Part shown: in pieces, positions 1 through 64,000 of the stretch | Numbering within the stretch: the stretch's first letter is position 1 | Layout: each line of letters begins with the position of its first letter | Assembly (NCBI GenBank): GCA_902702965.1 | Contig: CACRXP010000434.1 | Coordinates: 79,162-143,161 of the forward strand | DNA: 64,000 nucleotides | DNA from: Spirometra erinaceieuropaei | Taxonomy: Eukaryota > Platyhelminthes > Cestoda > Diphyllobothriidea > Diphyllobothriidae | Direction of reading: 5' to 3' | Notes under the pieces: model-generated | The model's database searches: none | Told to the model about the DNA's origin: nothing | Seen by the model: the letters and a program-made list of their open reading frames with translations, nothing else | Program-made: the position numbers and the translations under genes

Positions 1-1040
1 ACAACGTCACCAAGACGCTTTCTCTGAAAACCCCGTGAATTCCTTCATCTCGAACTCCACGCCACTTCGCGCAGTGGTCTTCATGTCCGTTCACCTGATC
101 TCTACCAACTGGTATATTACGCCTAGCATTCGTATATCTCACTTCTATTTTGTACTTTCGAACTCTGTTTTCCTGGTAAGTGGAGTAGACTAGTGATATA
201 AGGCGTTTCATTTAATGTGCTATACACGCCGGAGAATGTGCACACAGCTTTGATTTACACTTTGCTTACGCCGTCACCCTATAACTAATTTGTTTCTCTC
301 CATACGACTGACGTAGGTAGCCTATGTACATGATCGTATGCGTAGACGACTAATGCCCCGCAGGTTATGCGATCTCCCTCTGCTATCACACATTGTCAGA
401 CTTCGCCCTGACAGATGGTTGCCCGGTAAATGAATTCACTTTTTCCTTGCTCCATGAAGCCATTGAATAAGTGTGCGTCCATTACTCTACTCATTCTCAT
501 TCACACTTGTCGCTACGCAACTGCCCGCAGAAGCTCTAGATTGTGTCCTATGGCGAGACGAGCACACATCTTAACCTGATCGGTGATTGCTCAACCACCA
601 TAGCTACTTTTCATGCAATATTGCCCCAATATATTTCAGTCATACTATGCGCTGGCCTTTTAATGTAGCCCTTCCGGGCATCTGTAAAATCCACACGGTA
701 AAAAATGGATACTTAAGTAATGTGTATTTTCCTATATGATCCTAAATGTTCTCATAAAATCTAGAGTATTTTATAAAAAACATATGCAAAAATAATATCT
801 CTAGTAATTTTTTTGCAGACAATACGTCCTCGTCAAATTTTTTTTTCAAATGTTTGTGTTTTCTTTAAAACATCTATGATAATGATATTTTTCAGATCGT
901 AAAAAATAATTTTATACATCTTATAGGTCCGGGTATTGAAGCTGTGTATGAGGTTTACAGCATGGTCCAAATTCAATGTGATATTTTATTTAACGCTATG
1001 TAACGTTTACTTAATGAGGTAGGATGTGTGATTTTCCCTA
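1..1040. other. No recognised feature
   Basis: AT-rich sequence with no long open frame and no domain or repeat that I could match elsewhere in the window. Probably intergenic or an old, unrecognisable repeat. Confidence 0.5.
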
Positions 1041-1300
1041 TATGGAAGGCAAACGGCATATACACTATAGACCCTGAACGCAAATACAACGGGAGATTGA
1101 GCTTAAATATGTTCAGAACTTGAATAAAATTCCTGGGACTGAAGACTACCTTTATTATAGCATAAAATTGAAATAAGGCTGATTTGCCACCATTTCAAAC
1201 CCAGAAAGGATACGTTTGAGCATGTTTTCCATGAAATACATTTAAATGTGTATAGGTCGTGAATATCAGTTGAAATCACACACATCTCAAACAGTCATCC
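1040..1300 (+). repeat. Diverged copy of AT-rich dispersed repeat R
   Basis: Aligns by eye with 12,270-12,620. Shared landmarks in the same order are a CCCTGAA..CAA..ACAACGG block, AGCATAAAATTG, GCATGTTTT.CA.GAAATA and GAA.ATCAGTT.AAAT. Identity is patchy, so this is an old copy. No coding capacity recognised. Confidence 0.5.
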
Positions 1301-3340
1301 ATTCCCAAGTGAGGTTTTTGCAGGCGGCTGTTAAGAACCTCAGTTAAAGGTTGATATCCTGCCAAGGCTAAATAATATACTATTTTGCCGCACGAAGACC
1401 ATCATTACGATATAACCCACGTAGGCCTTTCAAATCAAAGACACATGACAGAATATCGATCAATATTTCCTAAGCTCGGCCAGATACTCTGTAGGGCGCA
1501 TGAAGTTGTACATGACTGACTGATAACGGCCCACAATGCCGAAACGATTGTTCTGGTCTCCCTTGTCTTTGTCTGCACTTCCTTGTTTATAGAAATATAT
1601 ATATGCATATATTCCTGCCTGTTATCTGCACAGCGTTTATCAATTTAAGCAAACGTAAAGGATTTTTGAATATTCTTCAGAAAAATCATGCATTTTAAAA
1701 GTCTAAAGTGTCCAATATGACTGAAGTGGACGTTATCAAGCGTTTTTGCAACCGAAGTGTTCAGTTTCTTCAAAGCGCATCGTAGTGAAAAGGCAATCAA
1801 TCGATGCCTGAGTATGACTGCAAACTTATGGTATATCCTCTTCTGCAAAACGACTAGATCTGTTACAGTCATCTAAAATTAACCGGATAAGTACACTCTT
1901 GTGAGAACTGACGAATATTACGTTCGAATGAATTTAAGATCATGTCTCCTGTCAATCCTTTTTTACGACCTCATCCAAACATTATCTTCCTTGTTGAATC
2001 CTGCAAAAATTATGGACGACTGTCTCGTGATATTCTCCACTTCCCGTAAATTAGAGCGCTCTTCTGGTTAAGTACCGATTCATTCTCTGATTTGCCAAAG
2101 CTAGGGCGTTAGCTTGGTAGGGGATAGAGCAGTCGTTCATATTAACCGCGTATAAATGAACTGTTTAAAACGATTTTATAGGTCACTAATTTACATTTCT
2201 TCCCTCGAGAAATTACACAGTACGAAGACGTTTTGTATCACACGGGAAATCTCAAACCTTTTGCAGAATCCCTGATCTTATTGTCTGTGTGTGTGTGTTT
2301 TAAAAGATCAATATATGTGATGGTGTGCTGTCACACAGAAGGTCTCACAGTTAATTATTTGTTAAGTTGACTTGGATCAATAGGCGCCATCTCTGAATTG
2401 TCGGTCATCTTTATCATGGGAAACATGAAGGTGTACGATCCAATCCGACAGGCGGGAAGGAAGCACGCTCCGGCGGGCGGATTTAAAGTGGTGACACCAA
2501 CATCAGCGAGCCTGCACGACAACAGAGCTGCGACCTAGCCGATTGCCCTCGAAATCAGGGCACGTTCGGTGTTGATTTAGGCTCCAACAGAACTGGAGAC
2601 TTTCAGTCAAATAGGATTAGCTAATCACAATTTTGCTGCAAACAACAATCCTAATTATGTATGTTCTCTGCCAGCTAACGGTCGGTGTCACCAAACAGGC
2701 ATTTAGCTGGCATGCACGCCTTTCAGAGCTCAGTTCGTAGGGCAGTTAATATGATACTTGGCAAATCCCACACCGAGAACAAGAAAGCAGTCTTCCAATT
2801 CCAGTTTGCATGAAAAAACAGGTTTTACTCCTGAATCAGGTTTCTTAAAACCAGCAAGGGACAGCCGATTCCGCAAAACATAAACCACTTAATCGAAGGC
2901 TCTCGTTCAGAACATCCGGGAAATAAAGTACATCAGACACTGGAAAGGTCGCAGGTGGTCTGGAGAGACTCACATCTCGACGAGAGGGCTGCACGTTCCC
3001 AGGAGACGTGGTAGTTGGTCAAAAATGTCACAGCACGTGGGACAGATGAATAAACAGACCCAGGAGAGAAATTGAGGTCTCCATACAATTTGGCAGAAAC
3101 ATCTTGACAGGGTCCTGAGGACTTTCAAGCTTCCTAAGCAACTTCTCCTGCCCGCGACTAGTAGATCCCAAAAGCGACCGCGAATTTCGAATCTTATGTG
3201 TCACTATCGTCGATTTATGGCCATAGCCTTGCTACACCACTGACAGTTCGACCATCAAAATCGATGACCTCTACAGCCACCCTACGCAATGGATGTAGGA
3301 GCAGTGACTTGCGCGTTAATTAGTTTACGATAAGGCAGAC
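1301..3340. other. No recognised feature
   Basis: About 2 kb without a credible gene. It contains a short TG microsatellite near 2,287-2,300 and a slightly GC-richer patch at about 2,440-2,540. No match to the other repeats in the window was seen. Confidence 0.45.
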
Positions 3341-3550
3341 TTGCTCAGAATCAACCGCATTCTCACATCCTTCATCCACCTTACACCAACACTGTCGGCC
3401 CTAAATTTGGCGAGCTCACCCGTACGTGAAGGAAGTCGTGGTATCTGTCCTCCCACTCCCTTTGGAGCCGGGGTGGCGCACATGCCGGAATCAACCACTA
3501 GGAACCAAACAATGAGGCCGAAAGACCCAGTGTCACGGCAGCATCTCAAT
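3341..3550 (+). pseudogene. Penelope-like element fragment, linker upstream of GIY-YIG
   Basis: The frame reads through GVAHMPEST and TMRPKDPVSRQ. This matches GVAHRPDST and VMRPKDPIPKQ just upstream of the GIY-YIG domain of the better preserved fragment at 30,863. The piece stops before the endonuclease core, where an inverted SINE segment begins at about 3,551. It is a dead fragment of a Penelope-like retroelement, not a host gene. Confidence 0.6.
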
Positions 3551-3710
3551 TGTTACGTTGTGCCTTACGCACTCTCTCGCTCTCTCCCTCTCTCCCTCTC
3601 TCGAGATCAACCAGCAGCCGCACAGCTACGCATGATATAGGCAGAATGGTATTGCCGATGAAGACAAGGTCGAGTGAGTTCCGTATAAATGATCGTAGTG
3701 CGCCCCTCTC
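3551..3710 (+). mobile_element. SINE copy with 5' inversion
   Basis: The first part (about 3,551-3,655) is the reverse complement of the SINE tail, including the CT-rich stretch and the CAGCAGCCGCACAG block. It then switches to the forward tail (GAGTGAGTTCCGT, then GCGCCCC) at about 3,660. An inverted 5' segment joined to a forward 3' end is the signature of twin-primed target-primed reverse transcription. The full-length SINE lies immediately downstream. Confidence 0.5.
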
Positions 3711-3739
3711 TCGTTGTATATTCCCGGCCGCAACCGAAA

Positions 3740-4018
3740 AGACAACGAAACCGTGGCTCAGTGGTTAGAGGCTTTGGACTTCTAACTAACAGGTCGTGGG
3801 ATCGAGCCCCGAGTATTCCACACTTCCGGATTGGGTATGACTGGCTGACGACGGCCAACAAGCCAAAAATGGTTATTTCAGTCTCCCTTGTCTTTGTCGG
3901 TAATAGCATTCTGCCTGTATCAATGGCCGCTGTGCGGCTGCTGCTTGGGCTCGAGAGAGAGCCCACAAGGCACAACGGGACGAGTGAGTTCCGTAAAAAT
4001 TATAGGTGAGCGCCCTAC
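3740..4018 (+). mobile_element. tRNA-derived SINE, Arg(TCT)-like head
   Basis: A-box-like TGGCTCAGTGG at 3,754-3,764 and B-box-like GGGATCGAGCC at 3,798-3,808 flank TTGGACTTCTAAC, which resembles the anticodon arm of tRNA-Arg(UCU). A middle part is followed by a tail from about 3,880 (CTTTGTCGGTAAT, GTGCGGCTGCTG, GAGTGAGTTCCGTA) ending in GCGCCCTAC. The same tail is found in the elements at 21,265, 43,241, 51,637 and 55,459. The tRNA part cannot fold as a functional tRNA, so this is a Pol III retroposon. Confidence 0.65.
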
Positions 4019-4149
4019 GGAAATTGCGGTAAGTAACGACTCGGGTTCGGACTGACAAGCTGTTATCGAATCAATTATGACCCTCACCGGTAATAGTTAG
4101 AGCTGTTAATTATTTTACGCACGTGACCCCACGGCAGCTACGTCTCATG

Positions 4150-4300
4150 AATACTGCAATATTTGTTTCCCCACTACTCTTATCTGCGACTGTCTCTGAT
4201 GATGTGGTTCGAGTGAGAGTCCGAAGCCTCGTGCCGGTAAACTTTTGTTCCAGTGATCGCATCTTCTTCTTCTGAACGGCTTCCACAAACTCGCCTGTTT
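4150..4300 (+). repeat. Penelope-type terminal repeat piece, plus-strand arm
   Basis: This segment is the approximate reverse complement of 5,560-5,670. Shared blocks are TCTCTGATGATG, GGTTCGAGTG, GAGTCCGAA and CCAGTGATCGCATCTTC. The pair forms an inverted repeat about 1.3 kb apart. Assignment to a Penelope-like element rests on the hammerhead-like motif and on nearby Penelope scraps, so it is inference. Confidence 0.4.
4196..4227 (+). ncRNA. Degenerate hammerhead-like motif
   Basis: CTGATGA is followed by an imperfect stem (GGTTCG with AGAGTCC) and then GAAGC where GAAAC would be expected. It is a weaker copy of the motif at 5,618-5,648 and probably inactive. Confidence 0.25.
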
Positions 4301-4384
4301 GCTTCTGTCGGTAATGTCTTGATTTTCTTCAGTGCCTACCTCAATTCCTCTTCGCTCTCTCATGCAACAATCGACTGTCTGGCC

Positions 4385-4480
4385 CTGCTAATCAACAGGT
4401 GTTGGGATTAGGCCCAATAGCTCATGCGGCGTGAAAACGTACATCTAAGACGTGCCACTGCATGCATTTGTGGCAGTAAT
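4385..4480 (+). repeat. Diverged scrap of the HCW unit
   Basis: Matches the start of the gene-less half-unit (compare 19,465-19,535 and 25,060-25,130): TTGGGATTAGGC, TGCGGCGT, CGTGCCACTGCATGCAT. An old isolated piece with no coding content. Confidence 0.4.
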
Positions 4481-5559
4481 TATGGGATCGCACGGATTCT
4501 GCGCTGACCGATTACCGCGTGCTCTGAGCCGGTTTGGTTTTCGCTTCGGTCTGAGGGATCTGCAGCGCAGTCCGTTGTGGGTATGTTTGCCCGTAAATGG
4601 TCCATACGGTAGATTAACTAGCCAATCACGAGGCCTAGTTCGGTATCGGGTAGGCGTTATCGGGAATGTGCACCCATAACATATTCCAACATTTGGGATG
4701 TTGAGGCAGGCCTCGTTTCAGGCGCACACCGCGCCAAGTGGGATCAGTGTCGGCCTTCCTTTTTCTCGGTGTAAAATCCTGGTGAGTGTACGCTGTGGAC
4801 CAGGGCGTGTGCTGTTACGGCCAGGTGTAGGTTTTCGTCATGCCAGCCGCCTGCGCCCTCTACCGCGTCCGGTCTTCTCGACTATGTCATGTTACCGGGC
4901 CCAAATTAAGGAGGGGAGACTGTGTTAGGTGCTTCGCAGGCGCACTATCACTTTAAACTAACTTATGGACAAATCACCGTCCCTACGTTCGCCCTGTGGT
5001 GCATCAAACACTGGACATCGTCGATCACGACGGTCGACTGTCGTGTGTCAACTCTTCACCAACCATGGCATCATGACTGACGGTAGTTGATTTCATCTAG
5101 ACCAACTGCGGAGACTAGTACCTTTTGCATATTTATTCTCATAATTTGATCAAAACATGGCAAGAGGAATGAGTGGAACAATAAAGGATGCTTTATATGC
5201 TCAAATTCAGGTTTAGCCTGTTCAGGGTGCAATTTGAAATTTTGGAGCGCAGACACTTCGACAGTCCGCCGTATGCCCCACAAACACGGTAAACAGCGCG
5301 TACATCTGTTGAAGGCTATTGTAGACTTGCGCAGTATCTACCTAACCCTCACCCGCCTGGGCCTGGCACCAAGGCGAATTCAAGAAGACCGGCAGCTAAT
5401 GCGGGTGTTGTGACTGACAAGTTAAAAACAATACTTCCAGGCCCCACTGTTAAGTCCAAGTCATCATCTGGCCGTCTTTGGAAAGGGGAGGCATGAAACT
5501 CCTAAGGGTCTTGTAAAAAGCACACTTGGAATGGCAGATTTATAGGTGTCTTCGACGAT
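4481..5559. other. No recognised feature
   Basis: Unannotated stretch. The short open frames here lack domain features and have no counterpart in other copies. Nothing further can be supported. Confidence 0.4.
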
Positions 5560-5670
5560 GTTCACTGTTTAGAAGACGAAGATGCGATCACTGGGACAAG
5601 AAATTTATTGGCCCAAAGTTTCGGACTCGCACTCGAATCCATCATCAGAGACATTCACTGTGTACTCCAC
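5560..5670 (-). repeat. Penelope-type terminal repeat piece, minus-strand arm
   Basis: Inverted partner of 4,150-4,300. Read on the minus strand it holds the best hammerhead-like motif in the window, followed by CCCAGTGATCGCATCTTC. The flanks on both sides are unrelated to the other arm. Confidence 0.4.
5618..5648 (-). ncRNA. Hammerhead-ribozyme-like motif
   Basis: On the minus strand CTGATGA is followed by one T, then a 7-bp hairpin (GGATTCG, loop AGTG, CGAGTCC, with one T-G wobble), then GAAAC directly. This is the conserved core and stem II layout of a hammerhead ribozyme, except for the extra T. I could not define stems I and III, so activity is unproven. Hammerhead motifs are known in Penelope-like elements. 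Confidence 0.35.
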
Positions 5671-6440
5671 GGAGTGGACGCAGCAGCGCTGGACAAGTTC
5701 ATTGTGAGCCAGAATTGCGTCGCGTATACCGCATTCTCTCACTTTCTCTAAGGTATTTCCTGCACTGACAAGACGTTGCCAAGAAGACCGAAGACGGGTT
5801 CGAAGGCAGTTGCGGTAAGTGCAAAATAAACCGCCTACGCAACTCACAAACGACATGCTCCAGAGACACCGGGTGGCTCGGATCACACATGCGTGACCTC
5901 GCGGGACCGAGGACAACCGACTCAACGATGGCATTTTCAGCATACACTCCACCATGACATCCACCCTGTCAGCATGCGGCGTTGAAACAGGGTCCAATAA
6001 TCAACAGACCCCAGTCGCGACAGTTTTCCTCCTCCTAGATACTGCCCACCGGAATTGGGGACAATCACCAGAACCAGCAACATTACTGACTACTGATTTG
6101 TTGGACATTACAAACACCTGCGAGGACTCACATAAGTAGAACAAATAAGCCGATCATTCCAGAAATCAGTTATTATTCTATTTCCCCAGATGGTAGTACG
6201 TTTGACACAGTGATCAAGTGAATGGGATTGAACATTTCAGCTTGACACCTGGATTTACCTCGTGGCCAACTGATGGCACAAACTATGCTCGACATTTTCC
6301 AACAAAGCAACCCGAAGACGGACTGAGTGTTCTCGGACCTGCCATGCATTGGTTTGTCTTGCTACCTCAGTTAGAGTTGAATCTTGCGATTTAGAACGTT
6401 GCAAAACAAGCTAGTCTAGATCGGGGTCATTCTGGACAAA
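5671..6440. other. No recognised feature
   Basis: Several overlapping open frames on both strands (5,605-5,997 minus is the longest) but no recognisable domain, no repeat match and no promoter or polyA arrangement like that of the HCW genes. Confidence 0.4.
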
Positions 6441-7210
6441 GTCGGTCGCCAGGCCATAAGTCCAGATGGTCGCCAAAATGCACAAATTTGGCTAGTTCGA
6501 CTGCTTCAAGACTTTTTCTCCCGTGACAAACTTTAAAGGGGGTCTAATTAGCATTCAGTATCGCGCAAGGTCGGCCTGACGATGATAAAACTCTGGTTTG
6601 CGCAGTATCTGCCACGCTGGCTCCCCTCACCCAAATGTCTCCGATAACAGGACAGTGATGAAGCAACTGCAGGTGGGCGTGAACGCAATGACTGGAAGAG
6701 CTAAGCTGACCGTCTACGCGTGCCACACACGAGCGGGTTCCCATACCAAGTAAATGTGGGAGTGATTCGGGTCTCACACGCGGAAAAGTTGCCGTAAAAA
6801 CCACATAAAACACTACGCCACTCCACGGCGTCCAGTGACGAGCATCGCCATCCCGATGGTCAAAGCCAGACTTGGCCCTTTTCTAGGCTTCCAGATAGCA
6901 GATGCAAGAAAATGCCCAACACTCAGTGAACTGTGGTTCCGCGTATCAGCAAGGCCGTGGTGAGTACGGCCACACTGACTACGTTATGCTTCCCGCAGCG
7001 CTACACTTCAACGCATCGCCACGTTACATGCCGCATGGATTCTAGAAGAAGTGCGGTTGGGTGGTTAGTTAAATTTCGCTCTTCCTAGTCCGCATTTCCA
7101 CAAGAACACCAGCTCAAAACTAATCATTTGATGTAACTCCAAACAGTTCTCTGACATCACAGATTTGACCTGTAGTTGAAGTACACAAGGCACAAGTAAG
7201 TGACAACCTC

Positions 7211-7216
7211 TTTATT
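7211..7216 (-). terminator. AATAAA polyA signal, gene A
   Basis: AATAAA on the minus strand about 30 bp after the stop of gene A, followed by GT-rich sequence (GTTGTCACTTACTTGTGCC). The arrangement is conserved in the flanked HCW copies. Confidence 0.7.
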
Positions 7217-7246
7217 GGCTAGCAGAAAATGGTGCACCATGCGTGT

Positions 7247-7513
7247 TTACCAACCCCAACCCCAGCCGCAGCCATGATGGTGGTGGCAACAGTGGTGATG
7301 ATGGTGGCAGCAGGGGCGCCAGCAACATCCGTGGTGGTGATGACAGCCACCCCACCAACCGCCGCCGCAGGCTGGAGACACTGCACCCTCGTCCTCCTTC
7401 GCGACGAACTCCCCCTTCGACAGATCCTCCTCTGGCTCCTCCTTCCTCGCAGTCTTCGCCAGGGTCATCTGCACCAGCACGCCGAGAAGCAAAATTGTTA
7501 GGAATGTTTTCAT
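7247..7513 (-). CDS. HCW peptide, copy A (secreted Cys/His/Trp-rich)
   Basis: Encodes 88 residues in one exon. Residues 1-19 are a signal peptide (MKTFLTILLLGVLVQMTLA). Residues 20-48 are a charged, acidic pro-region (KEEPEED and KEDEG). The mature core (49-88) has nine Cys (49, 57, 63, 64, 68, 69, 75, 76, 82), thirteen His in runs of 4, 5 and 4, and six Trp (53, 54, 65 and the GWGWGW tail). The ATG was chosen because the signal peptide starts there. The frame is open further upstream but lies in the 5' UTR. Odd points are WRP instead of WRR in the core and GEFV instead of GEVS in the pro-region. Function unknown. Composition suggests metal binding, cross-linking or antimicrobial action, but this is inference. 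Confidence 0.7.
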   Translation of the reverse strand: MKTFLTILLLGVLVQMTLAKTARKEEPEEDLSKGEFVAKEDEGAVSPACGGGWWGGCHHHHGCCWRPCCHHHHHCCHHHHGCGWGWGW

Positions 7514-7572
7514 TGTGACCGCTTCTGATGTCCTGTTTGGTTTGACGATGCAGCCACCCAATCCGCCCTCCC

Positions 7573-7579
7573 TTTTATA
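7573..7579 (-). promoter_or_regulatory. TATA box, gene A
   Basis: TATAAAA on the minus strand, followed by GGGAGG, 60 bp upstream of the ATG. Position and context are the same as in the other intact HCW copies. Confidence 0.75.
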
Positions 7580-8170
7580 CACATTCCGGGAGTGCGGTTA
7601 GGGAACATTAATGGACGTGCGCGTACACAACCTACCTTAGAAAAGTGTACTTTTGTTACTTCTGCGTAGACAATCAAGTAAACAAACAGAGGACGGACCT
7701 CGCCCAAAATTTGACAACTTCCGTTGGCATCAAGCACGAAATTGCAAACAATTCGAACACATGTCACACGACTGAAGATAGGGTCGCTGAGCCAAACAAG
7801 ATCGCCGACGTGAAGGAATGAACTTCAAAAAATATACCGTTTATTTCCAATTGGTCTCTCTACGATTTAACTGCCTATTCACTATACAGGCAGCTGGTCG
7901 TTATCTGTCGATCGAATATAACAATTTCTTGCAGACTGAGAAGTATAATTGACCCTGTTTAATGTAACTCAGAGGGTACAAGCGGATGGAAACATGGACC
8001 GGTTGAAGGGTTGTCAACTAGGGAGTCTGAGGTTGATTTCTCTTGTGAGGACACTTGCACTCTTGATCCAGCCACCTGACACTGGCGAGGTCCTCCCGGT
8101 TTTGGCCTATAGGCGTTCTTCTGTTTTTTTAGAAGAAAAGATGGCGAGCGAACGTTACTTTCGATAACTT

Positions 8171-8639
8171 CTCGTCAGGCCAGCACAGTTATATGGGACG
8201 GGGTACAGTGAGGGAAAAAAATCGATAACAGTTAACTTCTAAAATACAAGCTAGGCAAGAGCGGAAGGGCGCAGAGAGTTGCATGTGGTTAGTCGACCCT
8301 TGACCACTGTAAGCGCGGAGCCCGAACGAGGTTCTTCTGGGTGCATAGGGTCGGTTTTCGTAACCTGATGTCGGCCGCTTCTGCTGTTGCTAACAAGCGC
8401 TGTCCCAGTAGCTTAGGTAGCTCGAGGGGACCTTGTAACTCCCACGAAATGCTTCAGCGGGCTGCACACGATGCCTGAATCCCCTGTATACGCAAGGATG
8501 GTGCTGTCTATTCTCCTAGTTTCACCTTTTGCCAGCCATGCAGGAAGGTGCTCTCGTATTCCCTTGGAGAGGCGCCGACTCGTACTACCAATGTAACCTG
8601 CTGCACAGGTTTAAAAATTGGTATTTTTGACTGCGAATT
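8171..8639. other. Unit A interior, no recognised feature
   Basis: Lies between the two recognisable parts of unit A. No gene and no clear match to the linker block of B or C; probably degenerate. Confidence 0.35.
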
Positions 8640-9030
8640 GACTGCGCGCTTCGCCTGTCAAAACCCATTCTGTCCCCGTTCCGATGGAGTGCATCTTTTG
8701 AGCAACTCTCCGCACTGCAGAGGCCGATGCGCGTGGGATAAATCCAGCAAGACAGGCGCGCGCAAAGGGCGTGCATATGCACGCCAGACGGATCAACGCA
8801 TAAGGCGTGCTTGCTGTGAAACCCTGAATGGTACTCATGGAGGTAGTTGGGGGCAAGAGACGCGATCACTGGGCCAGATTCATTCGCCGTCATCTCCACC
8901 GTCATCTCGCCATCATCTTAAATCAGCATGCGCTTTTTTGGAATGGAGTTGGAGGCAGAGTCGTTTGTAGTTTAAGATTGAGGGCTACGTAGTTGATTTA
9001 CTGATTGATATTATGACTAGAGGGTCAGCG
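8640..9030 (-). repeat. Distal remnant of unit A
   Basis: Low-identity match to the far end of units B and C (about 26,270-26,560): CTGCAG..GGAATAAAT-like block, ATTCATTCG.CGTCATCTCC, GGAGTT..AGTCGTTTGTAGTTTAAGA and TATGACTA. Part of the gene-less half is therefore present here, but its middle is lost. Confidence 0.45.
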
Positions 9031-9664
9031 TTTGACATTATTTCTGAAGTTTACACTTTATTACAGTGTTCGTGTTTGTCTAATCTGTGCTATCGGTTGC
9101 TGCAGGAACAAATACGGACATTTTGCTCCAGGAATTCCGGCTGAACGTTGGAATGCTGGTACCCGTCGGAATAAAACTCGAGGTAAAACAGCCAAATAAG
9201 AAGCAGACTCTATCTCACAAATTTAGGTTCAATCACTCACCCGACGAAATGGCACGAGGGAGGAGTAAGCCTAACTGACGCATAATGCTTGAACAAAATG
9301 CGCCTGTAGGTAGTTCGCATTTGCATGCTAGCTTACTAATGTTTACGGGTGCCTCGGACCGGAGCCTAATTTAGATTAGTTGAAAAACACAAGGAAGGTA
9401 TGGAAATGAGCAAGGAGACTTTGAACGGTGAGCGGAATAAATGCATCCTGGCCTCAGATTGGGAAGAAAAGCAAGTGAAGGCGAACAACCAATGGGAAGA
9501 AGGCAACTGGTCCGAAGATCATTCCGCAGTGTGTGCGATAGAACTCCGTCCAACATAATGGACAGAAGAACACGAGAGTCAGGCAGCGGCACGCGGGACG
9601 CCACAACGTAAGTCAGGTAAGACTTTTATGCGAAAAATTGGTTTGGGCGGAAGAGAAAATCCGC
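9031..9664. other. No recognised feature
   Basis: No gene, domain or repeat match seen. Confidence 0.4.
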
Positions 9665-10210
9665 AAATAATGAGGCAGTCGAAAGCTACCTCTGCTAATG
9701 AAAGTTGATAAAGGGTAAGCCTCATTGTCATCGTTACCGGTGCAAATCCGCCCAAGATATTACCTCTACAATGAATGAGGCAGTCAAAAGCTACCTTTTC
9801 TTATGAAAGTTGATGTAGGGAAAGCCTCATTGACATCGGTAACGGTGCCAATCCGCCCACGATAATACCTCCACAATGAATCAGGTACAGGTAATACAGC
9901 GTAAATTTAGAAGCATAATGAGAACGTAATCATAGCTACTGAAATCAAGGCAGTAGATACAATTGTGGATTCTGAGGGCACGGCAGCCAACTACCTCTTC
10001 TTATGAAAGTTGACATAGGGTAAGCCTCATTGTCATCGCTACCGGTACAAATCTGTCCAGGATAGCACCTCTAAAATGAATCTGATACAGGTAATACAGC
10101 GTGCGCGTGAATTTAGAAGCATAATGAGAACGCAATCACAGCTACTGAAATCGAGCCAGCAGGTACCATTGGGGAGACTGTGGGCACGGCTACTAACTAT
10201 CATCTTACCC
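9665..10210. repeat. Tandem repeat, about four decayed units
   Basis: The block GAGGCAGTC..AGCTACC..TTATGAAAGTTGA.A.AGGGTAAGCCTCATTG starts near 9,669, 9,774, 9,971 and 10,174. The spacing is about 105 bp once, then about 200 bp twice. The longer units add a segment with GGTACAGGTAATACAGCGT and AATTTAGAAGCATAATGAGAACG. No coding capacity. Confidence 0.65.
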
Positions 10211-10453
10211 ATGACTCATTAGTCTTGAGAACCGAGTAAGCCAAGCAGTAGACAAGCGTATAAAACACATTAATGAAGGTTACGCTGTTGCTTAGAAGTT
10301 TATGCATGGGATCAGTGCAGTTCGCCCTGTTTTGGGTCAAATGTTCAAAATGTACAACCAGGCTGCTTACGTGCATACCACTTGCATGCCAACCACTTCG
10401 CATCCATGAAGGTTTAGTTGGCCTGAAGATACGGCAGTTTCTCAAAATATTGC
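10211..10453. other. No recognised feature
   Basis: Between the tandem repeat and the HCW relic. The N-terminal half of the relic would be expected here but is not recognisable. Confidence 0.4.
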
Positions 10454-10600
10454 GTAGGTGCCAAGGAGAACGATAATGTAGTGTCTCCAACCTGCGGCGT
10501 TTGGTGAGGTGGATGTAGCTGCCATCAACAACACCACCATCACCACCACGGATGCTGCTGGCGTCATCACTACCACTATGTCGACCGGGAAACGGTTTTT
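10454..10600 (+). pseudogene. HCW peptide relic, plus strand
   Basis: The frame reads VGAKEND, VVSPTCGVW, an in-frame TGA, then GGCSCHQQ, six His, GCCWRHHYHY. It aligns with VSAKEDEGAVSPACGGGWW and the following core of the intact copies. The second Trp of the WW pair is a stop codon, later Cys pairs are lost, and the signal peptide and promoter are not recognisable. The extra Cys (GGCSC) resembles copy D (GGCGC) rather than the other copies, so it is probably a dead member of the D lineage. It runs directly into a LINE tail at about 10,604. Confidence 0.7.
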
Positions 10601-10603
10601 GAA

Positions 10604-10820
10604 ATGGCACCCAAGTCCAATCTCAGACGACATGATTACCAGCTTAAAAATGAACTGTGCCACACAAATCAACGCTCCTCGTTTTTTCTCACAGAGGGTC
10701 ATTCGCCAATGGAACTATTTGCCGGAGTTTGTTGTTACTTACCCTACCGTGAACGTGTTCAAGAGACAACTGGATACTCACCTGCTGAAAGGCAACCCAA
10801 ACTGCCGAAGCCTGATCTAA
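10604..10820 (+). pseudogene. LINE 3' end fragment (RT C-terminal tail)
   Basis: After a frameshift the protein reads HDYQLKNE, then FFSQRVIRQWNYLPEFVV and VNVFKRQLDTHL. This is the usual C-terminal tail of non-LTR retrotransposon reverse transcriptases (FF.QRVI..WN.LP..VV....VN.FK..LD). Similar tails occur at 41,403, 48,610 and 60,101. The rest of the element is absent. Confidence 0.65.
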
Positions 10821-11979
10821 CGGATTACTGAAATGACTATAAATATACTACTAACATGATTTCAACAGATCCTATTTTTGCGTCAAACTTAGCCCATATT
10901 GAAATTTTCACAGTCCGAATGCGGTGAACAAAGTTTTTCGCAATTATTTTGCGAATAAAATACCCCTTTCACCTTTATGTTACATTATTAAATTTATGAA
11001 TTCTCCCTACTAAAACTGCAAGCAAAAGTTTTGCAATTTAACTATTTTACTTTGTACCTGTACCCTCTAAATGGAGTTGTCATGGCTTCTGTCGTTTACT
11101 CCAAATATACTGACTGATACTGACTGATTGTTACCATAATGGCGGGGACTAAGGTTGGGGTTGAGTGTGGTAAAAACGTACCCTCCACCACTTTTTTCTA
11201 CCAATAAATAATGGCTTTCTAGTCCACGGCATACTTTGTCGTCTAATCCACCGTTGTTTTCTTCTTAATAAAGATGTTGCCACTTATTTGTGCCCTGTCT
11301 CCTTATCTGCTACAGGGCAAATCCGTGGAGCCGGAGAAATGATTACTTCTCAACCAGATTTTTTCATGGAAGTGCAGACTAAGATGAGAGCGTCATAGCG
11401 TAACAGGCGACCGTTCATCTGAGATACTGATGCTCAAGACCGCAGTTCACTGGATATTGAGAATCTGCCAAGTGGAAATCTATCAAAGGGCCGTTACTAA
11501 GTGAAGCTATCACTATTTGTCACTGAATGTCGTGGTGTAGTCCGGTGACGTGTGATGACGAGTCAGGTTCTCGGGTAATTACCTCCAGTAGCTCAGGAGG
11601 TAAGGGGCCTGGTGTGTGCTCCCTGTACTCGCCGTTTCCTAATGCATGGATTGAATATTGGAGTACTTCGTAGCCTATTCAAGCTATCTTAAATATTTAA
11701 CCACATCGTTGGAATTGTCAGCATAATTTGTTGCTCTGTTAGCTCAGACGGAAAGTTAAGAAAGTCAGTAGAATTGCAACACCTAACACACTCATCACAA
11801 ATCTGCTTCATCGCCTTCACAGTGAGATTTTTGGCGAGGATCTTTGCACAGCAAGGAAATGTGCACAGACTGCCCTGGATGATTGAAGCTTCCCGAGTTC
11901 CATTGCAAGGCCTAACTCGTGTTCGAGCGTCTTTGGAAACGGAAGGTTTTAATCGCCTGAGTGGCTTTATACAAAACAA
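10821..11979. other. No recognised feature
   Basis: AT-rich. No gene, no domain and no clear match to the repeat families. Confidence 0.4.
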
Positions 11980-12230
11980 ACTTGAGATGACAGCTCGATC
12001 GTCGCAGATGGCGATGCTTGCTGGGTACAGTACCGGTGAATTGTACTTATTCGGTAGAAAATCACGTCTTCTTCCAATTTTATACTCAAAGAAAGGGTAT
12101 AATTCGGTTTTAAAAAAGTTTCTAAATGCGCGATGTTTTAATACCGTAAAATGGTCATTCATTAAACGTCAGGTCTCTGCATTTACTAATGTGGCTTGTG
12201 AAGCTAACAAGATGGCTCAAATCAACTGCC
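11980..12230 (-). repeat. Dispersed repeat R, minus-oriented copy
   Basis: ATTCGGTAGAAAATCACGTC.TCTTCCAATTTTATACT matches 61,976 onward and the reverse complement of the copy at 12,270. The following AAATGGTCATTCATTAAAC matches the reverse complement of 15,100-15,130. A plus-strand frame (11,774-12,241, 155 aa) crosses it. It shows faint protein-level similarity to the minus-strand frame 14,995-15,255 (KWSFIK..VSAFTN against QWSFVQ..TCTFAN), so a decayed coding origin is possible. Confidence 0.45.
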
Positions 12231-12269
12231 AATTTGTATAAACCTCATATAGTCGTCTCCTACTAACGT

Positions 12270-12620
12270 AGAGAAATGTATGGTTTTCCATATGCAGAAA
12301 ATATAGGGCTTGTGGTCTCGACACCCTGAATACAAGTGCAACGGCAGGGTGGGTTCAAAATCATTCGTGAATTGGAAAAGATTTGGAAAACGAATTATGC
12401 ACTTTCCTAGAGTATAAAATTGGAAGAAGACGTAATTTTCTACTTAAAACGTGAAAGAATGAATATTTTATGCATGTTTTGCACGAAATAAAATTGAGTT
12501 TTTAAGGGTATCGAAAATCAGTTAAAAATGTCATGATAATTATGCAGTCATTTCTGCAGAGTATCGTTCTCGCATGCAGTCGGAGAGAGGTTTATTCGAA
12601 CGCCGGCACCCCGAGATAAC
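12270..12620 (+). repeat. Dispersed repeat R, best-preserved copy
   Basis: Contains GTGCAACGGCAGGGTGGGTT, AGTATAAAATTGGAAGAAGA and GAATGAATATTTTATGCATG. It matches the reverse complement of 61,800-62,130 over more than 150 bp and is the inverted neighbour of 11,980-12,230. Confidence 0.55.
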
Positions 12621-12627
12621 TGAATTA

Positions 12628-13090
12628 TTATAGAACTATGCTGATGAATGATTTGTGCGCGAACTGTTCAATTGGGTGTGGAATTGCTCGGTATCTCCCG
12701 CACACACTCGTCCCTTCCCCACAATGCGTCAATGTAAAGACAGTGCCAGCAGAAATGAACACTGGCACAGACGATGGAAAAGCTAAACCGCCCAGCGTCC
12801 ATCTGACCCCCATTACATGCATTACGTTGTTGTATCGACGGTCCAAAGCAAACTTCACTTCATGTGCCAAACTGTTTTAGTGGCTGTAAGGAACTGACAT
12901 CGATGAGAATATCGAAAGTGGCAAGAAAAAATCGTGTTTGCAGAATGACCCACGGTCCTAAGAAAAATTGGAGTAGAATTCCAGTCGGCAAAATTAGAAA
13001 CTACGGCCCCTCACATGTCTGATATATTGTTGAAAATATCGAGCTGATTTTTCATAAGAATAAACTCTTTATGCATACGAGCATCAACTT
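12628..13090 (+). repeat. Dispersed repeat S, copy 1
   Basis: Aligns with 31,640-32,090 in the same orientation: TGCTCGGTATCT.CCGCA, CACTCGTCCCT.CCC, AATGCGTC..TG.AAAGACAGTGCCAGCA, AAGTCGTGTTTG-like and GAAAATAT.GAGC. No coding function recognised. Confidence 0.55.
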
Positions 13091-14659
13091 CCCAACTTAC
13101 CCATGGCCGTTTGTGATTTATTAGTCAGTCTTGGGACACCAGGTTTGTGCGCACCTGCGTTTGGGCCATATTTAGGAGCATAAGTCACGAATGAGGCAAT
13201 TCGTCACGTAGGTGTATGTAGCCTACATGCCACTAGCACGCCATTTACTGTTAGTTCCTACAAATAGCCTCTGCAAATGAGAAGGCCGTACACACCGCCT
13301 ACACGAAAGTTAGACCAGCCTGAAGAAACAACGATCTAAAGCGACAGCAAGCTCATTCTGTACTTTTCCAGTGTTTGTTCTAAACCTAGAGAATCTACTT
13401 TGCTACACGAAAGTAATTTCTACCCCATAACATCCAAGAATACATTAATGCCTTTCACGATTTTGCGCCATTTGTTCCGGTACGTAAGATGGTTTTATCA
13501 AAAATTGACTTCCTTATTGAATGCGAAATTCCGGTCTTCAGCACTGTAGTCACTTCTCACGGCTGTGACCGTCCTCTCATTCCATAATTTGCTGTTAATG
13601 TTGCTGAAGAGTAGATTACACTCTTTTCCGCGATCTGCGGACATGCCATTTTGTTTCGTTCCGCTTTCGGCGAAATTTTTGAAGTACGGCAGCTGCGTCG
13701 TTCTTATTTACCTTCTCCAATGTCTGCTCTTAGGTACTATCTCGCTCTCTCTTACAGGATTGCGTTAACCCCCAGGACAATCTGCTTAGTGGGTTCGTTT
13801 TGGTGAAATGCCACGATGCATGATATCAGTTGTGTCTCATCTAGCCTCATTCCAAGCGACATCAAGATTTTCAGTAAGAACGAGCTGCCAGTTCAACACC
13901 CATGTTTCACCATTTTTGACGTCCAAATTTTCTCGCCAGGAATTCAGCCGACTCTCTGGCGCCTCTGTTTTATCGGTGAAAAATAGAGTAATTTATTAGG
14001 AGTACGACATTCTTACTTCCGTCAGGTGATGCTACAGGTCTGATTTTCCAAGCAAAGTCTAGACCTTTCGCTTGAGACGAAAACTAGACAATTTACCCTT
14101 CGAGGTGCTTCGATTCTTACTGGAAATATCACATAATGTGCGGGAAAAATATTCCCTATCATATGTATTAGCACCGAGTCCAGTGGTCGACATTAGCATT
14201 TAACCAAGAAATCATCCAGTCGGTTACGAGTGCGTCAACATACCTGATAATCGATTCCACTTGATGTAGTGCCACTTTTTTAACAAATTTAAGCAATACA
14301 TTTGTAGCATCAGGAGTTTGGTTTGGCGGTCTGTATATGGACAGAAACTTCCGATTCTGCGCGTTACGCTCTTTCTGTTTTCAGCGTTTTTTCTCCCAAC
14401 CATTTGAAAAATTGAGTCCGCGTTCGGGTGCAGTGGTATTTATTTCGACCTAAATGGGGAATCCGTCCTCAGTCTCATGCAGTAGAACTCGACAAAACGT
14501 TTTATAACCACTAACGATAATTTCTACATTGAGTGACCGATCTCATGAAATTTTGACCGAAAATATGAAATCCGTTTTCGATTAGGAACGAATTCTTAGG
14601 TAGGGCTACAAGACTGACTATCATACGACATAATTATATAATGTTCCGGACTTGCCAAG
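13091..14659. other. No recognised feature
   Basis: About 1.6 kb, AT-rich, with short unremarkable frames only. No domain or repeat match seen. Confidence 0.4.
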
Positions 14660-15390
14660 ATGTTGGCTTTAAAATGCATTTCTTTTTGACTTCCTCTAGA
14701 AACCGCACTTGGTTAGAATTTAATACTTAAATAGCATGCATTTTGCATACTGATTTTTGGTGGTTTCATAAATTCAAACATATTTTATAGAAAAAGTGCA
14801 CAAAATACGCTTTATTTTACTCGTAATTACACATTGCGCATTGCTCGTTATCTTCACAGTTATACCTGAAGAAAGGGAATATTTAGGTTATGAAAGAGTT
14901 TTCTAATTCCTGAATAATTTTGAGGGTGACTGGCAGTTGCACTATCGTTTGGCAATTTCAGTCTTCAAGGTACATGCTTTCGGCGTAAGACAAATCACAT
15001 AGTTCCCTCTACCTGTAGAAAGCTGCCATATAGCGTACATAAAATTTCGCAATGGATGCGGACTATGCTCTTCATTCCATGAGAAGCATTGGCAAACGTG
15101 CATGTGTGAAGTTGTACGAATGACCATTGCACGGCCTGAGAAATCTTATAAAAAGAAACTTTTTCAAGAGTTAAATATGCCCTTTCTTCTGGCATAAAAT
15201 GTAAAGATGACGTATTTCTCCACCAAACGAGTAAAAGAAAGCATATTTTGTGCATTGTTTTCTATAAAATATATTTGAATTTATAAAATAATCAAAATTA
15301 AATGTGCAAATTGCATGCTAATTAAGCAGCCATTTCTTACCGAGTGCGGTGTCTATAGGAGGTCAAAAAGAAACGCATTCAAAAGCCGGC
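14660..15390. repeat. Inverted pair of repeat R copies
   Basis: The arm at 14,660-14,910 is the approximate reverse complement of 15,150-15,390. Shared blocks read on the first arm are GCATTTCTTTTTGAC, ACCGCACTTGGT, TTTTATAGAAAA.GTGCACAAAATA and GAAGAAAGGG. Spacer about 240 bp. The two arms also resemble the R copies at 12 kb. Confidence 0.55.
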
Positions 15391-16299
15391 ATACTGACGA
15401 GTTAGAAACATTAAAGGATAATGCCGCATGATCATCAATATTACAACCCCACCTAAGTAACCCTTCCTAGTCGAAAACGCATTTCAGAATGTCGGTCAAC
15501 ATTTCATGAGATCGGTCACTCACTGTATGTGTAACACTTTAGTCGCAACCCAGTTACTGTATCTGCGATGACGTCCGTCTGAAAACCATGAATCCATAAA
15601 TTGAACTCATTCACTTTCTTTGCATCCGTACTTCATGGCTTTTCTAAACAATGGCCAACTCACATTTAGTAGGTATATATGACCGATTAATGACGTCAAA
15701 CACACTCACTGGACTCTGTTGCTTACATGACCATGCTTCAGCGCCGTGTGCTGAAAAGATGGTTGTCATGGTAGAGTGCAATCTGCAAATGTCGTCCTAG
15801 AGCCGGTTGTCGTCGGTCCCGCGAGGTCATGCTCGTCCGTATTTTACGCATGTGCCATTCTAGCCGCTCTTACGGTGACGCGGTGTATCTGCGGGGTCAT
15901 TAGATAAATGACGTTAGTGGAGGAGATAGTGCGATATACACGGCGCAAGTCCGCCTCACTACAAACTAATTCGCGCACAGTTTACCGGGGCTGTGTCTAC
16001 TCCTTGAAGTACCCAGTGAATATCGTCGATTTCTCGATCGCACTGCCATCCGAAGAGTGTTTGGTTCAAAGCCCATAGGAGATTCATTCCTTCTCTCCAC
16101 AAAGACGGCCGCACGACGCCTTATCGTTATTATTACCTGTGAGTCCAGGAGTCGCATAAGTATTTTACCGATACCATGTCGCAGTCGCTCACGGTTGCAT
16201 CAAAATATCTGCTAGTAGGTGCTTCTGGGTGTTGTGCCAACTTTTGACAAATTACAACGGCCGGTCTGTATAGGAACAGACATACGAGATGCTGCCTTT
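15391..16299. other. No recognised feature
   Basis: No gene or repeat match supported. Homology with the HCW unit starts only near 16,300. Confidence 0.4.
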
Positions 16300-16891
16300 C
16301 GTTGTAAGCATTTTTAATCGTACCGACATCGCTAAAAGCATCGCTGTTGGTGGCTATTTGCAAAATAATGATACGCAACTTGACATCACCAACACACAAA
16401 CCAAGGGGACACACAACGACAGGTTCGCACACAACGTACCGAGTCACTGTAGGATCTCGCTCGCCTAGAAGTGCCTTAAAGACCACATTAAAACACAACG
16501 CCACACCACGGCGTCCAGTGACGAAAATCGCCATCCAAATGGTCGAAACCAAACTTAGTCCTTTTCGCAGCTTCCAGGTTGCAGATCCAAGAACATGCCC
16601 AATACTCAGTGAACCGTGGTTCCGCGTATCAGCAAGGCCGGAGTTAGTGCGGTCACACTGAGTGCGTTATGCTTCCGGATCGCTACAAGTCAACACATTG
16701 TCACGTTACATGCTGCTTACATTCTAAGAGAAGGACGGTTGGGTGGTAAGTTAAATTTCGCCCTTCCCGCTCCGCATTTCCACAAGAACTCCAGCTTAAA
16801 CTAATCATTCCAAGTAAATCCAAACAGTTCTCTGACATCACAGCTTTGACCTGTAGTTCAAGTAGACAAGGCACACGTAAGTGACAAACTC

Positions 16892-16897
16892 TTTATT
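16892..16897 (-). terminator. AATAAA polyA signal, gene B
   Basis: AATAAA on the minus strand about 30 bp after the stop, followed by GTTTGTCACTTACGTG. Confidence 0.7.
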
Positions 16898-16927
16898 GGC
16901 CAGCAGAAAATGACGCACTATGCGTGT

Positions 16928-17194
16928 TTACCAACCCCAACCCCAGCCGCAGCCATGATGGTGATGGCAACAGTGGTGATGATGGTGGCAACAGCGACGC
17001 CAGCAACATCCGTGGTGGTGATGACAGCCACCCCACCAACCGCCGCCGCAGGCTGGAGACACTGCACCCTCGTCCTCTTTCGCACTGACCTCCCCCTTTG
17101 ACAGATCCTCCTCTGGCTCCTCCTTCCTCGCAGTCTTCGCCAGGGTCATCTGCACCAGCACACCGAGGATCAAAATTGCCAGGAATGGTTTCAT
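16928..17194 (-). CDS. HCW peptide, copy B
   Basis: 88 residues, single exon. Signal peptide MKPFLAILILGVLVQMTLA, acidic pro-region to residue 48, then a core with nine Cys, His runs of 4, 5 and 4, WRR between the second and third CC pairs, and a GCGWGWGW end. The first five signal residues and the ILIL segment are shared with copy F, while the C-terminus is like A, E and G, so the copy looks mosaic. TATA box, start and polyA signal are all intact, so this copy is probably expressed. No known family recognised. The near-invariant core compared with copy D argues that the core is the selected product. Confidence 0.75.
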   Translation of the reverse strand: MKPFLAILILGVLVQMTLAKTARKEEPEEDLSKGEVSAKEDEGAVSPACGGGWWGGCHHHHGCCWRRCCHHHHHCCHHHHGCGWGWGW

Positions 17195-17253
17195 TGTGAC
17201 CGCTTGTGGTGCTCTGTTTGGTTTGACGATGCAGTCACCCAATCCGCTCTCCC

Positions 17254-17260
17254 TTTTATA
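17254..17260 (-). promoter_or_regulatory. TATA box, gene B
   Basis: TATAAAA on the minus strand 60 bp upstream of the ATG, followed by GGGAGAGCGG. About 45 bp further upstream is TTTGACGTGCGCGCAC read toward the distal side, a CRE-like half site inside a GC-alternating stretch. Confidence 0.75.
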
Positions 17261-20200
17261 CCCACAAGAGAAGTGCCATTAGGGAACATTATTTGACGTG
17301 CGCGCACACAACGTACCTTAGAAAAGTTTATTCTTTTTGTTACTTCTGCCTAGACAAGCAATCAAGTAAACAAACCCAGCGCTGACAGCGCCCAACATCT
17401 GGCAAAATTTCGTTGACATCAAGCACGAAGTGCTTACAATTCAAACACATGTCACATGACGGAAGGCAAGGCGGTCAGATGTGGTTATGCAGCTCCGTCT
17501 GAAGTATAAAAAAAACCCTAGCCACCTGTAATACGGGACCGATGGGGATAGGCGTTTTTACAGGTGGGACCGGGAAACGCCCAGGCGACGAGGCCAAGTA
17601 GTTGTATGCAAAATAAAAGCCATTGAGAATGCGCCGTTGTCCTTTGAATGGTTGAGAAATAGTTGCCCTAATCCACACCCCTCACCCTAACCCCTAGCTC
17701 TAACCCCTAGCCCCAACCTCTTACTCTTATTTCCAACTCCAACAGCATTGTGTCCATCAAGTGGGGCTACATAACCACATCTTACCGACAAGGTAGAATA
17801 TGTGACACACTACAGTGGCTACGTTACGTTGAAGAAATAAACGTTGAAAAAAGTGCAGTTGAATTCAAACTGGTTTATTTACGATTTTACTGATTATTCA
17901 CTATATTAGTCATGTGGTGATAACTGTGGGCTTAATATATTACTTGCTCCTCCGTTGAAAAGCATAATCGGTCCTGTTTAATGTAACTTAGAGGAAACAC
18001 ACCGGTAGAAACATTGCCCGTATGAACGGCTGTCAACTGGTATTCAGAGATTGGTTGCTCGAGGTGGGACCCCTGCACTGCTGATCCAGACTACCGAAAC
18101 TTGCGGTGTTCTTCCGTTTTTCGCCTACAGGTGTTCCTTTTGTTCATTTTGGCTTTCAAATTTGTACTTTTCGATTACGTTTAGCAGCCTAATTAAGGAC
18201 GTGGAGTGGGGCTTATTTGATAGATTTTACCCATTCGCGTCATTAAAATCCTTCTTGATATCATCTTCAGTGGATATTCAGTAGAACTTTAAATCCAGGT
18301 TACTACCTGTTCGGACGTTTTTCCCTTCCGTGAGATCAGGCAAATTCTTAACGGTTCAAGAGGTCCTCCGTATCACATTAAACCCACAGACGCCTTTTTT
18401 CCTTTCGTCATTTTAGCCTCCCGCTATTCTCCTCTTGCTTGAAAAAATCTTTACTTAGAACGGACATAGGCACAAGCCAAGGGCTTGGAAGACAACTTAT
18501 TTGATGACTATTAACCTTGACTGTCGTCAAACGTTCTGCTGATATCATCTTCTTTCTTTTCATATCTTCCATTATTTGACAATATGGCCATGTGCGAAGG
18601 CTATATTAGTTGGTTGGAGCTTCCTAGTAGTAACTACCAAGCCACTATAAGGAAGAACGAGGGTGAATCTCTTGAAAACCTCGTTCGAAAAGCATTTAAG
18701 GTGACAGTAGAAACATATCAGGCCACTGAGTTTCCTACAGAGTGATCGCAACGCCAGTGACATGCACGTGGACTAATTTATAGCATAGCAGATTTGAGAG
18801 TAGCATCTATCATATCCTGTCTCACCTTCTCACTTAAATCTTTCCGATGCAAGAAAGTGTCAAGACTACCCGAGCCGGGCTCGAGCCCAGTAGATGCACA
18901 CATATGCCGGAATACAAAGTTGAAACCAGTTGTCCCAGGTTGCCATGCATACGCCGGAAACTTGATACAAAATTTGTCTGGAACAAGACTCGTAATATAG
19001 GTGCCTGACCATCTAAGAGAAGGCGGGGATTTTTAGAGGCCATTTATTCTGATAACTCGTGCATCAATTGACACATCGAATTGCATGCTATCTGCAACAA
19101 TCTCAAGGAAAAGTGGCAAAGGTTTGAGCTTATCAGAGAATGCCTACGCGTGCTGCACACGCAACGTGCCGGCGACAGCAGAATCACCAGAACACTGCGA
19201 GGTCAGCTGGGATCTCACGTGAATCAGACTGCCATAGCAGTCGCTGCAAGAAGCAGTCGGTGAAGCCGGACACCTAGTTCTAAGATAGGCTCACCTATCC
19301 CGACAGATGGCAGCTTTTCCAGGTCACGACTGTTAGCCTGTCGTGATGGCATTGTAGCACTTCGGCCTTTTTACTGTTAGGCATAAGCTAATGTGCTGCA
19401 AGAAGGGATCCTACAAATTCAACCATGCCCGCTATAGTCTACGGTGCGAGTCTCACAATAAACTGGTGATGGGATTGGGCGCAGTGGATAATGCGGCGTA
19501 AGAGCCACTAAGGCGTGCCACTACATGCATACACGGCCAATTCCACACTCTTCCCGGTCAACGCCTGCGCCAAGTCATCCGGACACCACTTCGATCGAGA
19601 GACTCTGTTGCGCAGCTCCTTGAACTGCAGTGCACCTGGAATCAATTCAGCAAGCCACGCACGAACGTGTTCCCACATCGTGTACCAAACCACTATAGGA
19701 GGGCTTCAGATCTCACACGCCCGAAAGTGCTGTAATGATCACACAGACTACTGCGGCACACCTCAACGTCTAGCCACGCCAACTTCATCCCCAAAACCGC
19801 ACTTTGCCCTTTGCTTAGCTTTCGCATAACACTTACCAGGAGATTCCTCACACAGAGTGAACTGTGAGCATGATCGCGACTAGTACGGTCACCCTGAGTA
19901 TTCCATGTTTCCCCTATCGATCAGCTTAAATTTCGTGATTCTAAAAATCCGGCAGCTTCAATTCAACTCTTTGCCACGTTGCATGTCGCCTACGTTGAAT
20001 GCGCAGGATTCTAGAATAGATGACGGTCGTCTGGGTGGCGTAATGCCTCCTTTTCTGGTCAGCATTTTTCACAAGAATTCCAGTTCATTTTATATTTTGT
20101 CGCAGCCTTGAATATATAATTCACCATGTTTAATATAACGTAGAGAGTAAAAGTGACTGGAAACATTGCCAGAGTGAACTATTGCTTGGACTGGTGACCC

Positions 20201-21252
20201 AGCCAATCAGCACTTGCATGGTCTTTCCGATTTCCGTCTGCGGGTTTTCCATTGTATGTTGGCATCTTTAAATTACGCTTAGCAGACAGATTAGAGACCT
20301 GGAATGTGGCTTGTTTGGATTATTTTAACTTTTCATATCGTCGAAACGCTTGTTGATATCACCTGATGAGGAATTTCGAGAAAAGTTCAAATTCAGGCTA
20401 TTGCCTGTCCGGACGTTCTGTTTATCGACGGGGTCAGAGAGATAGCTTTTAAAGTCTGGTTAGGTTTCCACAGCTCCCGGATGCCTTTGCTCAGCACATG
20501 CTTTCAGTCCATACTTAAAAGAACCTTGCTGAGTTCCCCTGTGTGTACCGTCAATATCATCAGCTTATTAAGCACCTACCAAGAGGACGGCCAGGGGTTA
20601 ATCCGCACTGGATTTCAAACATCTTCTTTCTGTATTAGATGTGTGTTATGTGGGTGGTTGTTGTTGTTGTTGGATTTTGGCATCGTCGATTCATACTTGT
20701 ATAACATACGCAAATGTGCCGTGAGGACGACTTCCCCAGTGTTGACGTCTCTCGCTCTAGTCGACTGTCCGAGTCTCGCAACCAACTTATGATGGGATTG
20801 GACGCAGTGGATGGTGCGGCGTAAGAGCCAATAAGATGAACAACTACAAGCATAGACGGCGGTACTTGTGAGCCGACTCCGCACTCTTCCCGGTCAGCGC
20901 ATGTGCCAAGTCATCCAGACCCCACTTCGGTCGACTGAATCTGTTGTGCAGCTCCTTGAACTGTAATGCACCGCGAATAAATGTTGCAAGACAAGTGCGT
21001 GTAGAGGAGATGAATGTGCTGGTTAGCTGGGTTTAAGTCTAGGACATGGTGGTTTTCAAGCCCTAAGTTGCATTGATGTAAGGTAGGTCCAGATTCATTC
21101 GCCGCCATCTCCCCTGCCTAAAATTAGCCCCTTCACTTTGCTGGACCTAGGCTGGAGTTAAATTCGTTTGTAGTTTAAGACTGACGACTAGGTATGTGAG
21201 CTAATGCTTGGCATTTTGACTAAGGCCAGTCATAAGGTTCAGTGTTAGGCCC

Positions 21253-21264
21253 TATATTTTGAAT
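21253..21264. repeat. Target-site duplication flanking SINE (left)
   Basis: TATATTTTGAAT here and TATATTTTTAAT at 21,436-21,447 flank the inserted element with one mismatch. Unit C shows the corresponding site empty near 26,598-26,620. Confidence 0.55.
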
Positions 21265-21435
21265 GGTAGGGGGCGCTCACCGATCGTTCTTAAGGAACTC
21301 ACTCGTTCCGTTGTGCCTTGCGGACTCTCTCTCGATCCCAACCAGCAGCCGCACAGCGGCGCATGATATAGACAGAATGGCATTACCGACAAATACCAGT
21401 CTCCCTTGTTTTTGTCGGTAATGCCATTCTGTCGG
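21265..21435 (-). mobile_element. 5'-inverted SINE in unit B
   Basis: About 171 bp. The SINE 3' end (GGTAGGGGGCGCTCACC as read on the plus strand) is at 21,265. At the other end the internal segment CAGAATGGCATTACCGACAAA is followed within about 15 bp by its reverse complement, making a strong hairpin. It is the same ancestral insertion as those at 43,241, 51,637 and 55,459. Confidence 0.65.
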
Positions 21436-22733
21436 TATATTTTTAATTCAAGCCTGAGTACAATGTTGGCGTTCTTGTTTGCCTATGCCATCGGTTGGTG
21501 CTCATACCGCCAACTATTTGCAATTTCGTTTACCCGCAAGTTTGGGTCCTAGAGGGTTGGGGGTCATTCTAAGGGGGGAAGTGACGACAGGGGGTGCATA
21601 TGCACAAATAACATAAAACACTCCCCGTCAAAATTCTGAGTGAGACACCGTAGGTTCAAACGATGCAATCTAGGCCTTACTAGTCCGGAAGCATTTCCAA
21701 AACACTGGAAGATGTCCGAGAATCACGATGGAGGTGTTTTCCACCTAACTTGAAACAGGATGCGGTAAGGAACAGATCCCAGTCGCGGCAGTTTACCTCA
21801 TCGGAAACGCTATCCACCCAAAATTTGGCTTCCGAAAGGGCCACCATCAATTCTGTTTTCGTCCATACTATAAACGCCTGCACGAATTCGCTTTCGTGGG
21901 ACAAAAAGCCAGCCATTACAGAATTGAGTTCTTACTCTTTTTCCCTAGCCAGAGCATAAGTCAAGATGGTCACCAGTATGCAAACTAAGCAGACTGCGCA
22001 GGACGGCAATGATATATCTCATTCTCGACCGTTGCTACCATGACAAACTAAAAAAGGAATCTACTCAGCATTCGGTATCACGTAGGGCCTGTTTGACTAG
22101 GGCAAAGCATTCTGGCCAGCGCAGTATCCGCCAAGCAAACTTCCTTCACCCACCTGACCCCAAGAGCAAGACAATGATGAAACAGCCATCGGTGGGTGCG
22201 AACACAGGCGATGACAGAGCTAAGCAACCCGGCAGTGTGCCACACACAGTTGGGTTCGCACTCAACACACCCAGCCCTTGTAGGGGTGATTCGGATCTCA
22301 CACGTGCGCGAACGTGCCGCAAAAACCACATAAAACACTACGCCACACCATGGCGTCCAGTGACGGGCATCGCCATCCCGATAGTCAAAGCCAGACTTGG
22401 CCAATTTGTAGGCTTACAGGTAGCAGATGCAAGAAAATGCCCAGCATTCTGTCAACAATGGTTCCGCGTATCAGCAAGGCCCGAGTTGGTGCGGTCACAC
22501 TGAGTGCGTTATGCTTCGCCATCGCTACAAGTCAAAGCATTGCAACGTTACATGCCGCTTGGATTCCAAGAGAAGGAGGGTAGGGTGGTTAGTTAAATTT
22601 CGCCCTTCCCACTCCGCATTTCCACAAGAACTCCAGCTTAAACTAATCATTCCAAGTAAATCCAAACAGTTCTCTGACATCACAGCTTTGACCTGTAGTT
22701 CAAGTAGACAAGGCACAAGTAAGTGGCAACCTC

Positions 22734-22739
22734 TTTATT
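22734..22739 (-). terminator. AATAAA polyA signal, gene C
   Basis: AATAAA on the minus strand about 30 bp after the stop, followed by GAGGTTGCCACTTACTTG. Confidence 0.7.
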
Positions 22740-22769
22740 GGCCAGCAGAAAATGACGCACTATGCGTGT

Positions 22770-23036
22770 TTACCAACCCCAACCCCAGCCTCCACAATGA
22801 TGGTGGTGGCAGCAGTGGTGATGATGGTGGCAACAGCGACGCCAGCAACATCCGTGGTGGTGATGACAGCCACCCCACCAACCGCCGCCGCAGGCTGGAG
22901 ACACTGCACCCTCGTCCTCCTTCGCACTGACCTCCCCCTTCGACAGATCCTCCTCTGGTTCCTCCTTCCTCGCAGTCTTCGCCAGGGTCATCTGCACCAG
23001 CACTCCGAGAAGCAAAATTGCCAGGAATGCCTTCAT
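22770..23036 (-). CDS. HCW peptide, copy C
   Basis: 88 residues, single exon. Signal peptide MKAFLAILLLGVLVQMTLA, identical to that of copy G. The acidic pro-region is followed by a core with nine Cys and His runs of 4, 5 and 4. The end reads HHHHCGGWGWGW instead of HHHHGCGWGWGW, so the last Cys has moved by one residue. The same CGG variant occurs only in copy F, which lies in the opposite-strand array. Promoter, ATG and polyA signal look intact. Probably a secreted peptide released from the acidic precursor. Function unknown. Confidence 0.75.
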   Translation of the reverse strand: MKAFLAILLLGVLVQMTLAKTARKEEPEEDLSKGEVSAKEDEGAVSPACGGGWWGGCHHHHGCCWRRCCHHHHHCCHHHHCGGWGWGW

Positions 23037-23095
23037 TGTGACCGCTTCTGATGCTCTGTTTGGTTTGACGATGCAGCCACCCAATCCGTCCTCCC

Positions 23096-23102
23096 TTTTA
23101 TA
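23096..23102 (-). promoter_or_regulatory. TATA box, gene C
   Basis: TATAAAA on the minus strand 60 bp upstream of the ATG, preceded by CCGATTGGG as in the plus-strand copies. Confidence 0.75.
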
Positions 23103-26100
23103 CCCAATCGGGGAGTGCGGTTAGGAAATATTATTTGACGTGCGCGTACACAACGTACCTTAGAAAATAGTATTTTTTGTTACTTTTGCCTAGACAAACA
23201 ATCAAGTAAACAAACCCAGGGCTGAATGCGTCCAACATCTGGCAAAATTTCGCTGACATCAAGCACGAAGTGCAAACAATTCGAACACATGTCACACGAC
23301 TGAATTCAAGGCGGTCAGATGTGGCTATGCAGCCCCGTCTGAAGTAAAAAAAACCTTAGCCACCTTTTATACGGGACCGATGGGGATAGGCGTTTTTACA
23401 GGTGGGACCGGGAAACGCACAGGCGACGAGACCAAAGTAGTTGTATGCAAAATAAAAGCCATTGAGAATGCGCCGTTGTCCTTTGAATGGTTGAGAAATA
23501 GTTGCCCTAATCCTCACCACTCACCCAAACCCCTAGCTCTAACCCCTAGTCCCAACCTCTTACTCCTAACCCCAACCCCAACAGTATTGTGTCCATCAAG
23601 TGGAACTACATAACCACATCTTACAGACAAGGTAGAATATAAGACACACTATAGTGGCGCCGTTAAGTTGAAGAAATAAACGTTGAAAAAAGTGCAGTTG
23701 AAAGCAAACTGGGTTATTTACGATTTTACTGACTATTTACTATATTAGTCATGTGTTGCTAACTGTGGGCTTAATATATTACCTGCACCTCCGTTGAAAA
23801 GCATAATCGGTCCGTTTTAATGAAACTTAGAGGAAACACACCGGTAGAAACATTGCCCGTATGAACGGCTGTCAACTGGGCTTCAGAGATTGGTTGCTCG
23901 AGGTGGGACCCCTGCACTGCTGATCCAGACAACCGAAACTTGCGGTGTCCTTCCGTTTCTCGCCTACAGGTGTTCCTTTTGTTCATTTTTGTTTTCAAAT
24001 TTGTACTTTTTGACTAAGTTCAGCAGCCTAATTAAGGACAGAGAGTGCGACTTATTTGATAGATTTTACCCATTCGCGTCATTAAAATCCTTCTTGATAT
24101 CATCTTCAGTGGATATTCAGTTGAACTTTAAATCCAGGTTACTACCTGTTCGGACGTTTTTCCCTTCCGTGAGATCAAGCAAATTCTTAACGGTTCAAGA
24201 GGTCCTCCGTAGCACATTAAACCCACAGACGCCTTTTTTCCTTTCGTCATTTTAGCCTCCCGCTATTCTCCTCTTGCTTGAAAAAATCTTTACTTAGAAC
24301 GGACATAGGCACAAGCCAAGGTCTTGGAAGACACCTTATTTGATGACTATTAACCTTGACTTTCGTCAAAAGTTCTGCTGATATCATCTTCTTTCTTTTT
24401 ATATCTTCCTTTATTTGACAATATGGCCATGTGCGAAGGCCATATTAGTTGGTTGGAGCTTCCTAGTAGTAACTGCCAAGCCACTATTAGGAAGAACGAG
24501 GGTGAATCTCTTGAAAACCTCGTTCGAATAGCATTTAAGTTGACAGTAGAAACACATCAGGCCACTGAGTGTCCTACAGAGTGATCGCAACGCCAGTGAC
24601 ATGCACGTGGACTAATTTATAGCATAGCAGATTTAAGCGTAGCATCTATCATATCCTGTCTCACCTTCTCACGCAAATCTCTCCGATGCAGGAAAAAAGG
24701 CAAGACACCCACTCCAAGCTAGATCGCAGTGGATAAAAAAATACAAAAGAGAATGCCTACGCGTGCTGCACACGCAACGTGCCTGCGACTGCAGAATCAC
24801 CAGAACACTGCGAGGTCAGACTGCCATAACGGACACTTCACAAAAGAGTCGGTGAAGCCGGACACTTAGTCCTAAGATGGGCTCAGCTATCCCGTCAGAT
24901 GGCAGCTTTTCCAGGCCACGACTGTTAGCCTGTCGTAATGGCATTGTAGCACTTCGGCCTTTTTACTGTTAGGCGTAAGCTTATGTGCTGCAAGAATGGG
25001 TCCTACAAAGTCAATCGCGCCCGCTATATTCCACTGCCCGAGTCTCCCAACCAACTTATGATGGGATTGGGCGCAGTGAATGGTGCGACGTAAGAGCCAC
25101 TAAGGCGTGCCACTACATGCATACACGACGGCACTTGTGGGCCAACTCCACACTCTTCCCCGTCAACACCTGCGCCAAGTCATCCGATCTCCACTTCGGT
25201 CGAGTGAATCTGTTGCGCAGCTCCTTGAACTGCAGTGCACCTGGAATAAATTCAGCAAGGCAGGCACGAACGTGTTCCCACACCATGTACCAAACCACTG
25301 TAGGAGGGATTCAGATCTCACACGCCCGAAAGTGCTGCAATGATCACACAGGCTACTGCGGCACACCACGACGTCTAGCCACGCCAACTTCATCACCAAA
25401 ACCGCACTTTGCGCTTTGTTTAGCTTTCGCATAACACCTACCAGGAGATTCCTAACACCCAGTGAGCTGTGAGCATGATCGTGACTAGTACGGTCACCCT
25501 GAATATGCCATACTTCCCCTATCTATCAGCGTAAATTTCGTGATTCTAAAAATCCGGCAGCTTCAATTCAACTCTCTACCACGTTGCATGTCGCCTACGT
25601 TGAATGGGCAGGATTCTAGAAGAGATGACGGTCGTCTGGGTGGCTTAATGCCTACTTTTCTGGTTCACATTTCCACAAGAATTTCAGTTCATTTTATATT
25701 TTGTCGCCGCCTTAAAGGTATAATTCACCGGGTTTAATATAACGTAGAGAGTAAGCGCGACTGGGAACATTGCCAGAGTGAACTTTTGCTTGGACTGGTG
25801 ACCCACCAAATCAGCACTTGCAAGGTCTTCCCGTTTTCCGTCTGCGGGTGTTCCTTTGTATGTTGGCATTTTTAAATAACGCTTAGCAGACAGATTAGAG
25901 ACCTGGAATGTGGCTTGTTTGGGTTATTTTAACTTTTCATATCGTCGAAACCCTCGTTGATATCACCTGATGAGGAAATTCGAGAAAAGTTCAAATTCAG
26001 GCTATTGCCTGTCCGGACGTTCTGTTTATCGACGGGGTCAGAGAGATAGCTCTTGAAGTCTGGTTAGGTTTCCACAGCACCCGGATGCCTTTGCTCAGCA

Positions 26101-26905
26101 CAAGCTTTTAGTCCATAGTTAAAAGAGCCTTGCTGAGTACTCGTGTGTGTGTGTACCGTCAATATCACCAACTCATTAAGCACCTATGAAGAGGACGGCC
26201 AGGGCTTGATCCGCACTGGATTTCCAGCGCCTGTGCCAAGTCATCCGGACCCCACTTCGGTCGACTGAATCTGTTGCGTAGCTGCTTGAACTGCAGTGCA
26301 CCTGGAATAAATTAAGCAAGGCAAGCACGTGTAGATGAGATGAATGTGCTGGCGAGCTGGGTTTAATTCTAGGACATGTTGGTTTTCAAGCCCTGAGTTG
26401 CATTGATGTTAGGTAGGTCCGGCAGGAGACGTAAGTGATATTCATTCGTCGCCATCTCCCCTGCCTAAAATTAGCATCTTCACCTTGTTGGATTTAGGCT
26501 GGAGTTAAATGCGTTTGTAGTTTAAGACTGAAGGCTAGGTATGTGAACTAATGCTGGACATTTTGACTAAGGCCAGTCATAAGGTTCAGTGTTAGGCGGT
26601 TTATTTTCAAATGAAGCCTGAGTACAATGTTGTTGTTCTTGTTTGTCTATGCCATCGGTTGGTGATCATAACGCCGTGTTATTGCAGTTTCGTTTATCCG
26701 CAAGTTTGGGTCCTATAGGGTTGGGGGTCATTCTACGCGGGAAGTGACGACAGGGGTGCATATGCACACATAACATAAAACACTCCCGTCAAAATTCTGA
26801 GTAAGGCACCGTAGGTTTAAACGATGCAATCTAGGCCTTAGTAGTCTGGAAACACTTCCAAAACACTGGAAGGTGTCCGAGAATCACGATGAAGGTGTTT
26901 TCCAC

Positions 26906-27357
26906 CTAACTTTAATCATAACCCCAGGTGTGATAGCTCTGTGGAAAACACAATTGTATGCGTTAATTTCTACTCACTTTTTGTCTTTTATTCCCGATTT
27001 TAAATGTCGCAGTATTGCTTATGTTCCATATGGACAAATGCTCTTTGAGGAAGCAGTTTACAGAAACGGATTTTTTTTACTGTGGTAGCCGGGTGCCAAC
27101 TGTTTTAGCGCACTGGACACACTGTCGCAATTCTTAAATGGTAATGCTCTGTCCACGTTCATGTTACGTCATTTAGTCATTTGGTTCCACGTGCCGGGAT
27201 TTGTGGCTGATCGCTTCCGAACAGAGATTGCAGGCGCCAGCCGTCACGGGACGGTATACCGGGTTTAGTTCTCCTTAGTCGACTTGAACCTGAACACCTG
27301 CGCCTCATATTTCCTATTGTAAACTGAATGATATTTGGAACAATAGTTATATTCCCT
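26906..27357. other. No recognised feature
   Basis: Sequence beyond the broken end of unit C. No gene or repeat match. Confidence 0.4.
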
Positions 27358-27735
27358 GTCTCAGTATATGCGGTCGCGCAAATCGGGAAATATTGTCAAC
27401 GAAGACACTCCCGGCTTATTTGTATTGTTGGAAAGCCATTTCTTAGGAATCAAGCATAGTGCGATTTTTGTTCTTCAGCATTCAAACAAACGGTTCAACA
27501 CTAGCCGATGGGATCACCCCAAATCGGCCGCGATAAAGGACATTTTATACTACGCACGTTCCGTCTCTCCTTCTCTCTCAGATCTCTCTGATGCAAGAAT
27601 ATGTCGAGAATGTCGGGGCCGGGCTCAAGCATTCCACGTCTCAGTATATGCGGTCGCGCAAATCGGGAAATATTGTCAACAAAGATACTCCTGGCTTATT
27701 TGTCTTGTTAGACGGCTATTTCTATGGAATCACGC
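27358..27735 (+). repeat. Direct repeat, two copies of about 98 bp
   Basis: GTCTCAGTATATGCGGTCGC starts at 27,358 and again at 27,638. The similarity continues for about 98 bp (AAATCGGGAAATATTGTCAAC, GGCTTATTTGT) with an offset of 280 bp. The spacer ends in CTGATGCAAGAATATGTC and CCGGGCTCAAGC, which resembles the extra linker segment of unit B near 18,845-18,890. Confidence 0.6.
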
Positions 27736-27782
27736 TAGATTGGAAGCAGGGTAACACCCCACCTTTTATGTCATATTTTTGA

Positions 27783-28744
27783 GTACCAAGACCCGCGGAT
27801 ACGACAGCTTAGACAAATGACTACTTACGTGCATGCCACTTACGGCGTGTTAATCTAACAGCGAATTAACTCGGATACCTGTTCAATCAGATGCTACGCG
27901 GCATTAGTTTAAGTCCACTGCATTACCTCTTCCCGTCTGAGATACTCGCCAATGCGTGACTGTGCCACAAAACCATTTGATGTGTCCAAAATTCACAAAA
28001 CCTGTGTATATACGCAACCCGAGGCAAGGAACAGCTCCCCTTGCGTCTTTATGAGACCACCCGCATATAGTCAAATGCGGTAAAGGAGATTACTGGCGAA
28101 GAAAAAAGGGACTTCGTCAGCCAGTCTTGCAACCTCCGGTTTGGGGACACCTACGATTCCAAACTGTGCTATTTAAGGTCAGATTTTTGAAAGCTACTAA
28201 GGAGTGCTATGCTATCTGTTTGCCACTAGCCTGTCACTTACAGATAGTTACCTAACGAAGGAAAAATCACGAAAATCCCGCATTATGCCCCTGCCCACAC
28301 AGGCCCTCCACCCCACATACACGAAATTCTTGCCACCCTGAAGAAGCGACCGTTTTTCAATAGACCGCATGCGTTGGTTTTTAACTTATTGTTCATTAAC
28401 CGAGAAAAAACTTATTTTAATCGCAAACCAGCAATTCAGAAAACGACCAAATTACAGGTCGCGTATTCAAGGACTAACGTAAGGGACGACAAGGAATCGG
28501 AGTGCGCTAACCAACAGAATACGGACATGCGAATCTTCATATTCCTGTCGATTAATCCACCGCTGCTTTCTGCCCAATTTAAACGTTGCCACTTATCTGT
28601 GCCTTGTCTTCTCGCCTGCTCAGACGGATAAATTTATTAGTTTTGAACCGGAGTTCTTGCAAAAATGCAGGCTAGGATAGCAACGTCGTGTCGACCCAGT
28701 CGACCGTCAGCATCAGCCATATGCAACATACTAGTGAGCTGATT
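27783..28744. other. No recognised feature
   Basis: No gene, domain or repeat match supported. Confidence 0.4.
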
Positions 28745-29290
28745 TTAGGCTGGGGCATCTTTAGAAATGGGTTTGCGAAGGACTACGTTCGAATAACCCG
28801 AGCCCTGCTTGACCCATTTACTACTGTCTAGGCGTGCGTGAATTCGTGGGGCAGACTTTTGGCGTACCCACGCCGCTGTACCGCTCCAATGCATGCCCAG
28901 CCGATGGCGTGACGAGGCCAAGAGGAGCAAACGGTCTGGCCAAACCAAATTGGTGGCCCACATTTCCTGCTGCAATCGGTGAACAAAACTCACAGCACAG
29001 CCGATCATTCCCAGTAGTCGCCAGCAGGACAGTAATCCGACATTTTGGCCGTCGCTGCTCCACAGCAGGTGGTAGCAAGAAGACTGGTGGTCGGAGAGGA
29101 CGCAGGTGGCTGGCACCGCGTAAACCAACACCAAGGAGTTCCACCACACTGCTTGGCACACAACAGGCAAGCGGTATGTGTCTGCAAGTGGGTCTGCACC
29201 AAGATATTGGTATTTGTAATGGGTGCGCGTTTCTGATAACGCCAGCTGGTCAGCCGCATTTACTGCGAGGTCAATTTTAGGGGCAGGCAA
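28745..29290. other. ORF-dense GC-rich island, identity unknown
   Basis: Long frames are open on both strands: 181 aa on minus (28,745-29,290) and 148 aa on plus (28,834-29,280). I recognise no domain in any of them. Overlapping open frames in a GC-rich patch usually mean a repeat or the end of a retroelement rather than a gene. No HCW-like promoter or polyA signal is nearby. Confidence 0.3.
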
Positions 29291-30850
29291 GAGTAACCCA
29301 CTAGTGCGGACTCGCCTACGGACGCATTAACAACTTATCACTTCTCAGCAAAGCACAGGCGTCTATATTGATGAATCAATTTCAGGACGCGTACCCAAGT
29401 GCTCGGGCTCCTTTACAAGTCTACATTGGGCGACTAGTTATGTAGACTTTAGACATATACATAGCCTTGCCCATTTATCCATCTCGCAACGAATTTACTC
29501 CTACCTTCGTAATGAAAACTTGATGAGGCATTTGGCCCCTGAATCTGCCTTTTGCAACAGTCCTACTGGTCGAGCTTTTTTAATTATTTATTACCAAATG
29601 TGGCAAACAGGTCATTGGTTTTTGAACTACACAAGGTATGCGAAAATGCACTCATCTGCACTCCCAATACCGGCGTCCGCCATGCTGCTGGGTGAACGGT
29701 GTGCCTCATCTTTTATGATTGTCGAACTGACATGCCAGTCCGTACATGCTGTAACACCCCAGCAGACCTGACGGACAGAAACCCCTTTGTTTTAATCGCA
29801 CTCACTGTTTTGCAGATCGATCGTAAGGACTACCGGTGATCGATCACCGGTGACCATCGATCCGATTTGTCCAATCTCCGACATATTTGCTTTTATCTGT
29901 TTTTGTTGTACATTGGTTCTTATTTCGCTCACAGTTTCGTCTTTTTTTCAGATTTCTGAACTGCGTTTTGCGTGTATCCTTGTACGTATCGAGTTTCTAA
30001 TTTTTTCGTTCACGATTATTTTTCTATCGTTCGTGATTGTTCGTTTTTGCCAATCTGGTTTCAGCATCAATTCTCTGTTATATCTTATCTCTCACCCCCA
30101 ATAAACTGCTTGCATGTTCCATCCATCGTCTAATACTCACTACTTACTTGTGTGTCTGCATGCGAATGCCTGTGTAATGCATAGCTTAGGTACGAACACT
30201 CGGGAGTCGGAGTCTCTGACCAAGAAGCGGAAGTTATACTCAAACCCAATCGATCCCCAGTCTGTTCCCTCACCGAGTTCACAGGACAGTATAATGCAAG
30301 TGGCGCGTTGATCTTGTTTAAATCTCCCTTTTTAACCACTTGGTGTACCTCATACCAAAAAAACGTTTACCGTCTAAAACGAAGATCTGCACGTCAGGAT
30401 AACCTCCAATCAGGCAGGTTTGACAGAATCGGGGCTTCAATCGGGGCGGTACCGGAGTCGAACTGACGTGCCATTTGACGGTGGTTACATGCAGAACAAT
30501 TTAACTCTTTAAAGTTGTAACATGCTTAAATTTTGGAAAAAAATTGAGTACAACAGCTTGCTGATTTCTGTCCAGTCAGCTAGATAGGGCATGGAAGGCA
30601 GAAATTCATAGGTTAATAGTGCACTTTTTCTGGTTAACTGCGATATTAACAGAAATTCACTCATGCATCTTAGAATACATATACATATTTTGTGCTAACT
30701 ATATAGACAAATATATCTTCCGAAAATAGTATAGTTCGTTTATACAAGAATTTGTGATTTTTAGGATTTTTAAGACGCCTGCAAGGCTTAACCGCATAAA
30801 GATTGATTACCGTGCACTGCAGTGCTTCCCTGTACAAGTATGTTTATTAA
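29291..30850. other. No recognised gene; perfect 20-bp palindrome inside
   Basis: AT-rich sequence. The only structure noted is ACCGGTGATCGATCACCGGT at 29,832-29,851, a perfect palindrome. Confidence 0.4.
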
Positions 30851-31505
30851 CGGGACAGTGTCGTGGCCCGATCACTCGCGCCACTCGGAATAGGTGTTGC
30901 CCACAGGCCTGACTCAACAATCCGCCGGCAAGTGATGCGGCCGAAAGATCCGATCCCTAAGCAGGAGATGTCGGCCGTTGTCTACCGACTTCAATGCAGC
31001 TGCGGAAGTTGCAGCTACGTTGGGGAAACCGGCCGACGGCTGCAAACGCGAATGCACGAGCATAAGTTGACCGTGCAAAGGTTGGACCCAAAGTCGGAGG
31101 TAGCAACCCATGCCGCGCAAATGGGACACATCTTCAACTTTGACGCCGTTGAGATTGTGGTCCGGGGCGGTGATCATACAGCAAGGCAAGTGCAAGAAGC
31201 CTGGATGTCCACCTACCGCTCTGTCAACCGCCACATCAATCTGCCTCCCCCCCCCCCCATCTGACTTTACGAACCTTCTTTGCGTGGGACAGTCACGGCG
31301 TGGGACAATCGGGACCGTCAGTCATCACCGCGGCCGACGGGGGCGATTCAGGTCACGGTGACATGCGGGTTGGATGCAGCCACACAGGCGGCATTGGCGG
31401 ATCACGCATTGGACAAAGGGCGCCATAATAAGGAGTGCTGTGCACAGGACCTCTCAGTCCCTGAAGATGGGTAGACGGGTAAACTATCCGAAACGTCGGA
31501 TCTCA
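30851..31505 (+). pseudogene. Penelope-like element, GIY-YIG endonuclease fragment
   Basis: The frame 30,863-31,264 (133 aa) carries a GIY-YIG-type domain: AVVYRLQCSCG, then SYVGETGRRLQTRMHEH with the YVG and the conserved Arg, then a downstream EVATHAAQMGH. In Penelope-like elements this endonuclease is fused C-terminal to the reverse transcriptase. Here no RT precedes it, so the element is 5'-truncated. The frame runs into a poly-C/proline stretch near 31,250. A second frame just after (around 31,370-31,470) resembles another decayed endonuclease segment (LADHALDKG). The 3' end has a hammerhead-like motif. Confidence 0.7.
31461..31494 (+). ncRNA. Hammerhead-like motif at Penelope 3' end
   Basis: CTGAAGA, one T, a hairpin (GGGTAG, 9-nt loop, CTATCC with one wobble), then GAAAC. 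The layout is the same as at 5,618-5,648 but the conserved CTGATGA has a T-to-A change, so self-cleavage is doubtful. Confidence 0.3.
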
Positions 31506-31639
31506 AATAAACCCCTCCCGGTGAACGTCCCCTCTTCTTTTGATATGCCATCTGGGAATCGGATTTTCACTACTATTGAAGTGTTCAATGCACTAGACTA
31601 AACTATGCGATACTGCGCCCAGAGCTTAAGCATAAACTG

Positions 31640-32090
31640 CAAGTAAGCCCAAACAAGTTGCGACAGGGCTCCCCATGAAAATGTACGCAGAGGTGATTTG
31701 GGCTCGAAAAGTTCTATTGAGTGCGGACTTGCTCGGTATCTTCCGCATGCACTCGTCCCTCCCCGACCAATGCGTCGATGAAAAGACAGTGCCAGCACAA
31801 GTGGGAGCAGTCAGAGTGGATGACAACGCCAAAGGGCTGATAGGCCAGCTAATTTTCACAACAGGTGCCAAGCAAGTCTAAGGACGACACGGAGCAGCGA
31901 TCGAAGAGAATATCGTAAAGGGGACAAAAAGTCGTGTTTGAAGCATAACACAAAGTCGTGAAAAAGATCGAGGTTCAAACGCAGTCGGGCAACATACAAA
32001 ACACGGCAAAACCCACGGATGGTATATTGCGGAAAATATTGAGCCCAATTCTCATGATAAAAAATTCTTTATGAATATCAGCAAAAATAT
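31640..32090 (+). repeat. Dispersed repeat S, copy 2
   Basis: Same-orientation match to 12,628-13,090. It lies directly after the Penelope fragment. No coding function recognised. Confidence 0.55.
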
Positions 32091-33028
32091 CGGCACACAC
32101 CTAAAACCACCACGCATACGTTGGAAAAAAATGCGAAAGACAGAAAAGGAGGGTTGGAGGGGAAAAGAGGAAAACCTCAGCTAACGTGTGGACTACACAG
32201 GATCACAGAACGGAGAGCACAGACAGAATTAGCAAAGCTAAGGCAAAAAATCCGCAAGGGGCACATGGCGTTGTGGACAGGAGAGCGTGCGCTAAGACCG
32301 TGTGTCCTGCAGCAGCAGCAGCCGCAGCATGTAGAATTCAGAATTTGTATAAGTAGACGAGTGAACTAGTCATGCCTACTTACTTTCACTATGTTTAACC
32401 ACATTAACCAGTAATGCAAAGGAAAGTCAAGTACGTAGGTAAATTGCGTTGAATCTTTCTATGCAGACTGCCAGTCTGTTCTGAGAATTAGAGGCATTCT
32501 GGAGGAAATATGGATCCCATGGCGGCCATGTCGTCGTCGTCGTAGTCAGCAGCATTCTTGCATTGTACTCACCATCCTCCTCTTCCCCCTACCCCCCTCT
32601 GGTCACTTTCAGGCTAATTAGCATAATGGTCTGCGCGTTGGATACCGCTGGGATGGGCCCAAAGCACTAGGTGACAAATCGTTTTCATACCGTTGCCAGT
32701 GATCCTTGCATCGAGGAGGACTGACCCATTCATCACAATGGCTCAAGAACCCTTGCTACTTGTCGACAAACGATGCAACAGTCAAAGACGTTATCTCATC
32801 GAACAAGATAGACATTTGTACCGCAAAGCCTTACAATGGAGGCGTTCTTCAGTGCAAGCCAGCATCGCTAGAACCTTCAGAAACCGATTCAATCCTCTCT
32901 CCTACCAAACCAGACTACGTAGATATGCGCAATGAGAGAGACTGACTAGATATTCGAGAGGAGAACACGTAGTTAATGGGTCAGTTAATCATTTATTGTC
33001 GTAATTCACAGACATTGGTCATGCATAT
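32091..33028. other. No recognised gene; weak tRNA-like scrap
   Basis: Includes GTCGTCGTCGT near 32,530. At 32,610-32,655 TTAGCATAATGG, GCGCGTTGGA and GGGATGGGCCC resemble the A box, anticodon-arm flank and B box of a tRNA. The spacing is too short for a tRNA, so it may be a SINE scrap. Confidence 0.3.
32992..32997 (-). terminator. AATAAA polyA signal, gene D
   Basis: AATAAA on the minus strand about 30 bp after the stop of gene D. The sequence after it differs from that of the other copies. Confidence 0.65.
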
Positions 33029-33292
33029 TTACCAACCCCAACCCCAACCATGATGGTGGCAACAGTGGTGATGATGGTGGCAGCAGCGACGCCAACAACA
33101 TCCGTGGTGGTGATGACAGCCACAGCCACCCCACCAACCGCCGCCGCAGGCTGGAGACACTGCACCCTCGTTTTCCACCTTCGCACTCACCTCCCCCTCT
33201 GGTTCCTCCTCCTCGTCCCCCTTCCTAACCGTTTTCGTCAGGGTCATCTGCGCCAGGACTGCCAACACCAGCAATGTGAGAAGGAGTTTCAT
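33029..33292 (-). CDS. HCW peptide, copy D (divergent member)
   Basis: 87 residues, single exon. The signal peptide (MKLLLTLLVLAVLAQMTLT) and pro-region (GDEEEEPEG, KVENEG) differ clearly from the other copies, while SPACGGGWWGGC, GCCWRRCC and the GWGWGW end are kept. Nine Cys, but one has moved: GGCGC near residues 57-59, and the terminal GC is absent. His runs are 4, 5 and 3. The flanks do not match the duplicated unit, so D is a separate older member and the best outgroup. Divergence in the leader with conservation of the core suggests selection on the released peptide. TATA box and polyA signal are present. Confidence 0.75.
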   Translation of the reverse strand: MKLLLTLLVLAVLAQMTLTKTVRKGDEEEEPEGEVSAKVENEGAVSPACGGGWWGGCGCHHHHGCCWRRCCHHHHHCCHHHGWGWGW

Positions 33293-33354
33293 TGTCTTAG
33301 GTTGAGCTGCTGTAGAAGAGCTGACGACTCAACCACAAGCACCACTACCCTTCC

Positions 33355-33361
33355 TTTTATA
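33355..33361 (-). promoter_or_regulatory. TATA box, gene D
   Basis: TATAAAA on the minus strand followed by GGAAGGG, about 60 bp upstream of the ATG. The surrounding promoter is otherwise unlike that of the unit copies. Confidence 0.7.
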
Positions 33362-34239
33362 GCTGGATTAGGGAGGAAGAATTTATGGGTTTGTTTGACA
33401 CTGAGCTACAGGAATGCCTTTTGTTACTTGGTAGTAAGCGAACATGTGCGTAAACAAGGCGAGTGTTGCTGTTGCTGTCTGAGTTGATTTTGGCGTATGG
33501 TAGATGATTGAAGTAGGGAGAATGCTCGATGGCTTGTTTTGAGGATTAAGCATGTTGATGTTTACTGATGTTATTGTGGACGGAGGGTTGGTTTTCATTG
33601 TGGTGTCCAAGTCTTGCCGTTGCATAATTTCGACTCTTGACACCGGCTATTTCTTATTAGGCTCAAGGGAGACGGACGGCGTGGCCATTTCTGGCTTACT
33701 TCCCGTCATCAGTCAACTTTGAGGTTTGGGAAGACCTGTGACTCCAATGCACAGTCTTTTGATTCTTATTATTCCTACGCGCTTACCACTGATCAGTGCA
33801 CTGACTCCTTCTGCTGTCGTTTTTGATCTGTTCTATTATTTATTTTGGTTTTTTTCTTTCGTCATTAATTTTCTCATTTTTTTGATCTCTTCTCTGCCGT
33901 GTTTTTGGAATTTCTACTTTCTTCATCATTTATTGACCTGGTTACATTTTTTTCTACATTTCCTTGCTTGAGGTACTGCCTTATGCTGTTGATCGTACTC
34001 CGTTTGTGGGAAATAGGGTGGTTGTTCTCACATCCTCCCTCACCAGCATCTCACCGCACATCAAAATCACCCACTGCAAGCCCCCCAACTGCCACCTTCA
34101 ACTCAAGTGGTAAGTGTGTGTCTCGACTCTTTCGCCATGCGGCTCCTCTGCTGCATGTGTGATCGGAGTCTGAGACGAAGACGGTACGTTGAGCTCCTTG
34201 GCTCGGATACCAGCCAACTGACGCCTCAACTCAGTCCGC
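33362..34239. other. No recognised feature
   Basis: Between gene D's promoter and the Penelope RT. Includes a T-rich stretch at about 33,820-33,970. No gene supported. Confidence 0.4.
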
Positions 34240-35200
34240 ACAGTCTGCCCAATTTCGTGTGTTTTATGGAATGGCGAACTGGCGTATAGGTTTCTTTGCG
34301 GTAGACAGATGTGTGCAATTTTCCATCAGTCTTTCGCTGCACGAGAACATCTAAAAACGGGAGTTCTTTGTCAACTTCTTTCTTGAGTGTAAATTTAATT
34401 CCCGACATTGTTGAGTTGATCGTTTTGTGGAGCGTTTCCAGTTGATCTTATTTGACGATCACAAATGTGTCGTCTACATATCGCAACCACAACTTGTGTT
34501 TAACTAATGGAAGAGCCTTGGTCTCTAGTTTTTGCATAGCAATCTCGGCGAGGAAGCCAGAGATAGGTGAACCCATTGGGGCTCCTTTCAGCTGTTGGTA
34601 ATATTGTTGGTTAAACGAAAAATTAGTTTCCATAAACAGGTCTATGAATTCGAGTAAGGCAGTAGCGGGAACATCCGTGCCATGGGATTTCAGGAGATCC
34701 TCCGTGTATTGTTTTGCCAAATCCAATGATATGGACATAAAGAGGGAGACGACATCAAAGGAGACCTTGATCTCGTCGGCAGAACCTGTGATTCCTCTTA
34801 ATCTCTTTAGAAACTCTGTTGAGTTCACAATCGAAGTTTCACAATTCCTCGTAAGTTGATGAAGTTGATGGAAGAGTCACTTGGAAATCTTGTAGTTGGG
34901 TGCCCCAATTAACGACACAATCTCTCGCAAAGGCACTTCAGCTTCGTGGACTTTTGGTAGTCCATAGATCCTAGCGATGGTGCGCTCAGTTTTTTTCAGG
35001 TACTCAGCGATGTCTCCCGACAGTTGTTTTTTCCCTGTGGGGCGCTTCAGCACTTTATCAATAGACGAAGTTTGTGCTTTGGTAGGGTCCGCGGAGATCG
35101 GTTTATAAGTAGATCTGTCTTCTAGCAAGTATAGCATCTTTGCTTTATATTCCGCTTTATTCATAATCGCAAGAGAGCCGCCTTTGTCAGCTGGGAGAAT
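34226..35200 (-). pseudogene. Penelope-like reverse transcriptase, broken
   Basis: Read from 35,200 down: LPADKGGSLAIM, KIYGLPK-type region (IARIYGLPKVH), GAPNYKISK, then a TGA stop where the mirror copy has Trp. Next comes the frame 34,448-34,828 with FDVVSLF, KGAPMGSPISGF and the catalytic LRYVDDTFVI. A second stop follows VIVK, then LPFLDVLV and a palm/thumb end that decays by frameshift near 34,260. This order of motifs is that of Penelope-like RTs. No endonuclease is attached. Non-functional retroelement. Confidence 0.8.
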
Positions 35201-35503
35201 AAAGTGGAATATAAGGCGGACTATAAAGCAAAGACGCTATCCTTGCTAGAAGACAGATCTACTTATAAACCACTCTCCGCGGACCCTACCAAAGCACAAA
35301 CTTCGTCTATTGATAAAGTGATGAAGCGACCAACAGGGAAAAAACAACTGTCGGGAGACAATGCTAAGTACCAGAAACAAACTGAGCCCACCATCGCTAG
35401 GATCTATGGACTACCAAAGTCCACAAAGCTGAAGTGCCTTTGCGACCGACTTTGTCGTTAATTGGCGCACCCAACTACAAGATTTCCAAGTGGCTATTCC
35501 ATT
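35199..35503 (+). pseudogene. Inverted second copy of Penelope RT N-terminal part
   Basis: Encodes the same KAKTLSLLEDRSTYKP, SSIDKV.KRPTGKKQLSGD and IARIYGLPK region as 34,877-35,164, but on the opposite strand. The two copies stand head to head with about 35 bp between them. It carries a small in-frame duplication near its start (KVEYKADYKAK) and ends at KWLFH where the gypsy sequence begins. It keeps the Trp codon that is a stop in the minus-strand copy. Confidence 0.75.
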
Positions 35504-35559
35504 AATGATACGTTTCAGCTAGCCGAGCTAGAACAGGCCACCTGCACACAGATAAGAGC

Positions 35560-36153
35560 ATGCTTTTCACTAAGTCGTTAACGTTACCAGAAGATGCAGA
35601 TGTGCGTAAGCGGTTACTCGCCCAGCTAGACCAGAAAGGCGATATGACAGTACAGGAACTGGCAGAGGAATGTGTCCGAATCACAAATATCAAGCAAGAT
35701 ACCCGGCTTATTGGAAGCACAGTTAGTCAGCCAGCTTACGTTTTCGACACAAAAACGAGACAACCACGACCGAACAGAGTTTCCCCACGGAAGCCAAAGA
35801 CAGCTTGTTGGCTGTGCGGCGGTTGGCACTACGTGAGCGAATGCCCCTATCGTAGTAGGAAGTGCTACCAATGTTCCCGTGTTGGCCATAAAGCTGCACA
35901 TTGCAGAGCAGCGCACGCTAGCCCAAGAAAGAATTGTCATGTCATTTTAGAAGACGATTCGCAAGTACTCAATTGCGAACACCGGAAATACTTGACAGTG
36001 AAAATTAACGAGAAGCCGACCGCATTACAAGTAGACACAGTTTCTGATCTGACCATAATCAGTATGCGCACATGGGAGGACATCGGTTTTTCCAGAACTG
36101 AGACCATCAGATATCATAGCATGGGCGTCGAACGAGACGCGTATGGATTTTGA
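35560..36153 (+). pseudogene. Gypsy gag nucleocapsid and protease region
   Basis: 197-residue frame. Two zinc knuckles: C83-x2-C86-x3-H90-x4-C95 and C102-x2-C105-x4-H110-x4-C115, for binding element RNA. The aspartic protease motif at 159-163 reads DTVSD, where the family has Gly at the third position, so the active site is probably dead. The frame closes soon after, before the protease domain is complete. Confidence 0.75.
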
Positions 36154-36211
36154 AGGCGTTTTTCAGGCGACTGTCAGTTTTCGAAACATGACTTGCCTCG
36201 CAGATATCTAG

Positions 36212-36669
36212 GTGTCGAAGACCCGTATCAATCTTCTCGGAAATAAAACGATCTCCGAACCGGGATTGTGGAACCGTCCCTTCGACGAAATTTGCAGCGC
36301 GGTGCACAACACTACTGAAGAGGTCCTGAAGAATAAGTATATGGAGCGCATGGAGAACGCGGCGGGCAGGTGCACGAAGACGAAGATAAGTTTGAAAGTG
36401 AAGCTAGAGAAAACGCCAATTTTCAAGCAGAGCCGACGGGTCCCGTTTGCGGTACAGTCGTCCGTAGAAGCTGAACTAGAAAGACTACAGGCAAAGGGCA
36501 TAATCTATCCTACCAATTATTCAACTTGGGCTGCTCCAGTCGTGGCGGTGAAGAAACCCAACGGACAAATAAGATTATGTGCGGATTATTCCACGGGCTT
36601 GAACGACGCACTAGAAGATTATCATTACCCGCTGCCAACCTTAGAGCAGATTTTTGCTACTCTAAATGG
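36212..36669 (+). pseudogene. Gypsy reverse transcriptase, N-terminal part
   Basis: Contains LEKTPIFKQSRRVPF, the VEAELERLQAKGII segment, WAAPVVAVKKPNGQIRLCADY and the LPTLEQIFATLNGGK segment, the usual finger and palm start of Ty3/gypsy RT. A frameshift at about 36,670 moves the rest into another frame. Confidence 0.8.
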
Positions 36670-37701
36670 GGGAAAGTCTTTGCAAGAATCGATCTATTCG
36701 AAGCTTACTTGCAAATCGAGGTGGACGAGAAATCGCAGGAACTTTTGACCATTAATACGCATAAAGGTCTCTTCAGATACACTCGTTTAAACTACGGCGT
36801 GAAAACGGCACCTAGTGTGTTCCAGCAGATCATGGACACGATGCTGACAAATTTTCCCGGGACTATTGCATACCTGGACGATATTTTGGTAGTCGGTAGC
36901 TCAGAGGAAGAGCTGACTCAAAGACTGGACCAGGTTGTGGACAATCTGATCGACTACGGCCTTAAGATCAATATGGAGAAAAGTGAATTTTTGCGGAAGG
37001 AGATCCACTATCTCGGGTTCATAATTAACAAGAATGGGCGTGCACCTGACCCAAAGAGAGTGAAGGCATTCCAGAACATGAAAGTGCCGAAAAACACGAA
37101 AGAGCTGCAATCGTTTATGGGGTTGGTCAGCTACTGCGGCCCCTTCATCCCTGGTTTGCACAGTTTAGAACCTCCACTCAGCCGACTTATGTGCAAGGAC
37201 GTGGAGTTTGTTTGGTCTCCAGCATGTCAAAGGGCATTTGATGCCATAAAGACAAAGATATGCGACTCGACTATGCAATCGCACTTCGAAGCTGACAAAG
37301 AGACCACTGTCCAGGCAGATGCCTCTGATTACGGTTTAAGCGGAGTGCTCCTTCAGAAGGACGCAGATGGGAGAGTACAGCCAATCATGCATGCCGCCAG
37401 GTCACTGACGAAGGCAGAACGGAATTATAGCCAGATCGAAAAGGACGCACTGGCTCTTATCTTCGCCGTACAGAGATTCCACCTGTTCATTTATGACAGA
37501 CCCTTCACACTGCACACTGATCATCAACCACTGAAGTTCCTTTTGGGTACTAACCGTGGTGTTCCCCAGAAGGTAGCTAGGAGAATACAACGCTTGAGTA
37601 CTATTCTTCAAAACTATGACTTTAAGATCCAATATGTGCCCACTCAGAAATTTGGAGCTCCGGACGCCTTATCACGACTGAGTGAAGGCAACGAAAATTA
37701 A
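36670..37701 (+). pseudogene. Gypsy reverse transcriptase palm and RNase H
   Basis: Continues with VFARIDLFEAYLQI (first catalytic Asp), GLFRYTRLNYGVKTAPSVFQ and the catalytic YLDD (residues 116-119 of the frame that opens at 36,526). The connection follows, then RNase H with Asp265 (QADASDYG), Glu305, Asp332 (TDHQPL) and Asp380 (GAPDALSR). All catalytic residues of both domains are present, so decay is by frameshift rather than at active sites. Confidence 0.85.
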
Positions 37702-37735
37702 GAAGACGTGGTTGTCGCCAACACGATAATGCAAG

Positions 37736-38650
37736 ATGATGACGAGTTTAAAGGTGTCATTTGGCAGTTGCCGTTTCACAGCAGACCCCCTTTTGCGTCA
37801 GGTGAAAGAGTTTATTCGGAACGGTTGGCCCAGCGACGACAAAGTACACCCGTCGATAAAGCCTTGCAGGAACAGAAAGGAACAGTTGTCTATCACGGAA
37901 GACTGCATAATGTGCGATGGTAAAGTGGTGATCCCAGCCAGATACCAACAACAAGTTTTGCGGGAGCTCCATGCCGGACATCAGGGTATGACCCGCATGA
38001 AACAACTGGCCCGCAAGTACGTATATTGGCCGGGAATTGATAACGACGTGGAGTCTTTCGTTCGAAGCTGCGGCCCGTGTGAACATGAAGCTAAGAACCC
38101 ACCGAGATTACCGCCCGTGCCATGGCCAGAGGTAACGAGACCTTGGAGTAGAGTCCATATGGACTTCGCGGGTCCGTTTTTTAACCGAATGTTTCTAATA
38201 GTTGACGATGCATGGTCCAAGTGGCTAGAAGTTTTCGACGTCTCGGCAGCGACCGCTGATCTCACGACAAGGAAGACGGAAGAAGTAATAGCGAAATACG
38301 GCATCCCCACGGAGATTGTGACGGATAACGGCACTCAGTTCGCGTCATCGGTTTTCCAACAACTGTGTCAGAAATGGGGGATTCGACATGTGACGTCACC
38401 ACCATTCCATCAACAATCGAATGGCCAGGCAGAAGGTTTCGTCGACACGTTCAAGAGACCGATGAAAAAGATGTGGAACACTGGTGATAAACTGGAGTAT
38501 CTCAACACATTCCTTTTTGCCTATCGAACAACTCCAAAAAGTGATCTTCGTGGCCAGACACCAGCCGAACGGTTTTTGGGACGACAGCCGGATACGCGAC
38601 TACAGTACCTACAACCGGGAGCTCGAGTTCCAAAAACAACAAAGCATTAA
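37736..38650 (+). pseudogene. Gypsy integrase
   Basis: 304-residue frame. The zinc-binding HHCC motif is at H79, H82, C112 and C115. The core DDE triad is at D143 (HMDFAGP), D197 (VTDNGTQF) and E233 (NGQAEGF), with the normal 35-residue spacing of the last two. The Arg usually following the Glu is Gly. The frame ends at a TAA (38,648-38,650) in the middle of the protein. Confidence 0.85.
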
Positions 38651-38668
38651 TTTCGCGAGGGAGAGGAG

Positions 38669-39223
38669 GTGTTTGCTCGCAACTACAAAATCCAACAGGA
38701 ACCCTGGATAGAGGGTATAATAAGAAAATCCAGAGGTGTTGTGTTTGACGTGGAGACAGCAGCCGGAAAAATAAAGAGGCATGCTAATCAGCACAGGACT
38801 AGATATACCAGAGACAGCCAAATGGCACTCGACCTGCTGTGTGCTACCTTCGAGGTACCGACCCCCAAGGTAGACAGTCAGACAACACTACCTGTTGTTC
38901 GTAGAAGTAGCAGAAGAACGCAACCACCAAGGAAACTGGTCTTGAACCAGAAGAAGAAGAGGTACGAGGTCCAACTTTCAAAAGCGGGAGGTTTCATGGA
39001 AAGTGAAAGCGGCGTAGAGCCACGGCTTAAGGCGCTGAACAGGGAACCACGCCGACGGCGCGAGACACGCGTGAATTTAGACGGCCAACCGGCGTGCACT
39101 GCAGGGCCGAGCACGTGTGGTGGTTTTGCGCACGCGTGCGGCCCAAATCAATGGCTGGTCGAACATTCAAGACGTCTCCACCGGGAGGCCATCGCGCACA
39201 CGTCAATGGACGGAATGTTCTAG
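38669..39223 (+). pseudogene. Gypsy integrase C-terminal extension
   Basis: Same frame as the integrase, after the internal TAA. It starts with EEVFARNYK and continues through VFDVETAAGKIKRHANQHRTRY, a typical Ty3/gypsy integrase tail, then a basic, low-complexity end. It overlaps the beginning of the LTR-like region. Confidence 0.7.
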
Positions 39224-39357
39224 AACGCACAGGAGCCACTATAAATAGCGCATCTGTCTTACGAGTCATAACCTCCTTCAAGTCCGCAAGTTCCCAATAA
39301 AGCACTTGTCCTCCGAACCGATTTTATTCCTGTCCAACCTTCTACCGTGTCATAACA
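39216..39357 (+). repeat. Candidate gypsy 3' LTR (minimum extent)
   Basis: Begins TGTTCTAGAAC and ends CATAACA. It contains ATAAATA (39,241 on) as a TATA-like box and AATAAA at 39,295-39,300. There is no second LTR in the window to set the boundaries, so the true start may lie further upstream. Confidence 0.4.
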
Positions 39358-40488
39358 AACAACATGGAAGAGAGGGAGGGTAAAACGATGGGAGGAAAAA
39401 TGAAAAGATCAAACGGCGTCTGTGGGTCTTATGTGCTACGGAGGACTTCCTGAGTCCTTAAGCATTTGTTTGATCTCAAGGAAGGGAAAAACGTCTGAAT
39501 AGGTAATAACCTGGATTTAAACCTTTAGTGAATACCGACTAAATGTAATATCAAAAAGGGTTTTGATGACGCAAATGGGTGAAATCTATCAAACAAGCCA
39601 CATCCTACGTCTTTCATAAGCTGCTAAAAGTATTCAAAAAGTACAAATTTGAAAGAAAAAATATGAACAAAAGGAGCACATGCAGGCGGAAAAGGGGAGG
39701 ACACCACAATTGCCAATAGGCTGGACCAGCTGTGCAGCGGTACTCCCTCGAGCAACTAATCTCTGAATCCCAGTTGACAGCCGTTATCCGGGCATACCGG
39801 TGTGTTCCCTCTAAGTTACATTCATCAGGGTCGATTATGCTTTTCAGCAGACGATCAAATATTATGTTCAACCCACAATTAACAACACGTCGATATTATA
39901 GTGAATAGTCAGTCAAATTGTAAAGAAGCCAGCATGAGTTCAACTGCACTTTTATCAACTTTTATTTCTTTAACGTCACCGAGCCCCTAGAGTGTGTCAA
40001 ATATTCTGCCCTGTCGGTTAGATGTGGTTATGCAGCCCCACCAGATGGACACAGAACTGTTGGGATTGTGGTTAGGAGTTAGAAGTTGGGTCAACCATTT
40101 CACAACCGGTCAAATTGGAACCGCGCATTCCCAATAGTTTTTCTTTTGCATACAGTTACTTGACCCCGTCGCCTGTGCGTTTCGCGGTCCCATCTGGTAA
40201 AAGCCCTATTACTACCGGTCCCATATTCAGGTGGCTGGGGTTTGTTTACTGCAGGTAGGGCTACATAACCGCATCTGACCACCTTGCCTTCAGTCGTGTG
40301 ACATGTGTTCGAATTGTTTGCAGTAGTGTCTGATGCCAACTAAAGTTGTCAGATGTTGTGTGCGATCAACCCGGAATTTGTTTACTCGATTGCTTGTGTA
40401 GGCAGAAGTAACAAAAAGAATACTATTTTCTGGGGAACGTTATCTGCGCGCGTCAATTAACGTTCCCTAATCGCACTCCCCGATAGGG

Positions 40489-40495
40489 TAAAAAA
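40489..40495 (+). promoter_or_regulatory. Mutated TATA box, gene E
   Basis: TAAAAAA stands where all other copies have TATAAAA. Flanks (GATAGGG before, GGGAGAGCGG after) confirm the alignment. Confidence 0.7.
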
Positions 40496-40548
40496 GGGAG
40501 AGCGGATTGGGTGGCTGCATCGTCAAAGCAAACAGGACATCAGAAGGG

Positions 40549-40800
40549 ATGACACTGAAACCATTGCTAGCAATTTTACTTCTCGGCGTGCTGGTGCAGA
40601 TGACCCTGGCGAAGACTGCGAGGAAGGAGGAACCAGAGGAGGATCTGTCGAAGGGGGAGGTCAGTGCGAAGGAGGACGAGGGTGCAGTGTCTCCAGCCTG
40701 CGGTGGCGGTTGGTGGGGTGGCTGTCATCACCATCACGGATGTTGCTGGCGTCGCTGCTGCCACCACCATCATGGCTGCGGCTGGGGTTGGGGTTGGTAA
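40549..40800 (+). CDS. HCW peptide, copy E (probably decaying)
   Basis: 83 residues if started at the ATG at 40,549. The ATG used by all other copies is CTG here (40,555). A chance ATG two codons upstream restores a start, giving MTLKPLLAILLLGVLVQMTLA as signal peptide. The pro-region is intact. The core has lost one CC-polyHis cassette: only GCHHHHG, CCWRRCC and HHHHGCGWGWGW remain, with seven Cys. With the TATA mutation there are three changes in one copy, so expression is doubtful. It could still be translated from the new ATG if transcribed. Confidence 0.5.
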   Translation: MTLKPLLAILLLGVLVQMTLAKTARKEEPEEDLSKGEVSAKEDEGAVSPACGGGWWGGCHHHHGCCWRRCCHHHHGCGWGWGW

Positions 40801-40830
40801 ACACGCATAGTGCGTCATTTCCTGCTAGCC

Positions 40831-40836
40831 AATAAA
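40831..40836 (+). terminator. AATAAA polyA signal, gene E
   Basis: AATAAA 30 bp after the stop, followed by GAGTTTGTCACTTACTTGTG. Confidence 0.65.
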
Positions 40837-41107
40837 GAGTTTGTCACTTACTTGTGCCTTGTCTGCTTGAACTACATGTCAAATCTGTGATGTCAAAGAA
40901 CTGTTTGGATTTACATCAAAAGATTAGTTTTGAGCTGGAGTTCTTGTGGAAATGCGGACTAGGAAGGGCGAAATTTAACTAACCACCCAACCGTCCTTCT
41001 CTTATAATCCAAGCCTACCGTACTCAGTGTGGCCGTACTAACTCCGGCCTTGCTGATACGCGGAACCATTGTTAACAGAGTGCTGGGCATTTTCTTACAT
41101 CTGCTAT

Positions 41108-41787
41108 GTGTAATAGTGTATTTTAGGGTAATAGGCAATGCACTTGCTGACCATATTGTAAACGGCACATACAATATAAATGTTAAATCCACGTCTTACT
41201 AAAATGTTGTGAGTAACTGATTTCTTCACGGCAAACGTTTTTTTTCAGCACGGGGCTGCGAAGTGTGCGGCAGGCAGTCGTTTAAATGTACTCATGAAAT
41301 TTCGAGTGCAGTTATATACAATCAGCATAATGTGCATTCATTTGCATAGTTTGAGAGGGAAAATTTCATTAAAAGTCAGGGATGTGTTAAGTAGGGATGA
41401 AATCAAGAAATGAAATTTACGGCTGGCCGCAGATTGGCCTGCAGTGAGAGTCGTCGTTTATCAAAGATCAAACGATCCAGCTGCCTTTTGAATACAGCCA
41501 TTGTATCAGATGCCACCATTTCACTTGGGAGTAAGGTCCACGGTCGAACAACACGCTGGATGAAGGAAAACTTCCGATGGTCTAGGCGTGTACGCTCCCG
41601 CTTGACTTTGTACGGATGAGCGCGCAGGTGACTCATGGTCGTGAATTCAAAGACCTCTTCGGTTTTGAGCGAGCATTCATGCCCGCGGATAATGCGGAAT
41701 GTCCATAACAGTTCACGCCTCATTCGTCTATAGGATAGGGTGAACAAATTTAGATGGATCAGTCGTTCTGGGCATGAAAAAAGGTAT
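41108..41787 (-). mobile_element. LINE 3' end inserted in unit E
   Basis: The minus-strand frame 41,403-41,747 reads MFTLSYRRMRRELLWTF, LRAHPYKVKRERTRLDHRKF, FIQRVVRPWTLLPSEMV and AVFKRQLDRL, a non-LTR RT C-terminal tail. The 3' end lies at about 41,110. The unit's own sequence (ACATCTGCTATG, then GAAGCTAAGAAAAGG) is interrupted exactly here. The same insertion is found in unit G, and its remainder in F'. Confidence 0.75.
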
Positions 41788-43240
41788 GAAGCTAAGAAAA
41801 GGACAAAGTCTAGTTTTTAACCATCGGGATGGCGATGCTGGTCACTGGACGCCGTGGTGTGGCGTTGTGGTTTGATGGGGTTTTTACGGCACTTTCGTGC
41901 CCCATACAGTGGTTCGGTGCGTTGTGTGCGAACCCGGCCTGTGTGTGGCACACACACTGTCGGGTTGCTTAGCTCTATCATCGCCTGTGTCCGCACCCAC
42001 CGATGGCTGTTTCATCATTGTCTTGCTCTTGGGGTCAGGTGGGTGAAGGAAGTGTGCGTGGCAGATACTGCGCTAGCCAGCAAATGTTTCCCTAGTCAGA
42101 CCGGCCCTACGTGATACCGAATGCTGAGTAGACCCCTTTTTAAGTTTGTCATGGGAGCAACAGTCGAGAATGAGATATATCATTGCCGTCCTGCGCAGTC
42201 TCCTTAGCCATATGTTTGCATACTGGTGACCATCTTGACTTATGCTCTGGCTAGGGAAAGAGAGTAAGAACTCAATTCTGTAATGGCTGGCTTATTTGTC
42301 CCCCAAAAGGGAATCCTTGCAGGTGTTCATAGTATTGAGGAAAACAGAATTTATGCTGGCCCTTGCGGAAGCCCAAATGTCTGTTGGATAGCATTTCCGA
42401 TGAGGAAAACGGTCGCGACTGGGCCCTGTTCCTCATCGGATCCTGCTTCCACACCGTGTGCTCTCAAGTTGGTTGCCATGCCGCAGTGTATGCTTTAAAC
42501 TGCCATCAGAGTGTCTGCTGTCCTCGGCTCCGCGGGGACAAACTTGCCCGTAGTTTTGGGAGGCAAAAACAGTCACCCTCAACTATATGGCGGTGAAGGC
42601 GTGGGTGGTTATAGCGGTTGAAATTGCCGGGTTTGTCATGGGAGGAATAGTCGTGGATGAGTTATATCGTTGCCGTCCTGCGCAGTCTACCTAGTTTGCA
42701 TACTGATGACCATTTTGACCTATGCTCTGGCTAGGGAAAAAGAGTAAGATCTTAATTCTGTAATGGCTGGCTTTTTGTCCCATGGAAGCGAATCTGTGCA
42801 GGCGTTCATAGTATTGAGGAAAACAGAATTGATGCTGGCCCTTGTGGAGGCACAAATTTCGGGTGGATAGCGTTTCCGATGAGGTAAACGGTCGCGACTG
42901 GGATCTGTTCCTTACCGCATTCTGCTCTAAGTTAGGTGGAAAAAACCTCCACTGTGATTCTCGGACACGTTCCAGTGTTTTGGAAATGTTTCCGGACTAG
43001 TAAAGCCTAGATTGCATCGTCTGAACCTACGGTGTCTCACTCAGAATTTTGACGGGGAGTGTTTTATGTTATTTGTGCATATGCTCCCCCGGCGTCACTT
43101 CCCGCTTAGAATGACCCCCAACCCTCTAGCGCCCAAACTTGCGAATAAACGAAATTGCAAAAAATGGCGGTATGAGCACCAACCGATGGCATAGGCGAAC
43201 AAAAACGCCAACATTGTACTTAGGCGTGAATTTAAAATAT

Positions 43241-43412
43241 ACCGACATAATAACATTACCAACAAAGACAAGGGAGACTGGTCGTTGTCGGTAATGCCAT
43301 TCTGCCTATATCATACGCAGCTGTGCGGCTGCTGGGTGGGATCGAGAGAAAGTCCGTAAGGCACAACGGAACGAGTGAGTTTCGTAAGAACGATCGGTGA
43401 GCGCCCCCTTCC
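43241..43412 (+). mobile_element. 5'-inverted SINE in unit E
   Basis: Same insertion as in units B, F and F'. The left hairpin arm is decayed (CGACATAATAACATTACCAA) while the right arm is kept. Flanks ATTTAAAATATA and AGTTCAAATATA are the target-site duplication. Confidence 0.6.
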
Positions 43413-46228
43413 AGTTCAAATATACCGCCTAATACTGAACCTTATGACTGGCCTTAGTCATAATGTCCAGCATTAGCTCACATACCCAGCCTTTATTCTT
43501 AAACTACAAACGAATTTAACTCCAGCCTAAATCCAGCAAAATGTAGGTGTTAATTTTAGGCAGGGGAGATGGCGACTAATGAATCTGGACCTACGTCTCC
43601 TGCCAGACGTAAATTACATCAATGCAATTCAGGGCGTGAAAACCATCATGTCCTAGACTTAAGCCCAGCTCGCCAGCACATTCATCTCCTCTACACGTAC
43701 TTGCCTTGCTGAATTTATTCCAGGTGCATTACAGTTCAAGGAGCTGCACAACAGATTCAGTCGACCGAAGTGGGGTCCGGATGACTTGGCGCAGGCGTTG
43801 ACCGGGAAGAGTGCGGAGTCGGCTCACAAGTACCGCCGTCTATGCTTGTAGATGTACACCTTTTTGCCTCATACGCCGCACCATCCATTGCACCCAATTC
43901 CATCATAAGTTGGTTGTGAGACTCGGGCAGTCGACTAGAGCGAGAGACGTCAACTCTGGAGAAATCGTCCTCACGGCACATTTGCGTATCTTATACAAGT
44001 ATGAATCGACGATGCTAAAATCCAACAACAACAACAACCACCCACATAACACACATCTAATACAGAAAGAAGATGCTTGAAATCCAGTGCGGATTAACCC
44101 CTGGCCGTCCTCTTCATAGGTGCTTAATGAGTTGGTGATATTGACGGTACGCACACGGGTACTCAGCAAGGCTCTATTAACTATGGACTAAAAGCATGTG
44201 CTGAGCAAAGGCATCCGGGAGCTGTGGAAACCTAACCAGGCTTCAAAAACTGTCTCTCTGACCCCGTCGATAAACAGAACGTCCGGACAGGCAATAGCCT
44301 GAATTTGAACTTTTCTCGAATTTCCTCATCAGGTGATATCAACAAGGGTTTCGACGATATGGAAAGTTAGAATAATCCAAACAAGCCACATTCCAGGTCT
44401 CTAATCGGTCTGCTAAGCGTAATTTAAAAATGCCAACATACAAAGGAACACCCGCAGACGGAAAACGGGAAGACCTTGCAAGTGCTGATTGGCTGGGTCA
44501 CCAGTCCAAGCAATAGTTCACTCTGGCAATGTTCCCAGTCGCTTTTACTCTCTACGTTATATTATACCTTCAAGGCTGTGACAAAATATAAAATGAACTG
44601 GAATTCTTGTTGAAATGTGAACCAGAAAAGTAGGCATTAAGCCACCCAGACGACCGTCATCTATTCTGGAATCCTGCCTATTCAACGTAGGCGACATGCA
44701 ACGTGGAAGAGAGTTGAATTGAAGCTGCCGGATTTTTAGAATCGCTAAATTTAAGCTGATCGATAGGGGAAACATGGCATATTCAGGGTGACCGTACTAG
44801 TCACGATCATGTTCACAGTTTACTGGGTGTTAGGAATCTCCTGGTAAGTGTTATGCGAAAGCTAAACAAAGGGCAAAGTGCGGTTTTGGTGATGAAGTTG
44901 GCGTGGCTAGACGTCATGGTGTGCCGCAGTAGTCTGTGTGATCATTGCAGCACTTTCGGGCGTGTGATATCTAAATCATTCCTACGGTGGTTTGGTACGC
45001 GATGTGAGAACACGTTCGTGCCTGCCTTGCTGAATTTATTCCAGGTGCACTGCAGTTCAAGGAGCTGCGCAACAGATTCACTCGACCGAAGTGGATTTCG
45101 GATGACTTGGCGCAGGCGTTGACCGGGAAGAGTGTGGAGTTGGCCGTGTATGCATTTAGTGGCTCGCCTTACTTGCTCTTACGCCGCACCATCCACTGCA
45201 CCCAATCCCATCATAAGTTGGTTGTGAGACTCGGACAGTTGACTATAGCGGGCATGATTGACATTGTAGGACCCATTCTTGCAGCACATTAGCTTAGGCC
45301 TAACAGTAAAAAGGCCGAAGTGCTACAGTGCCATCACGACAGGCTAACAGTCGTGGCCTGGCAAAGCCGACATCTGACGGAATAGGTGAGCCCATCTTAG
45401 GTCTGAGTGTCCGGCTTCACCGACTCCTTCGTGTATTGACTGTTATGCCAGTCTGATCCACGTGAGTTCCCACCTGACCTCGCAGTGTTCTGGGCATTCT
45501 GCAGTCGCCGGCACGTTGCGTGTGCAGCACGCGTAGGTATTCTCTTTTGTATTTTTTATCCACTGCGTTCTAGCTCGGAGCGGGTATCTCGCCATTTTCC
45601 TGCATTGGAGAGATTTGAGGGAGAATGAGAGACAGAATATGATAGATGCTGCGCTCAAATCTGCCCTGTTATAAATTAGTCCACGTGCATGTCACTGGCG
45701 TTGCAAGCACTCTGTAGGGCACTCAGTGGCTTTATGTGGTTTCACGGAACTGCTTTTCGAACGAGGTCTTCGGGAGACTCACCCTAGCTCTTCCTAATAC
45801 TGGCTTGGGATTTACTACTGGAAAGCTTTAACAAACTAATATGTCCTTCGCACATGGCCGTATTGTCAAACAATGGAAGATTTGAAAAGAAAGAAGATGA
45901 TATCAGCAGAACTTTTGACGACATTCAAGGTTAATAGTTATCAAATAAGGTGTCTTCCAAGCCCTTGGCTTGTGCCTATGTCTGTTCTAAGTAAAGATTT
46001 TTTCAAGCAAGTGGAGAATAGAGGAGAAATAATATGAGCTACATGAAGGAGCGGGAGGCTAAAATGACGAGAGGGAAAAAGAAAAGAGCAAAAGGCGTCT
46101 GTGGGTTTTTATGTGCTACGGGGGACCTCTTGAACCGTTAAGAATTTGCTTGATCTCACAGGTAGTAATCTGGATTTAAATTTCTACTGAATATCAACTG
46201 AAGATAATATCAACAAGGATTTAAATGA

Positions 46229-46452
46229 CGCGTATTACAGGAGGCCGCCAACATTCACAGGCGACGGCCAGTAAGCCGAGGCAGAGAAGGAAGAAAAAAA
46301 AAATCGATCAGCCCAGGGCCAACTAATGCGGCAGTCTATTCAAAAATGCTGATCGATTTTTTCACTTGACGCTTTGACAATGGAGAGCAGCCCCAGCTCT
46401 TCGAAACGTCAGCCAGAAAAGTTCCCCGATCCGGTGAGCAATTCATTCTCCT
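46229..46452 (+). mobile_element. Small hairpin-bearing insertion
   Basis: Interrupts the linker block between GATTTAAATGACGCG and CAAATAAGCCACA; about 16 bp of the original site is missing. It contains a perfect 15-bp inverted repeat (46,298-46,312 and 46,348-46,362, AAAAAATCGATCAGC and its complement) and then a hammerhead-like motif. It carries no coding frame. Type unknown; a non-autonomous Penelope derivative is possible. Confidence 0.45.
46375..46407 (+). ncRNA. Hammerhead-like motif in the insertion
   Basis: A degenerate leader (TTGACAAT where CTGATGAT is expected) is followed by a 7-bp hairpin with one wobble (46,382-46,388 with 46,396-46,402, loop 7 nt) and GAAAC. Same spacing as at 5,618 and 31,461. 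Probably inactive. Confidence 0.25.
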
Positions 46453-48033
46453 CAAATAAGCCACACTCCACGTCCTTAATTAGGCTGCTAAACGTAGTCA
46501 AAAAGTACAAATTTGAAAGCAAAAATGGCTAGATGGCGGTTGGTAGCCCTACGGTACCGAAAACTCACAGCTATCTGACTTACGGGACCTGTAGTAATAG
46601 GGGCTATACGGGTTGGGCAAATGAGTGGAGGCGTAAATGGCGCTTGTCGGGAATGCGTGGAATTGACGGAGAGATTTGAGTGAGAAGGTGAGACAGGATA
46701 TGATAGATGCTGCGCTCAAATCTGCCCTGTTATAAATTAGTCCACGTGCATGTCACTGGCGTTGCAACCACTCTGTAGGGCACTCAGTGGCTTCATGTGG
46801 TTCCACTCAACTGCTTTTCGAACGAGATCTTCGGGAGATTCACCCTAGCTCTTCCTAATAGTGGCTTGGGAGTTACTTCTAGAAAGCTTAAACAAACTAT
46901 TCTGGCCTTCGCACATGACCGTATTGTTAAATAAAGGAAAATATGGAAAGAAAGAAGATGATATCAGCAGGACTTTTGACGACATTCAAGGTTACAATTC
47001 ATCAAACAAGGTGCCTCCCAGGGCCTTGACTTGTGCCTATGTCCGTGTTAAGTAAAGTTTTTTTTCAAACAAGAGAAGAATAGAGGAGGAAGAAGGTGAA
47101 CTACATGAAAGAGAGGGAGGGTAAAATGACGGGAGGAAAAACGAAAAGAGCAAACGGCGTCTGTGGGTCTTATGTGCTACGCAGGAACTCCTGAAACGTT
47201 AAGAATTTGCTTGAACTCAAGGAAGGGAAAAACGACTCAATAGGTAATAACCTGGACACCACAATTGTCAATAGGCTGAACCAGCAGTGCAGCGGTACTC
47301 CCTCGAACAACTAATCTCTGAATCCCAGTTGGCAGCCGTTCATCCGGGCATACCGGTGTGTTCCCTCTAAGTTACATTCAACAGGGTCGATTATACTTTT
47401 CTGTAGACGATCAAATATTACGTTCAACCCACAGTTAACAACACGTCGATATTATAGTGAATAGTCAGTCAAATTGTAAAGAAGCCAGCATGAGTTCAAC
47501 TGCACTTTTATCAACTTTTATTTCTTCAACGTCACCGAGCCCCTAGAGTGTGTCAAATATTCTGTCCTGTCGGTAAGATGTGGTTATGCAGCCCCAACAG
47601 ATGGACACAATACTATTGGGATTGTGATTAGGAGTGAAGGGATGCGACAAACGGTCAAAGTGCAACCGCACATTCCCAAAAGTTATTCTTTTGCATACAG
47701 TTACTTGACCCCGTCGCCTGTGCGTTTCCCGGCCCCACCTGTAAAAAGCCCTATTACTACCGGTCCCATATTCAGGTGGCTGGGGTTTGTTTACTACAGG
47801 TAGGGCTACATAACCGCATCTGACCGCCTTGCCTTCAGTCGTGTGACATGTGTTCGAATTGTTTGCAGTAGTACCTGATGCCAACTAAAGCTGTCAGATG
47901 TTGCGTGCGATCAACCCAGAATTTGTTTACTTGATTGCTTGTGTAGGCAGAAGTAACAAAATGAATACCCATTTCTAGGGGACGTTATCTGCGCGCGTCA
48001 ATTAACGTTCCCTATCCGCACTCCCCGATTGGG

Positions 48034-48040
48034 TATAAAA
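48034..48040 (+). promoter_or_regulatory. TATA box, gene F
   Basis: TATAAAA 66 bp upstream of the ATG, preceded by CCCCGATTGGG. Upstream is GGGGACGTTA, GCGCGCGTCAATTAACGTTCCC, a slightly imperfect form of the inverted repeat seen in G. Confidence 0.75.
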
Positions 48041-48099
48041 GAGAGAGCGGATTGGGTGGCTGCATCGTCAAGCCAAACAGGACAACAAAAGAGGTCACA

Positions 48100-48345
48100 A
48101 TGAAACCATTCCTAGCAATTTTGATCCTCGGTGTGCTTGTGCAGATGACCCTGGCGAAGACTGCGAGGAAGGAGGAGCCAGGGGAGGATCTGTCGAAGGG
48201 GGAGGTCAGTGGGAAAGAGGACGAGGGTGCAGTGTCTCCAGCCTGCGGCGGCGGTTGGTGGGGTGGCTGTCATCACCACCACCACGGATGTTGTTGGCGT
48301 CGCTGCTGCCACCATCATTGTGGAGGCTGGGGTTGGGGTTGGTAA
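48100..48345 (+). CDS. HCW peptide, copy F (short form)
   Basis: 81 residues, single exon. Signal peptide MKPFLAILILGVLVQMTLA as in copy B. The pro-region carries EEPGED and GEVSGKEDEG variants. The core is shortened: five His after GGC, then GCCWRRCC, three His and CGGWGWGW, with seven Cys. One CC-polyHis cassette is missing, as in copy E, but the end is of the CGG type found in copy C. Promoter, ATG and polyA signal are intact, so this shorter variant is likely expressed. Function unknown. Confidence 0.7.
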   Translation: MKPFLAILILGVLVQMTLAKTARKEEPGEDLSKGEVSGKEDEGAVSPACGGGWWGGCHHHHHGCCWRRCCHHHCGGWGWGW

Positions 48346-48375
48346 ATACGCATAGTGCGTCATTTCCTGTTAGCC

Positions 48376-48381
48376 AATAAA
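48376..48381 (+). terminator. AATAAA polyA signal, gene F
   Basis: AATAAA about 30 bp after the stop, followed by GAGGTTGTCACTTACGTGTG. Confidence 0.7.
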
Positions 48382-48609
48382 GAGGTTGTCACTTACGTGT
48401 GCCTTGTCTGCTTGAACTACAGATCAAATCTGTGATGTCACAGAACTGTTTGGATTTACATCAAATGATTATTTTTGAGCTGGAGTTCTTGTGCAAATGC
48501 GGACTAGGAAGGGCGAAATTTAACTAACCACCCAACCGTCCTTCTCTTAGAATCCAAGCAGCATGTAACGTGGCGATGCGTTGTATTGTAGCGATGGGTG
48601 AAACATGAC

Positions 48610-48960
48610 ATTCAGTTTATTCAGTTTATTTGGTAAGGATAATAGGCAAAGCCTTTGAAAACCCTATTGACTACAGGTCAGCTCGTCAGAAATAACTGTA
48701 CACGAACAAAGAATATTCACTATTAAAACGGTACTTAATTCATTTGAGTAGCATTGTCTCAGAGAAAATATTTGATAGGACGTGGGGTCTTAGTTCAGAT
48801 TCAGACTGTCGAGGGAAAACAGGGGACACAAATAATCACCTAAGCGTTTCTTGAAGAGTTGCAGGGACATAGCCTCCAAGACTGACTGAGGGAGATCGTT
48901 CCATTTCTCCACGTCCCTCTGCGTGAAAAATTCAGAACGCAGATTCAGCCTGGGCATTGA
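48610..48960 (-). mobile_element. Independent LINE 3' end in unit F
   Basis: On the minus strand, near 48,960-48,850: NLRSEFFTQRDVEKWNDLP, then QSVLEAMSLQLFKKRLG, a non-LTR RT tail different from that of units E and G. The 3' end at about 48,614 is a short tandem AATAAACTG repeat. It sits closer to the gene than the E/G insertion, so it is a separate event. Confidence 0.7.
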
Positions 48961-48999
48961 ACCAACCTGAATCTAAATGACCGAACACAGTAGTAGTTG

Positions 49000-50250
49000 G
49001 GTTTGTCGGTACTTCCAGTTAAGAAACTGGAAGATCAAATCCTACTTTCTTTTTACAAGCAGAAGTTTCCAGTAAAATATTTTAGTAAAATAGAATAGCG
49101 CAGAAATTCTTTACTCAAGATTTTTCAAGCCTTTGGAGAGTTCATAGTTCCCCTACGTTGGGTTATGCACTTTTGCTCGTGAGAAAATGAGTATTTCCCC
49201 TATAAAGGTTTCATCACACCTTAGGGTAAGGGTTTATGCCTTTTAGCATTCCGGCTGACATTCTACAATCACGAGATAGTGAGCACGTTCCGCAGGCACA
49301 AGGTCGCCTAGGACGAAAACAGTTGCTCTGTCGTGTTCCAGAGTCAGTCAGAACACACGATTGAACTGAAATATCACCGCTTTCCTCACTCCCCCTGAAA
49401 TCAACCCTCAGGCCGCACTGAATTCCATGAACCACTCCAAAATCATTGTCCAATGCTTCTCATGATGCCTGTTAAAGCAGTACCAGCAGAACCAACCCAC
49501 CGCATAGTCATTCCAGAATAATTCGCACATTTCTGAATTGTGAATTTCCTACTAATCCCAACTAGACACCGGGAATAAATGCTCCCCGTGTTAAAGGTGG
49601 CCTTGAGTTAAATTCCAAGTGGTTTATCTATTCCGCGTTCCAATTTCAACTCTAACCGTTCTGACCCTAATCTCAACCTCAGCCATCCTACCCTAAAGCC
49701 TGGATCGTTTAAGTACCGCGTCTTGTCCAATCTAACCATACGCCATTATGATTGGACTGTGCACCATGCCGATGCAATAGAACCCCCATTGTGATATCGT
49801 GTAAAGTTACCACGGATTCTTTTTTGTGTCCCTATAGCGCAGGCTGCCACTAAGACAACAAGTAAGGTGAGCATGCCTCTCAAATGTGCCTGAAGCACTC
49901 TAGTCTAATAAAATGGATACAATGAACAAACTCTATCGCTTCCGAGGTCGATAACCATATGCTGGCGACAGTATTTAATGAGCTTTTATGTAATTATGCA
50001 TTTGTGTGGCTCATCTGCTGCGTTTGAGATTCAAGAGTTCTACCCCATGGTGTGTGTAATTCTGGTGTGGACGTTTGGGAGACAGGTCATGCATGTGGCG
50101 GCGCGGACGGACTCTCTAACTCTGTCACCCGTTGCATCCGCTTCCGGTATGAGACATTTGACCGGCTCAGTGAGTGTACCGGTGTTTAGGAGTGGAAACA
50201 GAGAGCGAAATCGGCGACTCAGCGCCTTTCCCTCACTCTGACGCGCTTGA
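49000..50250. other. No recognised feature (foreign to the unit)
   Basis: Sequence not present in the other units. It presumably came with or after the LINE insertion in unit F. No gene or domain seen. Confidence 0.4.
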
Positions 50251-50256
50251 GACTAT

Positions 50257-50712
50257 CACGGTGTGCTAAAAACCGTGGCTTGGGAGGTTACCAACTGATG
50301 CGATGACTAGGACCTTGCAGTCGGCCCAGTGTGTATTTGTATGGAGTGGTCAACTGAGAGTCAGGCTACAATACTAGCCAGAAAATTTTGCCCTAGTCAG
50401 TCCGGCCCTACGTGATACCGAATGCTGAGAAGATCCCTTTTAAAGTTTGTCCTGGGAGCAACAGTCGAGAATGAGGTATATCATTGCCGTCCTGCGCAGT
50501 CAACTTAGTTTGCATACTGGTGACCATCTTGACTGATGCTCCGGCTAGGGAAAAAGAGTAAGAACTCAATTCTGTAATGGCTGGCTTTTTGTCCCACGAA
50601 AGCGAAAGTATCACGGTGTGATAAAAACCGTGGCTTGGGAGGTTACCAACTGATGCGATGACTAGGACTTCGCAGTCGGCCCGGAGTGGTCAACTGGGAG
50701 TCAGGCTAAAAT
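50257..50712 (+). repeat. Direct repeat flanking a distal-block piece
   Basis: ACCGTGGCTTGGGAGGTTAC, CAACTGATGCGATGACTAGG and GAGTGGTCAACTG occur at 50,257-50,370 and again at 50,611-50,712, enclosing a short distal-block piece (AATGCTGAG to CACGAAAGCGAA). Confidence 0.6.
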
Positions 50713-51636
50713 TGCGATGCTCGTCACTAGACGCCGTGGTGTGGCGTAGTGTTTGATGGGGGTTTACGGCACATTCGCGCGCGTGTGAGATCCGAATCAC
50801 CCCATACAGTGGTTCGGTGCGTTGTGTGCGAACCCGGCCTGTGTGTGGCACACACACTGTCGGGTTGCTTAGCTCTATCATCGCCTGTGTCCGCACCCAC
50901 CGATAGCTGTTTCATCATTGTCTTCCTCTTGGGGTCAGGTGGTGAAGGAAGTTTGCTTGGCGGATACTGCGCTAGTCAGAAAATGTTGCCCTAGTCAGAC
51001 CGGCCCTACGTGATACCGAATACTGAGTAGATCCCGTTTTAAGTTTGTCATGGGAGCAACGGTCCAGAATAAGATATATCATTGCCGTCCTGCGCATTCT
51101 ACCTAGTTTGCATACTGGTGACCATCTTGACTTATGCTCTGGCTAGGGAAAAAGAGTAAGAACTCAATTCTATAATGGCTGGCTTTTTGTCCCACGGAAG
51201 CGAATCCGTGCAGGCGTTTATAGTATTGAGGAAAACAGAATTGATGGTGGCCCTTACGGAAGCCCAAATTTCGGGTGGATAGCGTTTCCGATGAGGTAAA
51301 CGGCCGCGACTGGAATCTGTTACTTACCGCATCCTGTTTCAAGTTAGGTGGGAAAAACCTCCATCGTGATTCTCGCACACCTTCCAGTGTTTTGGAAATG
51401 TTTCCGGACGAGTAAGGCCTAGATTGCATCGTATGAACATACGGCGTCTCACTCAGAATTTTGATGGGGAGTGTTTTATGTTATTTGTGCATATGCACCC
51501 CTGTCGTCACTTCCCGCTTAGAATGACCCCCAACCCTCTAGGACCCAAACTTGCGCATAGTTGGCGGTATGAGCACCAACCGATGGCATAGGCAAACAAG
51601 AACGCCAACACTGTACTCAGGCTTGAATTGAAAATA

Positions 51637-51809
51637 AACCGACAGAATGGCATTACCGACAAAGACAAGGGAGACTGGTCTTTGTCGGTAATGCCATTCT
51701 GCCTATATCATGCGCCGCTGTGCGGCTGCTGGTTGGGATCGAGAGAGAGTCCGTAAGGCACAACGGAACGAGTGAGTTCCGTAAGAAGGATCGGTGAGCG
51801 CCCCCTACC
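51637..51809 (+). mobile_element. 5'-inverted SINE in unit F
   Basis: A perfect 24-bp hairpin (51,643-51,666 and 51,678-51,701, 11-nt loop) is followed by the SINE tail (CGCCGCTGTGCGGCTGCTGG, GAGTGAGTTCCGTA, GAGCGCCCCCTACC). The flanks ATTGAAAATA and ATTTAAAATA form the target-site duplication. Confidence 0.65.
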
Positions 51810-52290
51810 ATTTAAAATATACCGCCTAACACTGAACCTTATAACTGGCCTAAATCCTAATGTCCAGCATTAGCTCACATACCTAGCAGTCAGTCTTAAA
51901 CTACAAACGAATTTAACTCCAGCCTAAATCCAGCAAAGTGAAGGTGCTAATTTTAGGCAGGGGAGATGGTGACGAATGAATCTGGACCTACGTTTCCTGC
52001 CGGGCCTAAATTATATCAATGCAAGTCAGGGCTTGAAAAGCATCATGTCCTTGACTTAAACCCAGCTCGCCAGCACATTCATCTCCTCTACACGTACTTG
52101 CCTTGCTGAATTTATTCCAGGTGCACTGCAGTTCAAGGAGCTGCACAACAGATTCACTCGACCGAAGTGGAGTGCGGATGACTTGGCACAGGCGCTGACC
52201 GGGAAGAGTGCGGAGTCGGCTCACAAGTACAGCCGTCTATGCTTGTAGTTGTTCACCTTATTGGCTCTTACGCCGCATCGTCCACTGCGA

Positions 52291-53869
52291 CCAATCCCAT
52301 CATCAGTTGGTTGTGAGACTCGGACAGTCGATTAGAGCGAGAGACGTCAACTCTGGAGAAGTCGTCCTCACGGCACATTTGCGTATGTTATACAATTATG
52401 AATCGACGATGCTAAAATCTAACAACAACAACCACCCACATGACACACATCTAATACAGAAAGAAGATGCTTGAAATCCAGTGCGGATTAACCCCTGGCC
52501 GTCCTCTTCATAGGTCCTTAATGAGTTGGTTATATTGACGGTACACACACGAGTACTCAGCAAGGCTCTTTTAACTAAGGACTAAAAGCTTGTGCTGAGC
52601 AAAGGCATCCGGGAGCTGTGGAAACCTAACCAGACTTTAAAAGCTTTCTCTCTGACCCCGTCGATAAACAGAACGTCCGGACAGGCAATACCCTGAATTT
52701 GAACTTTTCTCGAATTTCCTCATCAGGTGATATCAACAAGGGTTTCTACGATATGAAAAGTTAAAATAATTCAAACAAGCCACATTCCAGGTCCCTAATC
52801 GGTCTGTTAAGCGTAATTTAAAAATGCCAACATACAAAGGAACACCCGCAGACGGAAAACGGGAAGACCTTGCAAGTGCTGATTGGCTGGGTCACCAGTC
52901 CGAGCAATAGTTCACTCTGGCAATGTTCCCCGTCGCTTGTACTCTCTACGTTATATTAAACACGGCGAATTATACCTTCAAGGCTGCGACAAAATATAAA
53001 ATGAACGGGAATTCTTGTGGAAATGCGGACCAGAAAAGAAGGCACTAAGCCGCCCAGACGATCGACATCTATTCTAGAATCCTGCCCATTCAACGTAGGC
53101 GACATGCAGCGTGGCAGAGAGTTGAATTGAAGCTGCCGGATTTTTAGAATCGCGAAATTTACGCTGATCGATAGGGGAAATATGGCATACTCAGGGTGAC
53201 CGTAGTAGTCACCATCATGCTCACACTTCACTCTGTGTGAGGAATCTCCTGGTAAGTGTTATGCGAAAGCTAAACAAAGGGCAAAGTGCGGTTTTGGTGA
53301 TGAAGTTGGCGTGGCTAGACGTCGTGGTGTGCCGCAGTAGTCTGTGTGATCATTGCAGCACTTTCGGGCGTGTGAGATCTGAAGCCCTCCTACAGTGGTT
53401 TGGTACGCGATGTGAGAACACGTTCGTGCCTGCCTTGCTGAATTTATTCCAGGTGCACTGCAGTGCAGGGAGCTGCGCAACAGATTCACTCGACCGAAGT
53501 GGAGTCCGGATGACTTGGCGCAGGCGTTGACCGGGAAGAGTGTGGAGTTGGCCGTCCATACATGTAGTGGCACGCCTTAGTTGCTCTTACGCCGCACCAT
53601 CCACTGCGTCCAATCCCATCATAAGTTGCTTGTGAGACTCGCAGAGCGGACTATAGTGGGCATGATTGACATTGTAGGACCCATTCTTGCAGCACATTAG
53701 CTTATGCCTAACAGTAAAAAGGCCGAAGTGCTACAATGCCATCACGACAGGCTAACAGTCGTGGCCTGGCAAAGCTGCCATCTGACGGGATAGGTGAGCC
53801 CATCTTAGGTCTGAGTGTCCGGCTTCACCCACTCCTTCGTGTAGTTACTGTTATGGCAGTCTGATCCGC
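52291..53869 (+). repeat. 1,579-bp tract, identical to 56,097-57,675 (first copy)
   Basis: Every line I compared between this tract and 56,097-57,675 is identical, with a constant offset of 3,806 bp. Differences appear at once outside it: GCATCGTCC against GCACCATCC before, GATCCGCG against GATCCGCA after. Other unit copies differ at many sites over the same stretch. Confidence 0.75.
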
Positions 53870-54349
53870 GTGAGATCCCAGCTGACCTCGCAGTGTTCAG
53901 GTGATTCTGCAGTCGCCGGCACGTTGCGCGTGCAGCACGTTTAGGCATTCTCTGATTAACTCAAACCTTTGCCAGTTTTCCTTAATATTTTTGCAGATAG
54001 CATGCAATTCAGTGTTTCAATTGATGCACGAGTTATCAGAATAAATGGCCTCTAAAAATCCCCGCCTTCTCTTAGATGGTCAGGCACCTATAATACGAGT
54101 CTTGTTCCGGCCAAATTTCGTAACAAGTTTCCGGCGTATGCATGGCAACCTGGGACAACTGGTTTCAACTTTGTATTCCGGCATATGTGGGAATCTACTG
54201 TGCTCGAGACCGGCTCGGGTAGTCTTGCCACTTTCTTGCATTGGAAAGATTTGAGGGAGAAGGTGAGACAGCATATGATAGATGATGCGCTCAAATCTGC
54301 CCCGTTATAAATTAGTCCACGTGCATGTCACTGGCGTTGCGATCATTCT

Positions 54350-54351
54350 GA
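54350..54351 (+). other. Deletion junction that removed an HCW gene
   Basis: Left side TGGCGTTGCGATCATTCTG matches 57,874-57,892. Right side AGCGAGCATTCATGCCCG matches 60,393 onward. Relative to unit G, 2,500 bp (57,893-60,392) are missing, including the whole gene. TG is shared at the breakpoint. Confidence 0.7.
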
Positions 54352-54485
54352 GCGAGCATTCATGCCCGTGGATATTTCGGAATGTCCATAACAGGTCACG
54401 CCTCATTCGTCTATAGGATAGGGTGAACAAATTTGGCTGGATCAGTCTTTCTGGGCATGAAAAAAGGTATGAAGCTAAGAAAAGG
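54351..54485 (-). mobile_element. LINE tail remainder in unit F'
   Basis: Matches 60,393-60,512 of unit G (GTCCATAACAGGTCACGCC, ATTCGTCTATAGGATAGGG, GGCATGAAAAAAGGTATG). It shows that F' had the LINE insertion before losing the gene. Confidence 0.7.
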
Positions 54486-55458
54486 ACAAAGTCTAGTTTT
54501 TAACCATTGGGATTACGATGCTCGTCACTGGACGCCGTGGTGTGGCGTAGTGTTTGACGGGGTTTTTTACGGCACTTTCGGGCGCGTGTGAGATCCGAAT
54601 CACCCCATACAGTGGTTCGGTGCGTTGTGTGCGAACCCGGCCTGTGTGTGGCACACACACTGCCGATTTGCTTAACTCTATCATCGCCTGTGTCCGCACC
54701 CACTGATGGCTGTTTCATCATTGTCTTGCTCTTGGGGTCAGATGGGTGAAGGAAGTTTGCTTGGCGGATACTGCGCTAGCCAGAAAATGTTGTCCTAGTC
54801 CTACCGGCCCTACGTGATACCGAATGCTGAGTAGATTCCTTTTTAAGTTTGTCATGGGAGCAACAGTCGAGAATGACATATATCATTGCTCTCCTGCGCA
54901 GTCTCCTTAGTTTGCATACTGGTGACCATCTTGACTTATGCTCTGACTAGGTAAAATGAGCAAGAACTCAATTCTGTAATGGCTGGCTTTTTGTCACACG
55001 GAAGCGAAATCGTGCAGGCATTTATAGTATGGACGAAAACAGAATTGATGGTGGCCATTGCGGAAGCCCAAAATTCGGGTGGGTAGCGTTTCCGATGAGG
55101 TAAACGGCCGCGACTGGCATCTGTTACTAACCGCATCCTGTTTCAAGTTAGGTGGAAAACACCTACATCGTGATTCTCGGACACATTCCTGTCTTTTTGA
55201 AATGTTTCCGGACTAGTAAAGCCTAGATTGCATCGTCTGAACCTACGATGTCTCACTGAAAATTTTGAAGGGGAGTGTTTTATGTTATTTGTGCACATGC
55301 TCCCCCGGCGTCAATTCCCGCTTAGAATGACCCCCAACCCTCTAGGACCCAAACTTGCGAATAAACGAAATTGCAAATAGTTGGCGGTATGAGCACCAAC
55401 CGATGGCATAGGCGAACAAAAACGCCAACATTGTACTCAGGCTTGAATTGAAAATATA

Positions 55459-55629
55459 CCGACAGAATGGCATTACCGACAAAGACAAGGGAGACTGGTC
55501 TTTGTCGGTAATGCCATTCTGCCTATATCATGCGCCGCTGTGCGGCTCCTGGTTGGTATCGAGAGAGAGTCCGTAAGGCAAAAAGGGACGAGTGAGTTCC
55601 GTAAGAACGAACGGTAAGCGTCCCCTACC
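55459..55629 (+). mobile_element. 5'-inverted SINE in unit F'
   Basis: Perfect 24-bp hairpin at 55,463-55,486 and 55,498-55,521 with an 11-nt loop, then the SINE tail to GTCCCCTACC. Flanks ATTGAAAATATA and AATGAAATTATA are the duplicated target. Confidence 0.65.
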
Positions 55630-56096
55630 AATGAAATTATACCGCCTAACACTGAACCTTATGACTGGCCTTAGTCATAATGTCCAGCATTAGCTCACAT
55701 ACCTAGCCTTCACTCTTAAACTGCAAACGACTCTAAATCCAGCCTAAATCCAGCATAATGCAGGTGTTAGATTTCGGCAGGGGAGATGGCGACGAATGAA
55801 TCTGGACCTACGTCTCCTGCCGGACCTACCTTACATCAATGCAACTCAGGGCTTGAAAACCATCATGTTCTAGACTTAAACCCAGCTAACTAGCACATTC
55901 ATCACCTCTACACGTACTTGCCTTGCTGAATTTATTCCAGGTGCACTGCAGTTCAAGGAGCTGCGCAACAGATCACTCGACAGAATTGGAGTCCGAATGA
56001 CTTGGAGCAGGTGTTGACCGGGAAGAGTGTGGAGTTGGCCGTGTATGCTTGTAGTGGCACGCCTTATTGGCTCTTACGCCGCACCATCCACTGCGT

Positions 56097-57675
56097 CCAA
56101 TCCCATCATCAGTTGGTTGTGAGACTCGGACAGTCGATTAGAGCGAGAGACGTCAACTCTGGAGAAGTCGTCCTCACGGCACATTTGCGTATGTTATACA
56201 ATTATGAATCGACGATGCTAAAATCTAACAACAACAACCACCCACATGACACACATCTAATACAGAAAGAAGATGCTTGAAATCCAGTGCGGATTAACCC
56301 CTGGCCGTCCTCTTCATAGGTCCTTAATGAGTTGGTTATATTGACGGTACACACACGAGTACTCAGCAAGGCTCTTTTAACTAAGGACTAAAAGCTTGTG
56401 CTGAGCAAAGGCATCCGGGAGCTGTGGAAACCTAACCAGACTTTAAAAGCTTTCTCTCTGACCCCGTCGATAAACAGAACGTCCGGACAGGCAATACCCT
56501 GAATTTGAACTTTTCTCGAATTTCCTCATCAGGTGATATCAACAAGGGTTTCTACGATATGAAAAGTTAAAATAATTCAAACAAGCCACATTCCAGGTCC
56601 CTAATCGGTCTGTTAAGCGTAATTTAAAAATGCCAACATACAAAGGAACACCCGCAGACGGAAAACGGGAAGACCTTGCAAGTGCTGATTGGCTGGGTCA
56701 CCAGTCCGAGCAATAGTTCACTCTGGCAATGTTCCCCGTCGCTTGTACTCTCTACGTTATATTAAACACGGCGAATTATACCTTCAAGGCTGCGACAAAA
56801 TATAAAATGAACGGGAATTCTTGTGGAAATGCGGACCAGAAAAGAAGGCACTAAGCCGCCCAGACGATCGACATCTATTCTAGAATCCTGCCCATTCAAC
56901 GTAGGCGACATGCAGCGTGGCAGAGAGTTGAATTGAAGCTGCCGGATTTTTAGAATCGCGAAATTTACGCTGATCGATAGGGGAAATATGGCATACTCAG
57001 GGTGACCGTAGTAGTCACCATCATGCTCACACTTCACTCTGTGTGAGGAATCTCCTGGTAAGTGTTATGCGAAAGCTAAACAAAGGGCAAAGTGCGGTTT
57101 TGGTGATGAAGTTGGCGTGGCTAGACGTCGTGGTGTGCCGCAGTAGTCTGTGTGATCATTGCAGCACTTTCGGGCGTGTGAGATCTGAAGCCCTCCTACA
57201 GTGGTTTGGTACGCGATGTGAGAACACGTTCGTGCCTGCCTTGCTGAATTTATTCCAGGTGCACTGCAGTGCAGGGAGCTGCGCAACAGATTCACTCGAC
57301 CGAAGTGGAGTCCGGATGACTTGGCGCAGGCGTTGACCGGGAAGAGTGTGGAGTTGGCCGTCCATACATGTAGTGGCACGCCTTAGTTGCTCTTACGCCG
57401 CACCATCCACTGCGTCCAATCCCATCATAAGTTGCTTGTGAGACTCGCAGAGCGGACTATAGTGGGCATGATTGACATTGTAGGACCCATTCTTGCAGCA
57501 CATTAGCTTATGCCTAACAGTAAAAAGGCCGAAGTGCTACAATGCCATCACGACAGGCTAACAGTCGTGGCCTGGCAAAGCTGCCATCTGACGGGATAGG
57601 TGAGCCCATCTTAGGTCTGAGTGTCCGGCTTCACCCACTCCTTCGTGTAGTTACTGTTATGGCAGTCTGATCCGC
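56097..57675 (+). repeat. 1,579-bp tract, identical to 52,291-53,869 (second copy)
   Basis: See the first copy. It covers most of the gene-less half and part of the linker of unit F'. Confidence 0.75.
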
Positions 57676-59093
57676 ATGAGATCCCAGCTGACCTCGCAGT
57701 TTCTGGTGATTCTGCAGTCGCCGGCACGTTGCGTGTGCAGCACGCGTAGGCACGGATCGGTTGTCTTGCCATTTTCCTGCATCGGAGAGATTTGAGTGAG
57801 AAGGCGAGGCAGAACATGATAGATGCTTCGCTCAAAACTGCCTTTGCTAAAAATTAGTCCACGTGCATGTCACTGGCGTTGCAACCACTCTGTAGGGCAC
57901 TCAGTGGCTTTATGTGGTTCCACTCAACTGCTTTTCGAACGAGGTCTTCGGGAGACTCACCCTCGCTCTTCCTACTAGTGGCTTGGGAGTTACTACTTGA
58001 AAGCTTCAACAAACTAATATGGCCTTCGCACATGACCGTATAGTAATTTAAAAGACAATATGGAAAGAAAGAAGATGATATCAGCAGGACTTTTGACGAC
58101 ATTCGAGGTTACAATTCATCAAAAAAGGTGCCTCCCAGGGCTTGACTTGTGCCTATGTCCGAGTTAAGTAAAGTTTTTTTTTCAAACAAGAGAAGAATAG
58201 AGGAGAAAGAAGCTGTACAACATGAAAGAGAGGGAGAATAAAATGACGGGAGGAAAAAAGTAAAGAGCAAACGGCGTCTGTGGGTCTTATGTGCTATGAA
58301 GAACCTCCTGAACCGTTAAGAATTTGCTTGAAATCAAGGAAGGGAAAGACGACTGCATAGGTAATAACCTGGACACCACAATTGCCAATAGGCTGGACCA
58401 GCTGTGCAGCGGTACTCCCTCGAGCAACTAATCTCTGAATCCCAGTTGGCAGCCGTTCATCCGGGCATACCGATGTGTTCCCTCTAAGTTACATTAAACA
58501 GGGTCGATTATACTTTTCAGCAGACCATCAAATTTTATAGTAAACCCACAGTTAACGACACGTCGATAGTATAGTGAACAGTCAGTCAAATCGTAAAGAA
58601 GCCAACACGAGTTCAACTGCACTTTTATCAACTTTTATTTCATTAACGCAACCGAGCCCCTAGAGTGTGTTAAATATTCTGCCCTGTCGGTAAGATGTGG
58701 TTATGCAGCCCCACCAGATGGACACAATACTGTTGGGATTGTGATTAGGAGTGAGGGGTTGCGACAAACGGTCAAAGTGCAACCGCGCATTCCTAATAGT
58801 TTTTCTTTTGTATACAGTTATTTGACTCCGTCGTCTGTGCATTTTCCGGCCCCACCTGTAAAAATCCCTATTACTGCCGGTGCCATATTCAGGTGGCTGG
58901 GGTTTGTTTACTGCAGGTAGGGCTACATTACCGCATCTGACCGCCTTGCCTTCAGTCGTGTGACATGTGTTCCAATTGTTTGCAGTAGTACCTGATGCCA
59001 ACTAAAGCTGCCAGATGTTGCGTGCGATCAACCCGGAATTTGTTTACTCGATTGTTTGTGTAGGCAGAAGTAGCAAAAAGAATACCCTTTTCT

Positions 59094-59130
59094 AGGGAAC
59101 GTTATCTGCGCGCGTCAATTAACGTTCCCT
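59094..59130 (+). promoter_or_regulatory. Inverted repeat upstream of TATA, gene G
   Basis: AGGGAACGTTA (59,094-59,104) and TAACGTTCCCT (59,120-59,130) are an 11-bp perfect inverted repeat around TCTGCGCGCGTCAAT. Its centre is about 40 bp upstream of the TATA box. It is kept in copy E, has one mismatch in F and is weaker in B and C. A dimeric transcription-factor site is plausible but unproven. Confidence 0.4.
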
Positions 59131-59150
59131 AATCGCACTCCCCGATTGGG

Positions 59151-59157
59151 TATAAAA
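59151..59157 (+). promoter_or_regulatory. TATA box, gene G
   Basis: TATAAAA 66 bp upstream of the ATG, in the context GATTGGG before and GGGAGGGCGG after. Confidence 0.75.
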
Positions 59158-59216
59158 GGGAGGGCGGATTGGGTGGCTGCATCGTCAAAGCAAACAGGAC
59201 ATCAGAAGGGATCACA

Positions 59217-59483
59217 ATGAAAGCATTCCTGGCAATTTTGCTTCTCGGAGTGCTGGTGCAGATGACCCTGGCCAAGACTGCGAGGAAGGAGGAGCCAGAG
59301 GAGGATCTGTCGAAGGCGGAGGTCAGTGCGAAAGAGGACGAGGGTGCAGTGTCTCCAGCCTGCGGCGGCGGTTGGTGGGCTGGCTGTCATCACCACCACG
59401 GATGTTGCTGGCGTCGCTGCTGCCACCATCATCACCACTGTTGCCACCACCATCATGGCTGCGGCTGGGGTTGGGGTTGGTAA
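59217..59483 (+). CDS. HCW peptide, copy G
   Basis: 88 residues, single exon. Signal peptide MKAFLAILLLGVLVQMTLA with likely cleavage after Ala19. Acidic pro-region 20-48 with one change (LSKAEVS). Core 49-88 with nine Cys, His runs of 4, 5 and 4, and WWAGC instead of WWGGC. Start chosen at the ATG in ATCACAATG, after a short 5' UTR; the frame is open upstream but without ATG. Intact promoter and polyA signal. Together with B and C it is the best reference for the full-length form. Role unknown; secretion is supported by the signal peptide only. Confidence 0.75.
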   Translation: MKAFLAILLLGVLVQMTLAKTARKEEPEEDLSKAEVSAKEDEGAVSPACGGGWWAGCHHHHGCCWRRCCHHHHHCCHHHHGCGWGWGW

Positions 59484-59513
59484 ACACGCATAGTGCGTCA
59501 TTTCCTGCTAGCC

Positions 59514-59519
59514 AATAAA
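59514..59519 (+). terminator. AATAAA polyA signal, gene G
   Basis: AATAAA 30 bp after the stop, followed by GAGGTTGTCACTTACGTGTG. Confidence 0.7.
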
Positions 59520-59838
59520 GAGGTTGTCACTTACGTGTGCCTTGTGTACTTGAACTACAGGCCAGATCTGTGACGTCAGAGAACTGCTTGGATTTACATC
59601 AAAAGATTAGTTTTGAGCTGGAGTTTTTGTGGAAATGCGGACTAGGAAGGGCGAAATTTAACTAACCACCCAACCGTCCTTCTCTTATAATCCAAGCGGC
59701 ATGTAACGTTGCAATGCGTTGAATTGTAGCGATGGGGGAAGCCTACCGTACTGACTGTGACCGCACTAACTCCGGCATAGCTGATAAGCAGAACCATTGT
59801 TGACAGAGTGTTGGGCATTTTCTTGCATCTGCTATGTG

Positions 59839-60512
59839 TAATAGTGTATTTTAGGGTAATAGGCAATGCCCTTGATGACCCTATTGAAAACGGTACATAC
59901 AATATAAATGTTAACTACACATCTTACTAAAATGTTGTGAGTAACGTATTTGTTCATGGTAAACGTTTTTAAGCACGTTGCTGAGAAGTATGCGGCAGGC
60001 GGTATTTCCAGTGCACTTATAAAATTTCGAGTGCAGTTATATACAATCAGCATAATGTGCAGTCATTTGCATGGTTTGAGAGGAAAAATTTCATTAAAAG
60101 TCAGGGATGTGTTAAGTAGGGATGAAATCTAGAAATGAAATTTACGGCTGGTCGCAGATTGGCCTGTAGTGAGAGTCGTCGTTTATCAAACATCAAACGA
60201 TCCAGCTGCCTTTTGAATACAGCCATTGTATCAGATGTCACTATTTCACTTGGGAGTAAGGTCCACGGTCGAACAACACGCTGGATGAAGGAAAACTTCC
60301 GATGGTCTAGGCGTGTACGCTCCCGCTTGACTTTGTACGGATGACCGCGCAGGTGACTCATGGTCGTGAATTCAAAGAACTCTTCAGGTTTGAGCGAGCA
60401 TTCATGCCCGTGGATAATGCAGAATGTCCATAACAGGTCACGCCTCATTCGTCTATAGGATAGGGTGAACAAATTTAGCTGGATCAGTCTTTCTGGGCAT
60501 GAAAAAAGGTAT
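59839..60512 (-). mobile_element. LINE 3' end inserted in unit G
   Basis: The same insertion as in unit E at the same site. The minus-strand frame 60,101-60,472 holds the RT tail RRMRRDLLWTF, LRGHPYKVKRERTRLDHRKF, FIQRVVRPWTLLP and VFKRQLDRL. Confidence 0.75.
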
Positions 60513-61500
60513 GAAGCTAAGAAAAGGGCATAGCCTAGTTTTGACCAATGGGATAACGATGCTCGTCACTGGACGCCGTGGTGTGGCGTAGTGTTTGAAG
60601 GGGTTTTTACGGCACTTTGGCGCGCGTGTGAGACCCCAATCACCCCATACAGTGGTTCGGTGCGTTGTGTGCGAACCCGGCCTGTGTGTGGCACACACAC
60701 TGTCGGGTTGCTTAGCTCTATCATCGCCTGTGTCCGCACCCACCGATGGCTGTTTCATCAGTGTCTTGCTCTTGGGGTCAGGTGGATGAAGAAGGTTTGC
60801 TTGGCGGATACTGCGCTAGCCAGAAAATGTTGCCCTAGTCAGACCGGCCCTACGTGATACCGAATGCTGTGTAGACCCCTTTTTAGTTTTGTCATGGGAG
60901 GAATAGTCGAGAATGAGATATATCATTGCCGTCCTGCGCAATCTACTTAGTTTGCATACTGGTGACCATCTTGACCTATGCTATGGCTAGGGAAAAAGAT
61001 TAAGAACTCAATTCTGTAATGGCTGGCTTTTTGTCCCACGGAAGCGAATCCTTGCAGGTGTTTATAGTAGTGAGGAAAAGAGAATTGATGTTGACCCTTG
61101 TGGAAGCCCAAATTTCGGGTGGGTAGCGTTTCCGATGAGGTAAACGGCTGCGACCGTGCCCCCACCCACCGATGTCTGTTTTTTCATTATCTTGCTTTCG
61201 GTTTCAGGTGCGTTTGGGAAAATTGTGTGGCATCTAATGCGACAGACAGAGTTGTTTTTCGTCTTCAGGCTAGCCTTATGCCTTACCTTTTAGAGCTTGT
61301 TACGGGAAGCAAGCAAGCGGATTTTCGTAGTCTGAACTGATGCTGGCCCTTGTGGAAGCCCAAATGTCTGGTGGATAGCATTTCCGATGAAGTAAACGGT
61401 CGCGACTGGGCTCCGTTCCTTACCGGATCTTGCTTCCACACCGTGTCCTCGCAAGGTGGTTTTCACACTGAAGTGTATGTTTTAAACTGCCTTTAGAGTG

Positions 61501-61799
61501 TCTGTTGTCTTCGGATCATCTTTTGCTAAATGTCGCCAGCAGCAATGCTTGAATGAGCAGTCGTCAAGGCAAACGATTTGTCCCTCAGGTGACATGTGCG
61601 CGATTGGCGCACTACCTGAGAGGATTATGATTGGTCCGAAGGCCTATTACTGCCAAATACTTTCCCTTCTACCGAATATATGCACCCTTTCCGTGACGAT
61701 GATAAGCACTTAACGGTAAATTAAAGTGATTTCAGTGATTGTGCTTGCCGTCATTAATCAGTCAGTAGGTTAGCTAATTCATGAAATGTGAAAAAATTC
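61501..61799. other. No recognised feature
   Basis: Beyond the broken end of unit G. No gene or repeat match. Confidence 0.4.
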
Positions 61800-62130
61800 C
61801 GAAATGCGTTTTCGTTTTGAAAACATTAATTAAATAGGGTTTTCAAATTAATCGCAATACAGCATAATTCCGTTAAAATTCATTTGCCTCTGGATGCCGG
61901 CTTTCAAACGAACTTCTTTCCGGCTGCATGCAAAAACAATACCCTGTAAACATGCATAAAAATATTCATTCTCTTACTAATTCGGTAGAAAATCGCGTCT
62001 TCGTCCAATTTTATGCTCGAGCGAAGGGTTTAAATCGGTTTTCAAGAACTTTTATAATTCCCGAATAAGTTTGAACCCGACCTACCGTTACACTTGCATA
62101 CCAAAACCCACTTTGACGCCGCGTACTGTC
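61800..62130 (-). repeat. Dispersed repeat R, minus-oriented copy
   Basis: Reverse complement of 12,270-12,620: ATTCGGTAGAAAATCGCGTC, GTCCAATTTTATGCTCGA and ACCTACCGTTACACTTGCAT match in order. One of the better preserved copies. Confidence 0.55.
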
Positions 62131-62955
62131 AGTGTGGTCGTCACAATGGAGTGCAAGCATACGCAGGTCATCAACGGTGCGGCTGCTATCGACTTGTTTA
62201 AATGCTACCGACGGGACTTACGACTGAACCTGATCTTTCTCGCTGTTCTTCGTACTTCATATTCTTATAGGAACCGTATTTTAGGGCTGATTTTCTGGAA
62301 GTGTACTTCGTTCCTCAATTTTTTGACGACGGCAGTCTTCAGAGTAGCGATTTTCTAATTGGAGGACCACCTGGAGTAAATAGCGACCATCCAGGGAAGG
62401 TTTTTTGTCGAACAGGCTTCGAAACATACTCATCCAGGCCCTCGTACGTTAACTAACGACAGATGCCAAACCAGAAACCGTTGTTCCAGTCACCCTTGTC
62501 CTTTTCGACACTCCTTCCAGAATACCCATCTTCTAGTGAAGAATTCAACTTTTACTTCTGACCCTCGTCCTCCATCATAAGGGATATGGGACCAAACTTT
62601 GCTGGTCAAAACGCCTATGTGACATATGTGTGTGTGAGTGAGAGACAGACAGGCAGACAGAGAAATTCGCTTTCCTCGGGAAGAGTATATTCCAAATTCT
62701 CAGTAAATGTGGCTCCATTCACCCTGGATATAATAAAAGTTAACAAATTTCTCAACAGTCAGAAAGGTCTACATAGAAAGGAAAAATAGTACCGGGACAA
62801 TTCAAGTCTTAATTTCTGTATGTCGGTCTCCACCCGTGAGATAGCGTGTTAGGAATGGCACTACAGAATTTTCATATGTCTTTGTACGGGAAGAGATTTT
62901 TCGAAAGCCACCGTGCATCGGGCGGGAGGACTTCGCAGACAGGGGATAAGCAGCG
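62131..62955. other. No recognised feature
   Basis: Contains a short TG/AG-rich simple stretch at about 62,625-62,660. No gene supported. Confidence 0.4.
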
Positions 62956-64000
62956 TCATCCAGAATGCGGCATACAAATTGCTTCACCGTTTTCAAATGT
63001 CCTTGTATGATAATATCGACTAAAAACACAAGAAACACCTACAACTGAAGAGAGCATTCGGAGGGCTTGTTTTAAAATTAACATATCTCTTTTGAGAAAT
63101 GCCGGAAAAGTGACGGGAGAACAATAAAGACTGAGAGGAAGAATGCAGCCGTCTATGAATCGCCAGACCAAGGGTTGAGGTGTGTGGTAAGAACGCAAAC
63201 GACGAATGTTATGAAGAAGTTTCCGCCCTTTAGTGAAAAGGGTCTCGATGTGGTGGGAAAATGAGAGAAATGGTGACAAGGTAACACCAAGGTACCTGAA
63301 GGAGGATGCCTCGTTGGAAAGGATGTGAAAGGATTCAGAACTAGGGGAGGGTCGCCGTCGAAAAATACACTGAACGGACTTCCGACGATTCAGTAGGTTA
63401 CTGTTTTCCCGCGACCACACACGGACATGGTCAAGCATATCCCTCCGAGATTGTATAAGTGTCTGATTTCTTAGAGGGTAGCCAACAACCACTTCGTCCA
63501 TACACTGGATTAACAGACAGTTGTTTGAGGATCTTAGATCATCAGTGTGGAGTGAGAAGAGGTGAGGGAATAAAGTGGAACCTTGGAGAACTCCACAGTC
63601 ATTGGGCAGGACCGTAGATTTCCGCCTACCGGATTGGACAAACTGAGTGCGGGAAGTAAGATAATCGCCAAGCCAAAAAAACAACCCAGCCTGGAGAGCC
63701 GCTCGCGGATGTTTTAGTAAGTGGTAGGAGCCGAAGGACGGCATTGAAGACGGAGGAGTAGTTAAGAGATGCACATTCGTGCGTACGTCAACCCCTATCT
63801 AATCTCCTTAGGGCAGAGTGGACCACAAGAGCAACAGCATCTATAGTACCACGATTGGAATTATATGCAAATTGTGAGGGATAGGTAAAACTGGAAAAGG
63901 GTGGCTTTATAATGTCCAGAGCAATTTGCTCAGCAATTTTCAGTGGTGCAGAAGAGCAGGCAAGTGGACGAAAAGATTAAGGACGAACAGCTGCGGATTT
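62956..64000 (-). pseudogene. LINE reverse transcriptase, broken, continues past window end
   Basis: From 64,000 downward one frame reads RPLACSSAPLKIAEQI, PSQFAYNSNRGTIDAV and VHSALRRLD, the RT region with the FAY..NR.T motif. After a frameshift near 63,780 the frame 62,956-63,774 continues with WLGDYLTSRTQFV, GVLQGSTLFPHLFSLHTDDL and MDEVVVGYP, where the catalytic YxDD would be. It then runs to SFRYLGVTLS and the thumb-like end. The active site reads CMDE instead of a Y-x-D-D form, so the enzyme is dead. Non-LTR retrotransposon, clade not determined. Confidence 0.75.

Follow-up and report, generated by a model that had tools for sequence, protein, structure and literature searches.

A stretch of 64,000 nucleotides from the tapeworm Spirometra erinaceieuropaei (contig CACRXP010000434.1, positions 79,162 to 143,161; hereafter the window) carries seven open genes and one relic of a family, here designated HCW, whose small products combine a signal-like start, an acidic pro-region and a core composed almost exclusively of His, Gly, Cys, Trp and Arg. 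The genes share common promoter elements, constitute part of a larger family in the same genome, and display a core under strong purifying selection. As the frame is open in 29 copies and the core is strongly maintained by selection, the family is not a product of chance; and since this conservation is accompanied by no match to the known families searched, the HCW peptide probably has a real function, which we tentatively propose to be extracellular metal binding.

Gene copies and promoter structure

The initial annotation had counted seven coding copies and one relic, with precursors of 81-88 residues, and this is borne out by the open reading frames A to G and the relic listed here (positions refer to the window):

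7247-7513, minus strand: HCW gene A, subfamily I, 88 aa (locus L007); core with RP in place of RR
10458-10565, plus strand: HCW relic, with a stop inside the WW stretch
16928-17194, minus strand: HCW gene B, subfamily I, 88 aa (L003)
22770-23036, minus strand: HCW gene C, subfamily I, 88 aa (L001)
33029-33292, minus strand: HCW gene D, subfamily II, 87 aa (L025); the divergent copy of the initial annotation
40549-40800, plus strand: HCW gene E, subfamily I, 83 aa (L011); without one CC-His module
48100-48345, plus strand: HCW gene F, subfamily I, 81 aa (L012); without one CC-His module
59217-59483, plus strand: HCW gene G, subfamily I, 88 aa (L004)

Transposon-like open reading frames and repeated spacers are also abundant in the window. 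Each HCW gene consists of one open exon, with a TATA box about 60 nt upstream of the ATG and an AATAAA motif 30-34 nt (about 33) past the stop, the latter in 28 of 28 cases. In gene E the family ATG is lost, and an in-frame ATG two codons upstream is usable as start. Further, a promoter pair, GTTTACT-N20-AGTAACAA, occurs with up to 2 mismatches at 7 sites in the window, one ahead of each gene and none elsewhere in it:

7653-7687, minus strand: promoter pair of gene A, GTTTACT-N20-AGTAACAA, 2 mismatches
17254-17371, minus strand: promoter of gene B, sequence GTTTACT-N20-AGTAACAAAA ... TATAAAA
23096-23211, minus strand: promoter of gene C, sequence GTTTACT-N20-AGTAACAAAA ... TATAAAA
33421-33455, minus strand: promoter pair of gene D, 1 mismatch
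40380-40414, plus strand: promoter pair of gene E, exact; TATA box of this gene altered
47925-48040, plus strand: promoter of gene F, sequence GTTTACT-N20-AGTAACAAAA ... TATAAAA
59042-59076, plus strand: promoter pair of gene G, 1 mismatch

The same pair, within 2 mismatches, was present at 29 of 30 fetched loci (the exception being L024), and a TATA box likewise at 29 of 30, the locus of gene E being the one without it. A retrotransposon-borne gene was also considered and is unsupported, as the subfamilies share the promoter pair but differ in their flanks.

Family size and occurrence

The seven genes of the window are only part of the HCW copies of this genome, in which at least 48 matches with E<=1 were found on at least 9 contigs, one of these (C20) being counted only through a single match with E 0.77. 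The 29 open copies analysed fall into three subfamilies (I-III), with pro-region net charges of -3 to -7 and, in 26 of the 29, a core net charge of +1 to +3 plus 12-15 His; overall, HCW proteins are 81-91 aa long. Two other open copies (L037 and L039) constitute subfamily IV, in which the front is kept and the core is made of Arg, Cys and His: much of the His is replaced by Arg, nine Cys are kept, and the net charge reaches +18 and +19, with pro-regions at -8 and -9.

Three database entries were found, two of which no longer follow the core beyond SPACGGG, as though from a faulty gene model; the core of protein P0001 of Spirometra sp. Aus1 is identical to that of gene B. Protein database searches gave no convincing relative outside Spirometra, and residues 1-50 of D, used as protein query, gave no candidate. 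All convincing protein relatives come from Spirometra tapeworms, in keeping with the flatworm origin of the DNA, and the family, judged from annotated proteins, appears so far to be known only from this genus and to be nearly missing from gene catalogues. Among the matches listed in literature searches, no published description of the family was found.

Composition and layout of the core

The core comprises about 40 residues arranged as (HHHH)G-CC-W-RR-CC-(HHHHH)-CC-(HHHH)-GWGWGW, and a conserved KEDEGAVSPA stretch closes the acidic pro-region that precedes it. In the 29 copies, five amino acids account for 1144 of the 1150 core residues (His 31.8%, Gly 25.4%, Cys 22.0%, Trp 15.0%, Arg 5.2%), and Tyr and Lys are absent. 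The layout initially described, i.e., hydrophobic signal-like start, acidic pro-region and C/H/W/G core with His runs of 3-5 between Cys, a WW pair and a GWGWGW end, stood, except for the RR pair, which is RP in copy A. The signature SPAC-GG...CC-W-RR-CC is otherwise kept apart from the copy at L031 (RRRC) and two copies with SPTC.

Gly runs (2-6) vary in length among the 29 copies while residue identity is kept, and His runs span 3-7 residues in 28 of them, the remaining copy having HHQH. These variable runs, together with the CC-His module missing from genes E and F and the preserved residue identity, fit a chelator or a cross-linker. The Cys spacing CC-3-CC-5-C is constant in 25 of the 29 copies, and CC-3-CC in 28, and with such constant central spacing the core may be ordered by disulphides. 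In the predicted structure the signal helix alone is confident and residues 25-88 have a pLDDT <50 with no fold, a low-confidence model built from 8 sequences and thus a weak guide to order.

Purifying selection on the core

Selection on the core had been proposed from copy D alone, and a core dN/dS near 1 had been named as the result that would speak against it; the 29 copies give 0.044 for the core versus 0.42 for the signal and 0.45 for the pro-region. Over 28 ungapped columns the core ratio was 0.025 (bootstrap 95% 0.008-0.069), with a 95% range of 0.26-0.64 for leader plus pro-region and the core below it in 300 of 300 replicates. After omitting the His columns the ratio was 0.037, which rules out an artefact of His-run alignment, and a chance or antisense frame is ruled out by the distribution of variable core columns over the three codon positions (6, 6 and 30 of 40). 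C<->T polymorphism, found at 1 of 20 nonsynonymous versus 15 of 21 synonymous column positions, counters a C/T mutation bias; the corresponding A<->G control, with 1 of 42 nonsynonymous and 0 of 1 synonymous positions, was uninformative.

Furthermore, core changes in 26 intact copies fall mostly on third codon positions (5:9:50), as opposed to a nearly even distribution in 11 degraded copies (51:53:67 over 987 bases; p 8e-8 against the intact ones) and in the 7 degraded copies with an in-frame stop (29:30:41 over 560 bases; p 3e-6). The degraded set leaves out the two open subfamily IV copies, with which the 13 stretches give 68:63:79. When subfamilies I and II are compared, the core is 96% identical, whereas similarity in the flanks is no higher than the random baseline.

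Comparison with known families

A match to a known characterised family had also been named beforehand as evidence against a new one, and none was convincing in the protein databases, in Pfam (3 proteins) or in NCBIfam (2 proteins). No Pfam family exceeded its curated cut-off for the three HCW proteins scanned; GRP reached 15.9 and 17.3 bits where 30 would be needed, Conotoxin 16.7 and DUF5427 10.3 where 25.1 would be needed, and the third protein gave no match. In NCBIfam the two proteins gave one match, whose 14.7 bits fell short of the required 40, and a MNIO-type RiPP was accordingly ruled out. Metallothioneins, which are Cys-rich with no aromatic residues and little His, were ruled out by the 15.0% Trp and 31.8% His of the core. 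Four matches in PDB (E 0.006-0.07) look compositional. Within Spirometra, the plerocercoid-immunosuppressive factor (P-ISF) is also a Cys-rich secreted protein, with a family expanded in Sparganum proliferum (PMC8166898); unlike HCW it is a glycoprotein, and the text consulted in that source mentions no His/Trp core.

Proposed role and alternative explanations

Our preferred reading, held at somewhat below even confidence, is that HCW is a mass-produced peptide that is secreted, remains largely unfolded and binds metal. Transcription of the multicopy compact genes would yield large amounts of a small pre-pro-peptide, which its signal peptide, as read from the sequence, would direct to the secretory path; the acidic pro-region would hold the core soluble and charge-balanced during storage and then be cleaved. 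The released core, largely unfolded, would offer closely packed His and Cys ligands for the extracellular capture of zinc, copper or nickel, while Trp and Gly would provide flexible, sticky ends that self-associate. Of this scheme, the open genes, their common promoter elements, the family and the selection on its core are observed, and the steps from transcription to metal capture, like the stage and place of use, are inferred.

Metal binders of comparable make-up exist. The Helicobacter proteins Hpn, Hpn-like and HspA are bacterial, without secretion signal or Trp, unlike HCW, to which protein database searches revealed no sequence relation, and Hpn has Cys pairs. Poly-His runs as in HCW are found in Hpn and Hpn-like, which act in nickel storage, sequestering and tolerance, the His-rich Hpn-like protein being described as a nickel store (PMC8704837); the tail of HspA is His-rich, Cys-rich and metal-binding, according to a title in the reference list of the same source. 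Among animal peptides, tick microplusin and hebraein are also Cys-rich, with a six-Cys helical fold; the CC/poly-His/GWGWGW layout of HCW is missing from them, and protein database and Pfam searches matched no microplusin-type peptide. They are His-rich like HCW and chelate copper, of which microplusin reportedly starves microbes via His (PMC5198042).

A doubtful but substantial alternative to the metal-binding peptide is the precursor of a hardened secretion, i.e., eggshell from vitelline cells, gland cement or capsule, in which His and Cys would cross-link with quinones or through disulphides, or be bridged by metal ions, and many copies under like promoters would supply the dose for bulk deposition. 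The at least 29 open copies, with their TATA box (29 of 30 loci) and AATAAA (28 of 28), are in line with it, as are a low-complexity core tolerating changes in run length and the shelled and tanned eggs of diphyllobothriids. The core, however, has neither Tyr nor Lys, and eggshell proteins are not known to feature an acidic pro-region. DOPA-His adducts harden squid beak, and rumen fluke eggshell lacks L-DOPA, its vitelline proteins having Cys at several Tyr sites, but amino acid analysis of that eggshell detected no Cys (PMC11727788). The trematode vitelline proteins are likewise flatworm secretory products of a small gene family (six genes in rumen fluke; PMC11727788), but typically have a mass near 29 kDa, contain Tyr and carry a TES domain, as opposed to the 81-91 aa and Tyr-free core of HCW; for the three HCW proteins scanned, TES was absent from the Pfam matches up to E 10.

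It is unlikely that HCW is instead a cationic, pH-dependent antimicrobial or membrane-active peptide, masked by its pro-region, that in acid becomes strongly positive through His protonation and inserts Trp into membranes. Alpha-defensins and other acidic-propiece antimicrobial precursors have a signal, an acidic pro-region and a cationic Cys-rich core, an order also present in HCW, and subfamily IV adds to the likeness a core swapped behind a kept front, pairing the +18 and +19 cores with more acidic pro-regions than those of I-III. This swap of much His for Arg, with nine Cys kept, suggests that some members of the family may depend on positive charge rather than on metal ligation; in addition, low pH and His protonation enhance clavanins (PMC5198042). 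Conversely, the core of subfamilies I-III is the most conserved and slowest-changing part, with a more variable front and no diversifying selection seen, which differs from alpha-defensin-type precursors and is unusual among defence peptides, and no defence-peptide family in Pfam exceeded its cut-off for the three proteins.

We consider it rather improbable that HCW represents a new kind of secreted material peptide evolved in an animal lineage: a five-amino-acid, Trp-bearing precursor of a His/Cys metal-coordination polymer, encoded by a gene array that is amplified for dose and driven by a single promoter type, and assembling extracellularly through metal and disulphide cross-links instead of DOPA chemistry, with the Arg-rich sister peptide as partner. 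Simple-repeat or transposon-spread DNA open by accident is very improbable as an explanation, for despite the transposon-like frames and repeated spacers of the window and the poly-His tracts of 35-38 in degraded copies (L033, L042), the codon-position contrast between intact and degraded copies, the conserved core between diverged flanks of subfamilies I and II, and the identical core in another Spirometra all argue against it.

Spirometra causes sparganosis, and a multicopy, parasite-specific and probably secreted peptide hence deserves attention, both as a diagnostic marker and with regard to metal biology at the interface of host and parasite. The family is large and, among annotated proteins, so far confined to this genus, with a strongly conserved core; for protein chemistry, this core constitutes a natural low-complexity sequence of H, G, C, W and R in which selection is measurable residue by residue.

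HCW copies and subfamilies

Six-frame scans of the window recovered seven open reading frames of 81-88 aa carrying the HCW core, three on the forward and four on the reverse strand, together with one relic (10458-10565), in agreement with the coordinates and layout of the initial annotation. Two details of that layout hold less widely: the RR pair is replaced by RP in copy A, and one CC-His module is missing from each of copies E and F. In copy E the usual ATG is altered, an in-frame ATG is open two codons upstream, and the TATA box is also altered.

Across the 758.7-Mb assembly, at least 48 HCW matches at E<=1 were found on nine contigs (49 candidates scored). We analysed 29 copies, namely 28 of 30 fetched loci, with L024 and L026 left out for their in-frame stops, and one extra open copy in L031. 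All 29 proteins are distinct, with 23 distinct cores, and in every copy the frame is a single open exon in genomic DNA. The copies form subfamilies I (n=12), II (n=13) and III (n=4), supported at 90/88, 100/100 and 98/98, respectively, in a tree of 28 copies excluding that of L031; each subfamily is present on both C434, the window's contig, and contig C481. Every window copy belongs to subfamily I except D, which falls in II.

The 1150 core residues of the 29 copies comprise 366 His, 292 Gly, 253 Cys, 173 Trp and 60 Arg, the remaining six being two Leu and one each of Ala, Pro, Gln and Phe; Tyr, Lys and acidic residues were absent from them. The Cys spacing CC-3-CC is found in 28 of the 29 copies and CC-3-CC-5-C in 25, and the Gly and His runs flanking this centre vary in length. 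Degraded copies carry His runs of 38 (L033), 35 (L042), 10 (L034) and 14 (L041), as if slippage were restrained in intact genes only. In an open HCW-like frame of L038 (about 5957-6326, forward), the core is shortened and the pro-region is interrupted by a long insert of acidic and poly-Ala sequence.

Selection on the core

The constraint on the core that had been read from copy D was borne out by dN/dS values (pairwise sums) of 0.42 for the signal, 0.45 for the pro-region and 0.044 for the core. Over 28 ungapped columns, core dN/dS was 0.025 (95% 0.008-0.069), or 0.037 without the His columns; the front of the precursor gave 0.26-0.64 (95% bootstrap), and the core lay below it in 300/300 bootstraps. 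Front values reach about 1 or more in places (signal, 1.09 within II and 1.31 within III; pro-region, 1.05 between II and III). Within the core, C<->T variation affects 1/20 nonsynonymous versus 15/21 synonymous positions, and varying columns number 6, 6 and 30 (of 40 each) at codon positions 1, 2 and 3.

As a neutral yardstick, degraded genomic copies were each compared with the best-matching intact copy. Changes at codon positions 1:2:3 were 51:53:67 in 11 degraded copies and 29:30:41 in the seven of these with an in-frame stop, versus 5:9:50 in 26 intact copies (L011, L012 and the extra L031 copy left out); the corresponding Fisher p-values, 8e-8 and 3e-6, are rough because the intact comparisons are mutually dependent.

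Between six copies each of subfamilies I and II, identity was 0.70 in the signal, 0.85 in the pro-region and 0.96 in the core, the distant flanks (0.605, 0.623) being at the shuffled baseline (0.61). Since synonymous difference is lower in the core (0.28) than in the signal (0.55), part of this similarity may stem from gene conversion between cores or from constraint at the DNA level; conversion alone would not lower core dN/dS.

Promoter and gene anatomy

In loci L001-L030, TATAAAA lies within 80 nt upstream of the ATG in 29/30 (exception L011, copy E), GTTTACT is present in 27/30, and the promoter pair GTTTACT-N20-AGTAACAA occurs with up to two mismatches in 29/30 (exception L024); a stricter, longer pattern with AGTAACAAAA and TATAAAA is found in 16/30. 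The window holds exactly seven sites for the pair at this threshold, one upstream of each gene, and one extra, unrelated site when three mismatches are allowed. We take GTTTAC to be similar to a forkhead site. Elsewhere in the promoter, beyond both motifs and the TATA box, subfamilies I and II show little conservation (identity 0.67 overall, 0.60 in the 5' leader; baseline 0.61). AATAAA follows the stop by 30-34 nt in all 28 copies tested. Gene family, promoter motifs, open frame and selection are shown by these analyses.

About 0.2-0.25 kb 3' of subfamily II stops there is another promoter-like pair, of the GTTGACTGTTGCATCGTTTGTCGACAAGTAGCAA type and weaker, at 2-3 mismatches:
L031, L033, L034 and L038, weaker pair
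window, about 32786, reverse strand, weaker pair

Further downstream in L033, L034 and L038 lies a degraded HCW copy, which suggests an old tandem pair.

Relatives

A search of 5.8 billion sequences with copy C returned three proteins at E<=10:
P0001, Spirometra sp. Aus1, 91 aa
S. erinaceieuropaei protein model, 78 aa
S. erinaceieuropaei protein model, 110 aa

These matches identify the source of the window as a Spirometra-type tapeworm. The P0001 core equals that of copy B at every residue; residues 1-37 of the 78- and 110-aa models equal copy C and L008, respectively, beyond which the family sequence is abandoned. A profile of 16 members, scored against the 7981 best word-sharing candidates, gave one further protein (98 aa, E 4.9) and no Spirometra entries beyond the same three, and residues 1-50 of D matched no protein. 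Four PDB sequence matches appear compositional. The earlier impression that no known family has this layout is upheld by these searches, nothing in Pfam or NCBIfam exceeding the cut-off for the members scanned, and the titles and passages searched, largely outside subscription papers, contain no report of HCW. Among annotated proteins, relatives thus far appear confined to Spirometra, such short genes being poorly annotated. The prediction inputs for the Aus1 gene set included spargana RNA-seq (PMC12249497), which is not proof of P0001 expression.

Two open frames form a sister group with an Arg-rich core:
L037 (C434), 103 aa
L039 (C481), 102 aa

They are 94% identical over 809 bases including flanks. 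Both retain the signal and the KEDEGA motif, and each has the promoter pair with one mismatch. A TATA-like box differing at one position is present in L039; scanning found none in L037. Their cores consist of Arg, Cys, His, Gly and Ser without Trp (charge +19 in L037, +18 in L039), and their pro-regions (net charge -9 and -8) are more acidic than those of other subfamilies. The retained front, changed core and paired charges suggest a true pro-region, although two copies are a small sample.

Possible function

We infer that HCW genes are transcribed and that their products are secreted, processed and functional. Tentatively, and at somewhat less than an even chance, we favour metal capture, in which a largely unfolded His/Cys core would bind the metal; the structure model (mean pLDDT 51.4) is informative for the signal helix only. 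The Arg-core sister group is the strongest argument against metal binding alone. A hardened secretion, for instance of the eggshell, ranks second and seems unlikely: His and Cys can accept quinones, but the lack of Tyr and Lys weighs against the core alone undergoing classic tanning. A pH-dependent antimicrobial role, third, is less likely still. All three, metal capture included, overlap in their chemistry.

Neighbouring elements

Reading of translations pointed to several fragments that we take to be of mobile elements:
30935-31264, forward, fragment presumably of a Penelope-type endonuclease
34226-34738, reverse, fragment presumably of a reverse transcriptase
35560-38650, forward, between D and E, presumably a broken Ty3/Gypsy-like retrotransposon; open reading frames for zinc-knuckle, reverse transcriptase/RNase H and integrase
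62956-63744, reverse, fragment presumably of a non-LTR reverse transcriptase

A spacer unit with an 89-aa frame recurs between the window HCW genes:
25163-25432, reverse
44853-45122, forward
53261-53530, forward
57067-57336, forward

Spacer stretches of 1.5-3.7 kb in the window share about 89-91% mutual identity.
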